The position numbers and the translations under genes were made by a program. From Bugula neritina (lineage: Eukaryota; Bryozoa; Gymnolaemata; Cheilostomatida; Bugulidae): a stretch of DNA of 64,000 nt. The stretch's first letter is position 1. Every line of letters starts with the position of its first letter. The DNA lies in contig OZ037770.1 of NCBI GenBank assembly GCA_964035545.1, positions 11,522,463-11,586,462 of the forward strand, in the 5' to 3' direction. Below are positions 1 to 64,000 of this stretch, piece by piece. Below the pieces are notes generated by a model, which saw only the letters and a list, made by a program, of their open reading frames with translations, ran no database searches and had not been told where the DNA came from.

Positions 1-519
1 CTGGAAGATCACGCTAACGAGGTAGAGCGCCTGGCTCAGGCTGCTTTCGGTCACGCCACTGGCGACGATCGGAAGCGCCTCATTTTTAACGCGTTCTTCC
101 GGAGTGTGAACCACCCGGACCTCCAGCGGTACTGGCTAGCCGCAAAGGTCAAGAGCCTGGACGAAGCACTAGAGATGGGGAAGGCCTACTTCCAGGTGGA
201 AGAGCCACGGAGGGCGAACTACGCAGCTCGCCAGGTGGCCGGAGATGCAGAAGAGATACCCCCAACCCCACAAGTGGCAGCAGCAGCTACCCCGTCACCT
301 GAGCAGACGCAGCTCAACATGCTGATGAGCATGATGAAAGGCCTGCAGGCTACAGTGACGGAGTTGCAGCGCAACCAGACGGACAGGCGGGCTCCCCGCT
401 CGCGGGACGACCCTGTCCGCCCCCCTATGCCCACTTGCTGGGAGTGCGGGATGCCAGGACATGTGAGAAGGCACTGCCCTAAGGGACAGAAGCCTTTAAA
501 CACCCGAGGCTCACGGTGA
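1..519 (+). CDS. gag polyprotein, C-terminal part, with CCHC zinc knuckle
   Basis: The frame is open from base 1 and ends with TGA at 517-519, so only the C-terminal 172 residues are seen and the start lies upstream. A helical capsid-like stretch (NAFFRSVNHPDLQRYW and following) is followed by a low-complexity Pro/Ala/Gln linker, a short helical segment, and a zinc knuckle of the form CX2CX4HX4C at 436-477, typical of retroelement nucleocapsids that bind the element RNA. Gag assembles the cytoplasmic particle in which reverse transcription takes place. The pol frame is reached by -1 frameshifting just before the gag stop (495-538). Confidence 0.9.
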   Translation: MEDHANEVERLAQAAFGHATGDDRKRLIFNAFFRSVNHPDLQRYWLAAKVKSLDEALEMGKAYFQVEEPRRANYAARQVAGDAEEIPPTPQVAAAATPSPEQTQLNMLMSMMKGLQATVTELQRNQTDRRAPRSRDDPVRPPMPTCWECGMPGHVRRHCPKGQKPLNTRGSR

Positions 520-538
520 ATTCCGCCACCCGTGGGCC
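495..538 (+). promoter_or_regulatory. -1 programmed ribosomal frameshift signal (gag to pol)
   Basis: The heptamer TTTAAAC (495-501) lies in the gag frame as T TTA AAC, the canonical X XXY YYZ slippery site. A six-base spacer (502-507) follows, then a 9-bp stem (508-516 with 530-538, one G-U pair) enclosing a 13-base loop. The pol frame is closed by TAA at 480-482 and open from 483, so the site lies in the 37-base overlap between that stop and the gag stop. Slipping back one base joins gag to pol. Whether the loop forms a pseudoknot cannot be judged by eye. Confidence 0.85.
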
Positions 539-3500
539 CCACGCCAATTCGGTCCGGGATAGGACTCGGAAGACAACAGAAGAGACCTCTCCAGAGTCGA
601 CCTATATCGAGTGGCACGCAAACCGGAGATCTCGGAGACCGAAAGGCCTACCCGATCCTCCTGCCCTGCCACTCGATACCCGGATGGAACTAGAAGAAAC
701 CGGATGGCAGGCACCTCGGAGATCTCGGAGGCCGCAAGGTCTACCCGATCCTCCAGCCTGGCCACTCCGTAACCGGTTCGCGGGGTTGCCCGAGGAGGTT
801 GTGGAGGAGGATTCAGCTTACTCGCAAGAGTATCCCAAGCTACCCTCCCGACCTCAGAAAACCCCCGTTGTCTCTAAGACGAAGAGGAGGCCCGCTGTGC
901 GGACCCAAGTCGTGTCTCCCCCAGAGACTGACCGCTCCAGGAGCACCCAGCCGTATGGAAGCAGCTACTTCCTGCCCGGAAAGATTTCGGGTAAAGCTGC
1001 CACATTCCTACTGGATACTGGGTGCACTACCAACCTGCTGAGTAGGCGTCTCTTTGACACCCTTGGTGCACGAGAGCGGGCGAGCCTCGAGCCGTATGAA
1101 GGTGCGCATGGTACGTTGGCGGACGGATCATGCATTCCTTTCTACGGCGTCATTTCACTACCTGGACGCGTCCGTGATCAAGCAGTTCACGAGACGTTCA
1201 TAGTCAGCCAGCTGAAGGAGGACGCCATCTTGGGAATGCCCTTCCTGGAGAAACACCAGTGCCACATGGATTTCCAGAAGTCAGTGGTGGTGATGGCTGG
1301 GAAGGAACTTGTCTGTGTTGACAAGTTTGGCAGGCCCTTGGTGGGCGGAGTCCAGGTAGTGCGGGACTGCACAGTTCCGGGGAGGTCCCAGGCGACTCTC
1401 CGATGCAGAGTCAACTGCAAGGAGATCGCCGGCCTGGGGATGGTTGAAGGAACGCACGGAGCCATCCGACTAGCAAACAGCCTGAATCGGCTAGATTGTC
1501 GGCAAGAGCTCCTCGTGCAGTGCATCAACCCCTTCACGGAACCTGTCCAATTATCGGCTGGAGCGCTGGTGGGGAAGTACCACTCCATCCAGGAAGCGGA
1601 TGTGGGTCCGGCACTGGAGACAGTGGCCGACAACCAGGGAAATCCCCCTCACACCAGACGAGAAGCAGTCCCGGAGCATCTGGCTGACCTGTATGGCGGA
1701 GCATGCGGAAACTGTACGAGTAGTACTGAACGCCAAGTACTGGCTCAACTACTCGCGGAGTACAGTGATGTCTTCAGTCGTGGCGATAGAGACATGGGGC
1801 TGACTAAGGTTATCTCTCACGAGATACCCCTGGCAGCCGACACCACTCCCATCAGGCAGCCTACCCGACGTCTGGGCCCGGAGAAGGAGAAGGAGGTGAG
1901 CCGACAGGTACAGGATCTTCTGGACCGGGATCTGATTGAGCCTGCCCACGGTGCGTGGAGCTCTCCAGTGGTCCTGGTCAAGAAGAAGGATGGTAGCTGG
2001 AGATTCTGCGTGGACTACCGCAGACTCAACAACGCTACCATCCAGGACGCCTACCCTCTCCCCCGGATAGATGAGTCTCTAGACGCCCTCGCGGGTAGCA
2101 AGTACTTCAGTACTTTGGATCTGCTTAGTGGGTACTGGCAAGTGCCCCTCAGCCCTGATGCACAGGACAAAGCAGCATTCATTACTCGCGACGGGCTCTG
2201 GAAATGGAAAGTACTGCCATTCGGACTGACGTCCGCTCCGGCAACATTCCAACGACTCATGGAGCAAGTCCTCAGTGGGTTACACTGGAAGACCCTCCTC
2301 ATCTATCTGGACGACGTCATTGTCATCTCCCCAGACTTCTCGACTCATGTCAGCCGTCTGCGGGAGGTCTTTGACCGTCTCCGGGCTGCTGGACTGAAGC
2401 TGAAGCCCTCCAAGTGTGCACTCCTGCAGCCAGAAGTCACGTACCTGGGCCATGTGGTTGGCCGTGATGGGGTCGCTACCGATCCAGAGAAGGTACAAGC
2501 TGTGAAGGAGTGGACTGTTCCCCGTGACCTCCCTGAGTTGCGTGCTTTCCTGGGCCTAGTAGGGTACTACCGGCAGTACATACCTAGGTTCGCAGGAGTG
2601 GCTCAACCGTTAAATCGGCTGACCGCGAAGGTAGTCCGGTGGCAGTGGACACAGGAGGAGCAACAGGCATTCGACCACCTCAAGCAACGGCTAATGGAAG
2701 CGCCAATCCTGGCGTATCCTGATCCAGCCAAGAAGTACATCCTGGACACCGACGCCAGCGACCACAGCGTGGGAGCCGTCTTGTCTCAAGTCCAGGGTGG
2801 AAGTGAAGTGGTCGTGGCTTACTATAGCAAGACTCTCGCGGCCGCCGAGAAGAACTACTGCACCACTAGGAAGGAACTCCTAGCAGTAGTCAAGGCGGTC
2901 AAGCACTTTCGGCCATATCTGTATGGGAAATCGTTCCGTCTGCGAACAGACCATGCATCACTGATATGGCTGTGTAAACGTGCAGAGCCCTCGAGCCAGG
3001 TGGCTCGTTGGCTAGAGATTCTTGCTGAGTTCTCCTACCGGATAGAGCACCGTGCAGGCCGGAAGCATGGGAACGCCGACGGCATGAGCCGCCGGCCGGT
3101 AGAGGACTGTAAGCAATGCCTACACATTGAACGGCGGGACGGGGGACCCGCTCGCCTTGACGTGGAAGCAGGACTAGTGGAGGGCACCACCTACCAGTGG
3201 GAGCACGGCCATCTTCGGACCGAAACCCACCAGGACGGTGTCCAGGCACTCCACGCCAACCCTACTCTGCACCAGAACGTCAAGGAGCTGTGCCGACTCC
3301 AGGAGACGCTACCCGGCGCGGTAGCAGACATCTTCCGGGCCAAGAAGGAGAGCCGACGGCCTAGCGAGGAACAGCAGCGACAGGGGGACGTTGAGTTCCA
3401 ACTCCTCTGCCGTCGCTGGGATGCCCTCAAGGTCAGTCCCGATGGCCTCCTGATGATAACGTTAGCAGCAGACAACCGCCAGCAGAAGAGGGACCGCGTC

Positions 3501-6470
3501 GTCTGTCCACGCGCCCTCCGGCGGGAACTGATCTGGGACACCCATAAGCAGGCTCATGCTGGAGTCAGTCGGGTCATCAGGTGTCTGCGGCTACGTTGGT
3601 ATTGGCCCGGAATGACTCGGGACGTACGACTGCGGGTACGGCAATGCGAGGTCTGCCAAGCTAGCAAGCATGGCCGCTCCACGGAAACCACTGGTCGACG
3701 CCGGCTGTACGCTGGTCGACCGTGGCAAGTAGTGGCGGTAGACCTCGTCGGGCCTATGCCGTTATCCACCAGAGGGAACACCTGGATACTGGTGCTCACG
3801 GACCACTTTACCCGGTGGGCGGACGCTCTGGCTATTCCAGACGCCACCGCCCCCACGGTGGCCCGGACCCTGGACCAACATGTATTCTGTTACCTCGGTT
3901 TGCCCGAGCAGATACATACAGACCAGGGTGCCCAGTTCCAGTCCCAGCTCATGGGAGACCTCTGCCGGATATGGGGGGTGAACCAGAGTCGGACCACCCC
4001 ATATCACCCGCAAGGGAACGGAGTCGTCGAGAGGAACAACAGGATGTTGGGTGACGCGCTCCGGAGCCTGCTGCTTGGTCGAGGTCAGGAAGAATGGGAC
4101 GTGGTGCTGCCGCAGATCATGCGGGCTTACCGCAGCACACCACACTCCGCCACGCAGGAGACCCCAAACTTCCTGATGTTAGGCCGAGAGACGCGGGTCC
4201 CGGAACACCTGACGTACCATGTTCCTGCCCCCGAGTCACCGGTACACGAATATGTGGAGGGTCTGATGGACATCATGGGCAAAGCTCATGATGCGCTGCG
4301 CACCCAGCAGTGGCAGACCCGCACAGAGGACTCAGAGGAGCCCCCGTTGTACCAAGTGGGAGACTGGGTCTGGATGATGAGTTACCGTAGGCGGCGCGGA
4401 CAGTCGGCTAAGCTTCAGCCCAAGTTCGTCGGCCCCTACTGCGTAGTAGAGGTGCTGCCCAACCACACATACCGTGTGGAGCGCTCTGGACAGGTCTCTG
4501 TCCAGAGCGAGCAGCGCCTCAAACCTTACCATGCCAGCCCAGACGCGGTGGGTCAGGCTCCACCCCTCTTTGAGCCCCACCGTCAGCCCAACCGACGTGG
4601 ACGGGCCACCCGGCCCCGTGAGGTGGAGATTATGGTCCCCAGGGAGGCAGACCAGGAGCAAGCCGCCCTGATAGAGCAGCTGGAGCGACAGCAGAGAGCG
4701 GAGCGGGAGCAGGAACAGCAGCAAGCCCTTGGCTCACAACCCTTCCCGGGGGAGGACACCCCCACCCCCGTACGGGGTGAAGACGGGGACCCCCCTACCA
4801 GGGCAGCCCAGGAGCCACCAACACCACCAGAGTCTGTTCCACTTGAGAGGAGCCAGCGGCCAAGAAGACCTCCCAGGTACCTGGCAGACTATGCTGTAGG
4901 ACACCTGGAGGGGCCCCCTCCTGAGGAAGACCCCCCCCACACTGACTGCCACCCCATCTTGGTTGGAAATTCCCTCCATCACCCCGGAGAATTCCACCAA
5001 GAAGAAGAAATGGCCGACCGAATTTCGGAAGACACTCGATCACGCGAGTTGTCTTCTCGAAATCCGGGGGAAATTCCCACGAGTCACGCGACTCGGGCTT
5101 CAGCAGGTAAAACTTCTGAAGCACGAGGTTCGGCCATTTCTCATTCTGACTTCACACAGCTCGCACGGCAGTTGCAACTCAAACTAAATTCTGATTCTAA
5201 TACTCATTTTGACTTTACCACTGTTCTCCGTACGCTATCAGCAGCTATGGGAATTACTCTACCAGATACACAATCAGGTATTTCTTCTAGATTAGATCCT
5301 CCAGTTGCGGAGTCTAGTCAAATTACAGTAGACTGGTCTTTACTAGACTTACTTGGTTCTGATCTCTTAGAACCGGAGGCCGAGATGGATCTTGGAGATG
5401 ACTCTGCCATTGATACATTGTTGAATCACGATGTAGGCTCAGTCAATTTCTGCGATACACCTCGGCCCTCGGTTTTTAACTTATCTCCATACACACCTGT
5501 GCCGAATAGTGAGACCGGCTTCTCACAGCCTCTACTATCTATTCTAGAGGAGCGAATGGACGTTGAGGAGGCCAGTCGGTCCGACTCCCCTCTCCCACCG
5601 GCCCTTGCTTCGGCTTCTACCAGCCAGCAGGCCGCCACCTCCTCCACAGAGGTGTGTTCCGCCATGGTTGGCCCTGACCCCAAACCGGTCGAGCTTCAGC
5701 TCACGGCCGGGGAGGAGCAGGGCATCCTACACGGCGACCACCTGCCAGCAGGAGAAGATACCTCCCCAATACTGGCCCTGCCTCGGGCCCTGGTCGCCCG
5801 CCAGTATTGGGTGACTGGACCCACCAACCTGAAAATTGGTGATGCTTGCGGTGAGCCGGGCAACCGCATCTGCCATGAGTGTAAGAGGAAATTCTCCTCT
5901 GCACGGCGGTTGCGCGTACACGCCCCACAGCACTACATCAACGTGTTTTGCCCGTGTGGGGAGTTCTCCTACCAGAGAGACTATGTGTTGAGACATCAAC
6001 GCATAGCTCACTGCCACACGGGCTACACGTTTGCTGTAGACCAGGCCTCCTTTCCCGAATTTCGGGACCTGGTGCTGCCACACGTGGCGGATCCCCACAA
6101 ACGGGCTGCTCTCGCCCTGGGATTCCCCGCGTGTAGGCCTGTTCGGGAAGAAGAAGGGGAGCCCGCCGCGACACCCCAACCGGCAGCCACCCAGCCACTT
6201 CGGGTCATGCTGGCACGGGTCGGACCAGGTGCCAGGGCCGATTCATCGGACCTGGGCCCCCGACCCTCGGCGGCGGGCGAGAAGCAGACGCACCGCCAGC
6301 GACGTCCTGCCCGTGGTACTACCGACCGCCCTAGGCACCAGACGTCAGCTCAGTTGGCAGAGGAGGTCCACCAGTTACGCCGGCAGCTCCGCAGATATGA
6401 AGAGGAGCTGGGGCAACTCCGGAGACGAGTTAGCCGCCTGGAGCGGGGTCGATCTGGCGACCGCCGCTGA
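501..6470 (+). CDS. pol polyprotein: protease, reverse transcriptase, RNase H, integrase, plus C2H2/coiled-coil extension
   Basis: One open frame of nearly 2000 codons. No ATG lies near its beginning, in keeping with translation by frameshift from gag. Counting residues from base 516: aspartic protease with D167-T-G; reverse transcriptase about 440-680 with the YLDD active site at 597-600; RNase H from D744 (DTDAS); integrase with an HHCC zinc site about 1010-1047 and a D1076, D1136, E1172 core, giving the D,D(35)E spacing; then a GPY/F-type module (KFVGPYCVVEV). After about residue 1400 comes a Pro/Gln/Glu-rich linker, an acidic AT-rich segment (about 5145-5560), two C2H2 fingers at 1786-1836 (CX2CX12HX3H and CX1CX12HX4H) and a C-terminal Arg/Glu-rich coiled coil. 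The last 500 or so residues are not part of a standard gypsy pol, and no envelope-like signal or membrane segment is seen there. Near the start a Pro-rich motif of about 30 residues is duplicated (625-680 and 710-765). Confidence 0.92.
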   Translation, partial: HPRLTVNSATRGPHANSVRDRTRKTTEETSPESTYIEWHANRRSRRPKGLPDPPALPLDTRMELEETGWQAPRRSRRPQGLPDPPAWPLRNRFAGLPEEVVEEDSAYSQEYPKLPSRPQKTPVVSKTKRRPAVRTQVVSPPETDRSRSTQPYGSSYFLPGKISGKAATFLLDTGCTTNLLSRRLFDTLGARERASLEPYEGAHGTLADGSCIPFYGVISLPGRVRDQAVHETFIVSQLKEDAILGMPFLEKHQCHMDFQKSVVVMAGKELVCVDKFGRPLVGGVQVVRDCTVPGRSQATLRCRVNCKEIAGLGMVEGTHGAIRLANSLNRLDCRQELLVQCINPFTEPVQLSAGALVGKYHSIQEADVGPALETVADNQGNPPHTRREAVPEHLADLYGGACGNCTSSTERQVLAQLLAEYSDVFSRGDRDMGLTKVISHEIPLAADTTPIRQPTRRLGPEKEKEVSRQVQDLLDRDLIEPAHGAWSSPVVLVKKKDGSWRFCVDYRRLNNATIQDAYPLPRIDESLDALAGSKYFSTLDLLSGYWQVPLSPDAQDKAAFITRDGLWKWKVLPFGLTSAPATFQRLMEQVLSGLHWKTLLIYLDDVIVISPDFSTHVSRLREVFDRLRAAGLKLKPSKCALLQPEVTYLGHVVGRDGVATDPEKVQAVKEWTVPRDLPELRAFLGLVGYYRQYIPRFAGVAQPLNRLTAKVVRWQWTQEEQQAFDHLKQRLMEAPILAYPDPAKKYILDTDASDHSVGAVLSQVQGGSEVVVAYYSKTLAAAEKNYCTTRKELLAVVKAVKHFRPYLYGKSFRLRTDHASLIWLCKRAEPSSQVARWLEILAEFSYRIEHRAGRKHGNADGMSRRPVEDCKQCLHIERRDGGPARLDVEAGLVEGTTYQWEHGHLRTETHQDGVQALHANPTLHQNVKELCRLQETLPGAVADIFRAKKESRRPSEEQQRQGDVEFQLLCRRWDALKVSPDGLLMITLAADNRQQKRDRVVCPRALRRELIWDTHKQAHAGVSRVIRCLRLRWYWPGMTRDVRLRVRQCEVCQASKHGRSTETTGRRRLYAGRPWQVVAVDLVGPMPLSTRGNTWILVLTDHFTRWADALAIPDATAPTVARTLDQHVFCYLGLPEQIHTDQGAQFQSQLMGDLCRIWGVNQSRTTPYHPQGNGVVERNNRMLGDALRSLLLGRGQEEWDVVLPQIMRAYRSTPHSATQETPNFLMLGRETRVPEHLTYHVPAPESPVHEYVEGLMDIMGKAHDALRTQQWQTRTEDSEEPPLYQVGDWVWMMSYRRRRGQSAKLQPKFVGPYCVVEVLPNHTYRVERSGQVSVQSEQRLKPYHASPDAVGQAPPLFEPHRQPNRRGRATRPREVEIMVPREADQEQAALIEQLERQQRAEREQEQQQALGSQPFPGEDTPTPVRGEDGDPPTRAAQEPPTPPESVPLERSQRPRRPPRYLADYAVGHLEGPPPEEDPPHTDCHPILVGNSLHHPGEFHQEEEMADRISEDTRSRELSSRNPGEIPTSHATRASAGKTSEARGSAISHSDFTQLARQLQLKLNSDSNTHFDFTTVLRTLSAAMGITLPDTQSGISSRLDPPVAESSQITVDWSLLDLLGSDLLEPEAEMDLGDDSAIDTLLNHDVGSVNFCDTPRPSVFNLSPYTPVPNSETGFSQPLLSILEERMDVEEASRSDSPLPPALASASTSQQAATSSTEVCSAMVGPDPKPVELQLTAGEEQGILHGDHLPAGEDTSPILALPRALVARQYWVTGPTNLKIGDACGEPGNRICHECKRKFSSARRLRVHAPQHYINVFCPCGEFSYQRDYVLRHQRIAHCHTGYTFAVDQASFPEFRDLVLPHVADPHKRAALALGFPACRPVREEEGEPAATPQPAATQPLRVMLARVGPGARADSSDLGPRPSAAGEKQTHRQRRPARGTTDRPRHQTSAQLAEEVHQLRRQLRRYEEELGQLRRRVSRLERGRSGDRR
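5006..5141 (+). repeat. Foldback segment inside the pol extension
   Basis: Twelve-base arms AGAAATGGCCGA (5006-5017) and their complement (5130-5141) bracket a run of smaller hairpins. These include GAAGACA-CTCG against CGAGTTGTCTTC, GAGTC against GACTC, and GCTTCAG against CTGAAGC. The reading frame stays open throughout. It may be a small palindromic insert captured by the frame, or a structured RNA element. It also marks the change from GC-rich to AT-rich codon use. Confidence 0.5.
5765..5811 (+). repeat. Perfect 11-bp inverted repeat in pol
   Basis: CCCAATACTGG at 5765-5775 and its exact complement at 5801-5811 enclose 25 bases, just before the zinc-finger coding part. A stable RNA hairpin is possible. 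No function is known. Confidence 0.45.
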
Positions 6471-6763
6471 GACTATTTGTATAGTTTTTTTTTTTCTTTT
6501 CTACTCTTATTCTTTGTTTGTTTATTATATGTGTGTAAGTTCTTCATGTAATGCATGTACCTATTCATGCTCTGTTTTTCTTGTGTGTGCACAAATCTTC
6601 CCTGTTTTTTTTTTGTTGTTATCATTGTATTATTACTATCACTGCATGTTTACCATATTTTTTTTTTTTGTGTGTTAATTTCAACTGTGCGTTTTATTGT
6701 CGTGTCATTCCCTGTTGTGTGTTTGTGTTGTGTACGCCTCTTTATCGGAAAGCATGCTTTCCG
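6471..6763 (+). other. Retrotransposon 3' untranslated region, T-rich
   Basis: The stretch between the pol stop and the polypurine tract has several runs of T (6484-6493, 6605-6613, 6659-6669) and no credible gene. It ends with a perfect 22-bp palindrome at 6744-6765 centred on AAAGCATGCTTT, directly against the polypurine tract. That may help mark the tract, although this is not established. Confidence 0.6.
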
Positions 6764-6771
6764 ATGGGGGG
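6764..6771 (+). promoter_or_regulatory. Polypurine tract
   Basis: The short purine-rich run ATGGGGGG lies immediately before the TG that opens the LTR, which is the expected place for the primer of plus-strand synthesis. It overlaps the end of the 22-bp palindrome at 6744-6765. Confidence 0.6.
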
Positions 6772-7167
6772 TGTGTGTGGTAAATTTATGTTGTGTGTGT
6801 GTGTCCTTTGTTGCCGAGATCGGTACTTCGGTCCTCCGAAACACCGATATGCCGATTCTCGGCATATCGGAATACCGAAGTACCGAAATGCCGGATTCGG
6901 CATTTCGGATTCCCGAAGTACCGATATTCGGTATTTCGGGCCTCCGATCTCGGCAAACAAAGGAATGTCTTTGTCCTGCATGTATATAAAAGCCAGCGAG
7001 TTCCAGTATAGTTCAGTCTACTACTGGAGCTCGCTGGATAAAGACCATTGATTCACTCGGACTATACTACAATAAAGATTATCTACATTTTACCTTATTT
7101 CTCGCCTTGTTTCTCATACAAGCATGTAACAGCACTAGTTTCATTCACAATCCACAAAACTATCACA
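6772..7167 (+). repeat. 3' LTR of the Ty3/gypsy element
   Basis: It begins TGTGTGTGG after the polypurine tract and ends ACTATCACA before intron 5 sequence resumes, giving TG...CA ends and about 396 bp. A TATA box (TATATAAA, 6983-6990) and a polyadenylation signal (AATAAA, 7071-7076) mark U3, R and U5. The 3' part resembles the solo LTR at 35571-35787 (shared ACTGGAGCTC, CTACAATAAAG and the CAAAACTA ending). The exact right end is uncertain by one to three bases because the 5' LTR cannot be compared. Confidence 0.8.
6805..6963 (+). repeat. Nested hairpin array (CCGA/TCGG palindromes) in the LTR U3
   Basis: Outer arms at 6805-6823 and 6944-6963 are inverted copies apart from one extra base. 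Inside are perfect hairpins with 12-bp arms (6844-6855 with 6859-6870, loop TTC) and 11-bp arms (6883-6893 with 6898-6908, loop GATT), plus weaker ones. All are built from CCGA and TCGG words. The array lies just upstream of the TATA box. It could be a foldback insertion, a set of binding sites for a dimeric factor, or an RNA structure in the 3' end of the transcript. The related solo LTR lacks it. Confidence 0.7.
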
Positions 7168-7364
7168 ATAGGTCTTTAAAAATAACGAAGCTTATTATTG
7201 TCATTTATTTCTGTTTCAGATTTACTTCAATATTAAAAAAAAGTGAAAATAAAATAATTTACACAACTTATTGTTTTACATTTGCTGCAACTATCTTCAC
7301 ACCAGCCTTGATTATTCACTTCTTTTACAGCTGTAAAAGTGTTAACAATCTGCAAGCTAGGACA

Positions 7365-7550
7365 TCATATCTGTATAGCTATAACATCATATCCGTATAG
7401 TTATGGCATCATATCTGTATAGTTATGGCATCATATCTGTATAGTTATGATATCATAGCTGTATAGTTATGACATCATAGCTGTATAGTTGTGACATCAT
7501 AGCTGTATAGTTGTGACATCATAGCTGTATAGTCATGACATCATGATTAT
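7365..7550 (+). repeat. 22-bp minisatellite in intron 5 of copy 1
   Basis: About eight imperfect units of GACATCATAGCTGTATAGTTAT (22 bp). The same unit occurs about 15 times in intron 5 of copy 4 (31678-32013) and once to three times in copies 3 and 6 (about 23050-23090, 47310-47365). Unit number therefore varies between paralogues at the same place. Confidence 0.85.
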
Positions 7551-7882
7551 ACAATTTTGTCAGCCCAAGTAAAGTTGTAGAGCTTAAGACTTGGCTTAAA
7601 GCAAGACTTGAATTTGTGAATGTTACAATTTCCACCTCTAAATTCCACATTACAACTACACTTTGAAATAAAATACAATGTATAGTTTATATTTGTATCT
7701 GTTTGTCGCCACATTTGTGTTCCGTGTGTACCATATGTATTATAATTGGTAATGTTGACATTTTTATGCATATCGTTATGTAAACATACACAGGGCTGAC
7801 AACAATTATTAAATGAAGTTATCTCAACATATCCCTGCATGCTGATGCTTAGTGCATACTATGCTATGCTTGTTTACTGTAG

Positions 7883-9257
7883 GTGGATCTGGTTGAAGGA
7901 TTTGCAGAGATTAAAGAAAGAATACAGAGACTGATATCTGTTGAGATACCTAAACTAGAGCTGTGTGATGTCATGTCTCTAAAGGTCAAAGGTTAGCATA
8001 CTACGCTAGAGATTCTAGCACAGTATTATACTACTAATATTTTTAAAAGCTTCTAATAATCATGTATCTGCATTATATAATATAACTTTAACATTTGGCA
8101 TCTTATCTGAAAATTAACCCCATGTGTGTGAAACTACTGGTTCGAAAATTTGAGTTTCTGTTCAAATAGCCCTGTGTGTAGGTTTACTCAGAGTTTCTAT
8201 TAATAGAATATATACACATACTCACCTTTATATGACATACATATTATATATACATACTCACTTACATATAAGTATACACACATACACACATATTCACATG
8301 TATATTGTAGAGGAGAAGAGAGATGCAGAAGTAGACTTGGTTCCTGCAGCAGACATGATTATTAGTTTAGATCCTCCTAAATCTCTTAAACTCTTACAGT
8401 CTGTTGATGTTTCTAGTTACTGTTATTCTGTCTGTAAATATGAGGATAACACTTATGTAGGGCTGGATAGTGCAGGGATAGACAGAATAGATAGAAGTTT
8501 CAGTGTTTCCAAGTCTTTTATTTCTACTACTAACAATGTAACTGGAGTCACAGTACATAGGAAAAGGCTGTATTCTGTACAGGGTAATACCGTGTCTGTG
8601 TATGATCTTACTGGGAAACAGGTGACCAGTTGGTCTCACCATGATAACTGTGGGTATATAAACAAACTTGTTATTGTTGATGATCAGGTTGTAGTTCCTG
8701 ATAGAGGCAGTAAAAGGCTTACAATCTACTCTCTTACTGGGAAAGTAATTAAACATGTCTCCTGCCCTCTACTCAGTAAGGATGCTGTAGCAATATGTGC
8801 AGCAGACAGACATTGTGTAGTAGTTTCTGATTATGGTTCCTCTCAAGTATTTAAATTAGACTTGACAACAGAGAAAGTCATCTGGACATGCAAGGATGTA
8901 TCTCAACCACTAAGTGTGACCTGCTATAGAAGTAGATATATTCTTGTGAGTAACTACAGCAGTAAAACCACCATCTGGATACTGGGTGTGGAGACAGGTT
9001 AGTTTTACATTGGTTAGTTAACTACTGTGACCAATATAATAGTATTTCTCACAGTCTCACACTACAAAATATACTATGCTATGTACTAGTGATGACACAC
9101 TAATACATCATTTCCTGTTACAGGTACACAACTGTCCAAAGTGGACGATCCAACTGATAGAGCTGAGAGTAGTGTGTGTGATCTCCATGTGTATAAAGAC
9201 ACTCTGATTGTACCTAGATACAGTGAGAAGAAAGTTCTGTTTTACCAGCTAAACTAA
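7883..9257 (+). CDS. TRIM-like RING/B-box/propeller protein, copy 1, 3' exons only
   Basis: Three coding exons are seen: 7883-7991 (coiled-coil end, phase 0 in, 1 out), 8311-8997 (propeller blades 1-5) and 9124-9257 (blade 6, TAA at 9255-9257). They are homologous to exons 6-8 of the six complete copies downstream. Exons 1-5 must lie upstream of the retrotransposon, outside the window, or be lost. The element lies in intron 5 in the sense direction, and its LTR carries a polyadenylation signal, so transcripts of this gene may be cut short. The propeller is intact: blade-entry residues are Y (blade 1), NNVT (2), NCGYI (3), KDAV (4), QPLS (5) and ESSVC (6). It lacks the 12-residue DQG-containing insert of copies 4-7. 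The region between the element and exon 6 is intron 5 with the 22-bp minisatellite. Confidence 0.8.
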
Positions 9258-12139
9258 ACAGGTGTGTGACAGGATATTATTCCATCTTGTGCTACATTTA
9301 TTATATTGTTTATCACACTAGACTCTGTTTGAATACATTTGGTGCTCAACTCTGTGTTTTCTACTAATGTACATATTTGTAATGATATGTCTGAGATGTA
9401 CAACTTCTACACATACACTGTGTCTGTTATTTCTAGATGATTCTCAAAGTTGACTCGGTAGACTGAGTTCTTTAACACACAGCTATGATAGAGTGTGGGA
9501 GCCTGTATGACGTCCCAGTAATTCACTTACTCAAGCTATGCATAGTGTGAGAGGACATATGACATCTCAGTAACTAACACGTACAGCTTAACATTACTAA
9601 TTTCAAGGAATAATTTACTTTCACTTGTACCAAGCCTATTCCACACAACCTGCATGACTTCACGGTATTAAGTAGACTATAGCTTTTTATATATCCAACC
9701 TGATTTGTATTGAAAGTCATATAGAGATCAATGTATTGATAGTGTCTACATTTCCTACAGACTGAAATACTATTATATTATAATGTCTACTATTTACTAT
9801 CAAATATCAACCACTACTGCTGCATTAATTTTGACTGATGATCATAATATATGATTTATTACTTAATTTTTGTCTTTGCAAAATTTGATTCCATAATGCT
9901 AACTAGATTTTATGTTTGAATTTGGTTTTTATTTTCTTTAAATATTCTGTGAAAATAAATTGCCTTTTTTAGGCTATAAATACTCTTGATTGGACCTCTG
10001 AATGCAACATCACAGAGTTATGTAATAGTTGACTGTATGGTTGTTTTACAGGAAGTTTTTGAAAAATTACATGTCATGGTGTCCTTGTTCGGAAATCGAT
10101 TTAGGCAGCAAAAGCTTGGGGTCACTGAGTGCATTGGCTGAGGACTTCTCAAGTTTTGGTATGGACCTCGAATGATAGTGTTCACTGAACAATGAACTCA
10201 GTGACCTTGAAGTTTGTGCTGCCCTTAACCATAATTTCTTAGTTTCAACCATAGTGCATAGTTTACTACATAGTTATGATGTATACTAGAGGTGTCCAAA
10301 TTCAACTACCAAAGCTACATGTGATGCCTAACCTTTAACCTTTAAATCATGATACTATAAAAGTGTCCAATTTCAATCACAATAGGTCTGTGTGGACCAA
10401 CTAATATCTGCTTGTAAACCAAATGGTAGAGTCTAGAACCAGTAAAGGTTATGATAGCTTTACTTCCTGTTTACCTGGTTTCCAATAGCAACAATGTTAC
10501 ATGAATATCAGTCAGGTATTGTGAGGGTACACGAAACCTGTATAAGTGTAGTTGTTAAGTAATTACTAATGTGACAGTAGTATATAGTATTGGACAGTCT
10601 CTGATATGTTAGTAACATCTTTGAGTTGTTACACCTGACTTCTCCATATGGTGATGGTAAGATTCTTTAACCTCAGGTCTAGTCTACTGACCATTTGTAG
10701 CTCTTTTGGTTTGAGTGACAGTTTGAGATCCTTGAGTGGCAACATAACCATCATAATCATTTGATTGGCTGTGTTAGAATAATAGTCAAAGTGATTTATT
10801 ATTCCAATAATTATATTCTATAAACAGTGAATAAATTAAAGTGGTTACAGCTACTATTAGCAAAATATTTTACTATAAACGCATCACCATGCCGTATACC
10901 TGCAATAAAATTTACAGAATTTATATTCTGTGTAGAGTATAACATAAGCAGTGTAACAGCCTGTTATATAGAGATACTTGGAGACTCTTGCTGGGGTTAT
11001 GTTCAACTTTATTGACTCAGCACTTCGGTTTAGAAAATGGTTGCTTTATTACATTCCCAGACAGTATTTCACATGCTGTAGAGTTTGAAGTAGCTACACC
11101 AGTGTAACTGTTACCAAGTATTCACAACTGTTTCCTGTAAATAGAATAATCACATTGTGATAAGCTGTCAGACTGGTATATCACTAAATACAACTAACAG
11201 GACTAGTTTTATAATGATGCTGGATATAAATAACTCAGACATCCTCTGTGGGGGAGACAACACCCTGTATTATGAACTCATGGTCTTTCTGACAGCATAT
11301 CTTAGTGCTGATGCACTTTCTGCTATATTGGTATCTGTTTCATTTGTATCTCAAAGAGTTGGACTTTATTTTGAATGCATAAAGTTATATATAACAATAA
11401 GGCTCTATGATGCAGTAACTGATTCATGTACATTTTCTTTTTTACATGCATTTCAAATAATTACTATACTATTATTTATTGCAGCAGATATTGTAGCTAC
11501 AATAAATCATGACAATTGTTTTATTATAGATAAAATTAAACCTAATGAGTCAAATAAATGGTGGACCGATACCATTTTCGTCACAAAAAATGTTATTAGT
11601 GTCTCAAGTTTGAAAAAATTGAGTATTCTTACGAAGATAAAGGGCATGGTAACATACACAACATATAGTTTGTTGGTCTTTAAACTGCAAATCTAAATGC
11701 CAGACCACAATATAATACTACATCTACATTAATTTGAACACAACTTTATAGCTTATACATACATATATATTGAAAGACTAAATTCCACACCCATTTCCAT
11801 ATATCCATCCATATTCCAATTAATATTATTCTTCCCAATAATTGTGGAGTAAATCATCTACAGAATACTTTAAAGTTTAAAGCCCAGTTCACACTTATAA
11901 ACAGTGGAGTCACTATTCAAGAAATAGTTGTAGTCTGTATTGGTTAGTGAGGTCATAGCTGCTTCACTGCTAGTACAAACAGAAACTGCACTCAAACTCA
12001 AAGTTACCTACATGGTGAGAATTTTCTTTGTTTCAAGGATTGTCACATGGATATCTACTGTAAAGCATAAAAGTGAAATTCATAAAATGATGGGCAAACT
12101 AAAATGGCATATGAGGCTTTCACAGCACATTATAACATA

Positions 12140-12347
12140 CAGTGCTCCCTCTGTATCTCCCTAAGCGACAGGTGTAAAGCCTCAACTCGTGTCATATTAG
12201 AATGCCAGATTCAACTCACGGATCAGTTGAAATTGGTGATTAGGTTCCTATACACACATACATCAGCCACAAAACAGGGGTCAAACTGCTTTCGTGACCT
12301 ATAGAAGTTCGTGAGAAAGGGGTCCTTGAGACACAGAGGGAGCACTG
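12140..12347 (+). mobile_element. Tc1/pogo-like MITE with matching terminal repeats
   Basis: It begins CAGTGCTCCCTCTGT and ends with the exact complement of those 15 bases. It is about 208 bp with no coding capacity. A TA precedes the left end, as in Tc1/mariner and pogo elements, but the right end is followed by TC, so the target duplication is not intact. Copies elsewhere have a different right end (GATCCACTG followed by TA). Family assignment is inferred from the CAGTG ends and TA flanks only. Confidence 0.6.
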
Positions 12348-12710
12348 TCTCTAATACTAATTGCACACAGGTTTTGTTTGGAAAGATAACTCTGAAGGAG
12401 GAACCGATAAGTACATGGTGCTGCAAAGCTTATCAATAGTGTTATTACCATTGAACTATAACTATAGTTTCAGTTCAGTGTTATTACTGCATGGGTTAGT
12501 AGAGTATTCCCTAATTATCTATTATCCTGCTACTACATTATGAGATTGATTGGATTATTAACAATGTGTTAACTGACTATACACTGATAAACCCCACAAG
12601 AGCAAATTCATAACACTATTGTAAAGCATAGAAGTGAGATTGTAAAATGATGAACAAACATAAAATGATGGGCAAACTACAATGGCCTGAAGCTATCAGC
12701 ACATTATATA

Positions 12711-12840
12711 CAGTGCACCCTCTTTATCTCACTAAGCGACAGGTCTAAAACCTCAATACACACATCAGCAACAAAACAGGGTCTAAGCTGTTCTCGTGAC
12801 CTATAGAAATTCGTGAGAAAGGGGTCCTTGAGATCCACTG
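12711..12840 (+). mobile_element. Pogo-like MITE, internally deleted form
   Basis: A 130-bp version with the same ends (CAGTGCACCC...GATCCACTG) and TA on both sides, lacking about 70 internal bases of the 199-bp form. An equivalent lies at 36145-36274. Confidence 0.6.
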
Positions 12841-12952
12841 TATCAAATCTATTGGGCACAGGTTTTGTTTGGAAAGATAATTCTGAAGGAGGAACCGATA
12901 CGTTAATGATGCTGCAACGCTCATCAATAGTGTTATTACTGCGTGCGTTAGT

Positions 12953-12964
12953 GGGGAATTCCCC
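12953..12964. promoter_or_regulatory. GGGGAATTCCCC palindrome, kappaB-like site upstream of copy 2
   Basis: The perfect 12-bp palindrome contains GGGAATTCCC, which fits the NF-kappaB consensus GGGRNNYYCC. It lies 1.25 kb before the ATG of copy 2 and recurs unchanged in every type A spacer that holds this block. It is a sequence match only. The surrounding block is itself repeated, so conservation may reflect duplication. Confidence 0.35.
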
Positions 12965-13192
12965 CAGTCCAGGGTAAGCGTTATTTTAATCCCGCATCTG
13001 CGCAGAAAGGTCTAACACTAACAGGAACTATAGGCTAAGTAGTTCCATAGGTCTTCCGTGACAAGGTAAAGTTTACCAACAGCAATAACTGCAAGTGTTA
13101 GCAAACTTGAAAGCGATGTTCATTGTTTTCAAATTTTAGTTTTAAAATCAACTTATTGTAGTTCTATTATCTCTAGTTTCGGATAGTTATAC

Positions 13193-13320
13193 TGATAGTG
13201 ACACTCATACTCATACTCATAGTCATACTGATACTCATACTTATACTGTTTCACACAGTCTCACTCACTTGGCTCATAGTGATAGTCAGTGACAGTCACA
13301 CTGACACTCACTTACAGTAC
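13193..13320 (+). repeat. Degenerate TCATAC/TCATAG hexamer repeat
   Basis: Runs of ACTCATACTCATAG-like hexamers pass into TCAGTGACAGTCACACTGACACTCACT. Equivalent tracts of different length precede copies 4, 5 and 7 and lie at the right edge (28149-28330, 36600-36800, 54138-54300, from 63968). Nothing coding is seen. Confidence 0.8.
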
Positions 13321-14208
13321 CACGCTTGGTCTTGCTGTCACACTCACTGCCACAGTGTTTTGATAATGACAATCACAATGATTATGATAACATTTCTCAT
13401 CATCAGCAACTGCAAGATACTTGTGAATTAGTTACTATTTGTCAGTCTCGTGATCATCTTCATCTTGAGTTTGTACTTTACGTTCTCATGATGATGATGC
13501 TGGTAATCATAGTCATAATCATAATGATGTTGAAGTTTAATTTATCAAATGATACAAATTAAAGTATTAGTAAAGCATATGTTTTGTAATTTTATAAAAC
13601 TGCTCAACAGAACTTATTAAATTTACAGGGCCTCTGCTGTAGACCGTAGAGGTGGATGTAGTAACAGAAACATTAGAAACCACATATATTTATAACTATT
13701 TACAATACAATAATTCCAATTTCTCCGCATTCTATTAAATGTCAATAAAATGCATCATTTTTTGGAATATTGAGTGAATTGCAAGGAAAACCTAATTCAA
13801 GAACCTTCATAATTTTTTTGGCTACAAGTCCCAATTCTTAGAATAATTATTAAGAAAATTCCTCTTGTTACTAATTGATTTATTATGTAATAGCTCTGGA
13901 CTATTGTCTGCAGATACTGCAGTACACAAGTGTGTATTTACATCATGGTATTTCAATATATAGTTTATTATACAGCAAGGGTTCATTATTGAAAAGATCG
14001 TTTTTAAGTTTTAGAGAGTGCTTAAAATACATTATATCAGCACTGCAGTTTTATAGTTGAGTCACATTCTACAATCTTTAAAGATATTAAGTAGTGAGTC
14101 AGAAGAGACAAACATAGACTACTAAATTCTCTCATTACAGTGAACTACATGGGATCTGAATACACTGTATAATATGTTCTCCTGGTTTATAATATAGAGT
14201 TGAGTGAA

Positions 14209-17200
14209 ATGGCTGCAGCAGAAGAAGTTGAGTGTGGATTCTGTTTACTAAAAGAAGGTTTAGAGAATCCCAAGTGTCTACCATGTGGTCATGTACACTG
14301 TTTACTATGTCTTACTCGTAATGTTGATGTGAATGACATGATCAGGTGTCCATGGTGTAGGTAAGTTAGTTTTGTATAGGCGGAGCTGAGACATATTGTT
14401 GGTAGAAAAATAGTGATTGACATCATGTGTTTTAGCTTATACTGAATTTTTACATTACGTTATATATATTTTTAATTACTACTGAATAATTATGTGTCTT
14501 GTCACAGGGAAGTGTTTGATGAGAGAGTGGAAAGTCTTCTATCTGCTGATGTAGAGGACAACTCCGTATCATGTGACGTCTGCACTAAAAAGGGACTGAA
14601 AAAAGTACCAGCCATCATATACTGTACTGTGTGCCGTAAACTCTTCTGCAGAAAACATGATGAGGTGATACTTTCATTAAATATCTCTTCAGTTGATGTT
14701 CAACACTGCATACTCTAACTCAGCCTCTGATTATATATTGTTATACTTAAATGTTGGTTTATAAGAAAGCACTGAGAGATCATGTTTCACTTTTATCTGT
14801 TTTATCTGCTTTCATGTAAACTATACATTTATTTTAAGACTTTGTGTTAGTGGGAACCTTTATGTTCCTATAAATATTTGTAAATTTTTATATCATGTAT
14901 TTGTAAGTTTCATTTCTAATCCACAATATGGATAGTTGAGTTATATTTCTCAGTAAAGATGTATTCTGTTATATTCAGTCACATGATGACACCAATGATG
15001 ACCACCAGAAGATAACCATCTCGGACTACAGAATACAAGCCAAGAGACTAGAGAAAAGAGTTTGTCCCAAACACACAGCATATCCCTACATACAAGGATG
15101 TAAAGTTTGTGTACAGCTGTTCTGTGCGCAATGCACATCTTGCACTAACTTTTGTGTTGGAGGTAAGAAAGTTCTGCTGAAAATTATTTACTAATTATTG
15201 ATAAATCTGATAGGTTGCATAACTACCTCAGTAACTCTTGTAAGATAGCTGCCCTCACCATGAATTGACCTGCAAACCTCTATCATGCAACTTCCACTAT
15301 ATGGGCTACTGGGTAATCACAGCACTACAAATTTGAAGCTAGCATAGATAAAGAGTTTATTTTGAGTAGAAACTCTGTTCAAAAGTATAGTCCATTATTC
15401 ATTGAGAAATTTTAAAATAGGCAAATAATTCTTAAAATATAAAAAATTAATTGAACGTTTAAAATTGAAAAAGAGGTCAGAAGTCAGTGAATTGAAGTGC
15501 CTCTCACTCGCACAGCGTGTCCAAAGTTTTATATTTTGTTTTTCAATGGCCACGCTGGAGTTTAGTTTTTCATTGTCATTTTAATTTTAGACTCACCCCA
15601 TCACATGGTTAATCTAGATGATTTAATCAAAGAGCTTATAAATATAGATGATCTTCTCACCACTGAAGACAAGATGTCTGCTTTCTTCAAACACCTTTCT
15701 AAAACTGTGTCAGACTTTGATAATGAGACGGAGGAATTGCTGAATATTCTTCATACACAGCGTGATGAACAGGTTCTGTGTTTATAGAAAATACTTTGTG
15801 TTGCTCTGTAATCTACATTCTGTAGTCAGGTGTTAGTAAAACATTGCAATACTAATACTTACGAGTAACAGCTAGGTGACTAGCTACTATGCTGTGTGAA
15901 TTAAATCACTGTATTTTGTTTAAAAAGTTGCAACTTTTGTAATCAATTCTGAAAAACTTTCTCGAATATGTTGTCCACTTTCTGCAATGTGCTGGTACAA
16001 TGTATGATGTAGTTGACTGAAGTGAGACTAAAGTATGAGAAACTGGAGAAGGAATTCTTAGCTAGTAGAAAGAAGACTAAAGAGGAACTGAACAGATACA
16101 TGGAGAGAGAAGTTGAAACTGTTTTGTCTCAACTGAGTAACAGTAGAATGAAGGTAGAAGCTCAACTTAGACAAAACCATCAGGTGAGCAGTGTTCACTA
16201 TATGTTAGCATAAGAAATTTAGGCTATGTCTTTTGTGTGAATCTTTAATAATGCACTAGCATGCTGTATAGGCATGAAATGCGTTGAAAATTAAAGGAAA
16301 TAATGTAAGACTCACGTTGACCATCTCCATGCCTAATTATTTATATTCGTTTTAGCTCTATAGTTGTGTGCTTACAAACTTCAATGTCTTCCAATATGGT
16401 GGGTAAAAGAATTGTTTTAAAGTTGTATTGTTCTAAATTTGTAAAATTCACAACTTTTACCAAAGTCTATATGTTCCTAAATAGTAGGTATACTAACTAT
16501 AGTTGATCTAAATAGTTGATTTGGTGCAATATGCTTGTACCAGGCACACCAAGCTTTTTACCCATTTGTTACTTTATTGGAACTGTCGCACAAAAGATTA
16601 GGAAGTTCTCACTAAAAAGACTATCCTTTTAGCCCCACTGACCAATGCTATGCTTGTTCACTGCAGGTGGATCTGGTTGAAGGATTTGCAGAGATTAAAG
16701 AGAGAATACAGAGACTGATATCTGTTGAGATACCTGAACTAGAGTTGTGTGATGTCATGTCTCTAAAGGTCAAAGGTTAGTATACTAAACTAGAGCTGTG
16801 TGATGTCATGTCTCTAAAGGTCAAAGGTTAGTATACTAAACTAGAGCTGTGTGATGTCATGTCTCTAAAGGTCAAAGGTTAGCAAACTAGACTGTAGAAT
16901 TCTTGTACTAGTGCACCTTTATTAAGATATTTGAAATAATCATGTATCTGCATTGCATCTGGTAAGTGCTTTTCATGTGTGTGCAACTACTGGTTAGAAA
17001 ATTTGAGTATCAGTTGAAATAGCCCTGTGTGTATAAGTCAGAGTTTCTATTAATAGAATTTATACACATACTCACTTTTATATGACATACATATTTTATA
17101 CATACTCACTTATATATAAGTATACACACATACACACATATTCACATGTATATTGTAGAAGAGAAGAGAGAAATAGAAATAGACTTGGTTCCTGCAGCAG

Positions 17201-18120
17201 ACATGATTATTAGTTTAGATCCTCCTAAATCTATCAAACTCTTACAGTCTGTTGATGTTTCTAGTTACTGTTATTCTGTCTGTAAATATGAGAGTAACAC
17301 TTATGTAGGGCTGAGTGGTGGAGGAATAGACAGAATAGATGAGAGTTTCAGTGTTTCCAAGTCTTTTATTTCTTTTACTAAGTGGGTAAATGGAGTCACA
17401 GTACATAGAAATAAGCTGTATGCTCTACATTGTATCAGCAGCAGTAATTGGGAGGTACATGTGTATGATCTTACTGGGAAACAGGTGACCAGCTGGTTTC
17501 ACCATGATAGTAATCGGTATGTAAACAAACTTGCTATTGTTGATGATCAGGTTGTAGTTCCTGATAGGCACAGTAAGAGGCTTACAATCTACTCTCTTAC
17601 TGGGGAGGTAATTAAACATGTCTCCTGCCCTCTACTCAGTAATAGTAATACAGCAATATGTGCAGCAGACAGACATTGTGTAGTAGTTTCTAACACTGGT
17701 TCCTCTCAAGTATTTAAATTAGACTTGACAACAGAGAAACTCATCTGGACATGCAAGGATGTATCTCAACCACAAGGTGTGACCTGCTATAGAAGTAAAT
17801 ATATTCTTGTGACTAACCGCAGCAGTAAAACCACCATCTGGATACTGGATGTGGAAACAGGTTAGTATTACATTAATTAGTTAACTACTGTGACCAATAT
17901 ATTAGTATTTCTCACAGTCTCACACTATAAAATATATTATGCTAAGCACTAGTGATGACACACTAATACATCATTTCCTGTTACAGGTACACTACTGTCC
18001 AAAGTAGAAGATCCAACTGGTAGAGCTGGGAGTAGTGTGTGTGATCTCCATGTGTATAAAGACACTCTGATTGTACCTCGATTCATGGAGAAGAAAGTTC
18101 TGTTTTACCAGTTGAACTAA
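14209..18120 (+). CDS. TRIM-like RING/B-box/coiled-coil/beta-propeller protein, copy 2
   Basis: Coding exons: 14209-14360, 14508-14664, 14979-15162, 15591-15772, 16013-16183, 16667-16775, 17159-17860, 17987-18120; 596 residues. Exon 1 is a C3HC4 RING (C9, C12, C26, H28, C31, C34, C47, C50, with P48 of the C-P-x-C usual in ubiquitin E3 ligases). Exon 2 has a B-box 1 pattern (CX2C...CX2CX4CX2H) and exon 3 a B-box 2-like pattern (CPKH...CKVC...CAQC). Exons 4-6 are charged, helical coiled-coil sequence. Exons 7-8 give six propeller blades of about 40 residues, NHL-like (VVVPDRHSKRLTIYSLTG). The likely role is a cytoplasmic E3 ligase whose propeller binds target or ligand; this is inferred from the family. 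Blade-entry residues: Y; KWVN; SNRYV; NSNT; QPQG; GSSVC. Two extra 51-bp donor repeats follow exon 6. Confidence 0.9.
15248..15310 (-). repeat. Decayed tRNA-like SINE remnant in intron 3 of copy 2
   Basis: On the minus strand the sequence resembles an old, diverged form of the tRNA-like module seen in copies 3, 4 and 7, with GGTCAATTC in place of a B box. A near-identical copy lies at 38733-38795 in copy 5. Confidence 0.25.
16776..16877 (+). repeat. Two extra 51-bp units duplicating the intron 6 donor
   Basis: Units 16776-16826 and 16827-16877 each repeat the end of exon 6 plus its GTTAG donor. Fifty-one bases equal 17 codons. Reading through meets an in-frame TAG at the start of each unit, so only the first donor gives a full-length protein here. 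Confidence 0.9.
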
Positions 18121-20729
18121 ACAGGTATTTGACAGGATATTATTCCATCTTATGGTACATTTATTATATTGTTTATCACACTAGACTCTGTTTGAATACA
18201 TTTGGTGCTCAACTCTGTGTTTTCTACTAATGTACATATTTGTGATGATATGTCTGAGATGTACAACTTCTACATATACACTGTGCCTGTTATTTCTAGA
18301 CGATTCTCAGAGTTGACTCTGTAGAATGAGTTCTTCAACACGGAGCTATGATAGAGTGTGGGAAGCTGTATGACGTCCCAGTAACTCACTTATACACCTA
18401 AACATAACTAATTTCAAGTAATAATTTATTTTCACTTTATTTTTCACGTGTATCAATCCTATTCTATGCAGCCTGCGTAATTTCAGGGTATTAAGTAGAC
18501 TAACGTTTTATATCTTTAACCTGATTTGTATTAATAGTCATATAGAGATCAATGTGACCAATATGGTAGCGCTAAGTCTACATTTAATAAAAACTGAAAT
18601 ATTGTTATATCACATTGTTTACCACTTGCTATCAAATACTAACCACTACTGCTACATTCATTTTACTTTATAGTTTATATATGCTAGTTTTCATTCACTG
18701 TATTTTTATGGCAAGTTATTATTTTATATAATGTATTATATAACCTATTTGATATTGTGTGATCATCTCATCATTTGATTGGCTGTCATGGAATATAATA
18801 GTCAAAGTGATTAATTATTCCAGTATATTCTATAAACAGTGAATAAATTAAAGTGATTAGAGTTACTAATGGCAACATATTTTACTATCAACACATCAGC
18901 ATGTCTCATTCCAGTAAAATAGTTTACAGCATTTCTACTCTGTATAGAGTATAACATTAGCAATGCTGTAGTTACTTGTAGATGCAGAGTTGTAGATTCT
19001 TACTTGAGTTAGAACTTGGGTTATTAGAGAAGTTGGCCTACCTTGACATCTTGCTATCAGCAAATATACCATGTGGACCACCTTTTATTCTTGTTCAGTA
19101 AAATGTTTATAATGTATAGAAAGAAAATTACTATTAAAATATTGGTACAGCATGTAGGTTCTTGCTCATGTTGGGTTATTGGGTAAGCAAGGTACTTTTA
19201 CTTCTCGCTATTAAAAAACTTGTCATGAATTGATCATTGCTTTAAAATAGGATGGCTAAGAGTTATGTAATACACCACTTTTACACATGCCCAGCCAGTT
19301 TCAAGTTACCTGCATAAGTTACCTGTATAAGTTACCTTCATAAGTTACCTGTATAAGTTACTGGTATAAATTCTAACCATACTTACAGGTTTCTCCTGCA
19401 TCATGCTAGTGAATTTATATGTTTTACAACTGCATAAATGTTTTATATAAGCTTAGTGCAAAAGTGCTAAATAAATGAGCAATGGCTCTACATATAGTTA
19501 TTTTAGACTAGAAGATGATCACTATAATATTGAACTGAAAATTGAGTTTTGAGAACTTGTTTTGAGTTGTGGGCAAAGGCTGACTTCATAGCATAACATG
19601 TACGAAACTACTTCTATTTGTGACAGTTTGGTGCATAAAACGCAGCTGTTTATGCTTGTATTGTTGTAAGGGTTGATTTACATAACACAAATTATAGTTT
19701 TATTTGGAGCTTTTCGTCGCTTGGTCACGTGACCGTGTAACCATAGAGACTTGTCATCGTGATGTGCAGCTAGAATCATCCCCGAGCAATTATCAATTTT
19801 AACTTCAGTAATATTTGTACGAAAACAAGAGGGGGTAACCCTTAGGACAGAAAATTCAGCTAGTTTGACGTCATTTCCGAAAGAGGCGTTTTACTGTTCC
19901 GGGCAAAGTTCTACTTTGAGTTTGACTGCAAATCGCGAAAGGAAGCTGTCCTTGGAGTCAAGCTTTTGCCCGAAGAACAAGGTATCAGTTGAAGATTCTG
20001 TCTGTTACAAGGCTCCATTGTGTGAGATTGGGAACTTGAGCAAAACGTGGGTTAGTTTGATTTGCATTAATATAGTTTTACTACGTGCTACCATAAGTGA
20101 GAGGGTGTCATTCAGTTTCAGTTTGATAAAAGAATACTTCTGAATATCTTTAAATACCTTTGAGTTTGAAAACATAGAACATTTGGGAACACTCTAGGTT
20201 ATGGAAGTGTCTCATTTTTTTACTGCGTGGAGGGGTGTTAGGTGATACTTATGTTGATTTTTATTTTATATGCTCTATCTGGTGTATCTTATGGTTTCTT
20301 GAAAAACTGACGGCCAAGGTGCACTTCTGAGTTTGTGTATTTAGATTTTAGTTAACCGCAAGCAGCAGACCTAGTGTTTATTGACATGTTTTGGTGATCT
20401 CCTGTAATCTCACCATATGCTATATGCCAAATTTGAGTGTTGTTGTTCTTTGTGTAAAATGAGCATAAGAAGATTGAGTCGATGAGTCTTTTGTCTCTGT
20501 TTGAGAGACTGAAGGCCAAGCTGAGAGCATGCCTCGGTGACACTTTCTCGTCCCTTTAATCCAGCAATATATTTATTTTTAACCACCCTGTGCTGTAGCA
20601 TTTCTAGAGACTCAATGTCAGAAGAAGCACAAATATAAACTTCTAAATTCTCTCATTACAATGAGCTACATGGGATCTGAATACCCTTTATAATATGTTC
20701 TCCTGTTTTATAATATAGAGTTGAGTGAA
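18121..20729 (+). other. Type B spacer between copies 2 and 3
   Basis: It has a likely 3' UTR intron (18125-18299) and a possible poly(A) signal AATAAA at 18586-18591. Then come AT-rich sequence, a short minisatellite of ATAAGTTACCTGT-like units (19308-19375), and a less AT-rich block (about 19680-20140) with GGTCACGTGACC (E-box type, 19722-19733) and TGACGTCA (CRE type, 19867-19874). This block recurs before copy 6. The open frames in it begin without ATG and are not kept between the two copies, so I read it as non-coding, possibly a promoter. It has no GGGGAATTCCCC palindrome. Confidence 0.55.
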
Positions 20730-23700
20730 ATGGCTGCAGCAAAAGAAGTTGAGTGTGGATTCTGTTTACTAAAAGAAGGTTTAGAGAATCCCAAATGTCT
20801 ACCATGTGGTCATGTACACTGTTTACTGTGTCTTACTCGTAATGTTGATGTGAATGACATGATCAGGTGTCCCTGGTGTCGGTAAGTTAGTTTTATATAG
20901 GCAGAGCTGAGACATACTGTTGGTAAAGAGTTAATTATTTACATCAGCTGTTTTACCTTATACTAAACTAAACTTTTATATTTTTCTGTTATAATATAGT
21001 TTCAATAGTTATGTGTCTTGTCATAGAGAAGTGTTTGATGAGAGAGTGGAAAGTCTTCCATCCGCTGATGTAGCAGACAACTCCGTATCATGTGACGTCT
21101 GCACTAAAAAGGGACTGAAGAAAGTACCAGCAGTTATATACTGTACTGTGTGCCGTAAACTCTTCTGCAGAAAACATGATGAGGTGATACTTTCATTAAA
21201 TACTTCTTCAGTTGATGTTCAACACTGCATACTCTAACTCAGTCTCTGATTACATATTGTATACTTGAATGTTGATTTATAAGAAAGCACTGAGAGATCA
21301 TGTTTCACTTTTATCTGTTTTATCTGCTCTTATGTAAACTATACATTTATTTTTAGACTTTGTGTTAGTGGGAATTTTTATGTTCCTATAAATATTTGTA
21401 AATGTTTATAATATCATGTATTTGTAAGTTTCATTTCTAATCCACAATATGAATAGTTGAGTTATATTTCTCAGTAAATGCATATTCTGTTATATTTAGT
21501 CACATGATGAAACTGGAGATGACCACCAGAAGATGACCATATCTGACTACAGAATACAAGCCAAGAGACTGGAGAAAAGAATTTGTCCCAAACACACAGC
21601 ATATCCCTACATACAAGGATGTAGAGTCTGTGTTCAGTTATTCTGTATGCAGTGCACATCTCAGACTAACTTTTGTGTTGGAGGTAAAAGAATCTACTGA
21701 ATGTTATTTGCTAAACATTGGGAAATTTGACAAACTATATTACTATCTCAGTAACTCTTGTAATAAAGCTGCCTCCTCCAGGAACCAAACTTCAGTCCTC
21801 CAACTAGCAAGCTAACGCGCTACTCATTACACTATGAGGGCTACTAGGGTATCACAACACTAGAAATCTGAAGCTAGTATAGAGAGATGGTTTACTAACT
21901 TTACTTATAGTAGAATTTTCTTACCCAAGTCTACCTCGTTATTTATAATCTAGAGTTTCAGCAGTAGGCAAATCATTCTTAAATTTTAAAATGTAGTCGA
22001 TTGAACATTTAAGATAAAAATTAGAAATAATGAATGTAGGGCAATAGTAAGGCATTCATGATGATATATAATAATAATTATTTATGTAGCTATTATTATG
22101 TCTATTAGTATAGATAGAAATTTCCAATTTTGTCAAGTCTGCACAATTAATGCAAAAGTTGTACAAATAGTGGTTATGAGTGCTGTATTCCGTCAAATCT
22201 GAGTGAATTTTTGTAAATTCAAATGTCACTCACTTATACAGCCTGTCTAAGCTTTGTCACGATTTTGCCACGGTGAAGTTTAGTTTTTATTTTCATTTTA
22301 GACTCACCACACCACATGGTTAATCTAGATGACTTAATCAAAGAGCTTATCAATATAGATGATCTTCTCACCACTGAAGACAAGATGTCTGCTTTCTTCA
22401 AACACCTTTCTAAAACTGTGTCAGACTTTGATAATGAGACGGAGGAATTGCTGAATATTCTTCATACACAGCGTGATGAACAGGTTCTGTGTTTATAGAA
22501 AATACTTTGTGTTACTCTGTAATCTACATTCTGTATTCAGGTGTTAGTAAAGCATTGTAATACTAATATTTAAGAGTAACAGTTAGGTGACTAGCTACTA
22601 TTCTGAGTAAATTAAAACTCTATACTTGGTTAAAATATGTGATTTTTACAACTCAATTTTTTATGGAATGTTTTCTCTAATGTGTTGTTCATTTTTTACA
22701 ATGTGATGATACAATGTATGATGTAGTTGAGTGAAGTGAGACTAAAGTATGAGAAACTGGAGAAGGAATTCTTAGCTAGTAGAAAGAAGACTAAAGAGGA
22801 ACTGAACAGATACATGGAGAGAGAAGTTGAAACTGTTTTGTCTCAACTGAGTAACAATAGAATGAAGATAGAAGCTCAACTTAGACAAAACCATCCGGTT
22901 AGCAGTGTTCACCATCTGTTAATGAAATATGTATATAATCTTGTTTTCTTTCTCCCAATCTCTAATCATTTACTATCTTCACACCAGCCTTGATCATTTA
23001 TTTCTTTTACAGCGTCATGGTTTTGTGCAAAAGTGTAAACAATCTGCAAGCTATGACCTCATAGCTGTATAGTTATAACATCATGATTATACAATTTTGT
23101 CAGCCCAAGTAAAGTTGTAGAGCTTAAGACTTGGCTTAAAGCAAGATCTAAATTTGTGAATGTCACAATTTCCACCTCCAAATTTCACCTTACAACTACA
23201 CTTTAAAATAGAATATTATGCATAGTTTATATTAGTATCTGTTTGTTACCACATTTGTGTTCTGTGTGTACCATATGTATTGTAATTGCGTAACGTTATG
23301 TAAACATACACAGCGCTGAGGTCTCTAATTAAGTGAAGTTATCTCCACATAACTCTGTATGCTGTTTGTTATATACTGTAGGTGGATCTGGTTGAAGGAT
23401 TTGCAGAGATTAAAGAGAGAATACAAAGACTGATATCTGTTGAGATACCTAAACTAGAGCTGTGTGATGTCATGTCTCTAAAGGTCAAAGGTTAGTATAC
23501 TAAACTAGAGCTGTGTGATGTGATGTTTCTAGAGGTCAAAGGTTAGTATACTGAACTAGAGCTATGTGATGTCATGCCTCTGCAGGTCAAAGGTAAGTAT
23601 ACTCAACTAGAGCTGTGTGATGTCATGCCTCTAAAGATCAAAGTTTAATATACTAGACTGTAAAATTCTTGTACTAGTGCACTTTTGTTAAAATATTTAA

Positions 23701-24853
23701 AATAATCATGTATCTGCATCGAATCTGATAAGTGCTCTTCATGTGTGTGAAACTGCTGGTTAGAAAATTTGAATATCTGTTGAAATAGCCCTGTGTGTAG
23801 GTTTACTCAGAGTTTCTATTAATAGAATTTATTCACATACTTACTTTTATATGACATACATATTATATATACAGAATCACCTATATATAAGTATACACAC
23901 ACACACATATTCACATGTATATTGTAGAAGAGAAGAGAGACATGGAAGTAGACTTGCTTCCTGCAGCAGACATGATTACTAGTTTAGATCTTCCTAAATC
24001 TCTCAAACTCTTACAGTCTGTTGATGTTTCTAGTTACTGTAGTTCTGTCTGTAAATATGAGGGCAACACTTATGAGAGTTTCAGTGTTTTCAAGTCTTTT
24101 ATTTCTCTTACCAACTCTGTAGCTGGAGTCACAGTACATAGGAACAAGATGTATGCTCTACAGTATATCAGCAGCACTAATTGGGAGGTACATGTGTATG
24201 ATCTTACTGGGAAACAGGTGACCAGGTGGTCTCACCATGATAGTAGTTACGGTGTAAACAAACTTGTTATTGTTAATGATCAGGTTGTAGTTCCTGATAG
24301 ACACAGTAAAAGACTTACAATCTACTCTCTTACTGGGGAGGTAATTAAACATGTCTCTTGCCCTCTACTCAGTAATAGTAATACAGCAATATGTGCAGCA
24401 GACAGACATTGTGTAGTAGTTTCTGACTGGGATTCCTCTCAAGTATTTAAATTAGACTTGACAACAGGGAAAGTCATCTGGACATACAAGGATGTATCTG
24501 AACCACATGGTGTGACCTGCTATAGAAGTAAATATATTCTTGTGACTAACTGCAGCAGTAAAACAACCATCTGGATACTAGATGTGGAGACAGGTTAGTT
24601 TTACATTGGTTAGTTAACTACTGTTACCTAGATATTAGTATTTCTCACAGTCTCACACTATAAAATATACTATGCTAAGTACTAATGATGATACACTAAT
24701 ACATCATTTCCTGTTACAGGTACACAACTGTCCAAAGTAGAAGATCCAACTGATAGAGCTTGGAGTAGTGTGGATGATCTTCATGTGTATAAAGACACTC
24801 TGATTGTCCCCAGACGTAAAGAGAAGAAAGTTCTGTTTTACCAGCTAAACTAA
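20730..24853 (+). CDS. TRIM-like RING/B-box/coiled-coil/beta-propeller protein, copy 3 (short blade 1)
   Basis: Coding exons: 20730-20881, 21027-21183, 21500-21683, 22302-22483, 22727-22897, 23382-23490, 23928-24593, 24720-24853; 584 residues. RING, B-boxes and coiled coil match copy 2 closely (E5K in the RING leader). Exon 5 ends CCG before its donor instead of the usual CAG, a weaker splice context (Gln to Pro). In exon 7, 36 bases (12 residues, VGLSGGGIDRID in its neighbours) are missing after NTY at about 24074. The joint lies on a shared ATG, as if by slippage or microhomology. This removes the outer part of blade 1 in frame, so the fold may be altered. Blade-entry residues: S; NSVA; SSYGV; NSNT; EPHG; WSSVD. 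Four donor repeats in total follow. Confidence 0.88.
21769..21845 (-). repeat. tRNA-like SINE remnant in intron 3 of copy 3
   Basis: Read on the minus strand, GTGTAATGAGTAGCGCG resembles a D-arm with A box, and AGTTTGGTTCCTGG about 35 bases later resembles a T-arm with B box. The anticodon stem does not pair properly, so this is a decayed tRNA-derived module, not a tRNA gene. Homologous copies occur in copies 4 and 7. Confidence 0.35.
23491..23643 (+). repeat. Three extra 51-bp donor units after exon 6 of copy 3
   Basis: Units 23491-23541, 23542-23592 and 23593-23643. The third repeated donor reads AAAG/GTAAGT, nearer the consensus than the functional AAAG/GTTAGT, but reaching it would pass in-frame TAG codons. 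Confidence 0.88.
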
Positions 24854-25772
24854 ACAGGTGTGTGACAGGATATTCCATTTTGTGATACATTTATTATATT
24901 GTTTATCTCATTAGACTCTGTTTGAATACATCTGGTGCTCAACTCTGTGTTTTCTACTAATGTACATATTTGTGACGATATGTCTGAGATGTACAACTTC
25001 TACATATACTCTGTGTCTGTTATTTCTAGATGATTCTCAAAGTTGACTCTGTAGACTGAGTTCTTCAACACAGAGCAATGATGGAGTGTGGGAGGCTGTA
25101 TGACGTCCCAATAACTAACTTATACAGCTATACATTGTGCGGAGGGCTGTATGACGTCCCAGTAACTAACTCACACACCTAAAAATAACTACTTTCAAGA
25201 AATAATTTATCATCACTTTTACCAGGCCTATTCCACACAACCTGCATGACTTCACGGTGTTAACTAGCCTGTAACTTTATTTATCTAACATGATTTGCAT
25301 TGAATGGTCATGTAGAGATCAATGTATTTATAATGGTTAATCTATGCCTGCATTTCCTACAGACTGAAATACTATTATATCACAATGCTTATTGTTTACT
25401 ATCAAATACTAACCACTACTACTGCAATAATTTTGCTGTTATAAAGTTGTGTATTTTGACTAATGGCCATAATACATGATTTATTACTTGATTTTTGTCT
25501 ACACAAGAATTAACTCCATGTTGCTAATTAGATTGTATGTTTGAATTTGATTTTTATTTTCTTTAAATATTCTGTGAAATAAATTGCCTTTTTTTGTAGG
25601 CTATAAATGTTCTTGATTGGACCTCTGAATGCAACCTCACAGAGTTATGTGATAGTTGACTGTATGGTTGTTTTACAGGAAGTTTTGAAACATTACATGC
25701 CATGGCATCCTTGTTTGGAAATCGATTTAGGCAGCAAAAAGTTTGGGGTCACTGAGTGCATTTGCCAAAGAT

Positions 25773-25790
25773 CCCCCCCCCCCCCCCCCC
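25773..25790 (+). repeat. Poly-C tract of 18
   Basis: Eighteen consecutive C replace GACTTCT found at this point in sister spacers. It may be a real homopolymer expansion or a place where the assembly is unreliable. Confidence 0.7.
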
Positions 25791-27584
25791 GAGTTTGAGT
25801 ATGGACCATCGAATGATATTGTTCACTGAACAATGAACTCAGTGACCTTGAGGTTTGTGCTGCCCTTAACCATAATTTTTTAATTCCACCCATAGTGCAT
25901 AGTTTACTACATAGTTATGACCTATACTAGAGGTGTCCAAATTCAGGCACCAAAGCTACACATGATGCCCAACCTTTAAACCATGATAATATAAAAGTGT
26001 CCAATTTCAATCACAATAGGTCTGTGTGGACCAACTAATATCTGTTTGTAAACCAAACGGTGAAGTCTAGAAGCAGTAAAGGTTAGGATAGAATTACTTC
26101 ATGTTTAAACCTGGTTACCAATAGCAACAATATTACATGAATACCAGTCAGATATTGTAAGGGTACATTAAACCCGTATAAGTGTAGTTGTAAAGTAATT
26201 ACTAATGTGGCAGTAGCAGATAGTATTGGACAGTCTCTGATATGTTAGTAACATCTTTGAGTTGTTACACCTGACTTCTCCATATGGTGATGGTAAGATT
26301 CTTTAACCTCAGGTCTAGTCTACTGACAATTTGTATGACTTTCAGTTTGAGTGACAGTTTGAGTTCCTTGTGTGGCAACATAACCATCATAATCATTTGA
26401 TTGGCTGTTTTAGAATAACAGTCAAAGTGATTAATTGTTCCAATATATTCTATAAACAGTGAATTAATTAAAGTGGTTACAGCTACTATTAGCAAAATAT
26501 TTTACTATAAATAAATCACCATGTCGTATTCCTGCAATAAAATTTACAGAATTTATATTCTGTGTAAAGTATAATATAAACAATGTAGCAGCCTGTTATA
26601 TAGAGATGCTTGGACATTCTTGCTGAGGTTATGTTCAAGTTTATTGGTTCAGCACTTCGGTTCGTAAGAAAGTTGTTTTATTACATTCCCAGACAGTATT
26701 TCACATTCTGTAGAGTTTGAAGTAACTACACAGTGTAACTGTTACCAAGTATTCACAACTGTTTTCTGTAAATAGAATAATCACGTTATGATAATAAGTC
26801 ATGCTGGTATATTACAAAATACAACTAACAGGACTAATTTTATAATGATGCTGGATATAAATAACTCAGACATACTCTGTGGGGGAGACAACACCCTGTA
26901 TTATGAACTCATGGTCTTTCTGACAGTACATCTTAGTGCTGTTGTACTTTCTGCTATATTGACATCTGTTTCATTTGTATCTCAAACAGTTGGACTTTAT
27001 TTTGAATGCAGAAAGTTATATATAACAATAAAGCTTAATGATGCATTAACTTATTCATGTACATCTTCTTTTATACATGCATTTGAAAGATAAAGATAAA
27101 GGGCATGTTAACATACACATTATATATAATACTACATCTAAATTAGTTTGAACACAAGTTTATAGCTTACATGCATATAACATAGTGAATGACTAAATTC
27201 CACACCCATTTCCATATATCCATCCATATTCTAATTAATATTATTCTTCTCAATAATTGTGGAGTAATTAATCTACAGAATACTTCAAAGTTTAAAACCC
27301 AGTTCACACTTATAAACAGAAGAGTCACTATTCAAGAAATAGTTGTAGTCTGTATTGGTTAGTAAGGTTATAGCTGCTCCACTGCTAGTACAAACAGAAA
27401 CTGCTCCACTGCTAGTACAAACAGAAGCTGCACTCAAACCCAAAGTTGCCTATTACATGGTGAGAATTTTCTTTGTTTCAAAGATTGTCACAGGGATATC
27501 TACTGTAAAGCATAAAAGTGAAATTCATAAAATGATTGGCAAACTACAATGGCATATGAAGCTTTCGCACCACATTATAATATA

Positions 27585-27783
27585 CAGTGCTCCCTCTGTA
27601 TCTCACTAAGCGACAGGTGTAAAACCTCAACTCCTGTCATATTAGAATGCCAGATTCAACTTCAGGATCAGTTGAAATTGGTGATTAGGTTCCTATACAC
27701 ACATACATCAGCCACAAAACAGGGGTCAAGCTGTTCTCGTGACCTATAGAAGTTCGTGAGAAAAGGGTCCTTGAGATCCACTG
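27585..27783 (+). mobile_element. Pogo-like MITE (199 bp)
   Basis: CAGTGCTCCC... to ...GATCCACTG, flanked by TA on both sides. Homologous to the elements at 53580-53778 and 63001-63199, so it spread with the spacer duplications more than by fresh transposition. Confidence 0.6.
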
Positions 27784-27900
27784 TATCAAATACTATCTAT
27801 TGGGCACAGGTTTTGTTTGGAAAGATAACTCTGAAGGAGGAACCGATACGTTAATGATGCTGCAACGCTCATCAATAATGTTATTACTGCGTGCGTTAGT

Positions 27901-27912
27901 GGGGAATTCCCC
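27901..27912. promoter_or_regulatory. GGGGAATTCCCC palindrome upstream of copy 4
   Basis: Identical to the site at 12953-12964 and 1.3 kb before the ATG of copy 4. It matches the NF-kappaB consensus; function is not shown. Confidence 0.35.
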
Positions 27913-28148
27913 CAGTCCAGGGTAAGCGTTATTTTAATCCCGCATCTGCGCAGAAAGGTCTAACACTAACAGGAACTATAAGTAGTTCCATAGGTCTTCC
28001 GTGACGAGGTGAAGTTTGCCCCATTAATTGTTTACCAACAGCAATAACTGTAAGTGTTAGCAAACTTGAAAGCGATGTTGATTGTTTTCAAATTTTAGTT
28101 TTAAAGTCAACTTATTGTAGTTCTATTATCTCTAGTTTCGGATAGTTA

Positions 28149-28330
28149 TACTGATAGTGACACTCATACTCATAGACTGAGAGTGATAGTCATACTCATA
28201 GTCATACTGATACTGATACTCAATCTCATACTCATACTGTTTCACACAGTCTCACTCACTTGACTCATACTCATAGTGATAGTCAGTGACAGTCACACTG
28301 ACACTCACTTACAGTACCACGCTTAGTCTT
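28149..28330 (+). repeat. Degenerate TCATAC/TCATAG hexamer repeat
   Basis: Longer counterpart of the tract at 13193-13320, with the same CAGTGACAGTCACACTGACACTC ending sequence in part. Confidence 0.75.
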
Positions 28331-29208
28331 GCTGTCACACTCACTGCCACAGTGTTTTGATAATGACAATCACAATGATTATGATAACATTTCTCATCAT
28401 CAGCAACTGCAAGATACTTGTGATTTAGTTACTATTTGTCAGTCTCATGATCATCTTCATCTTGAGTTTGTACTTATCATCATGAGAACGTAGATGCTGA
28501 TAATCATAGTCATAATCATAATGATGTTGAAGTTTAAATTATCAAATGATACAAATTAAAGTATTAGCAAAGCATATGTTTTGTAATTTAATAAAACTGC
28601 TCAACAGAACTTATTAAACTTACAGGGCCTCTGCTGTAGACTGTAGAGGTGGATGTAGTAACAGAAGCATTAGAAACCACATATATTTCTAGCTATTTAC
28701 AATACAATAATTCCAATTTCTCCACATTCTATTAAATGTCAATAAAATGCATCATTTTTTTGGAATATTGAGTGAATTACAAGGAAAACCTAATTCAAGA
28801 ACCTTCATAATTTTTTTGGCTACAAGTCCCAATTCTTAGAATAATTATTAAGAAAATTTCTCTTGTTACTAATTGATTTATTATGTAATAGCTCTGGACT
28901 ATTATCTGCAGGTACTGCAGTATGCAAGTGTGTATTTACATCATGGTATTACAATATATAGTTTATTATACAGCAAGTGTTCATTATTAAAAAGATCCTT
29001 TTCAAGTGTTGGAGAGTGCTTGAAATACATTATATCTGCACTGCAGTTTTATAGTTGAGTCACATTCTACATTCTTTAAAGATATTAAGTAGTGAGTCAG
29101 AAGAAACACAGACATAAACTACTAAATTCTCTCATTACTGTGAACTACATGGGATCTGAATACACTTTGTAATATGTTCTCCTGTTTTATAATATAGAGT
29201 TGAGCGAA

Positions 29209-32200
29209 ATGGCTGCAGCAGAAGAAGTTGAGTGTGGATTCTGTTTACTAAAAGAAGGTTTAGAGAATCCCAAGTGTCTACCATGTGGTCATGTACACTG
29301 TTTACTATGTCTTACTCGTAATGTTGATGTGAATGACATGATCAGGTGTCCCTGGTGTAGGTAAGTTAGTTTTGTATAGACAGAGGTGAGATATATTGTT
29401 GGTAAAGAGTTCATGATTTACATCATATGTTTTACCTTATACCGAATTTTTGCATTCCGTTATATATAGTTTCAATTATTACTAGATAATTATGTGTCTT
29501 GTCATAGGGAAGTGTTTGATGAGAGAGTGGAAAGTCTTCCATCTGCTGATGTAGCAGACAACTCCGTATCATGTGACGTGTGCACTAAAAAGGGGCTGAA
29601 GAAAGTACCAGCAGTCATATACTGTATTGTGTGCCGTAAACTCTTCTGCAGAAAACATAATGAGGTGATACTTTCATTAAATACTTCTTCAGTTGATGTT
29701 CAACACTGCATACTCTAACTCAGCCTCTGATTACATATTGTATACTTGAATGTTGATTTATAAGAAAGCACTGAGTGATCATGTTTCACTTTTATCTGTT
29801 TTATCTGCTCTCATGTAAACTATACATTTATTTTTAGACTTTGTGTTAGTGGGAATTTTTATGTTCCTATAAATATTTGTAAATGTTTATATCATGTATT
29901 TGTAAGTTCCGTTTCTTTTCCACAATATGGATAGTTGAGTTATATTTCTCAGTAAATATATATTCTGTTATATTCAGTCACATGATGACACGAGTGATGA
30001 CCACCAGAAGATGACCATCTCGGACTACAGAATACAAGCCAAGAGACTGGAGAAAAGAATTTGTCCCAAACACACAGCATATCCCTACATACAAGGATGT
30101 AGAGTCTGTGCTCAGCTGTTCTGTGTGCAGTGTGTATCTCGGACTAACTTTTGTGTTGGAGGTAAAAGAATCTACTGAAAGTTATTTGCTAAACGTTGGG
30201 AAATTTGACAAACTATATTACTTATCTCAGTAACTCTTGTAATAAAGCTGTCTCCTCCAGCAATCAAACTTCAGTCCTCCAACTAGCAAGCTAACGCGCT
30301 ACCCATTACACTATGAGGGCTACTAGGGTGTCACAACACTAAAAATCTGAAGCTAGTATAGAGAAATGGTTTGCTAACTTTACTTATGGTAGAATTATCT
30401 AACTCGTTATTTTTAAACTAGAGATTCAGCAGTAGGTAAATAATTTTTGAATTATAAAATGTAGTCAATTGAACATTTAAAATAAAAATTAGAGATAATG
30501 AATGTAGGACAATAGTAAGACATTTATGATGATATATATTAATAATTATTTTATGTAGCTAGTATTATGTCTATTAGTATAGATAAAAACCCCTCATTTC
30601 GTCAAGTCCGCACATTTAATGCAAAAGCTGTACAAGTAGTGGTTATGAGTGCTGTATTCCGTCAAATCTGAGTGAATTTTTGTAAATTCAAATGTCACTC
30701 ACTTATACAGCCTGTCTAAGCTTTGTCACGATTTTGCCACGGTGAAGTTTAGTTTTTATTTTCATTTTAGACTCACCACACCACATGGTTAATCTAGATG
30801 ATTTAATCAAAGAGCTTATCAAAATAGATGATCTTCTCACCACTGAAGACAAGATGTCTGCTTTCTTCAAACACCTTTCTAAAACTGTGTCAGACTTTGA
30901 TAATGAGACGGAGGAATTGCTGAATATTCTTCATACACAGCGTGATGAACAGGTTGTGTGTTTATAGAAAATACTTTCTGTTACTCTGTAATCTACATTC
31001 TGTAGTCAGGTGTTAGTAAAGCATTGTAATACTAATACTTAGGAGTAAAATTTAGGTAATTAGCTACTATTCTATGTGAATTATACCACTATTTTTTGTT
31101 TAAGGATTTAGGAATGTTATGCGAAATTATCTATGCTGTTTTTTGACATAATTCTGAAACACTTTCTCTAATTTGTTGTCCACTTTCTACAATGTGCTGA
31201 TACAATGTATGATGTAGTTGACTGAAATGAGACTAAAGTATGAGAAACTGGAGAAGGAATTCTTAGCTAGTAGAAAGAAGACTAAAGAGGAACTGAACAG
31301 ATACATGGAGAGAGAAGTTGGAACTGTTTTGTCTCAACTGAGTAACAGTAGAATGAAGATAGACGCTCAACTTAGACAAAACCATCAGGTGAGCAGTGTT
31401 CACCATCTGTTTATATTTAGAATATATTTAGAATATATTTAGAATATTGTTTTTATAGGTCTTTAAGAATGGCTATCGTGTGGCCCTATGCTAAGTTTAT
31501 CTTTTTCGTTTATTTCTGTTTCAGCTGTCCTACGATATTGAAAAATAAAATGAAAATAAAAGAATTTATACAAGTTATTATTTTACATTTGCAGCAATTT
31601 TCTTCACACCAGTCTTGATTATTTACTTCTTTTACAGGTCTATGGTTTTATGCAAAAGTGTAAACAATCTGCAAGCTATGACATCATAGCTGTATAGCTA
31701 TGACATCACATATGTATAGCTATGACATCATAGCTGTATAGTTATGACATCATAGCGGTATAGTAATGATGTCATAGCTGTATAGTTATGATGTCATAGC
31801 TGTCTAGTTATGACATCATAGCTGTATAGTTATGGCATCATATCTGTATAGTTATGGCATCATATCTGTATAGTTATGAAATCAGAGCTGTATAGTTATG
31901 ACATCATAGTTGTATAGTTATGACATCATATCTGTATAGTGATGATATCATATCATTTAGTTATGACATAGCTGTATAGTTATGACATCATAGCTGTATA
32001 GTTATGACATCATGATTATACAAATTAGTTAGACCAAGTAAAGTTGTAGTGATTAAAACCAGACCTAAAGAAAGACTTGAATTTGTTAATATCACAATTT
32101 CCACCTCCAGATTTTACCTTACAACTACACCTAGAAATAGATTACTATGTATAGTTTATATTAGTATTTGTTTGTCACCACATTTCTGTTCCGTGTGCAC

Positions 32201-33669
32201 CATATGTATTGTAATTAAGTGAAATTATCTCCACATAACTCTGTATGCTGATATTTGTTATATACTGTAGGTGGATCTGGTTGAAGGATTTGCAGAGATT
32301 AAAGACAGAATACAGAGACTGATATCTGTTGAGATACCTAAACTAAAGCTATGTGATGTCATGTCTCTAGAGGTCAAAGGTTAGTATACTAAACTAGAGC
32401 CGTGTGATGTCATGTCTCTAAAGGTCATTAATATTTGGCATTTTATTTGAAAAGTAACCTCATGTGTGTGAAACTATTGGTTTGAAAATTTTAGTTTCTG
32501 TTGAAATAGCTCTGTGTCTAGGTTTACTCAGAGCTTCTATTAATAGAATTTATACACATACTCACTATTATATGACATACATATTTTATATACATACTCA
32601 CTTATATATAAGTATACACACATACACACATATTCACATGTATATTGTAGAAGAGAAGAGAGATGTAGAAGTAGACTTGGTTCCTGCAGCAGACATGATT
32701 ATTAGTTTAAACCAAGGAGTGACAACTCCTACTCTTCCTAAATCAGCAGACATGATTATTAGTTTAGATCCTCCTGAATCTCTCAAACTCTTACAGTCTG
32801 TTGATGTTTCTAGTTACTGTTATTCTGTCTGTAAATATGAGGGTAACACTTATGTAGGGCTGAGTGGTGCAGGGATAGACAGAATAGATGAGAGTTTCAG
32901 TGTTTCCAAGTCATTTGTTTCTTTTACTGACTGGGTAACTGGAGTCACAGTACATAGGAATAAGCTGTATGCTCTACAGGGTATCAGCAGCACTAATAGG
33001 GAGGTACATGTGTATGATCTTACTGGGAAACAGGTGACCAGCTGGTCCCATCATGATAGTAGTGGGTATGTAAACAAACTTGCTATTGTTGATGATCAGG
33101 TTGTGGTTCCTAGTAGACACAGTAAAAGACTTACAATCTACTCTCTTACTGGGGAGGTAATTAAACATGTCTCCTGCCCTCTACTCAGTAGTTACCCTGT
33201 AGCAATATGTGCAGCAGACAGACATTGTGTAGTAGTTTCTGAAAAAGCTTCCTCTCAAGTATTTAAATTAGACTTGACAACAGAGAAAGTCATCTGGACA
33301 TGCAAGGATATATCTCGACCAGAAGGTGTGACCTGCTATAGAAGTAAATATATTCTTGTGACTAACCGCAGCAGTAAAACCACCATCTGGATACTGGATG
33401 TGGAAACAGGTTAGTATTAGATTGGTTAGTTAACTACTGTTACCAATATATTAGTATTTCTCACAGTCTCACACTATAAAATATACTATGCTATGTACTA
33501 GTGATGACACACTAATACATCATTTCCTGTTACAGGTACACAACTGTCCAAAGTAGAAGATCCAACTGATAGAGCTGAGAGTACTGTGTATGATCTTCAT
33601 GTGTATAAAGACACTCTGATTGTACCTAGATGTAATGAGAAGAAAGTTCTGTTTTACAAGCTAAACTAA
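29209..33669 (+). CDS. TRIM-like RING/B-box/coiled-coil/beta-propeller protein, copy 4
   Basis: Coding exons: 29209-29360, 29508-29664, 29978-30161, 30771-30952, 31218-31388, 32271-32379, 32651-33409, 33536-33669; 615 residues, the longest of the set. RING, B-box and coiled-coil exons are as in copy 2 (exon 2 ends KHNE rather than KHDE). Just before blade 1 the ADMIISL motif occurs twice, once followed by the long linker (QGVTTPTLPKS) typical of copies 5-7 and once by the short linker (DPPES) typical of copies 1-3. It looks like an unequal exchange that joined both linker types. Blade-entry residues: Y; DWVT; SSGYV; SYPV; RPEG; ESTVY. Exon 8 and about 700 bp of 3' flank are almost identical to copy 6, while exon 7 is not, which points to gene conversion. 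Confidence 0.9.
30249..30325 (-). repeat. tRNA-like SINE remnant in intron 3 of copy 4
   Basis: On the minus strand GTGTAATGGGTAGCGCG matches a tRNA D-arm and A box better than the copy 3 version. The B-box region reads AGTTTGATTGC. Confidence 0.35.
31678..32013 (+). repeat. Expanded 22-bp minisatellite in intron 5 of copy 4
   Basis: About 15 units of GACATCATAGCTGTATAGTTAT with point changes, the largest array of this unit in the window. Confidence 0.88.
32380..32427 (+). repeat. One partial 51-bp donor unit after exon 6 of copy 4
   Basis: The unit stops at AAAGGTCA without a second complete donor, so this copy has a single usable intron 6 donor. Confidence 0.8.
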
Positions 33670-34577
33670 ACAGGTGTGTGACAGGATATTATTCCATATT
33701 GTGGTACATTTATTATATTGTTTATCACACTAGACTCTGTTTGAATACATTTGGTGCTCAACTCTGTGTTTTCTACTAATGTACATATTTGTAATGATAT
33801 GTCTGAGATGTACAACTTCTACATATACACTGTGTCTGTTATTTCTAGATGATTCTCAAAGTTGACTCTGTGGACTGAGTTCTTTAACACAGAGCTATGA
33901 TACAGTGTGGAAGGCTGTATGACGTCCCAGTAACTAACTTATGCACCTTAATATGACTAATTTCAAGTAATAATTTTTTTTCCACTTGTACCAAGCCTCT
34001 TCCACACAACCTGCAAGACTTCACGGTATTAACTAGCCTGTAACTTTTTATATATCTAACATGATTTGCATTGAATGGTCATGTAGAGATCAATGTATTT
34101 ATAATGGTAACTCTAAGTCTACATTTCCTACAGCCTGAAATACTATTACATCACAATGTTTATTGTTTATTATCAAATATCAACCACTACTACTACATTA
34201 ATTTTGCTGTTGAAAAGTTGTGTATTTTGACTGATGGCCATAATACATGATTTATTACTTGATTTTTGTCCTAACAAGAATTGAATCCATATTGCTAATT
34301 AGATTGTATGTTTCAATTTGATTTTTATTTTCTTTAAATATTCTGTGAAATAAATTGCCTTTTTTTGTAGGCTATAAATATTCTTGATTGGATCTCTGAA
34401 TGCAATATCACAGAGTTATGTAATAGTTGACTGTATGGTTGTTTTACAGGAAGTTTTGAAACATTACATGCCATGACATCCTTGTTCGGAAACCGATTTA
34501 GGCAGCAAAAAGTTTGGGGTCACTGAGTGTATTTGCCAAGGACTTCTCGAGTTTGGGTATGGACCTCGAATGATATT

Positions 34578-35355
34578 CACCGGCTTTCCATGTACCGATC
34601 TCAGCGAGATCGATCCATGGAAAGATGTCAAAGATCGATCTCAGTCGTTCTGAGCTGGTCGGTCTGTAGAGCTCGAACTCAGATCGATCTCAGTGAGATC
34701 GATCCATGGAAAGACTCCAGATCGATCTGAGAAGTAGAAAAAGACTGTTCGCTAAAATGTTGTCTGCTGATAAAAATGACAACTTATTGATAATTACTAA
34801 GCAAATTACTTAATAGTTACGATAGCCACATTTTCAGATGCCAAAACTTTGACTTTCAGTACTATGATTAAAAAAACTCAATTATATAAAATTATAGTCC
34901 ATAGAAATTACAAAAAATTGGAGCATTTAAATTGAATTTAAATGACTAGTAAAACTTACTTTCATCAGTTATTTGCTGCGTAATTTCAAGCTTAACAATC
35001 CTGTAAGTTTATGAATAATCTGCAAGATAGCTATTAATTTTATTTAAGCTGTTGAGCTAAAAAATTAAAAGTGATTATCTTAAATTGGCTATATTACTTT
35101 ACACTAAAAGCTTTGTTGCGTATTGTTTACAAGCACCATTAATTTTTAGACATCAACAATCTTGTTTTTTAACCTCAGCAGCTTTAATCATCCAGATTTG
35201 TGAACAAATTATACTATTAAAGTACTCTTCACTTAAGAGGAGGCAACTCCGTGAGATCGATCTGACACTTCTCATGGAAAAACGATCGATCTGAGAGGTA
35301 TGCTCAGATCGATCTCAGCGAGATCGATCTGAGATCGGTACATGGAAAGCCGGTG
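34578..35355 (+). mobile_element. Non-autonomous TIR element, 778 bp, rich in GATCGATC palindromes
   Basis: The ends are perfect inverted repeats of at least 25 bp (CACCGGCTTTCCATGTACC at the left, its complement at the right). The target ATT is duplicated on both sides (34575-34577 and 35356-35358), and the uninterrupted site is seen near 25815. Both subterminal regions are packed with AGATCGATCT-type palindromes, and the middle is AT-rich without coding capacity. A 3-bp duplication would fit PIF/Harbinger-type elements, but no transposase is present to confirm this. Relatives: 47889-49425 (inverted) and 58026-58802. Confidence 0.85.
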
Positions 35356-35570
35356 ATTGTTCACTGAACAATGAACTCAGTGACCTTGAACTTTGTGCTA
35401 CCCTTAACCATAATTTATTATTTCCAACCATAGTGAATAGTTTACTACATAGTTCAATGAACTAAAAACTAAAACATATAGTTCAATGGTTATGATGTGT
35501 ACTAGAGGTGTCCAAATCTAGGTACCAAAGCCGCAAGTGATGCCAAGCCCTTAAACCCCCCTCCCCCCCC

Positions 35571-35787
35571 TGTCGGTGAAAGGTTCTAGAAGTCCTTTGT
35601 TCTACTAGTATAAAAGGACACACATTTTAGAGCTTCAGTCACTTGCGGACTGGAGCTCACACTGGCTACTTCTCTCTACTACAATAAAGTACTGCAAGCA
35701 CACGGCAACCTCTCTCTCTTGTCTCTTCTATAGCAAGGAGTTATGTTCTCTGCCTGATTTCATTCTATAACCCACAAAACTACTACA
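35571..35787 (+). repeat. Solo LTR related to the gypsy element
   Basis: A 217-bp TG...CA unit with a TATA box (TATAAAA, 35609-35615) and a poly(A) signal (AATAAA, 35683-35688). Its 3' half resembles the LTR at 6772-7167. No target duplication is seen, and the flanks match two places about 2 kb apart in the sister spacer, so a deletion accompanied its formation. It lacks the U3 hairpin array. Confidence 0.75.
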
Positions 35788-36144
35788 ATACTAATTGCAC
35801 ACAGGTTTTGTTTGGAAAGATAACTCTGAAGGAGGAACCGATACGTACATGGTGCTGCAAAGCTTATCAATAGTGTTATTACCATTGAACTATAACTATA
35901 GTTTCAGTTCAGTGTTATTACAGCATGGGTTAGTAAAGTATTCCCTAATTATCTATTATCCTGCTACTACATTATGAGATTGATTGGATTATTAACAATG
36001 TGTTAACTGACTATACACTGATAAACCCCACAAGAGCAAATTCATAACACTATTGTAAAGCATAGAAGTGAGATTGTAAAATGATGGACAAACATAAAAT
36101 GATGGGCAAACTACAATGGCCTGAAGCTATCAGCACATAATATA

Positions 36145-36274
36145 CAGTGCACCCTCTTTATCTCACTAAGCGACAGGTGTAAAACCTCAATACACACATC
36201 AGCAACAAAACAGGGTCCAAGCTCTTCTCGTGACCTATAGAAATTCGTGAGAAAGGGGTCCTTGAGATCCACTG
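36145..36274 (+). mobile_element. Pogo-like MITE, 130-bp form
   Basis: Same deleted form as 12711-12840, with TA flanks. Confidence 0.55.
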
Positions 36275-36391
36275 TATTAAATACTATCTATTGGGCACAG
36301 GTTTTGTTTGGAAAGATAACTCTGAAGGAGGAACTGATACGTTAATGATGCTGCAACGCTCATCAATAATGTTATTACTGCGTGTGTTAGT

Positions 36392-36403
36392 GGGGAATTC
36401 CCC
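36392..36403. promoter_or_regulatory. GGGGAATTCCCC palindrome upstream of copy 5
   Basis: Fourth-block counterpart of 12953-12964, 1.29 kb before the ATG of copy 5, with the palindrome unchanged although flanking bases differ. Confidence 0.35.
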
Positions 36404-36599
36404 CAGTCCAGGGTAAGTGTTATTTTAATCCCGCATCTGCGCAGAAAGGTCTAACACTGACAGGAACTATAAGTAGTTCCATAGGTCTTCCATGACGAGG
36501 TGAAGTTTGCCCCATTAATTGTTTACCAACAGCAATAACTGTAAGTGTTAGCAAAATTTTAGTTTTAAAGTCAACTTATTGTAGTTCTACTATCTCTAG

Positions 36600-36800
36600 T
36601 TTCGGATAGTTATACTGTTAGTGACGCTGATACTCATAGAGTGATAGTCATAGTGATACTCTGATGGACTTTCACTTAGACTTAGAGTATCATAGTCAGA
36701 CTCATAGTCATACTGATACTCATAATCATAGTGTTTAACACAGCCTCACTCACTTGACTCATAGTGATAGTCAGTGACAGTCACACTGACACTCACTTAC
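36600..36800 (+). repeat. Degenerate TCATAC/TCATAG hexamer repeat
   Basis: Counterpart of 13193-13320 with an internal GACTTTCACTTAGACTTAGAG interruption. Confidence 0.7.
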
Positions 36801-37693
36801 AGTACCACGCTTAGTCTTGCTGTCACACTCACTGCCACAGTGTTTTGATAATGACAATCACAATGATTATGATAACATTTCTCACCATCAGCAACTGCAA
36901 GATACTTGTGATTTAGTTACTATTTGTCAGTCTCGTGATCATCTTCACCTTGAGTTTGTACTTATCATCATGAGAACGTAGATGCTGATAATCATAGTCA
37001 TAATCATAATGATGTTGAAGTTTAAATTATCAAATGATACAAATTAAAGTATTAGCAAAGCATATGTTTTGTAATTTAATAAAACTGCTCAACAGAATTT
37101 ATTAAACTTACAGGGCCTCTGCTGTAGACTGTAGAGGTGGATGTAGTAACAGAAGCATTAGAAACCACATATATTTATAACTATTTACAATACAATAATT
37201 CCAATTTCTCCACATTCTATTAAATGTCAATAAAATGCATCATTTTTTGGAATATTGAGTGAACTGCAAGGAAAACCTAATTCAAGAACCTTCATAATTT
37301 TTTTGGCTACAAGTCCCAATTCTTAGAATAATTATTAAGAAAATTCCTCTTGTTACTAATTGATTTATTATGTAATAGCTCTGGACTATTATCTGCAGGT
37401 ACTGCAGTATGCAAATGTGTATTTAAATCATGGTATTGCACTATATAGTTTATTATACAGCAAATGTTCATTATTAAAAAGATCTTTTTTAAATGTTAGA
37501 GAGTGCTTGAAATACATTATGTCTGCACTGCAGTTTTATAGCTGAGTCACATTCTACATTGTTTAAAGATATCAAGTAGTGAGTCAGAAGAGACAAACAT
37601 AAACTACTAAATTCTCTCATTACAGTGAACTACATGGAATCTGAATACATTTTATAATATGTTCTCCTGTTTTATAATATAGAGTTGAGTGAA

Positions 37694-40600
37694 ATGGCTG
37701 CAGCAGAAGAAGTTGAGTGTGGATTCTGTTTACTAAAAGAAGGTTTAGAGAATCCCAAGTGTCTACCATGTGGTCATGTACACTGTTTACTGTGTCTTAC
37801 TCGTAATGTTGATGTGAATGACATGATCAGGTGTCCCTGGTGTAGGTAGGTTAGTTTTCTATAGGCAGAGCTGAGACATATTGTTGGTAAAAAAATAGTG
37901 ATTGACATCATGTGTTTTAACTTATACTGAATTTTTACATTACGTTATATATATTTTTAATTACTACTAAATAATTTTGTGTCTTGTCACAGGGAAGTGT
38001 TTGATGAGAGAGTGGAAAGTCTTCCATCTGCTGATGTAGCAGACAACTCCGTATCATGTGACGTCTGCACTAAAAAGGGACTGAAGAAAGTGCCAGCCAT
38101 CATATACTGTACTGTGTGCCGTAAACTCTTCTGCAGAGAACATGATGAGGTGATACTTTCATTAAATATTTCTTCAGTTGATGTTCAACACTGCATACTC
38201 TAACTCAGCCTCTGATTACATGTTGTTGTACTTGAATGTTGATTTATAAGAAAGCACTGAGAGATCATGTTTCACTTTTATCTGTTTTATCTGCTGTCAT
38301 GTAAACTGCACATTTATTTCTATACTTTGTGTTAGTATGGAATTTTTATGTTCCTATAGATATTTGTAAATGTTTATATCATGTATTTGTAAGTTTCGTT
38401 TTTTTTCCACAATATGGATAGTTGAGTTATATTTCTCAGTAAAGATGTATTCTGCTATATTCAGTCACATGATGACACCAATGATGACCACCAGAAGATG
38501 ACCATCTCGGACTACAGAATACAAGCCAAGAGACTAGAGAAAAGAGTTTGTCCCAAACACACAGCATATCCCTACATACAGGGATGTAAAGTTTGTGTAC
38601 AGCTGTTCTGTGCGCAATGCACATCTTGCACTAACTTTTGTTTCGGAGGTAAGAAAGTGCTGCTGAAAATTATTTACTAAATATTGATAAATCTGATAAG
38701 TTGTATAACTACCTCAGTAACTCTTGTAAGAAAGCTGCCCTCACCATGAATTGAACTGCAGACCTCTATCATGCAACTTCTACTATATGGGCTACTGGGT
38801 AATCACAGCACTACAAATTTGAAGCTAGCATAGATAAATGGTGTATTTTGAGTAGAACCTCTGTTCAAAGTGTACTTCATTATTTATTGAGAAATTTAGA
38901 AATAGGTGAATAATTCTTAAAATACAAAATAAATTAATTGAACATTTAAAATTGAAAAAGAGGTCAGAAGTCAGTGAATTGAAGTGCCTCTCACTCGCAC
39001 AGCGTGTCCAAAGTTTTATATTTTGTTTTTCAATGGCCACGCTGGAGTTTAGTTTTTCATTGTCATTTTAATTTTAGACTCACCCCATCACATGGTTAAT
39101 CTAGATGATTTAATCAAAGAGCTTATCAATATAGATGATCTTCTCTCCACTGAAGACAAGATGTCTGCTTTCTTCAAACACCTTTCTAAAACTGTGTCAG
39201 ACTTTGATAATGAGACGGAGGAATTGCTGAATATTCTTCATACACAGCGTGATGAACAGGTTGTGTGTTTATAGATAATACTTTGTGTTACTCTGTAATC
39301 TACGTTCTGTAGTCAGGTGTTAGTAAAACATTACAATACTAATACTTAAGAGTAACAGCTAGCTAACTAGCTACTATTCTGTGTGAATTAAACCACTATT
39401 TTTTGTTCAAGAATTTAGGAATGTTATGCGAAATTATCTATGCTGTTTTTTGACATAATTCTGAAACACTTTCTCGAATAAGTTGCCGATATTCTACAAT
39501 GTGCTGATACAATGTATGATGTAGTTGACTGAAGTGAGACTGAAGTATGAGAAACTGGAGAAGGAATTCTTAGCTAGTAGAAAGAAGAATAAAGAGGAAC
39601 TGAACAGGTACATGGAGAGAGAAGTTGAAACTGTTTTGTCTCAACTGAGTAACAGTAGAATGAAGATAGAAGCTCAACTTAGACAAAACCATCAGGTGAG
39701 CACTGTTCACCATCTGTTTACTAAATATATTTAAATTATTTTGTGCGTGTGAATGTTTAATAATGCACTAGCATGCTGTGTATACGTGAAATGCAACAAA
39801 ATTTTGAAGAACTTGTGACAGACTTAGATTGACCATCACAATGCTTGATTTATATTCATTTCTGTTTTAGCTCTATAGTTGTGTGCTTACAGAATTCGAT
39901 GTCCTCCAATATAGTAATTAAAAGAATTGTTTTATAGTTGTATTCTTCTAAGTTTGTATAGTTCACAACTTTCACCAAAATCTATATGTTCCTAAGTAGT
40001 ATACTAACTATAGTTTATCTAGATGGTTGATTCACTGCCATATGTTTGCACCAAGCTTTTTGCCCATTTGTAGCTTCATTTAAACTCACACACAAGAAAA
40101 AGTAGGAAGTTGTAACTAAAAAGGCTGTCTTTTTATTCCCACTTGCCAATGCTATGGTTATGTACTGTAGGTAGATCTGGTTGAAGGATTTGCAGAGATT
40201 AAAGATAAAATACAGAGACTGGTATCTGTTGAGATACCTAAACTAGAGCTGTGTGATGTCATGTCTCTAAAGGTCAAAGGTTAGTATACTAAACTAGAGC
40301 TGTGTGATGTCATGTCTCTAAAGGTCAAAGGTTAGTATACCTAAACTAGAGCTATGTGATGTCATGTCTCTAAAGGTCAAAGGTTAGTATGCTAAACTGC
40401 AAAATACTTGCACTATTATGTTTATATAAAACCTGTTATATCTGCATTGCATGATGTAAAATTCAGTATATTATCTGAAAAGTGCCCTCCATATGTGTGA
40501 AACTACTGGTTGTTCAATTTGAATATCTGTTGGAATAGCCTTGTGTGTAGGTTTACTCAGAGTTTCTATTAATAGAATTTATACACATACTCACCTTTAT

Positions 40601-41668
40601 ATGACATAAATATTTTATATACATACTCACCTATATATAAGTATACACACATACACACATATTCACATGTATATTATAGAAGAGAAGAGAGACATAGAAG
40701 TAGACTTGGTTCCTGCAGCAGACATGATTATTAGTTTAGATCAAGGAGCGACAACTCCTACTCCTCCTAAATCTCTCAAACCCTTGCAGTCTGTTGATGT
40801 TTCTAGTTACTGTTGGTCTGTCTGTAAATATGAGAGTAACACTTATGTAGGGCATGGTGGTGGTGCAGGAATAGACAGAGTAGATGAGAGTTTCAGTGTT
40901 TTCAAGTCTTTTATTTCTCTTACCAACTCTGTAACTGGAGTCACAGTACATAGGAATAAGCTGTATGCTCTAGAGCATATCAGCAGCGCTAGTTGGAAGA
41001 TACATGTGTATGATCTTACTGGGAAACAGGTGACCAGCTGGTCCCATCATGATAGTAGTTGGAGTGTAAACAAACTTGCTATTGTTGATGATCAGGTTGT
41101 AGTTCCTGATAGAGGCAGTAAGAGGCTTACAATCTACTCTCTTACTGGGGAGGTAATTAAGCATGTCTCCTGCCCTTTACTCAGTAGTAATAGTAATACA
41201 GCAATATGTGCAGCAGACAGACATTGTGTAGTAGTTTCTGACTGGGGTTCCTCTCAAGTATTTAAAATAGACTTGACAACAGCGAAAGTAATCTGGACAA
41301 GCAAGGATGTATCTCAACCACAAGGTGTGACCTGCTGTAGAAGTAAATATATTCTTGTGACTAACTGCAGCAGTAAAACCACCATCTGGATACTGGATGT
41401 GGAGACAGGTTAGTATTAGATTGGTTAGTTAACTACTGTTACCAATATATTAGTATTTCTCACAGTCTCACACTATAAAATATACTATGCTATGTACTAG
41501 TGATGACACACTAATACATCATTTCCTGTTACAGGTACACAACTGTCCAAAGTGGACGATCCAACTGATAGAGCTAGGAGTAGTGTGTGTGATCTTCATG
41601 TGTATAAAGACACTCTGATTGTACCTAGATACAATGAGAAGAAAGTTCTGTTTTACCAGCTAAACTAA
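37694..41668 (+). CDS. TRIM-like RING/B-box/coiled-coil/beta-propeller protein, copy 5
   Basis: Coding exons: 37694-37845, 37993-38149, 38465-38648, 39078-39259, 39525-39695, 40171-40279, 40680-41408, 41535-41668; 605 residues. All RING and B-box cysteines and histidines are kept; exon 2 ends REHDE. Introns 2 and 3 are closest to copy 2 and intron 5 is also of the copy 2/7 type, so this gene shares its 5' half with copy 2. Its propeller linker is of the long type (DQGATTPTPPKS) shared with copies 6 and 7. Blade-entry residues: W; NSVT; SSWSV; SNSNT; QPQG; RSSVC. Blade 1 has an extra Gly-Gly in its loop (GHGGGAGIDR). The RING donor is GTAGGT instead of GTAAGT. Confidence 0.9.
38733..38795 (-). 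repeat. Decayed tRNA-like SINE remnant in intron 3 of copy 5
   Basis: Near-identical to 15248-15310 in copy 2, supporting a shared origin of this part of the two genes. Confidence 0.25.
40280..40382 (+). repeat. Two extra donor units after exon 6 of copy 5 (51 and 52 bp)
   Basis: Unit 40280-40330 is 51 bp. Unit 40331-40382 has one extra C, which would break the 17-codon periodicity. Confidence 0.85.
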
Positions 41669-44600
41669 ACAGGTATTTGACAGGATATTATTCCATCTTG
41701 TGGTACATTTATTATATTGTTTATCACACTAGACTCTGTTTGAATACATCTGGTGCTCAACTCTGTGTTTTCTACTAATGTACATATTTGTGATGATATG
41801 TCTGAGATGTACAACTTCTACATATACACTGTGTCTGTTATTTCTAGATGATTCTCAAAGTTGACTTTGTGGACTGAGTTCTTCAACACAAAGCCATGAT
41901 AGAGTGTGGGAGGCTGTATGACGTCCCAGTAACTAACGTATACACCTAAACCTAACTAATTTCAAGTAATAATCCATTTTCTTTTTTATCAAGCCTCTTC
42001 CACACAACCTGCAAGACTTCACGGTATTAAATAGTCTGTAACTTTTTATATATCTAACATGATTTGCATTGAATGGTCATGTAGAGATCAATGTATTTAT
42101 AATGGTTAATCTATGTCTATATTTCCTACAGACTGAAATACTATTATATCACAATGCTTATTGTTTACTATCAAATACTAACCACTACTACTGCGTTAAG
42201 TTTACTGTATGGTTTATATGCTAGTTTCAACTCACTGTATTTGTATGTCAAGTTATTATATTATATAATGTATTATATAACCCGTTTGATATTGTGTGAT
42301 CATCTCATCATTTGATTGGCTGTCATAGAATATAATAGTCAAAGTGACTAATTATTCCAGTATATTCTATAAACAGTGAATAAATTAGAGTGATAATGGT
42401 TACTAATGGCAACATATTTTGCTATAGATAACATCACCATGTCTCATTCCAGTAAAATAGTTTACAGCAATTCTACTCTGTGTAGAGTATAACATTAGCA
42501 ATGCTGTAGTTACTTGTAGATGCAGAGTTGTAGATTCTTACTTGAGTTAGAACTTGAGTTATTAGAAAAGTTGGCTTACCTTGACATCTTGCTATCAGCA
42601 AATTTATCATGTAGACTTCCTTTTATTCTTGTTCAGTAAAATGTTTATAATGGATAGAAAAAAAATTACTATTAAAATATTGGTAAAGCATGTAAATTCT
42701 TGCTCATGTTGGGTTATTGGACAAGCAAAGTGCTTTTACGTCTTGCTATTAGAAAAATTGTCATAAATTGATCATTGCTTTAACATAGGATGACTAAGAG
42801 TTATGTAATACACCACTTTTATACATGCCCAGCCAGTTTCAAGGGCATGCATGAGATGGACACGAGTCAAAGCTGATGTCAAGTATAACGTTGCTTTATT
42901 ACTTGCTTATGTTGGATTATTGGATAAGGAAGCTTAGCGCTGTTTCGTCTTTTTGATATTAGAAAAGTTATCAGGCAGATCACTGCTTCAACATCAGAAG
43001 ACTGAAAGCTATGTGGTAGACTACCCTTTAAACATGTCCAGTCAGTTTCTAGGGCACGAATGAGATGAACACAAATGAAAGCTGATCTCAAAAACGTTGC
43101 TTTATTATGGCAAAACTTCAAACTGAAATTTAAGGGAAAAATAATTTATCTCTGGGATTTCATTTCAGTGGAAATGCAGAGCTCAAAATTTAATACTAAT
43201 ATCCATGTCATGTAACAAAAAATTTAATTTCTCCCTGCAGCCAACAATAATATATTATGTTATACAATATATTCTTTTTGAAATATTTCTCATAAAAGAT
43301 CTATACACAGTATTTGATTTAATCATTAAATAATATTGCTAGACATTATTTTATAAGTTACCCGTATAAGTTACCTGCAAAAGTCACCTGCATAAGTTAC
43401 CTGTGTAAGTTCTAGCAGCTCCATTTTGCCAGCGAATTTATTTGTTATAGGCAGTGGAACTACATACATGTCTCATAAACCTGTTCAAAAGTGTTAATAG
43501 ATAAGCAATAGCTCTATATTATGTAGTCATTTTAGACTATAAGATGACAACTATAATATTGAAATGTAATCTGAGTTCAATATCATTGATTTTAAGTTAT
43601 GGGCACAGAGATTGAACAGCCTCTGACTGTGACATATGTTATGAAAGACGGACTTCATAGTATAATATGCATGGAACTAGTTTATTTGTGACAATTTGAT
43701 GCGTAAAACGCAGCTGTTCATGCTTGTATTGTTGTAAGGGTTTATTTACATAACACCCAGTGCAAATTATAGTTTTATTTGGAGCGTTATGTCGCTTGGT
43801 CACGTGGCCGTATAACCATAGAGACTTGTCATCGTGATGTGCAGCTAGAATCGTCACCCGAGCAATTATCAGTTTTAACTTCATTAATATTTGTACGAAA
43901 ACAAGAGGGGGTAACCCTGAGGACATACTTTCGACTTGCTAAACGTCATTTCCGAAAGAGGCGTTGCCCGTTCCAGGCAAAGTACTACCTTGAGTTCGAC
44001 TGCAATGTGCCGTCAGGCAGTTTTTTAGACTCAAAGCGTCTGCCTGAAGAACAGGTTTTAAGTTGACGATTCTTGGTTCTATTGTGTTGGATTGGAAACT
44101 CTTACAAAACTTGGGTTTGTTTGATTTGCTATATTTTTATTTCTATAACCATAACTGATAACTATGAGGGTGTCATTCAATTTCACAAAAGAATGCCTTG
44201 GACAGTTTGATTTTGAATACATAGAACATTTGGGAACACTCAAGGTGATAGAAGTGCCTCATTTGTTTTACAGTGTAGACTAATGTTAGATGGTTATTGT
44301 GTTGATTTTTTGTTTTATACGCTCCTTCTGGTGTCTCTACTAGTTCTTGGTGAGAAGCGGTCATCGTATACTTTTGGGTTTGTGTTTATAGTTGTTAGCT
44401 CTCTGCGAGTAGCAGACTTGGTGTTTATTTACATTTGCATTTAGCTAACCACGAGTAACAGACCTGGTTGTTATTTAGATGTTTTGGTGATCTCGTGTGA
44501 TTTAATCATATGCTATTGCCAATATCGAGTGTTGTTTTTCTTCCTGAAAATTTTCCATGAGAAGATTTAGTCGATGAGTCTTTCGTCTTTGTTTAAAAGA

Positions 44601-44815
44601 CTGAAGGCCAAGCTGAGAGCATGCCTCGGTGAAACTTCATTGTCCCTTTAATACAGTAATATACCTAACCACCCTGTGCTGTAGCATTTCTAGAGACTCC
44701 ATGTCAGAAGAGACACAAATATAAACTACTGAATTCTCTCATTACACTGAACTACATGGGATCTGAATACACTTTATAATATGTTCTCCTGTTTTATAAT
44801 ATAGAGTTGAGTGAT
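41669..44815 (+). other. Type B spacer between copies 5 and 6
   Basis: Homologous to 18121-20729, with about 500 bp more (around 42840-43340) that includes a partial second copy of its own TTGCTTATGTTGGATTATTGG segment. It holds a likely 3' UTR intron (41673-41847), a TAAGTTACCTGT-like minisatellite (43355-43412) and the less AT-rich block with GGTCACGTGGCC (43797-43808). In this copy the CRE-like octamer is changed to AACGTCAT. The 95-codon frame at 43779-44066 has no counterpart in the sister spacer and is not supported as a gene. Confidence 0.55.
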
Positions 44816-45626
44816 ATGGCTGCAGCAGAAGAAGTTGAGTGTGGATTCTGTTTACTAAAAGAAGGTTTAGAGAATCCCAAGTGTCTACCATGTAGTCATG
44901 TACACTGTTTACTGTGTCTTACCCGTAATGTTGATGTGAATGACATGATCAGGTGTCCCTGGTGTAGGTAAGTTAGTTTTCTATAGGCAGAGCTGAGACA
45001 TACTGTTCGTAAAAAAATAGTGATTTACATCATATGTTTTACTTTATACTGAATTTTTGCATTCCGTTATATATAGTTTCAATCATTACTAAATAATTAT
45101 GTGTCTTGTCATAGGGAAGTGTTTGATGTGAGAATGGAAAGTCTTCCATCTGCTGATGTAGTAGACAACTCCGTATCATGTGACGTCTGCACTAAGAAAG
45201 GGATAGAGAAAGTACCAGCAGTCATATACTGTACTGTGTGCCGTAAACTCTTCTGCAGAAAACATGATGAGGTGATACTTTCATTAAATATTTCTTCAGT
45301 TGATATTCAACACTGCATACACTAACTCAGCCTCTGATTACATATTGTTATACTTGAATGTTGGTTTGTCAGAAAACATTTAGAACTCATATTTTACTTT
45401 TGTTTTTTGTTTTTCAATAAATGTATATTCTGCTATATTCAGTCACATGATGACACCAATGATGACCACCAGAAGATGACCATCTCGGACTACAGAATAC
45501 AAGCCAAGAGATTGGAGAAAAGAGTTTGTCCTAAACACACTGCATACCCCTACATACAAGGATGTAAAGTCTGTGTTCAGCTGTTTTGTTTGAAGTGTGT
45601 CTCTTCAGGCAACTTGTGTGTTGGAG

Positions 45627-46537
45627 GTAAGAAAGTTCTGCTGAAGGTTATTTGATATTTAGTTTAGTATATCTAATAAACTATATAACCTCTTCAGTGT
45701 GGGAGAAGTGGGTGCAGTGTTGGAGAAATTGAGAATAGCCTGTGTTCTAGATTAGAAATATATCATGAGAAGTTATGCTCTAGCGAGAATTTCAACCTGC
45801 GCCCCAAACCAAAGTTTAGCAACAAAATTAAAGAGCTTAGTTTGCCTCAATTTCTCTACTACTAAATGATGTGCAAGCAGCTGTGGTGGTTAGAGCACTG
45901 ATATTAGTTTGAATCTCAGAAATAGTCAGTGGTTGAATTCCGAAGGTTATGATGTCAGGAATGGCTTCCCTGCACTTAGCCTACTTTAAACATCTATTTA
46001 ACGAGGGGTTCTCACACCCCTGAAACCTACATATTTCATTTGGAACTCTCACACTAATGGCAACTATAAAGTCATGTGAATTTTATGACCTCTTCAGTAA
46101 ATCTATGATTAGATAAAAACAGATAGACAGTAGAGTTTAAGTAGAAGTGCTATGAAACAATGTGTTTTATTATTACTTTGAGATCTATTATCTTCTCATA
46201 ACCTGTACATCTTGTCTGGAACTTGCCATTTCTATAACTCATTACATTTCTACTGTAGTCAGTGTTGCTTCAAATGTTGACTGCTTAAACAAAGAATTCA
46301 CTGACATATTAAACTTTATCCAGTGAGAAGAAATGAAAAGAACTGTTTCTATATATAATATTAGTTTGTTGTTTGTCCAGTAGTCATAGCATACCATATG
46401 GTGACATTTCAGCTTCTCACTACCTTCTTGTAGTACTGGCCTTTTAACTGTCTAACTACTGTGAGGTTATATTACTGTAGTGCTATCAGGTTAGTGAAAT
46501 GTGGGCTATTTTTCATTTACTCTCATTTCAATTTTAG
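45627..46537 (+). other. Unique intron 3 of copy 6
   Basis: 911 bp without resemblance to intron 3 of the other copies and without the tRNA-like remnant. No gene or clear repeat is seen. Its last 40 bases before exon 4 are again family-like. Confidence 0.5.
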
Positions 46538-47768
46538 ACTCTAAACATGACATGGTTAATCTAGATGACTTAATCAAAGAGCTTATCAATATAGATGATC
46601 TTCTCACCACTGAAGACAAGATGTCTGTTTTCTTCAAACACCTTTCTAAAACTGTGGCAGACTTTGATAATGAGACGGAGGAATTGCTGAATATTCTTCA
46701 TACACAGCGAGATGAACAGGTTCTGTGTTTATAGAAAATACTTTGTGTTACTCTGTAATCTACATTCTGTAGTCAGGTGTTAGTAAAACATTGCAATACT
46801 AATACTTAAGAGTAACAGCTAGGTAACTAGCTACTATCTGTGTGAAGTATACCACTATTTTTTGTTTAAGGATTTAGGAGTGTTATGCGAAATTACCTAT
46901 GATGTTTTTTGATCTAATTCTGAAACACTTTCTCGAATATGTTGTCCACTTTCTACAATGTGCTGATACAATGTATGATGTAGTTGACTGAAGTGAGACT
47001 AAAGTATGAGAAACTGGAGAAAGAATTCTTAGCTAGTAGAAAGAAGACTAAAGAGGAATTGAACAGATACATGGAGAGAGAAGTTGGAACTGTTTTGTCT
47101 CAACTGAGTAACAGTAGAATGAAGATAGAAGCTCAACTTAGACAGAGTCACCAGGTGAGCAGTGTTCACCATCTGTTTATGAAATATGTATATAATCTTG
47201 TTTTCTTTCTCCCAATCTCTAATCATTTACTTTCTTCATCCAGCCTTGATCATTTACTTCTTTTACAGCGTCATGGTTTTATGCAAAAGTGTAGACAATC
47301 TGCAAGCTATGACCTCATAGCTGTATAGCTATGACATCATAGCTGTATAGTTATGACATCATGATTATACAATTTTGTCAGCCCAAGTAAAGTTATAGAG
47401 CTTAAAATTTGGCTTAAAGCAAGATCTAAATTTGTGAATGTCACAATTTCCACCTCCAAATTTCACCTTACAACTACACTTTAAAATAGAATATTATGCA
47501 TAGTTTATATTAGTATCTGTTTGTTACCACATTTGTGTTCGGTGTGCACCATATGTATTGTAATTGCGTAACATTATGTAAACATGCACAGCGCTGAGGT
47601 TTCTAATTAAGTGAAGTTATCTCCACATAACTCTGTATGCTGTTTGTTATATACTGTAGGTGGATCTGGTTGAAGGATTTGCAGAGATTAAAGACAGAAT
47701 ACAGAGACTGATATCTGTTGAAATACCTAAACTAGAGTTGTGTGATGCCATGTCTCTAAAGGTCAAAG

Positions 47769-47870
47769 GTTAGTATACTAAACTAGAGCTATGTGATGTC
47801 ATGTCTCTAAAGGTCAAAGGTTAGTATACTAAACTAGAGCTGTGTGATGTCATGTCTCTAAAGATCAAAG
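47769..47870 (+). repeat. Two extra 51-bp donor units after exon 6 of copy 6
   Basis: Units 47769-47819 and 47820-47870. A 20-base piece of another unit (49426-49445) lies beyond the inserted transposon. Confidence 0.85.
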
Positions 47871-47888
47871 GTTAATATACTAGACATG

Positions 47889-49425
47889 CACGGGCTTTCC
47901 ATGTACCGATCTGAGACATGTGCTCAGATCGATCGTTTTTCCATGAGAGTGTCAGATCGATCTCGCGAAATTGCCTCCTCTTAAAGGATTGCTCTATCTT
48001 AGTTTATTACAATCACATTATAATTATGAACTATAATCTAATGTGTATGCAAACAATTGTGACTTTGCAAAGGGATATATGCCTAGAAAACAGCTTTTCA
48101 AAATTCCAATTTTGAGGGAGGTAAAATTTTCAGCCATGAAAAAGAATAGCCTAATACGTGACGTGTGAACGCCAGTAACTATGCTGCACGTGCTAACAAT
48201 AACGCTAGTATTCAAGGTTGCTGAGCTCAGCATCAACCAATCACGCTCAAGCAGTTACAGTGTGCTATATAGGTTAGCTTTGGTGCGCCCGTAATATTGC
48301 ACAATCTGACCTAGTTTAGATCGATCGCAGGCATTCATCCTAAAGAATGCATGTTTTTGCAATGCTTTTTTCTATGCTTACAAGCAAAATATGGCCTAAT
48401 GTTATCACATACATGTTATTTAACATGTCAAAAAACTATAGATTGAGATAATTCACATTTGCACTTCTATAAATATACAAATTACGAGCTGAAAGATCAC
48501 ATCTCACAGTCATATTTCTATAGTTATTCATTTGTATAGTCACGTGACCAGCAGGAATGCTGGCGTTGTTACGTCACACTTCCCAGCTCATTTCAAAATC
48601 GGCGTTTTGGCTGTTACCAATCTACACCCTCAACTTCAACTAACTTTTTCTACCTTTGGTCATATGCTTTTTGTCAATGCATGCTTAGAAAAACACAATA
48701 TTATGTGTGTTTGACCTAAATGGCCATTTATTAGACAAGATAGAGCAATCCTTTAAGTGAAGGATACTTTGAAAGTATAATTTGTTCACCTATTTGAGTG
48801 ATTAAAGCTACTACTGTTGAAAACAAGGTGGTAGTAATCTAAAATTTAATCCTAGCTATAAACTATACGCAGCAAAGCTTTCAGTGTATGGTAATTTGGC
48901 CAATTTAAAATAAATAATTTTAATTTTTTAGCTTGACAGCTTATATAAAATTAATGGCTGTCTTGCAGATTATTAATAAACTTACAGGACTGTTAGGCCT
49001 AAAATTACAAAGAAAATAGCTAATGAAACTAAGTTTTAATAGTCATTTAAATTCAATTTAAATTCTCCCATTTTTTTTACCTTCTGCTGCATATAATTTA
49101 GTTTTCTTAATCATAGTACTGAAAGTCAAAGTTTTGGCATCTGAAAAAGTGGCTATCATAATTATTTAATATTTTGCTTAGTAATTATCAATAAGTTATC
49201 ATTTTTATTAGCAGACAACATTGTAGCACACAGTCCTTTTCTACTTCTCAGATCGATCTAGCGTCTTTCCATGGTCTTATTGACATGAGATCGATCTGAG
49301 TTCGAGCTCCACAGACCGACCAGCTCAGATCGACTGAGATCGATCTTTGGCGTCTTTCCATGGATCGTTCTAGCTGAGATCGATCTGAGATCGGTACATG
49401 GAAAGCCGGTGATGGAAAGCCCGTG
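47889..49425 (-). mobile_element. GATCGATC-rich TIR element in intron 6 of copy 6 (inverted, with nested insertion)
   Basis: The ends are CACGGGCTTTCCATGTACC and the complement, with a second, CACCGG-type end just inside the right border (about 49386-49412), as if two termini were joined. Without its 768-bp nested element it is about 765 bp, like its two relatives, but in the opposite orientation. CATG stands on both sides. The flanks do not rebuild one simple 51-bp unit, so the target duplication is uncertain. Confidence 0.8.
47985..48752. mobile_element. piggyBac-like MITE nested in the element of copy 6
   Basis: A 768-bp insert with perfect 16-bp inverted ends (AGGATTGCTCTATCTT) and TTAA on each side (47981-47984, 48753-48756). 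The uninterrupted TTAA is seen in the relatives (CTTCACTTAAGAGGAGG near 58677). TTAA duplication is diagnostic of piggyBac-type transposition. No transposase is encoded; the longest frame (60 codons) has no recognisable domain. Confidence 0.8.
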
Positions 49426-52400
49426 CATGTTTCTAAAGGTCAAAGGTTAGCATACTAGACTGTAGAATTCTTGTACTAGTGCACTTTTGTTAAAATATTT
49501 AAAATAATCATGTATCTGCATTGCATCTGATAAGTGCTCTTCATGTGTGTGCAACTGCTGGTTAGAAAATTTGAATATCCGTTGAAATAGCCCTGTGTGT
49601 AGGTTTACTCAAAGTTTCTATTAATAGAATTTATTCACATACTTACTTTTATATGACATACATATTTTATATACATACCCACTTACATATAAGTATACAC
49701 ACGTACACACATATTCACATGTATATTGTAGAAGAGAAGAGAGACATAGAAATAGACTTGGTTCCTGCAGCAGACATGTTTATTAGCTTAGATCAAGGAA
49801 TGACAACTCCTACTCTTCCTAAATCTCTCAAACTCATACAGTCTGTTGATGTTTCTAGTTACTGTTGGTCTGTCTGTAAATATGATGGCAACGCTTATGT
49901 AGGGCTGAGTGCAGGGATAGACAGAATAGATGAGAGTTTCAGTGTTTCCAAGTCTTTTGCTTCTTTTACCAACTCAGTAGTTGGAGTCACAGTACATAAG
50001 AACAAGCTGTATGCTGTAGAGCTTATCAGCAGAACTAATTGGGTGGTACATGTGTATGATCTTACTGGGAAACAGGTGACCAGCTGGTCTCACCATGATA
50101 ATTGTTGGGGTATAAACAAACTTGCTATTGTTAATGCTCAGATAGTAGTTCCTGATAGACACAGTAAAAGACTTACAATCTACTCTCTTACTGGGGAGGT
50201 AATTAAACATGTCCCCTGCCCTCTACTCAGTAGTCTCACGGTAGCAATATGTGCAGCAGACAGACATTGTGTAGTAGTTTCTGACTGGGGTTCTTCTCAA
50301 GTATTTAAATTAGACTTGACAACAGAGAAAGTCATCTGGACATGCAAGGATGTATCTAAACCACTAGGTGTGACCTGCTATAGAAGTAAATATATTCTTG
50401 TGAATAACAGCAGCATTAAAACCACCATCTGGATACTGGATTTGGAGACAGCTTAGTTTTACATTGGTTAGTTAACTACTGTTAGCAATATATTAGTATT
50501 TCTCACAGTCTCACACTATAAAATATACTATGCTAAGTACTAGTGATGACACACTAATACATCATTTCCTGTTACAGGTACACAACTGTCCAAAGTAGAA
50601 GATCCAACTGATAGAGCTGAGAGTACTGTGTATGATCTTCATGTGTATAAAGACACTCTGATTGTACCTAGATGTAATGAGAAGAAAGTTCTGTTTTACC
50701 AGCTAAACTAAACAGGTGTGTGACAGGATATTATTCCATATTGTGGTACATTTATTATATTGTTTATCACACTAGACTCTGTTTGAATACATTTGGTGCT
50801 CAACTCTGTGTTTTCTACTAATGTACATATTTGTAATGATATGTCTGAGATGTACAACTTCTACATATACACTGTGTCTGTTATTTCTAGATGATTCTCA
50901 AAGTTGACTCTGTGGACTGAGTTCTTCAACACAGAGCTATGATACAGTGTGGAAGGCTGTATGACGTCCCAGTAACTAACTTATGCACCTTAATATGACT
51001 AATTTCAAGTAATAATTTTTTTTCCACTTGTACCAAGCCTCTTCCACACAACCTGCAAGACTTCACGGTATTAACTAGCCTGTAACTTTTTATATATCTA
51101 ACATGATTTGCATTGAATGGTCATGTAGAGATCAATGTATTTATAATGGTAACTCTAAGTCTACATTTCCTACAGCCTGAAATACTATTACATCACAATG
51201 TTTATTGTTTATTATCAAATATCAACCACTACTACTACATTAATTTTGCTGTTGAAAAGTTGTGTATTTTGACTGATGGCCATAATACATGATTTATTAC
51301 TTGATTTTTGTCTACACAAGAATTACCTCCATATTGCTAATTAGATTGTATGTTTCAATTTGATTTTTATTTTCTTTAAATATTCTGTGAAATAAATTGC
51401 CTTTTTTTGTAGGCTATAAATATTCTTGATTGGATCTCTGAATGCAATATCACAGAGTTATGTAATAGTTGACTGTATGGTTGTTTTACAGGAAGTTTTG
51501 AAACATTACATGCCATGGCATCCTTGTTCGGAAACCGATTTAGGCAGCAAAAAGTTTGGGGTCACTGAGTGTATTTGCCAAGGACTTCTCGAGTTTGGGT
51601 ATGGACCTCGAAGGATATTGTTCACTGTACATTGAACTCAGTGACCTTGAACTTTGTGCTGCCCTTAACCATAATTTATTAATTCTAACCATAGTGCATA
51701 GTTTACTACATAGTTATGACCTATACTAGAGGTGTCCAAATTCAGGCACCAAAGCTACAGGTGATGCTTAACCTTTAAACCATGATACTGTAAAAGTGTC
51801 TAATTTCAATCACAACAGGTCTGTGTGGGCCAACTAATATCTGTTTGTAAACCAAGTAGTGATTAGAAGCAGTAAAAGTTAGGATATAGTTACTTCCTGT
51901 TTAAACCCGGTTTCCAATAGCAACAATGTTACATGAATATCAGTCATGTATTGTGAGGGTACACGAAACCTGTATAAGTGTAGTTGTAAAGTAATTACTA
52001 ATGTGGCAGTAGCACATAGTATTGGACAGTCTCTGATATATTAGTAACATCTTTGAGTTGCTACACCTGACTTCTCCATATGGTTATCTGTAAGATTTTT
52101 TAACCTCAGGTCTAGCCTACTGACAATTTGTAGGACTTTTGGTTTGAGTGACAGTTTGAGATCCTTGAGTGGCAACAAAACCATCATAATCATTTGATTG
52201 GCTGTGTTAGAATAATAGTCAAAATGATTAATTATTCCAAGATATTCTATAAACAGTGAATAAATTAATAAATTGAAGTGGTTACAGCTACTAATAGCAA
52301 AATATTTTACTATAAATCACCATGCCGTATTCCTGCAATAACATTTACAGAATTTATATTCTGTGTAAAGTATAATATAAACAATGTAGCAGCCTGTTAT

Positions 52401-53579
52401 ATAGAGATGCTTGGATATTCTTGCTGAGGTTATGTTCAAGTTTATTGGCTCAGCACTTCGGTTTGTAAGAAGGTTGTTTTATTACATTCCCAGACAGTAT
52501 TTCACATTCTGTCGAATTTGAAGTAACTACACAGTGTAACTGTACCAAGTATTCACAACTGTTTCCTGTGAAGAGAATAATCACATTGTGATAAGAAGTG
52601 AGACTGGTATATCACTAAATACACCTAACAGGACTATAATTTTATAATGATGCTGGATATAAATAACTCAGACATCCTCTGTGGGGAGACAACACCCTGT
52701 ATTATAAACTCATGATCTTTCTGACAGCATATCTTAGTGCTGATGCACTTTTTGCTATATTGACGTCTGTATTCTGTTTCATTTGTATCTCAAAGAGTTG
52801 GATTTAATTTTGAATGCAGAAAGTTATGTATAGCAGGCTGCAATAAAGCTTAATGACGCAGTGGCTGATTTATGTACATTTTTTATATACATGCATTTCA
52901 ACCAATTACTATACTATTATTTATTACAGCAGATATCGAAGCTACAATAGATCATGACAATTGTTTTATTATAGATAAAATTAAACCTAATTAGCCAAAT
53001 AAATGATAGACCAAGACCATTTTCATCACAGAAATATTAGTGCTTTCAAGGTTGAAAAAATTGAGTATACTTACGAAGATAAAGGGCATGGTAACATACA
53101 CAACATATAGTTTGTTGGCCTTTAAACTGCATATCTAGAAACCAGATCACAATATAATACTACATCTACACTAGTTTGAACACAACTTTATAGTTTATAT
53201 GCATATATATTGAAAGGTTAAATTCCACGCCCATTTCTATATATCCATCCATATTCCAATTAATATTATTCTTCCCAATAATTGTGGAGTAATTCATCTA
53301 TACTTTAAAGTTTAAAACCCAGTTCTCATTTATAAACAGTTAAGAGTCACTATTTAAGAAACAGTTGTAGTCTGTATTGGTTAGTAGTGTCATAGCTGCT
53401 CCACTGCTAGTACAAACAGAAGCTGCACTCAAACCCAAAATTGCCAACATGGTGACAACTAGTCCCTTTGTTTTAAGGGCTGTCACATGGATATCCAATG
53501 TAAAGCATAAAAGTGAGATTCATGAAATGATGGGTGAACAAAAATGGCATGTGAAGCTTTCACAGCACATTATAACATA

Positions 53580-53778
53580 CAGTGCTCCCTCTGTATCTCA
53601 CTAAGCGACAGGTGTAAAACCTCAACTCGTGATATATTAGAATGCCAGATTCAACTCACGGATCATTTGAAATTGGTGATTAGGTTCCCATACACACATA
53701 CATCAGCCACAAAGCAGGGTCCAAGCTGTTCTCGTGACCTATAGAAATTCGTGAGAAAGAGGTCCTTGAGATCCACTG
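53580..53778 (+). mobile_element. Pogo-like MITE (199 bp)
   Basis: Same ends as 27585-27783, with TA at the right and TA before the left CAGTG. Confidence 0.55.
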
Positions 53779-53895
53779 TATCAAATACTATCTATTAGGC
53801 ACAGGTTTTGTTTGGAAAGATAACTCTGAAGGAGGAACCGATACGCTAATGATGCTGCAACGCTCATCAATAGTGTTATTACTGCGTGCGTTAGT

Positions 53896-53907
53896 GGGGA
53901 ATTCCCC
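53896..53907. promoter_or_regulatory. GGGGAATTCCCC palindrome upstream of copy 7
   Basis: Unchanged counterpart of 12953-12964, 1.3 kb before the ATG of copy 7. Confidence 0.35.
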
Positions 53908-54137
53908 CAGTCCAGGGTAAGCGTTATTTTAATCCCGCATCTGCGCAGAAAGGTCTAACACTAACGGGAACTATAAGTAGTTCCATAGGTCTTCCGTGAC
54001 GAGGTGAAGTTTGCCCCATTAATTGTTTACCAACAGCAATAACTGTAAGTGTTAGCAAACTTGAAAGCGATGTTGATTGTTTTCAAATTTTAGTTTTAAA
54101 GTCAACTTATTGTAGTTCTATTATCTCTAGTTTCGGA

Positions 54138-54300
54138 TAGTTATGCTGATAGTGACACTCATAGTCATACTCATAGAGTGATAGTCATACTGATACTCAT
54201 ACTCATAGTCATGCTGATACTCATACTCATACTGTTTCACACAGTCTCACTCACTTGGCTCATAGTGATAGCCAGTGACAGTCACACTGACACTCACTTA
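54138..54300 (+). repeat. Degenerate TCATAC/TCATAG hexamer repeat
   Basis: Counterpart of 13193-13320 before copy 7. Confidence 0.75.
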
Positions 54301-55202
54301 CAGTACCACGCTTAGTCTTGCTGTCACACTCACTGCCACAGTGTTTTGATAATGACAATCGCAATGATTATGATAACATTTCTCATCATCAGCAACTGCA
54401 AGATACTTGTGATTTAGTTACTATTTGTCAGTCTCATGATCATCTTCATCTTGAGTTTGTACTTTACGTTCTCATGATGATGATGCTGGTTATCATAGTC
54501 ATAATCATAATGATGTTGAAGTTTAAATTATCAAATGATACAAATTAAAGTATTAGTAAAGCATATGTTTTGTAATTTTATAAAACTGCTCAACAGAACT
54601 TATTAAACTTACAGGCCTCTGCTGTAGACCGTAGAGGTAGATGTAGTAACAGAAGTGTTAGAAACCACATATATTTATAACCATTTACAATATAATAATT
54701 CCAATTTCTCCGCATTCTATTAAATGTCAATAAAATGCATCATTTTTTGGAACATTGAGTGAATTGCAAGGAAAATCTAATTCAAGAACCTTCATAATTT
54801 TTTTGGCTACAAGTCCCAATTCTTAGAATAATTATTAAGAAAATTCCTCTTGTTACTAATTGATTTATGATTTATTATTTAATAGCTCTGGACAATTATC
54901 TGCAGGTACTGCAGTACACAAGTGTGCATTTACATCTTGGTATTACAATGTATAGTTTATTATACAGAAAGGGTTCATTATTAAAAAAATCATTTTTAAG
55001 TGTTACACAGTGCTTCAAATGCATTATCTCTGCACTGCAGTTTTATAGTTGAGTCACATTATAGAATGTTTAAATTCATTTATTAGTGAGTCAGAAAAGC
55101 CACAAACATAAACTACTAAATTCTCTCATTACAGTAAACTACATGGGATCTGAATACACTTTATAATATTTTCTCCTGTTTTATAATATAGAGTTGAGTG
55201 AA

Positions 55203-58200
55203 ATGGCTGCAGCAGAAGAAGTTGAGTGTGGATTCTGTTTACTAAAAGAAGGTTTAGAGAATCCCAAGTGTCTACCATGTGGTCATGTACACTGTTTACT
55301 GTGTCTTACTCGTAATGTTGATGTGAATGACATGATCAGGTGTCCCTGGTGTAGGTAAGTTAGTTTTGTATAGACAGAGCTGAGACATACTGTTGGTAAA
55401 GAGTTAATTATTTACATCAGCTGTTTTACCTTATACTAAACTAAACTTTTATATTTTTCTGTTATAATATAGTTTCAATAGTTATGTGTCTTGTCATAGA
55501 GAAGTGTTTGATGAGAGAGTGGAAAGTCTTCCATCCGCTGATGTAGCAGACAACTCCGTATCATGTGACGTCTGCACTAAAAAGGGACTGAAGAAAGTAC
55601 CAGCAGTTATATACTGTACTGTGTGCCGTAAACTCTTCTGCAGAAAACATGATGAGGTGATACTTTCATTAAATACTTCTTCAGTTGATGTTCAACACTG
55701 CATACTCTAACTCAGCCTCTGATTACATATTGTTGTACTTGAATGTTGATTTATAAGAAAGCACTGAGAGATCATGTTTCACTTTTATCTGTTTTATCTG
55801 CTCTCATGTAAACTGCACATTTATTTTTAGACTTTGTGTTAGTGAGAATTTTTATGCTCCTATAAATATTTGTAAATGTTTATATCACGTATTTGTAAGT
55901 TTCGTTTCTTTTCCACTATATGGATAGTGGAGTTATATTTCTCAGTAAATAAATATTCTGTTATATTTAGTCACATGATGAAACTGGAGATGACCACCAG
56001 AAGATGACCATATCTGACTACAGAATACAAGCCAAGAGACTGGAGAAAAGAATTTGTCCCAAACACACAGCATATCCTTACATACAAGGATGCAGAGCTT
56101 GTGTTCAGTTATTCTGTATGCAGTGCACATCTCAGACTAACTTTTGTGTTGGAGGTAAAAGAATCTACTGAAAGTTATTTGCTAAACGTTGGGAAATTTG
56201 ACAAACTATATTACTTACCTCAGTAACTCTTGTAATAAAGCTGCCTCCTCTAGGAACCAAACTTCGGTCCTCCAACTAGCAAGCTAACGCGCTACTCATT
56301 ACACTATGAGGGCTACTAGGGTATCACAACACTATAAATCTGAAGCTAGTATAGAGAAATGGTTTACTAACTTTACTTATAGTAGAATTATCTAACTCGT
56401 TATTTTTAAACTAGAGATTCAGCAGTAGGCAAATAATTTTTAAATTATAAAATGTAGTCAATTGAACATTTAAAATAAAAATTAGAAATAATGAATGTAG
56501 GACAATAGTAAGACATTTATGATGATATATATTAATAATTATTTTATGTAGCTAGTATTATGTCTATTAGTATAGATAAAAACCCCTCATTTCGTCAAGT
56601 CCGCACATTTAATGCAAAAGCTGTACAAATAGTGGTTATGAGTGCTGTATTCCGTCAAATCTGAGTGAATTTTTGTAAATTCAAATGTCACTCACTTATA
56701 CAGCCTGTCTAAGCTTTGTCACGATTTTGCCACGGTGAAGTTTAGTTTTTATTTTCATTTTAGACTCACCACACCACATGGTTAATCTAGATGATTTAAT
56801 CAAAGAGCTTATCAATATAGATGATCTTCTCACCACTGAAGACAAGATGTCTGCTTTCTCCAAACACCTTTCCAAAACTGTGTCAGACTTTGATAATGAG
56901 ACGGAAGAATTGCTGAATATTCTTCATACACAGCGTGATGAACAGGTTCATGTGTTTATTGAAATACTTTCTGTTACTCTGTAATCTACATTCTGTAGTC
57001 AGGTGTTAGTAAAACATTACAATACTAATACTTAAGAGTAACAGCTAGCTAACTAGTTACTATTCTGTGTTTATTAACTCAATTTTGGAAAACTTTTTCT
57101 AATAAGTTGTCAATATTCTACAATGTGATGATACAATGTATGATGCAGTTAACTGAAGTGAGACTAAAGTATGAGAAACTGGAGAAGGAATTCTTAGCTA
57201 GTAGAAAGAAGACTAAAGAGGAACTGAACAGATACATGGAGAGAGAAGTTGAAACTGTTTTGTCTCAACTGAGTAACAGTAGAATGAAGGTAGAAGCTCA
57301 ACTTAGACAAAACCATCAGGTGATCAGTGTTCACTATATGTTAGCATAAGAAATTTAGGCTATGTCTTTTGTGTGAATCTTTAATAATGCACTAGCATGC
57401 TGTATATGCATGAAATGCGTTGAAAATTAAAGGAAATAATGTAAGACTCACGTTGACCATCTCCATGCCTAATTATTTATATTCGTTTTAGCTCTATAGT
57501 TGTGTGCTTACAAACTTCAATGTCTTCCAATATGGTGGGTAAAAGAATTGTTTTAAAGTTGTATTGTTCTAAATTTGTGAAATTCACAACTTTCACCAAA
57601 ATCGATATGTTCCTAAATAGTAGGTATACTAACTATAGTATATCTAAATAGTTGATTTGGTGCAATATGCTTGTACCAGGCACACCAAGCTTTTTACCCA
57701 TTTGTTACTTTATTGGAACTGTCGCACAAAAGATTAGGAAGTTCTCACTAAAAAGACTGTTTTTTAGTCCCACTGACCAATACTATGCTTGTTCACTGCA
57801 GGTAGATCTGGTTGAAGGATTTGCAGAGATTAAAGAGAGAATACAGAGACTGATATCTGTTGAGATACCTGAACTAGAGCTGTGTGACGTCATGTCTCTA
57901 AAGGTCAAAGGTCAGTATACTAAACTAGAGTTGTATGATGTCATGTCTCTAAAGGTCAAAGGTTAGTATACTGGACTAGAGCTGTGTGATGTCATGTCTG
58001 TAAAGGTCAAAGGTTAGTATACTAACACCGGCTTTCCATGTACCGATCTCAGATCGATCTTAGCGAGATCGATCCATGGAAAGACTCCAAAGATCGATCT
58101 CCGTCGATCTGAGCTGGTCGGTCTGTAGAGCTCGAACTCAGATCGATCTCATGTCAATAAGACCATGGAAAGACGCCGGATCGATCTGAGAAGTAGAAAA

Positions 58201-60115
58201 AGACTGCGCGCTACAATGTTGTCTGCTAATAAAAATGATAACTTATTGATAATTACTAAGCAAAGCATTAAATAATTATGATAGCCACCTTTTCAGATGC
58301 CAGAACTTTGACTTTCAGTACAATGATTAAGAAAACTCAATTATATGCAGTAGAAGGTAAAAAAATGGGAGAATTTAAATTGAATTTAAATGACGAATAA
58401 AACTTAGTTTCATTAGCTATTTTCTTTGTAATTTTTAGCCTAACAATCCTGTAAGTTTATTAATAATCTGCAAGACAGCCATTAATTTTATATAAGCTAG
58501 TCAAACTAAAAAATTAAAATTAATTATTTTAAATTGGCCAAATTACCATACACTGAAAGCTTTGCTGCGTATAGTTTATAGCTGGGATTAAATTTTAGAC
58601 TAGGACCATCTTGTTTTCAACAGTAGTAGCTTTAATCACTCAAATAGGTGAACAAATTATACTTTTAAAGTATCCTTCACTTAAGAGGAGGCAACTTCGA
58701 GAGATCGATCTGACACTCTCATGGAAAAACGATCGATCTGAGGACATTTCTCAGATCGATCTCAGCGAGATCGATCTGAGATCGGTACATGGAAAGCCCG
58801 TGTAAACTAGAGCTGTGTGATATCATGTCTCTAAAGGTCAAAGGTTAGCATACTAGACTGTAGAATTCTTGTACTAGTGCACCTTTATTAAGATATTTAA
58901 AATAATCATGTATCTGCATTGCATCTGATAAGTGCTCTTCATGTGTGTGCAACTACTGGTTAGAAAATTTGAATATGATCAGTTGAAATAGCCCTGTGTG
59001 TAAGAGTCAGAGTTTCTATTAATAGAATATATATACATACTCACTTTTATATGACATACATATTTTATATACATTCTCACTTATACATAAGTATGCACAC
59101 ATACACACATATTCACATGTATATTGTAGAAGAGAAGAGAGAAATAGAAATAGACTTGGTTCCTGCAGCAGACATGATTATTAGCTTAGATCAAGGAGTG
59201 ACAACTCCTACTCTTCCTAAATCTCTCACACTCTTGCAGTCTGTTGATGTTTCTAGTTACTGTTGGTCTGTCTGTAAATATGAGAGTAACACTTATGTAG
59301 GGCTGAGTGGTAGAGCAAGGATAGACAGAATAGATGATAATTTCAGTGTATACAAATCATTCATTTCTCTTACCAATTCTGTAGCTGGAATCACAGTACA
59401 TAGGAACAAGCTGTATGCTCTACAGGGTATCACCAGCACTAATTGGACAGTACATGTGTATGATCTTACTGGGAAACAGGTGACCAGCTGGTCTCATCAT
59501 GATAATTTTGGGTATATAAACAAACTTGCTATTGTTGATGGTCAGGTTGTAGTTCCTGATAGAGGCAATAAGAGGCTTAAAATCTACTCTCTTACTGGGG
59601 AGGTAATTAAACATGTCCCCTGCCCTCTACTTATCGATGGTAATACAGCAATATGTGCAGCAAACAGACATTGTGTAGTAGTTTCTCAGTATGGTTCCTC
59701 TCAAGTATTTAAACTAGACTTGACAACAGAGAAAGTCATCTGGATATGCAAGGATGTATCTCAACCAGAAGGTGTGACCTGCTATAGAAGTAAATATATT
59801 CTTGTGACTAACCGCAGCAGTAAAACCACCATCTGGATACTGGATGTGGAGACAGGTTAGTTTTACATTGGTTAGTTAACTACTGTTACCAATATATTAG
59901 TATTTCTCAGAGTCTCACACTATAAAATATACTATGCTAAGTACTAGTGATGACACACTAATACATCATTTCCTGTTACAGGTACACAACTGTCCAAAGT
60001 AGACGATCCAACTGATAGAACTGTGAGTGGTGTGTTTGATCTTCATGTGTATAAAGACACTCTGATTGTACCTAGATGTGATGAGAAGAAAGTTCTGTTT
60101 TACCAGCTAAACTAA
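55203..60115 (+). CDS. TRIM-like RING/B-box/coiled-coil/beta-propeller protein, copy 7
   Basis: Coding exons: 55203-55354, 55500-55656, 55971-56154, 56764-56945, 57149-57319, 57802-57910, 59130-59855, 59982-60115; 604 residues. Exons 1-3 and intron 1 are closest to copy 3, intron 5 to copy 2, and the 3' flank to copy 3 again, so the gene is a mosaic. In this copy alone the first base triplet after exon 6 reads GGT CAG instead of GGT TAG. A second donor one 51-bp unit later (exon 57802-57961) would therefore add 17 residues in frame, repeating LELYDVMSLKVKG. Blade-entry residues: W; NSVA (followed by GITV); NFGYI; DGNT; QPEG; VSGVF. Intron 6 carries a 777-bp transposon. The B-box 2 region has Ala in GCRACV where others have Val. 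Confidence 0.9.
56239..56327 (-). repeat. tRNA-like SINE remnant in intron 3 of copy 7
   Basis: Counterpart of 21769-21845, with the same A-box-like and B-box-like stretches on the minus strand. Confidence 0.35.
57911..58012 (+). repeat. Two extra 51-bp donor units after exon 6 of copy 7, third split by a transposon
   Basis: Units 57911-57961 (no in-frame stop) and 57962-58012. A third begins at 58013, is interrupted at 58026 by the TIR element, and resumes after 58802, ending near 58843. Confidence 0.88.
58026..58802 (+). mobile_element. Non-autonomous TIR element, 777 bp, in intron 6 of copy 7
   Basis: Same family and orientation as 34578-35355. The ends are CACCGGCTTTCC at the left and the complement of CACGGGCTTTCC at the right. 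TAA is duplicated at both sides (58023-58025, 58803-58805), and the intact site TACTAAACTAG is seen in the neighbouring repeat units. Dense AGATCGATCT palindromes lie near both ends. Confidence 0.87.
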
Positions 60116-63000
60116 ACAGGTGTGTGACAGGATATTATTCCATCTTGTGTTACATTTATTATATTGTTTATCTCACTAGACTCTGTTTGAATACATCTGG
60201 TGCCCAACTCTGTGTTTTCTACTAATATACATATTTGTGATGATATGTCTGAGATGTACAACTTCTACATATACACTGTGCCTGTTATTTCTAGATGATT
60301 CTCAAAGTTGATTCTGTAGACTGAGTTCTTCAACACAGAGCAATGATGGAGTGTGGGAGGCTGTATGACGTCCCAATAACTAACTTATACAGCTATACAT
60401 TGTGCGGAGGGCTGTATGACGTCCCAGTAACTAACTCACGCACCTAAAAATAACTACTTTCAAGAAATAATTTATCATCACTTTTACCAGGCCTATTCCA
60501 CACAACCTGCATGACTTCACGGTGTTAACTAGCCTGTAAATTTATTTATCTAACATGATTTGTATTGAATGGTCACGTAGAGATCAATGTATTTATAATG
60601 GTTAATCTATGTCTGCATAATTTCCTACAAACTGAAATATTATTATATCGCAATGTTTATTGTTTACTATCAAATATCAACCACTACTACTGCTACATTA
60701 ATTTTGCTGTTATAAAGTTGTGTATTTTGACTGATGACCATAATACATGATTTATTACTTGATTTTTGTCTACACAAGAATTAACTCCATATTGCTAATT
60801 AGATTTTATGTTTGAATTTGATTCTTATTTTCTTTAAATATTCTGTGAAATAAACTGCCTTTGTTTGTGGGCTATAAATATTCTTGATTGGACCTCTGAA
60901 TGCAACATCACAGAGTTATGTAATAGTTGACTGTATTGTCGTTTTACAGAAAGTTTTTTAAACATTACATGCCATAGCATCCATGTTTGGAAATCGATTT
61001 AGGCAGCAAAAAGTTTGGGGTCACTGAGTGTCTTTGCCAAGGACTTCTCCAGTTTGGGTATGGACCTCAAATGATATTGTTCACTGAACATTGAACTCAG
61101 TGACCTTGAACTTTGTGCTGCCCTTAACCATAATTTATTAATTCCACCCATAGTGCATAGTTTACTACATAGTTATGACCTACACTAGAGGTGTCCAAAT
61201 TCAGGTACTAAAGCTACACGTGATGCCCAACCTTTAAACCATGATACTATAAAAGTGTCTAATTTCAATCACAATAGGTCTGTGTGGGCCAACTAATATC
61301 TACTTGTAAACCAAATGGTAGAGTCTAGAACCAGTATAAGTTATGATAGCATTACTTCCTGTTTACCTGGTTACCAATAGCAACAATGTTGCATGAATAT
61401 CAGTCAGGTATTGTGAGGGTACACGAAACCTGTATAAGTATATTTGTAAAGTAATTACTAATGTGGTAGTAGTATATAGTATTGGACAGTCTCTGATATG
61501 TTAGTAACATCTTTGAGTTGTTACACCTGACTTCTCCATATGGTGATGGTAAGATTCTTTAACCTCAGGTCTAGTCTACTGACAATTTGTATGACTTTCA
61601 GTTTGAGTGACTGTTTGAGATCCTTGAGTGGCAACATAACCATCATAATCATTTGATTGGCTGTGTTAGAATAATAGTCAAAGTGATTAATTATTCCATT
61701 ATATTCTATAAACAGTGAATAAATTAATAAATTAAAGTGGTTACAGCTACTAATAGCAAAATATTTTACTATAAACGCATCACCATGCCGTATACCTGCA
61801 ATAAAATTTACAGAATTTATATTCTGTGTAGAGTATAATATAAGTAATGTAGCAGCCTGTTATATAGAGATACTTGGAGACTCTTGCTGGGGTTATGTTC
61901 AAGTTTATTGGCTCAGCACTTTGGGTTTCTTTTATTGCATTCCCAGACAGTATTTCACATGATGTAGAGTTTAAAGTATAGCTACACCAGTGTAACTGTA
62001 CCAAGTATTCACAACTGTTTTCTGTAAACAGAATAACCACATTGTGATAAGAAGTCAGTCTGATATGTCACTAAGTACAACTAACAGGACTTTATAATGA
62101 TGCAGGATATAAATAACTCAGAGACCCTCTGTGGGGGAGACAACACCCTGTATTATGAACTCATGATCTTTCTGACAGCATATCTTAGTGCTGATGTACT
62201 TTCTGCTATATTGACATCTGTTTTCTGTTTCATTTGTATCTCAAAGACTTGAAGTTTGTTTTGAATACAGAAAGTTATATATAAGAGGCTGCAATAAAGC
62301 TCTATGATGCAGTAACTGGTTTATGTACATTTTCTTTTATACCTGCATTTCAAATAATTACTATACTATTATTTATTACAGCAGATATCGTAGCTACAAT
62401 AAATCATGGCAATTGTTTTATTATAGATAAAATTAAACCTAAGTAGTCAAATAAATGGTGGACCGATACCATCTACGTCACGAAAATGTTATTAGTGCTT
62501 TCAAGGTTGGAAACATTGAGTATACTTACGAAGATAAAGGGCATGGTAACATACACAACATAGTTTGTTGGCCTTTAAACTGCAAATCTAATAGCTTATA
62601 GCTTATATATGCATATATATTGAAAAACTAAATTCCACACCTAATTCCATTTTTATCCATATTCTATTTAATATTATTCTTTCCAATAATTGTGGAGTAT
62701 TTCATCTACAGATTACTTTAAAGTTTAAAACCTAGTTCACACTTATAAATGGTATAATAGAAGAATCACTATCCAAGGAACAGTTGTAGTCTGTATTGGT
62801 TAGTGAAGTCATAGCTGCTCCACTGCTAGTACAAACAGAAACTGCACTCATGCAAACCCAAAGTTGCCAACATGGTGAGGGCTAGTCCCTTTGTTATAAA
62901 GATTGTCACATGGCTATCTATTGTAAAGCATAAAAGTGAAATTCATAAAATGATGGACAAACTACAATGGCATATGAAGCATCCAGCACATTATAATATA

Positions 63001-63199
63001 CAGTGCTCCCTCTGTATCTCACTAAGCGACAGGTGTAAAACCTCAACTCGTGTCATATTAGAATGCCAGATTCAACTCACGGATCAGTTGAAATTGGTGA
63101 TTAGGTTCCTATACACACATACATCAGCCACAAAACAGGGGTCAAGCTGTTCTCGTGACCTATAGAAATTCGTGAGAAAGGGGTCCTTGAGATCCACTG
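63001..63199 (+). mobile_element. Pogo-like MITE (199 bp)
   Basis: CAGTGCTCCC... to ...GATCCACTG with TA on both sides, as at 27585-27783. Confidence 0.6.
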
Positions 63200-63315
63200 T
63201 ATCAAATACTATCTATTGGGCACAGGTTTTGTTTGGAAAGATAACTCTGAAGGAGGAAGCGATACGTACATGGTGCTGCAACGCTCATCAATAGTGTTAT
63301 TACTGCGTGCGTTGT

Positions 63316-63327
63316 GGGGAATTCCCC
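63316..63327. promoter_or_regulatory. GGGGAATTCCCC palindrome near the right edge
   Basis: Fifth unchanged occurrence, here preceded by a one-base deletion (GTTGTGGGG). It would lie upstream of a predicted next gene. Confidence 0.3.
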
Positions 63328-63442
63328 CAGTCCAGGGTAAGCGTTTTTTTAATCCCGCATCTGCGCAGAAAGGTCTAACGCTAACAGGAACTATAAGTAG
63401 TTCCATAGGTCTTCCGTGATGAGGTGAAGTTTGCCCCATTAA

Positions 63443-63840
63443 CCCTTTCATGCATGAATTATCTTTTAACAGCAAATTTCTAAATATTTTTGCTGAATAT
63501 AATTGATTTCATGTCTCTCAACATAAAATAACAACTTTTTTCAATTTTCATCCAGTAGATGCGAAAAAAAGATTAGTATCTACATAGGTGGACGCCATGC
63601 ATTTACTATAGAAATAGTCTACAAGGGAAAACAAGGAAAGCTTGCAAGTGAAACAGCAATTCGAAATTTTCTTTTAATTAGTTGACCTTGATCTTTTTAC
63701 ACAAAGTTATTTTATAGTAGAATGAAAAACCCTTAAACAATGCTGAAAAACTTATTAGAAAATGTGAAATATCAAAATTTTAAGCTATTTTGGTGCAACA
63801 AAGGCAGCGTCCACATATGTGGACGCTGCGCATGAAAGGG
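63443..63840. mobile_element. piggyBac-like MITE with terminal CCCTTTCATGC
   Basis: A 398-bp insert between duplicated TTAA (63439-63442, 63841-63844). The empty site CCCCATTAATTG is seen in sister spacers (near 28021 and 54015). Ends CCCTTTCATGC form 11-bp inverted repeats, giving the TTAACCC start typical of piggyBac. Close to the right end is a perfect 26-bp palindrome (63804-63829) centred on CACATATGTG. There is no coding capacity. Confidence 0.85.
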
Positions 63841-63967
63841 TTAATTGTTTACCAACAGCAATAACTTTTAGTGTTAGCAAACTTGAAAGCGATGTTCATT
63901 GTTTTCAAATTTTGGTTTTAAAGTCAACTTATTGTAGTTCTATTATCTCTAGTTTCGGATAGTTATG

Positions 63968-64000
63968 CTGATAGTGACACTCATAGTCATACTCATAGAG
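63968..64000 (+). repeat. Start of a TCATAC/TCATAG hexamer repeat, cut by the window edge
   Basis: GATAGTGACACTCATAGTCATACTCATAG-type sequence begins as in the upstream tracts of the other type A spacers. Confidence 0.7.

Follow-up and report, generated by a model that had tools for sequence, protein, structure and literature searches.

Part of a large family of TRIM-like genes lies as a tandem array in a 64-kb stretch of contig C6 (hereafter the window), part of a 216-Mb genome in 295 contigs. The RING, B-box and helical part of the genes and the bottom side of their propeller are constant, while the top face of the propeller has been diversified between copies by positive selection. As placed on a predicted structure, selection is confined to the top face in the clusters of this contig, and largely the same positions have been diversified in clusters whose identity has fallen to about 40%. 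We think it reasonably probable that the genes encode intracellular TRIM-like RING E3 ligases in which a constant effector is joined to a diversified target-binding top face facing fast-changing opponents.

Gene array, family and constant exons

The window contains seven head-to-tail propeller exons and six complete RING/B-box/propeller genes of eight exons (E1-E8), spanning 14,209-60,115 (Table 1). An earlier note on this DNA counted seven copies with RING and B-box exons, which is correct for the array and one too many for the window, which has six such copies, E1-E5 of copy 1 lying upstream. All residue strings quoted there, for blades 1, 3, 4, 5 and 6 and for the positions following VVS, agree with the gene translations in the alignment. 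Exon lengths of E1-E6 are identical across copies, junctions are GT-AG except at the exon-7 donor of copy 6 (CT in place of GT), and all seven gene models are open (584-615 residues), that of copy 6 only if the altered donor is spliced. Judged from this donor, copy 6 is probably damaged and mis-spliced at exon 7. The class name Ty3/gypsy-like for the open reading frame in intron 5 of copy 1 is our reading of its Pfam domains.

Table 1. Positions of the gene copies and other features (window coordinates unless a contig is named)
Feature	Position	Strand	Details
Putative Ty3/gypsy-like ORF, intron 5 of copy 1	516..6470	+	1984 codons; Pfam reverse transcriptase, RNase H, protease and integrase domains
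Copy 1, E1-E5	C6:11518771-11521605		0.9-3.7 kb upstream of the window
Copy 1, in-window part	7883..9257	+	E6 7883-7991, E7 8311-8997, E8 9124-9257; open 591-aa model, GT-AG introns
Copy 2, complete	14209..18120	+	E1 14209-14360, E2 14508-14664, E3 14979-15162, E4 15591-15772, E5 16013-16183, E6 16667-16775, E7 17159-17860, E8 17987-18120; 596 aa
Copy 2, exon 7 (numbering reference)	17159..17860	+	Residue 1 is the first E of EEKR
Copy 2, exon 8 (blade 6)	17987..18120	+	Diversifying sites 13, 14, 16, 18, 33, counted from T of TLLSK
Copy 3, complete	20730..24853	+	E1 20730-20881, E2 21027-21183, E3 21500-21683, E4 22302-22483, E5 22727-22897, E6 23382-23490, E7 23928-24593, E8 24720-24853; 584 aa; blade 1 without alignment columns 50-61
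Copy 4, complete	29209..33669	+	E1 29209-29360, E2 29508-29664, E3 29978-30161, E4 30771-30952, E5 31218-31388, E6 32271-32379, E7 32651-33409, E8 33536-33669; 615 aa
Copy 5, complete	37694..41668	+	E1 37694-37845, E2 37993-38149, E3 38465-38648, E4 39078-39259, E5 39525-39695, E6 40171-40279, E7 40680-41408, E8 41535-41668; 605 aa
Copy 6	44816..50711	+	E1 44816-44967, E2 45115-45271, E3 45443-45626, E4 46538-46719, E5 46984-47154, E6 47660-47768, E7 49732-50451, E8 50578-50711; 602-aa model, valid if the altered donor is spliced
Copy 7, complete	55203..60115	+	E1 55203-55354, E2 55500-55656, E3 55971-56154, E4 56764-56945, E5 57149-57319, E6 57802-57910, E7 59130-59855, E8 59982-60115; 604 aa

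The genome was searched for propeller exons, 150 of 283 candidates were scored, and copies were counted by hand, so that copy numbers are lower bounds. Contig C6 carries at least 40 near-full propeller exons in three clusters (at least 9 at 9.10-9.21 Mb, at least 14 at 10.30-10.52 Mb, and at least 17 at 11.43-11.60 Mb) and further partial pieces, and the array continues beyond the window. Among the matches listed, relatives lie also on C3, C4, C5, C8 and elsewhere, and propeller-exon identity to copy 2 ranges from 100% down to about 40% (C8). A nearly identical version of the region that carries copies 1 and 2 lies 56 kb upstream of it (99.9% identity in the compared 5' parts and 98.3-98.8% in the 3' parts). 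A haplotig artefact was rejected as the source of the identical copy 2 exon, since the two lie on the same contig at a distance of 56 kb and are not identical beyond E7 (98.8% over 3 kb); a recent segmental duplication is more likely. Tandem as well as segmental duplication has enlarged the family. A homologue search of a database of 5.8 billion proteins gave 7879 candidates that shared words with the query, none of which scored E<=0.001. Among the papers listed by text searches, which covered mainly openly accessible journals, none describes TRIM genes with NHL propellers that form a tandem array and vary on one face, which lends weak support to the novelty of such an array.

For the seven copies in the window, dN/dS amounts to 0.14 in the RING exon, 0.22 in E1-E3 and 0.24 in E4-E6, vs 0.91 in E7 and 0.65 in E8, in agreement with the earlier statement that the effector exons are conserved relative to the propeller exons. 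The eight zinc ligands of a TRIM/RBCC RING (C-x2-C...C-x-H-x2-C-x2-C...C-x2-C) are kept in 7/7 copies. By phmmer, TRIM56 and RNF213 tie for the nearest RING (E=7e-6). Among solved RINGs, TRIM56, RNF213, TRIM25 and TRIM32 come closest, and the best Pfam RING match (E 1.8e-4, 21.7 bits) is below the cut-off of 27. Two Cys/His modules with B-box-like spacing follow the RING in all seven copies and score below the Pfam cut-offs (zf-B_box, 14.3 bits vs 24.1; ANCHR-like B-box, 23.4 bits vs 27), and E4-E6 were judged by eye to be charged helical sequence. Our site test called 0/163 codons as diversifying in the RING/B-box exons of 16 distinct copies. At E<=0.1, the 596-aa model has no Pfam match to B30.2/PRY-SPRY or to NACHT/NB-ARC, and B30.2/PRY-SPRY is also absent from the 25 listed of the 41 families matched by 33 propeller exons. 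The architecture (RING, two B-box-like zinc fingers, helical exons and NHL-like propeller) suggests that the proteins are intracellular.

Propeller fold and diversified sites

An AlphaFold2 model was made of exon 7 from the seven window sequences, exon 8 (blade 6) being outside the model. It has a mean pLDDT of 65.5 and 19 strands, which we read as five blades of strand order A-B-C-D, the last one incomplete. The best aligned solved structures are the NHL domains of Thin (19.6), Brat (19.5), TRIM3 (19.5) and TRIM2 (19.4), with which LRP6 propellers (19.3) and others tie, and a profile of 33 propeller exons matched Brat with an E-value of 2.8e-5. Pfam NHL (PF01436) was matched by 9/33 propeller members at E<=1 (best 0.0085) and was absent among the matches of member 1; copy 7 scored 13.8 bits, below the cut-off of 20, so that the curated Pfam model does not recognise the C-terminal NHL repeats of TRIM-NHL (class VII) here. 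The commonest Pfam match was PQQ_2, another propeller family (28/33 members at E<=1, best 6.3e-7). The domain is thus best described as a predicted NHL-like six-bladed propeller, for which NHL is the closest family but is tied with other propellers.

Site rates were estimated with our own code on a FUBAR-type grid (neither HyPhy nor PAML) for 40 propeller exons from C6, 16 of the C3 type (1 of them on C4) and 28 from C8, and 7 further exons from C4 and C5 were used in the profile alignment only. The C6 set was reduced from 40 to 38 by removing one that contains a stop and another whose sequence equals that of copy 2. Diversifying codons were called in exon 7 at 18/235 positions in C6, 6/239 in C3 and 20/222 in C8, the last being about 40% identical to C6. 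In the exon-7 numbering of copy 2 the C6 sites are 37, 39, 53, 71, 73, 76, 78, 92, 120, 121, 122, 138, 164, 165, 180, 204, 206 and 221. Exon 8 adds sites in blade 6 (P 0.94-1.0), so that the pattern spans all six blades; sites 13, 14, 16 and 18 are at the blade entry and site 33 follows the second strand, where we read a B-C loop, the loop names of blade 6 being given by analogy with the other blades. The combination of residues on the face differs in 38/38 distinct C6 copies.

The D-A and B-C loops of propellers lie on one face. Based on the model strands, the top side was defined as the D-A and B-C loops with adjoining strand ends and the bottom side as the A-B and C-D loops with theirs; the beginning of strand A3 and the blade 1 entry were placed by hand. 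Called sites fall on the top side in 18/18 (C6), 6/6 (C3) and 18/20 (C8) cases, the two C8 exceptions being one N-terminal linker residue and one insertion column, vs 0/83 positions called on the bottom side in each of the three sets (Fisher P=1.5e-5, 0.03 and 5.7e-6 for C6, C3 and C8, respectively). C6 and C8 have 13 exact called columns in common (17 and 19 called among 212 shared columns; P=3e-13). Variable sites had earlier been assigned to the segment before the opening strand of each blade, which describes the D-A (blade-entry) loops but not all of the sites, as B-C loops on the same face also vary. The earlier note proposed that one binding surface is being diversified and named two tests able to refute this, and the proposal withstands both. 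Blade-entry sites change faster than expected under neutrality in C6 and C8, and more weakly so in C3. Residues in the core or scattered over unrelated surfaces would have spoken against it, and on this moderate-confidence model the C6 sites are all on one face.

Sites defined in C8 have a dN/dS of 3.04 in C6, and those defined in C6 have 3.43 in C8; as each set was defined in the other cluster, circularity is removed. The same C6- or C8-defined sites reach only 1.23 and 1.41 in C3. Over the whole top side dN/dS is 1.07 (C6), 0.62 (C3) and 1.01 (C8), compared to 0.47, 0.28 and 0.43, respectively, on the bottom side. When data were simulated under a null that gave equal rates to all sites where dN exceeded dS, 3, 1, 0 and 1 sites were called in four C6 runs and 0 in all four C8 runs, vs 18 and 20 observed. 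With a free synonymous rate, 2dlnL is 84 (C6) and 121 (C8), vs null values of 0.3-8.7 and 0.6-2.2; a likelihood ratio with fixed synonymous rate was discarded as inflated (null values 93-332). Separate trees for five segments keep 12/18 C6 and 17/20 C8 sites and add 2 and 7 others, with 2dlnL below 4 in 2/10 segments. When E7 and E8 were analysed together in those C6 copies that have both, 23 E7 sites passed 0.9, including 15/18 of the original ones (76, 120 and 138 were lost); the new sites are 6, 8 and 22 in the N-terminal linker, and 75, 90, 91, 94 and 96, put on the top side by hand.

NHL domains bind RNA via the top surface, and RNA contacts of Brat include N800, Y829 and R847 (PMC9070667), while R875, F916 and N933 of Brat are each described as required for repression (PMC13245067). 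LIN41 is reported to bind RNA on the upper surface in a different manner (PMC5908797). The alignment to Brat was read by hand, and a single numbering offset fits the letters at all six Brat residues; the register is likely but insecure, the aligned stretch having an E-value of 0.31 on its own. In this register, Y829, R875, F916 and N933 align with sites 121, 164, 204 and 221, all called in C6, N800 aligns with S96, called in C8, and R847 aligns with the conserved R137, which adjoins site 138. By chance, 4/6 would coincide with a probability of 4.6e-4 across the exon, or 0.011 if the top side alone is considered. An NHL-like face that binds RNA or protein would be compatible with this alignment. 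Top-side net charge ranges from -5 to +5 in C6, from -7 to +4 in C8 and from 0 to +7 in C3; because it changes sign in C6 and C8, a single RNA-binding face common to all copies is unsupported and unlikely.

Function and alternative explanations

The family may have an immune or self-recognition role, as proposed in the earlier note, and the diversified face probably serves non-self recognition. In the favoured reading of TRIM-like E3 ligases, the top face of each copy would bind different targets (proteins, RNA or both), and a bound target would then be ubiquitinated through the RING that all copies share, or its binding would start signalling. These targets would belong to rapidly evolving adversaries, for example viruses, microbes or mobile elements. 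A more specific form of the proposal is put forward tentatively, as a possibility that falls somewhat short of probable: a germline repertoire of dozens to more than 100 intracellular E3 ligases, in which the whole propeller face, corresponding to the RNA-binding face of the TRIM-NHL fold, serves on a constant effector as a variable surface in the manner of an antibody, against viral, microbial or mobile-element molecules.

The whole-exon E7 dN/dS, which is 0.78 in C6, 0.74 in C8 and 0.49 in C3 beside the window value given above, the value near 1 for the whole top side in C6 and C8, and the general tolerance of loops for change would fit top loops that are unimportant and merely drift; such relaxed constraint is nevertheless very unlikely given a dN/dS of 3.0-3.4 at independently defined C6/C8 sites, 0.28-0.47 on the bottom side, and only 0-3 sites in null simulations. 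Targeted mutation or templated conversion that rewrites face codons in the germ line or soma might also produce the sharp contrast seen between neighbouring codons, the short inner branches of the trees, and exon 8 copy relationships that are uncorrelated with those of other exons among the seven copies. This explanation is most improbable, and targeted hypermutation in particular is disfavoured by the most recent duplicate pairs: copy 2 (w2) and its twin 56 kb away are identical in E7, w1 and L074 differ by one substituted codon that is not a called site and by a 5-codon deletion covering called site 53, and of the 13 codons at which w1 and L032 differ, only 1 is a called site. The recombination test is likewise weak (P=0.024, 0.13 and 0.28), though the exon 8 discordance, at low power, hints at some exchange. 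Since the differences between recent duplicates are not concentrated at the face, ordinary mutation and selection suffice.

Two further explanations accept selection on the face and differ in its target. The proteins could be RNA-binding repressors that track transposon or parasite RNAs in an intragenomic conflict, the face following RNA motifs much as TRIM-NHL proteins repress mRNAs. The NHL-like fold, the coincidence of 4/6 Brat RNA-contact positions with called C6 sites, the neutral to basic top side of C3, and the NHL-like C-terminal part of TRIM56, which is reported to bind Zika virus RNA and to be needed for restriction (PMC6623546), are all in line with this; but with a top-side charge in C6 and C8 that is not consistently positive and a weak Pfam NHL match, we regard it as rather unlikely. 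Self or kin recognition, in allorecognition or between gametes, with balancing selection for rarity, has a parallel in the fungal NWD family, which includes incompatibility genes and is under diversifying selection on the propeller interaction surface (PMC4986451), and would agree with face combinations that are distinct in all 38 distinct copies. It too is unlikely, to a slightly greater degree, as the 596-aa model has no NACHT domain, and the presence on one contig of at least 40 copies, in three clusters, is easier to reconcile with a repertoire than with one or a few recognition loci.

Comparison with known systems

Diversification of TRIM proteins was already known on the vertebrate B30.2 scaffold, and here one face is diversified on an NHL-like propeller scaffold. 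If targets do bind to the face, the family would offer an extensive and testable set of intracellular recognition proteins, and a natural library in which to follow how the specificity of a propeller face changes. It would be particularly interesting if, as suspected, the host is an invertebrate that has no antibodies. A further question on which the family bears is whether TRIM-NHL proteins share their RNA-binding face with a defence role or took it over from one.

The TRIM-NHL proteins Brat, Mei-P26, LIN-41/TRIM71, TRIM2/3 and Thin are developmental or tissue regulators with few members per genome; unlike them, the present family is large, diversified at that face and weakly matched by Pfam NHL. 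TRIM56 is a single gene in human, and coral tachylectin-2 is a propeller lectin without an E3 part. The family resembles TRIM56 in its RING, which is nearest by sequence (tied with RNF213), and in its NHL-like C-terminal part, which in TRIM56 is reported to bind viral RNA (PMC6623546). In finTRIM, expanded TRIM genes have positively selected loops in the C-terminal ligand domain (B30.2) and few selected RING/B-box sites (PMC2657112). Selection on loops of the C-terminal ligand domain, with the RING/B-box part little selected, is common to the present genes, teleost finTRIM and primate TRIM5alpha, but where the latter two use the B30.2 (PRY-SPRY) sandwich, the predicted domain here is an NHL-like six-bladed propeller with sites on all six blades. 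Fungal NWD/HET-D/E/R receptors are similar in having selected positions on a propeller face, with positive selection reported on four positions per repeat that map to the interaction surface of the beta-propeller (PMC4986451); they differ in joining NACHT to WD40 with near-identical, shuffled repeats, whereas the present family has a RING E3 and six unlike blades. Coral tachylectin-2, described as a positively selected, putative immunity gene (PMC2880987), resembles the family described here in its positive selection.

Splice donors of exons 6 and 7

In five of the seven genes, the 3' end of exon 6 and its splice donor are repeated as a 51-bp minisatellite, with about 3-4 units per gene. Because the donor lies inside the repeated unit, tandem alternative donors are predicted; in copy 2, read-through beyond the first exon 6 donor encounters a stop codon. 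In copy 6, read-through at the altered exon-7 donor would end the protein 1 residue past exon 7, with loss of blade 6.

Repeats, insertion and other features of the window
Feature	Position	Location	Remark
Ty3/gypsy-like ORF	516-6470	copy 1, intron 5	long, open
22-bp minisatellite	7361-7544	copy 1, intron
Exon 3, example	14979-15162	copy 2	same exon present in all copies
51-bp minisatellite	16737-16893	copy 2
51-bp minisatellite	23449-23659	copy 3
22-bp minisatellite	31677-32013	copy 4, intron
51-bp minisatellite	40234-40398	copy 5
51-bp minisatellite	47727-47882	copy 6
Altered exon-7 splice donor	50440-50460	copy 6	CT replacing GT
51-bp minisatellite	57872-58025	copy 7

Possible exchange, duplication and decay of copies

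Among the effector exons, synonymous divergence is greatest in exon 3 (pS 0.275), the second of the B-box-like exons. Near the end of exon 3 two sequence types occur, one in copies 1 and 6 and the other in the remaining copies. Together these features suggest exchange between copies. The Ty3/gypsy-like insertion seems to predate the segmental duplication, since the RING-to-propeller distance is 12.0 kb both in copy 1 and in its twin gene 56 kb upstream.

Elsewhere on the same contig (C6), the propeller exon of paralog L031 (C6:9181585) is interrupted by an in-frame TAG, and one further copy is apparently split into pieces at C6:11446157 and C6:11448878. Both would fit a birth-and-death pattern of gene turnover.
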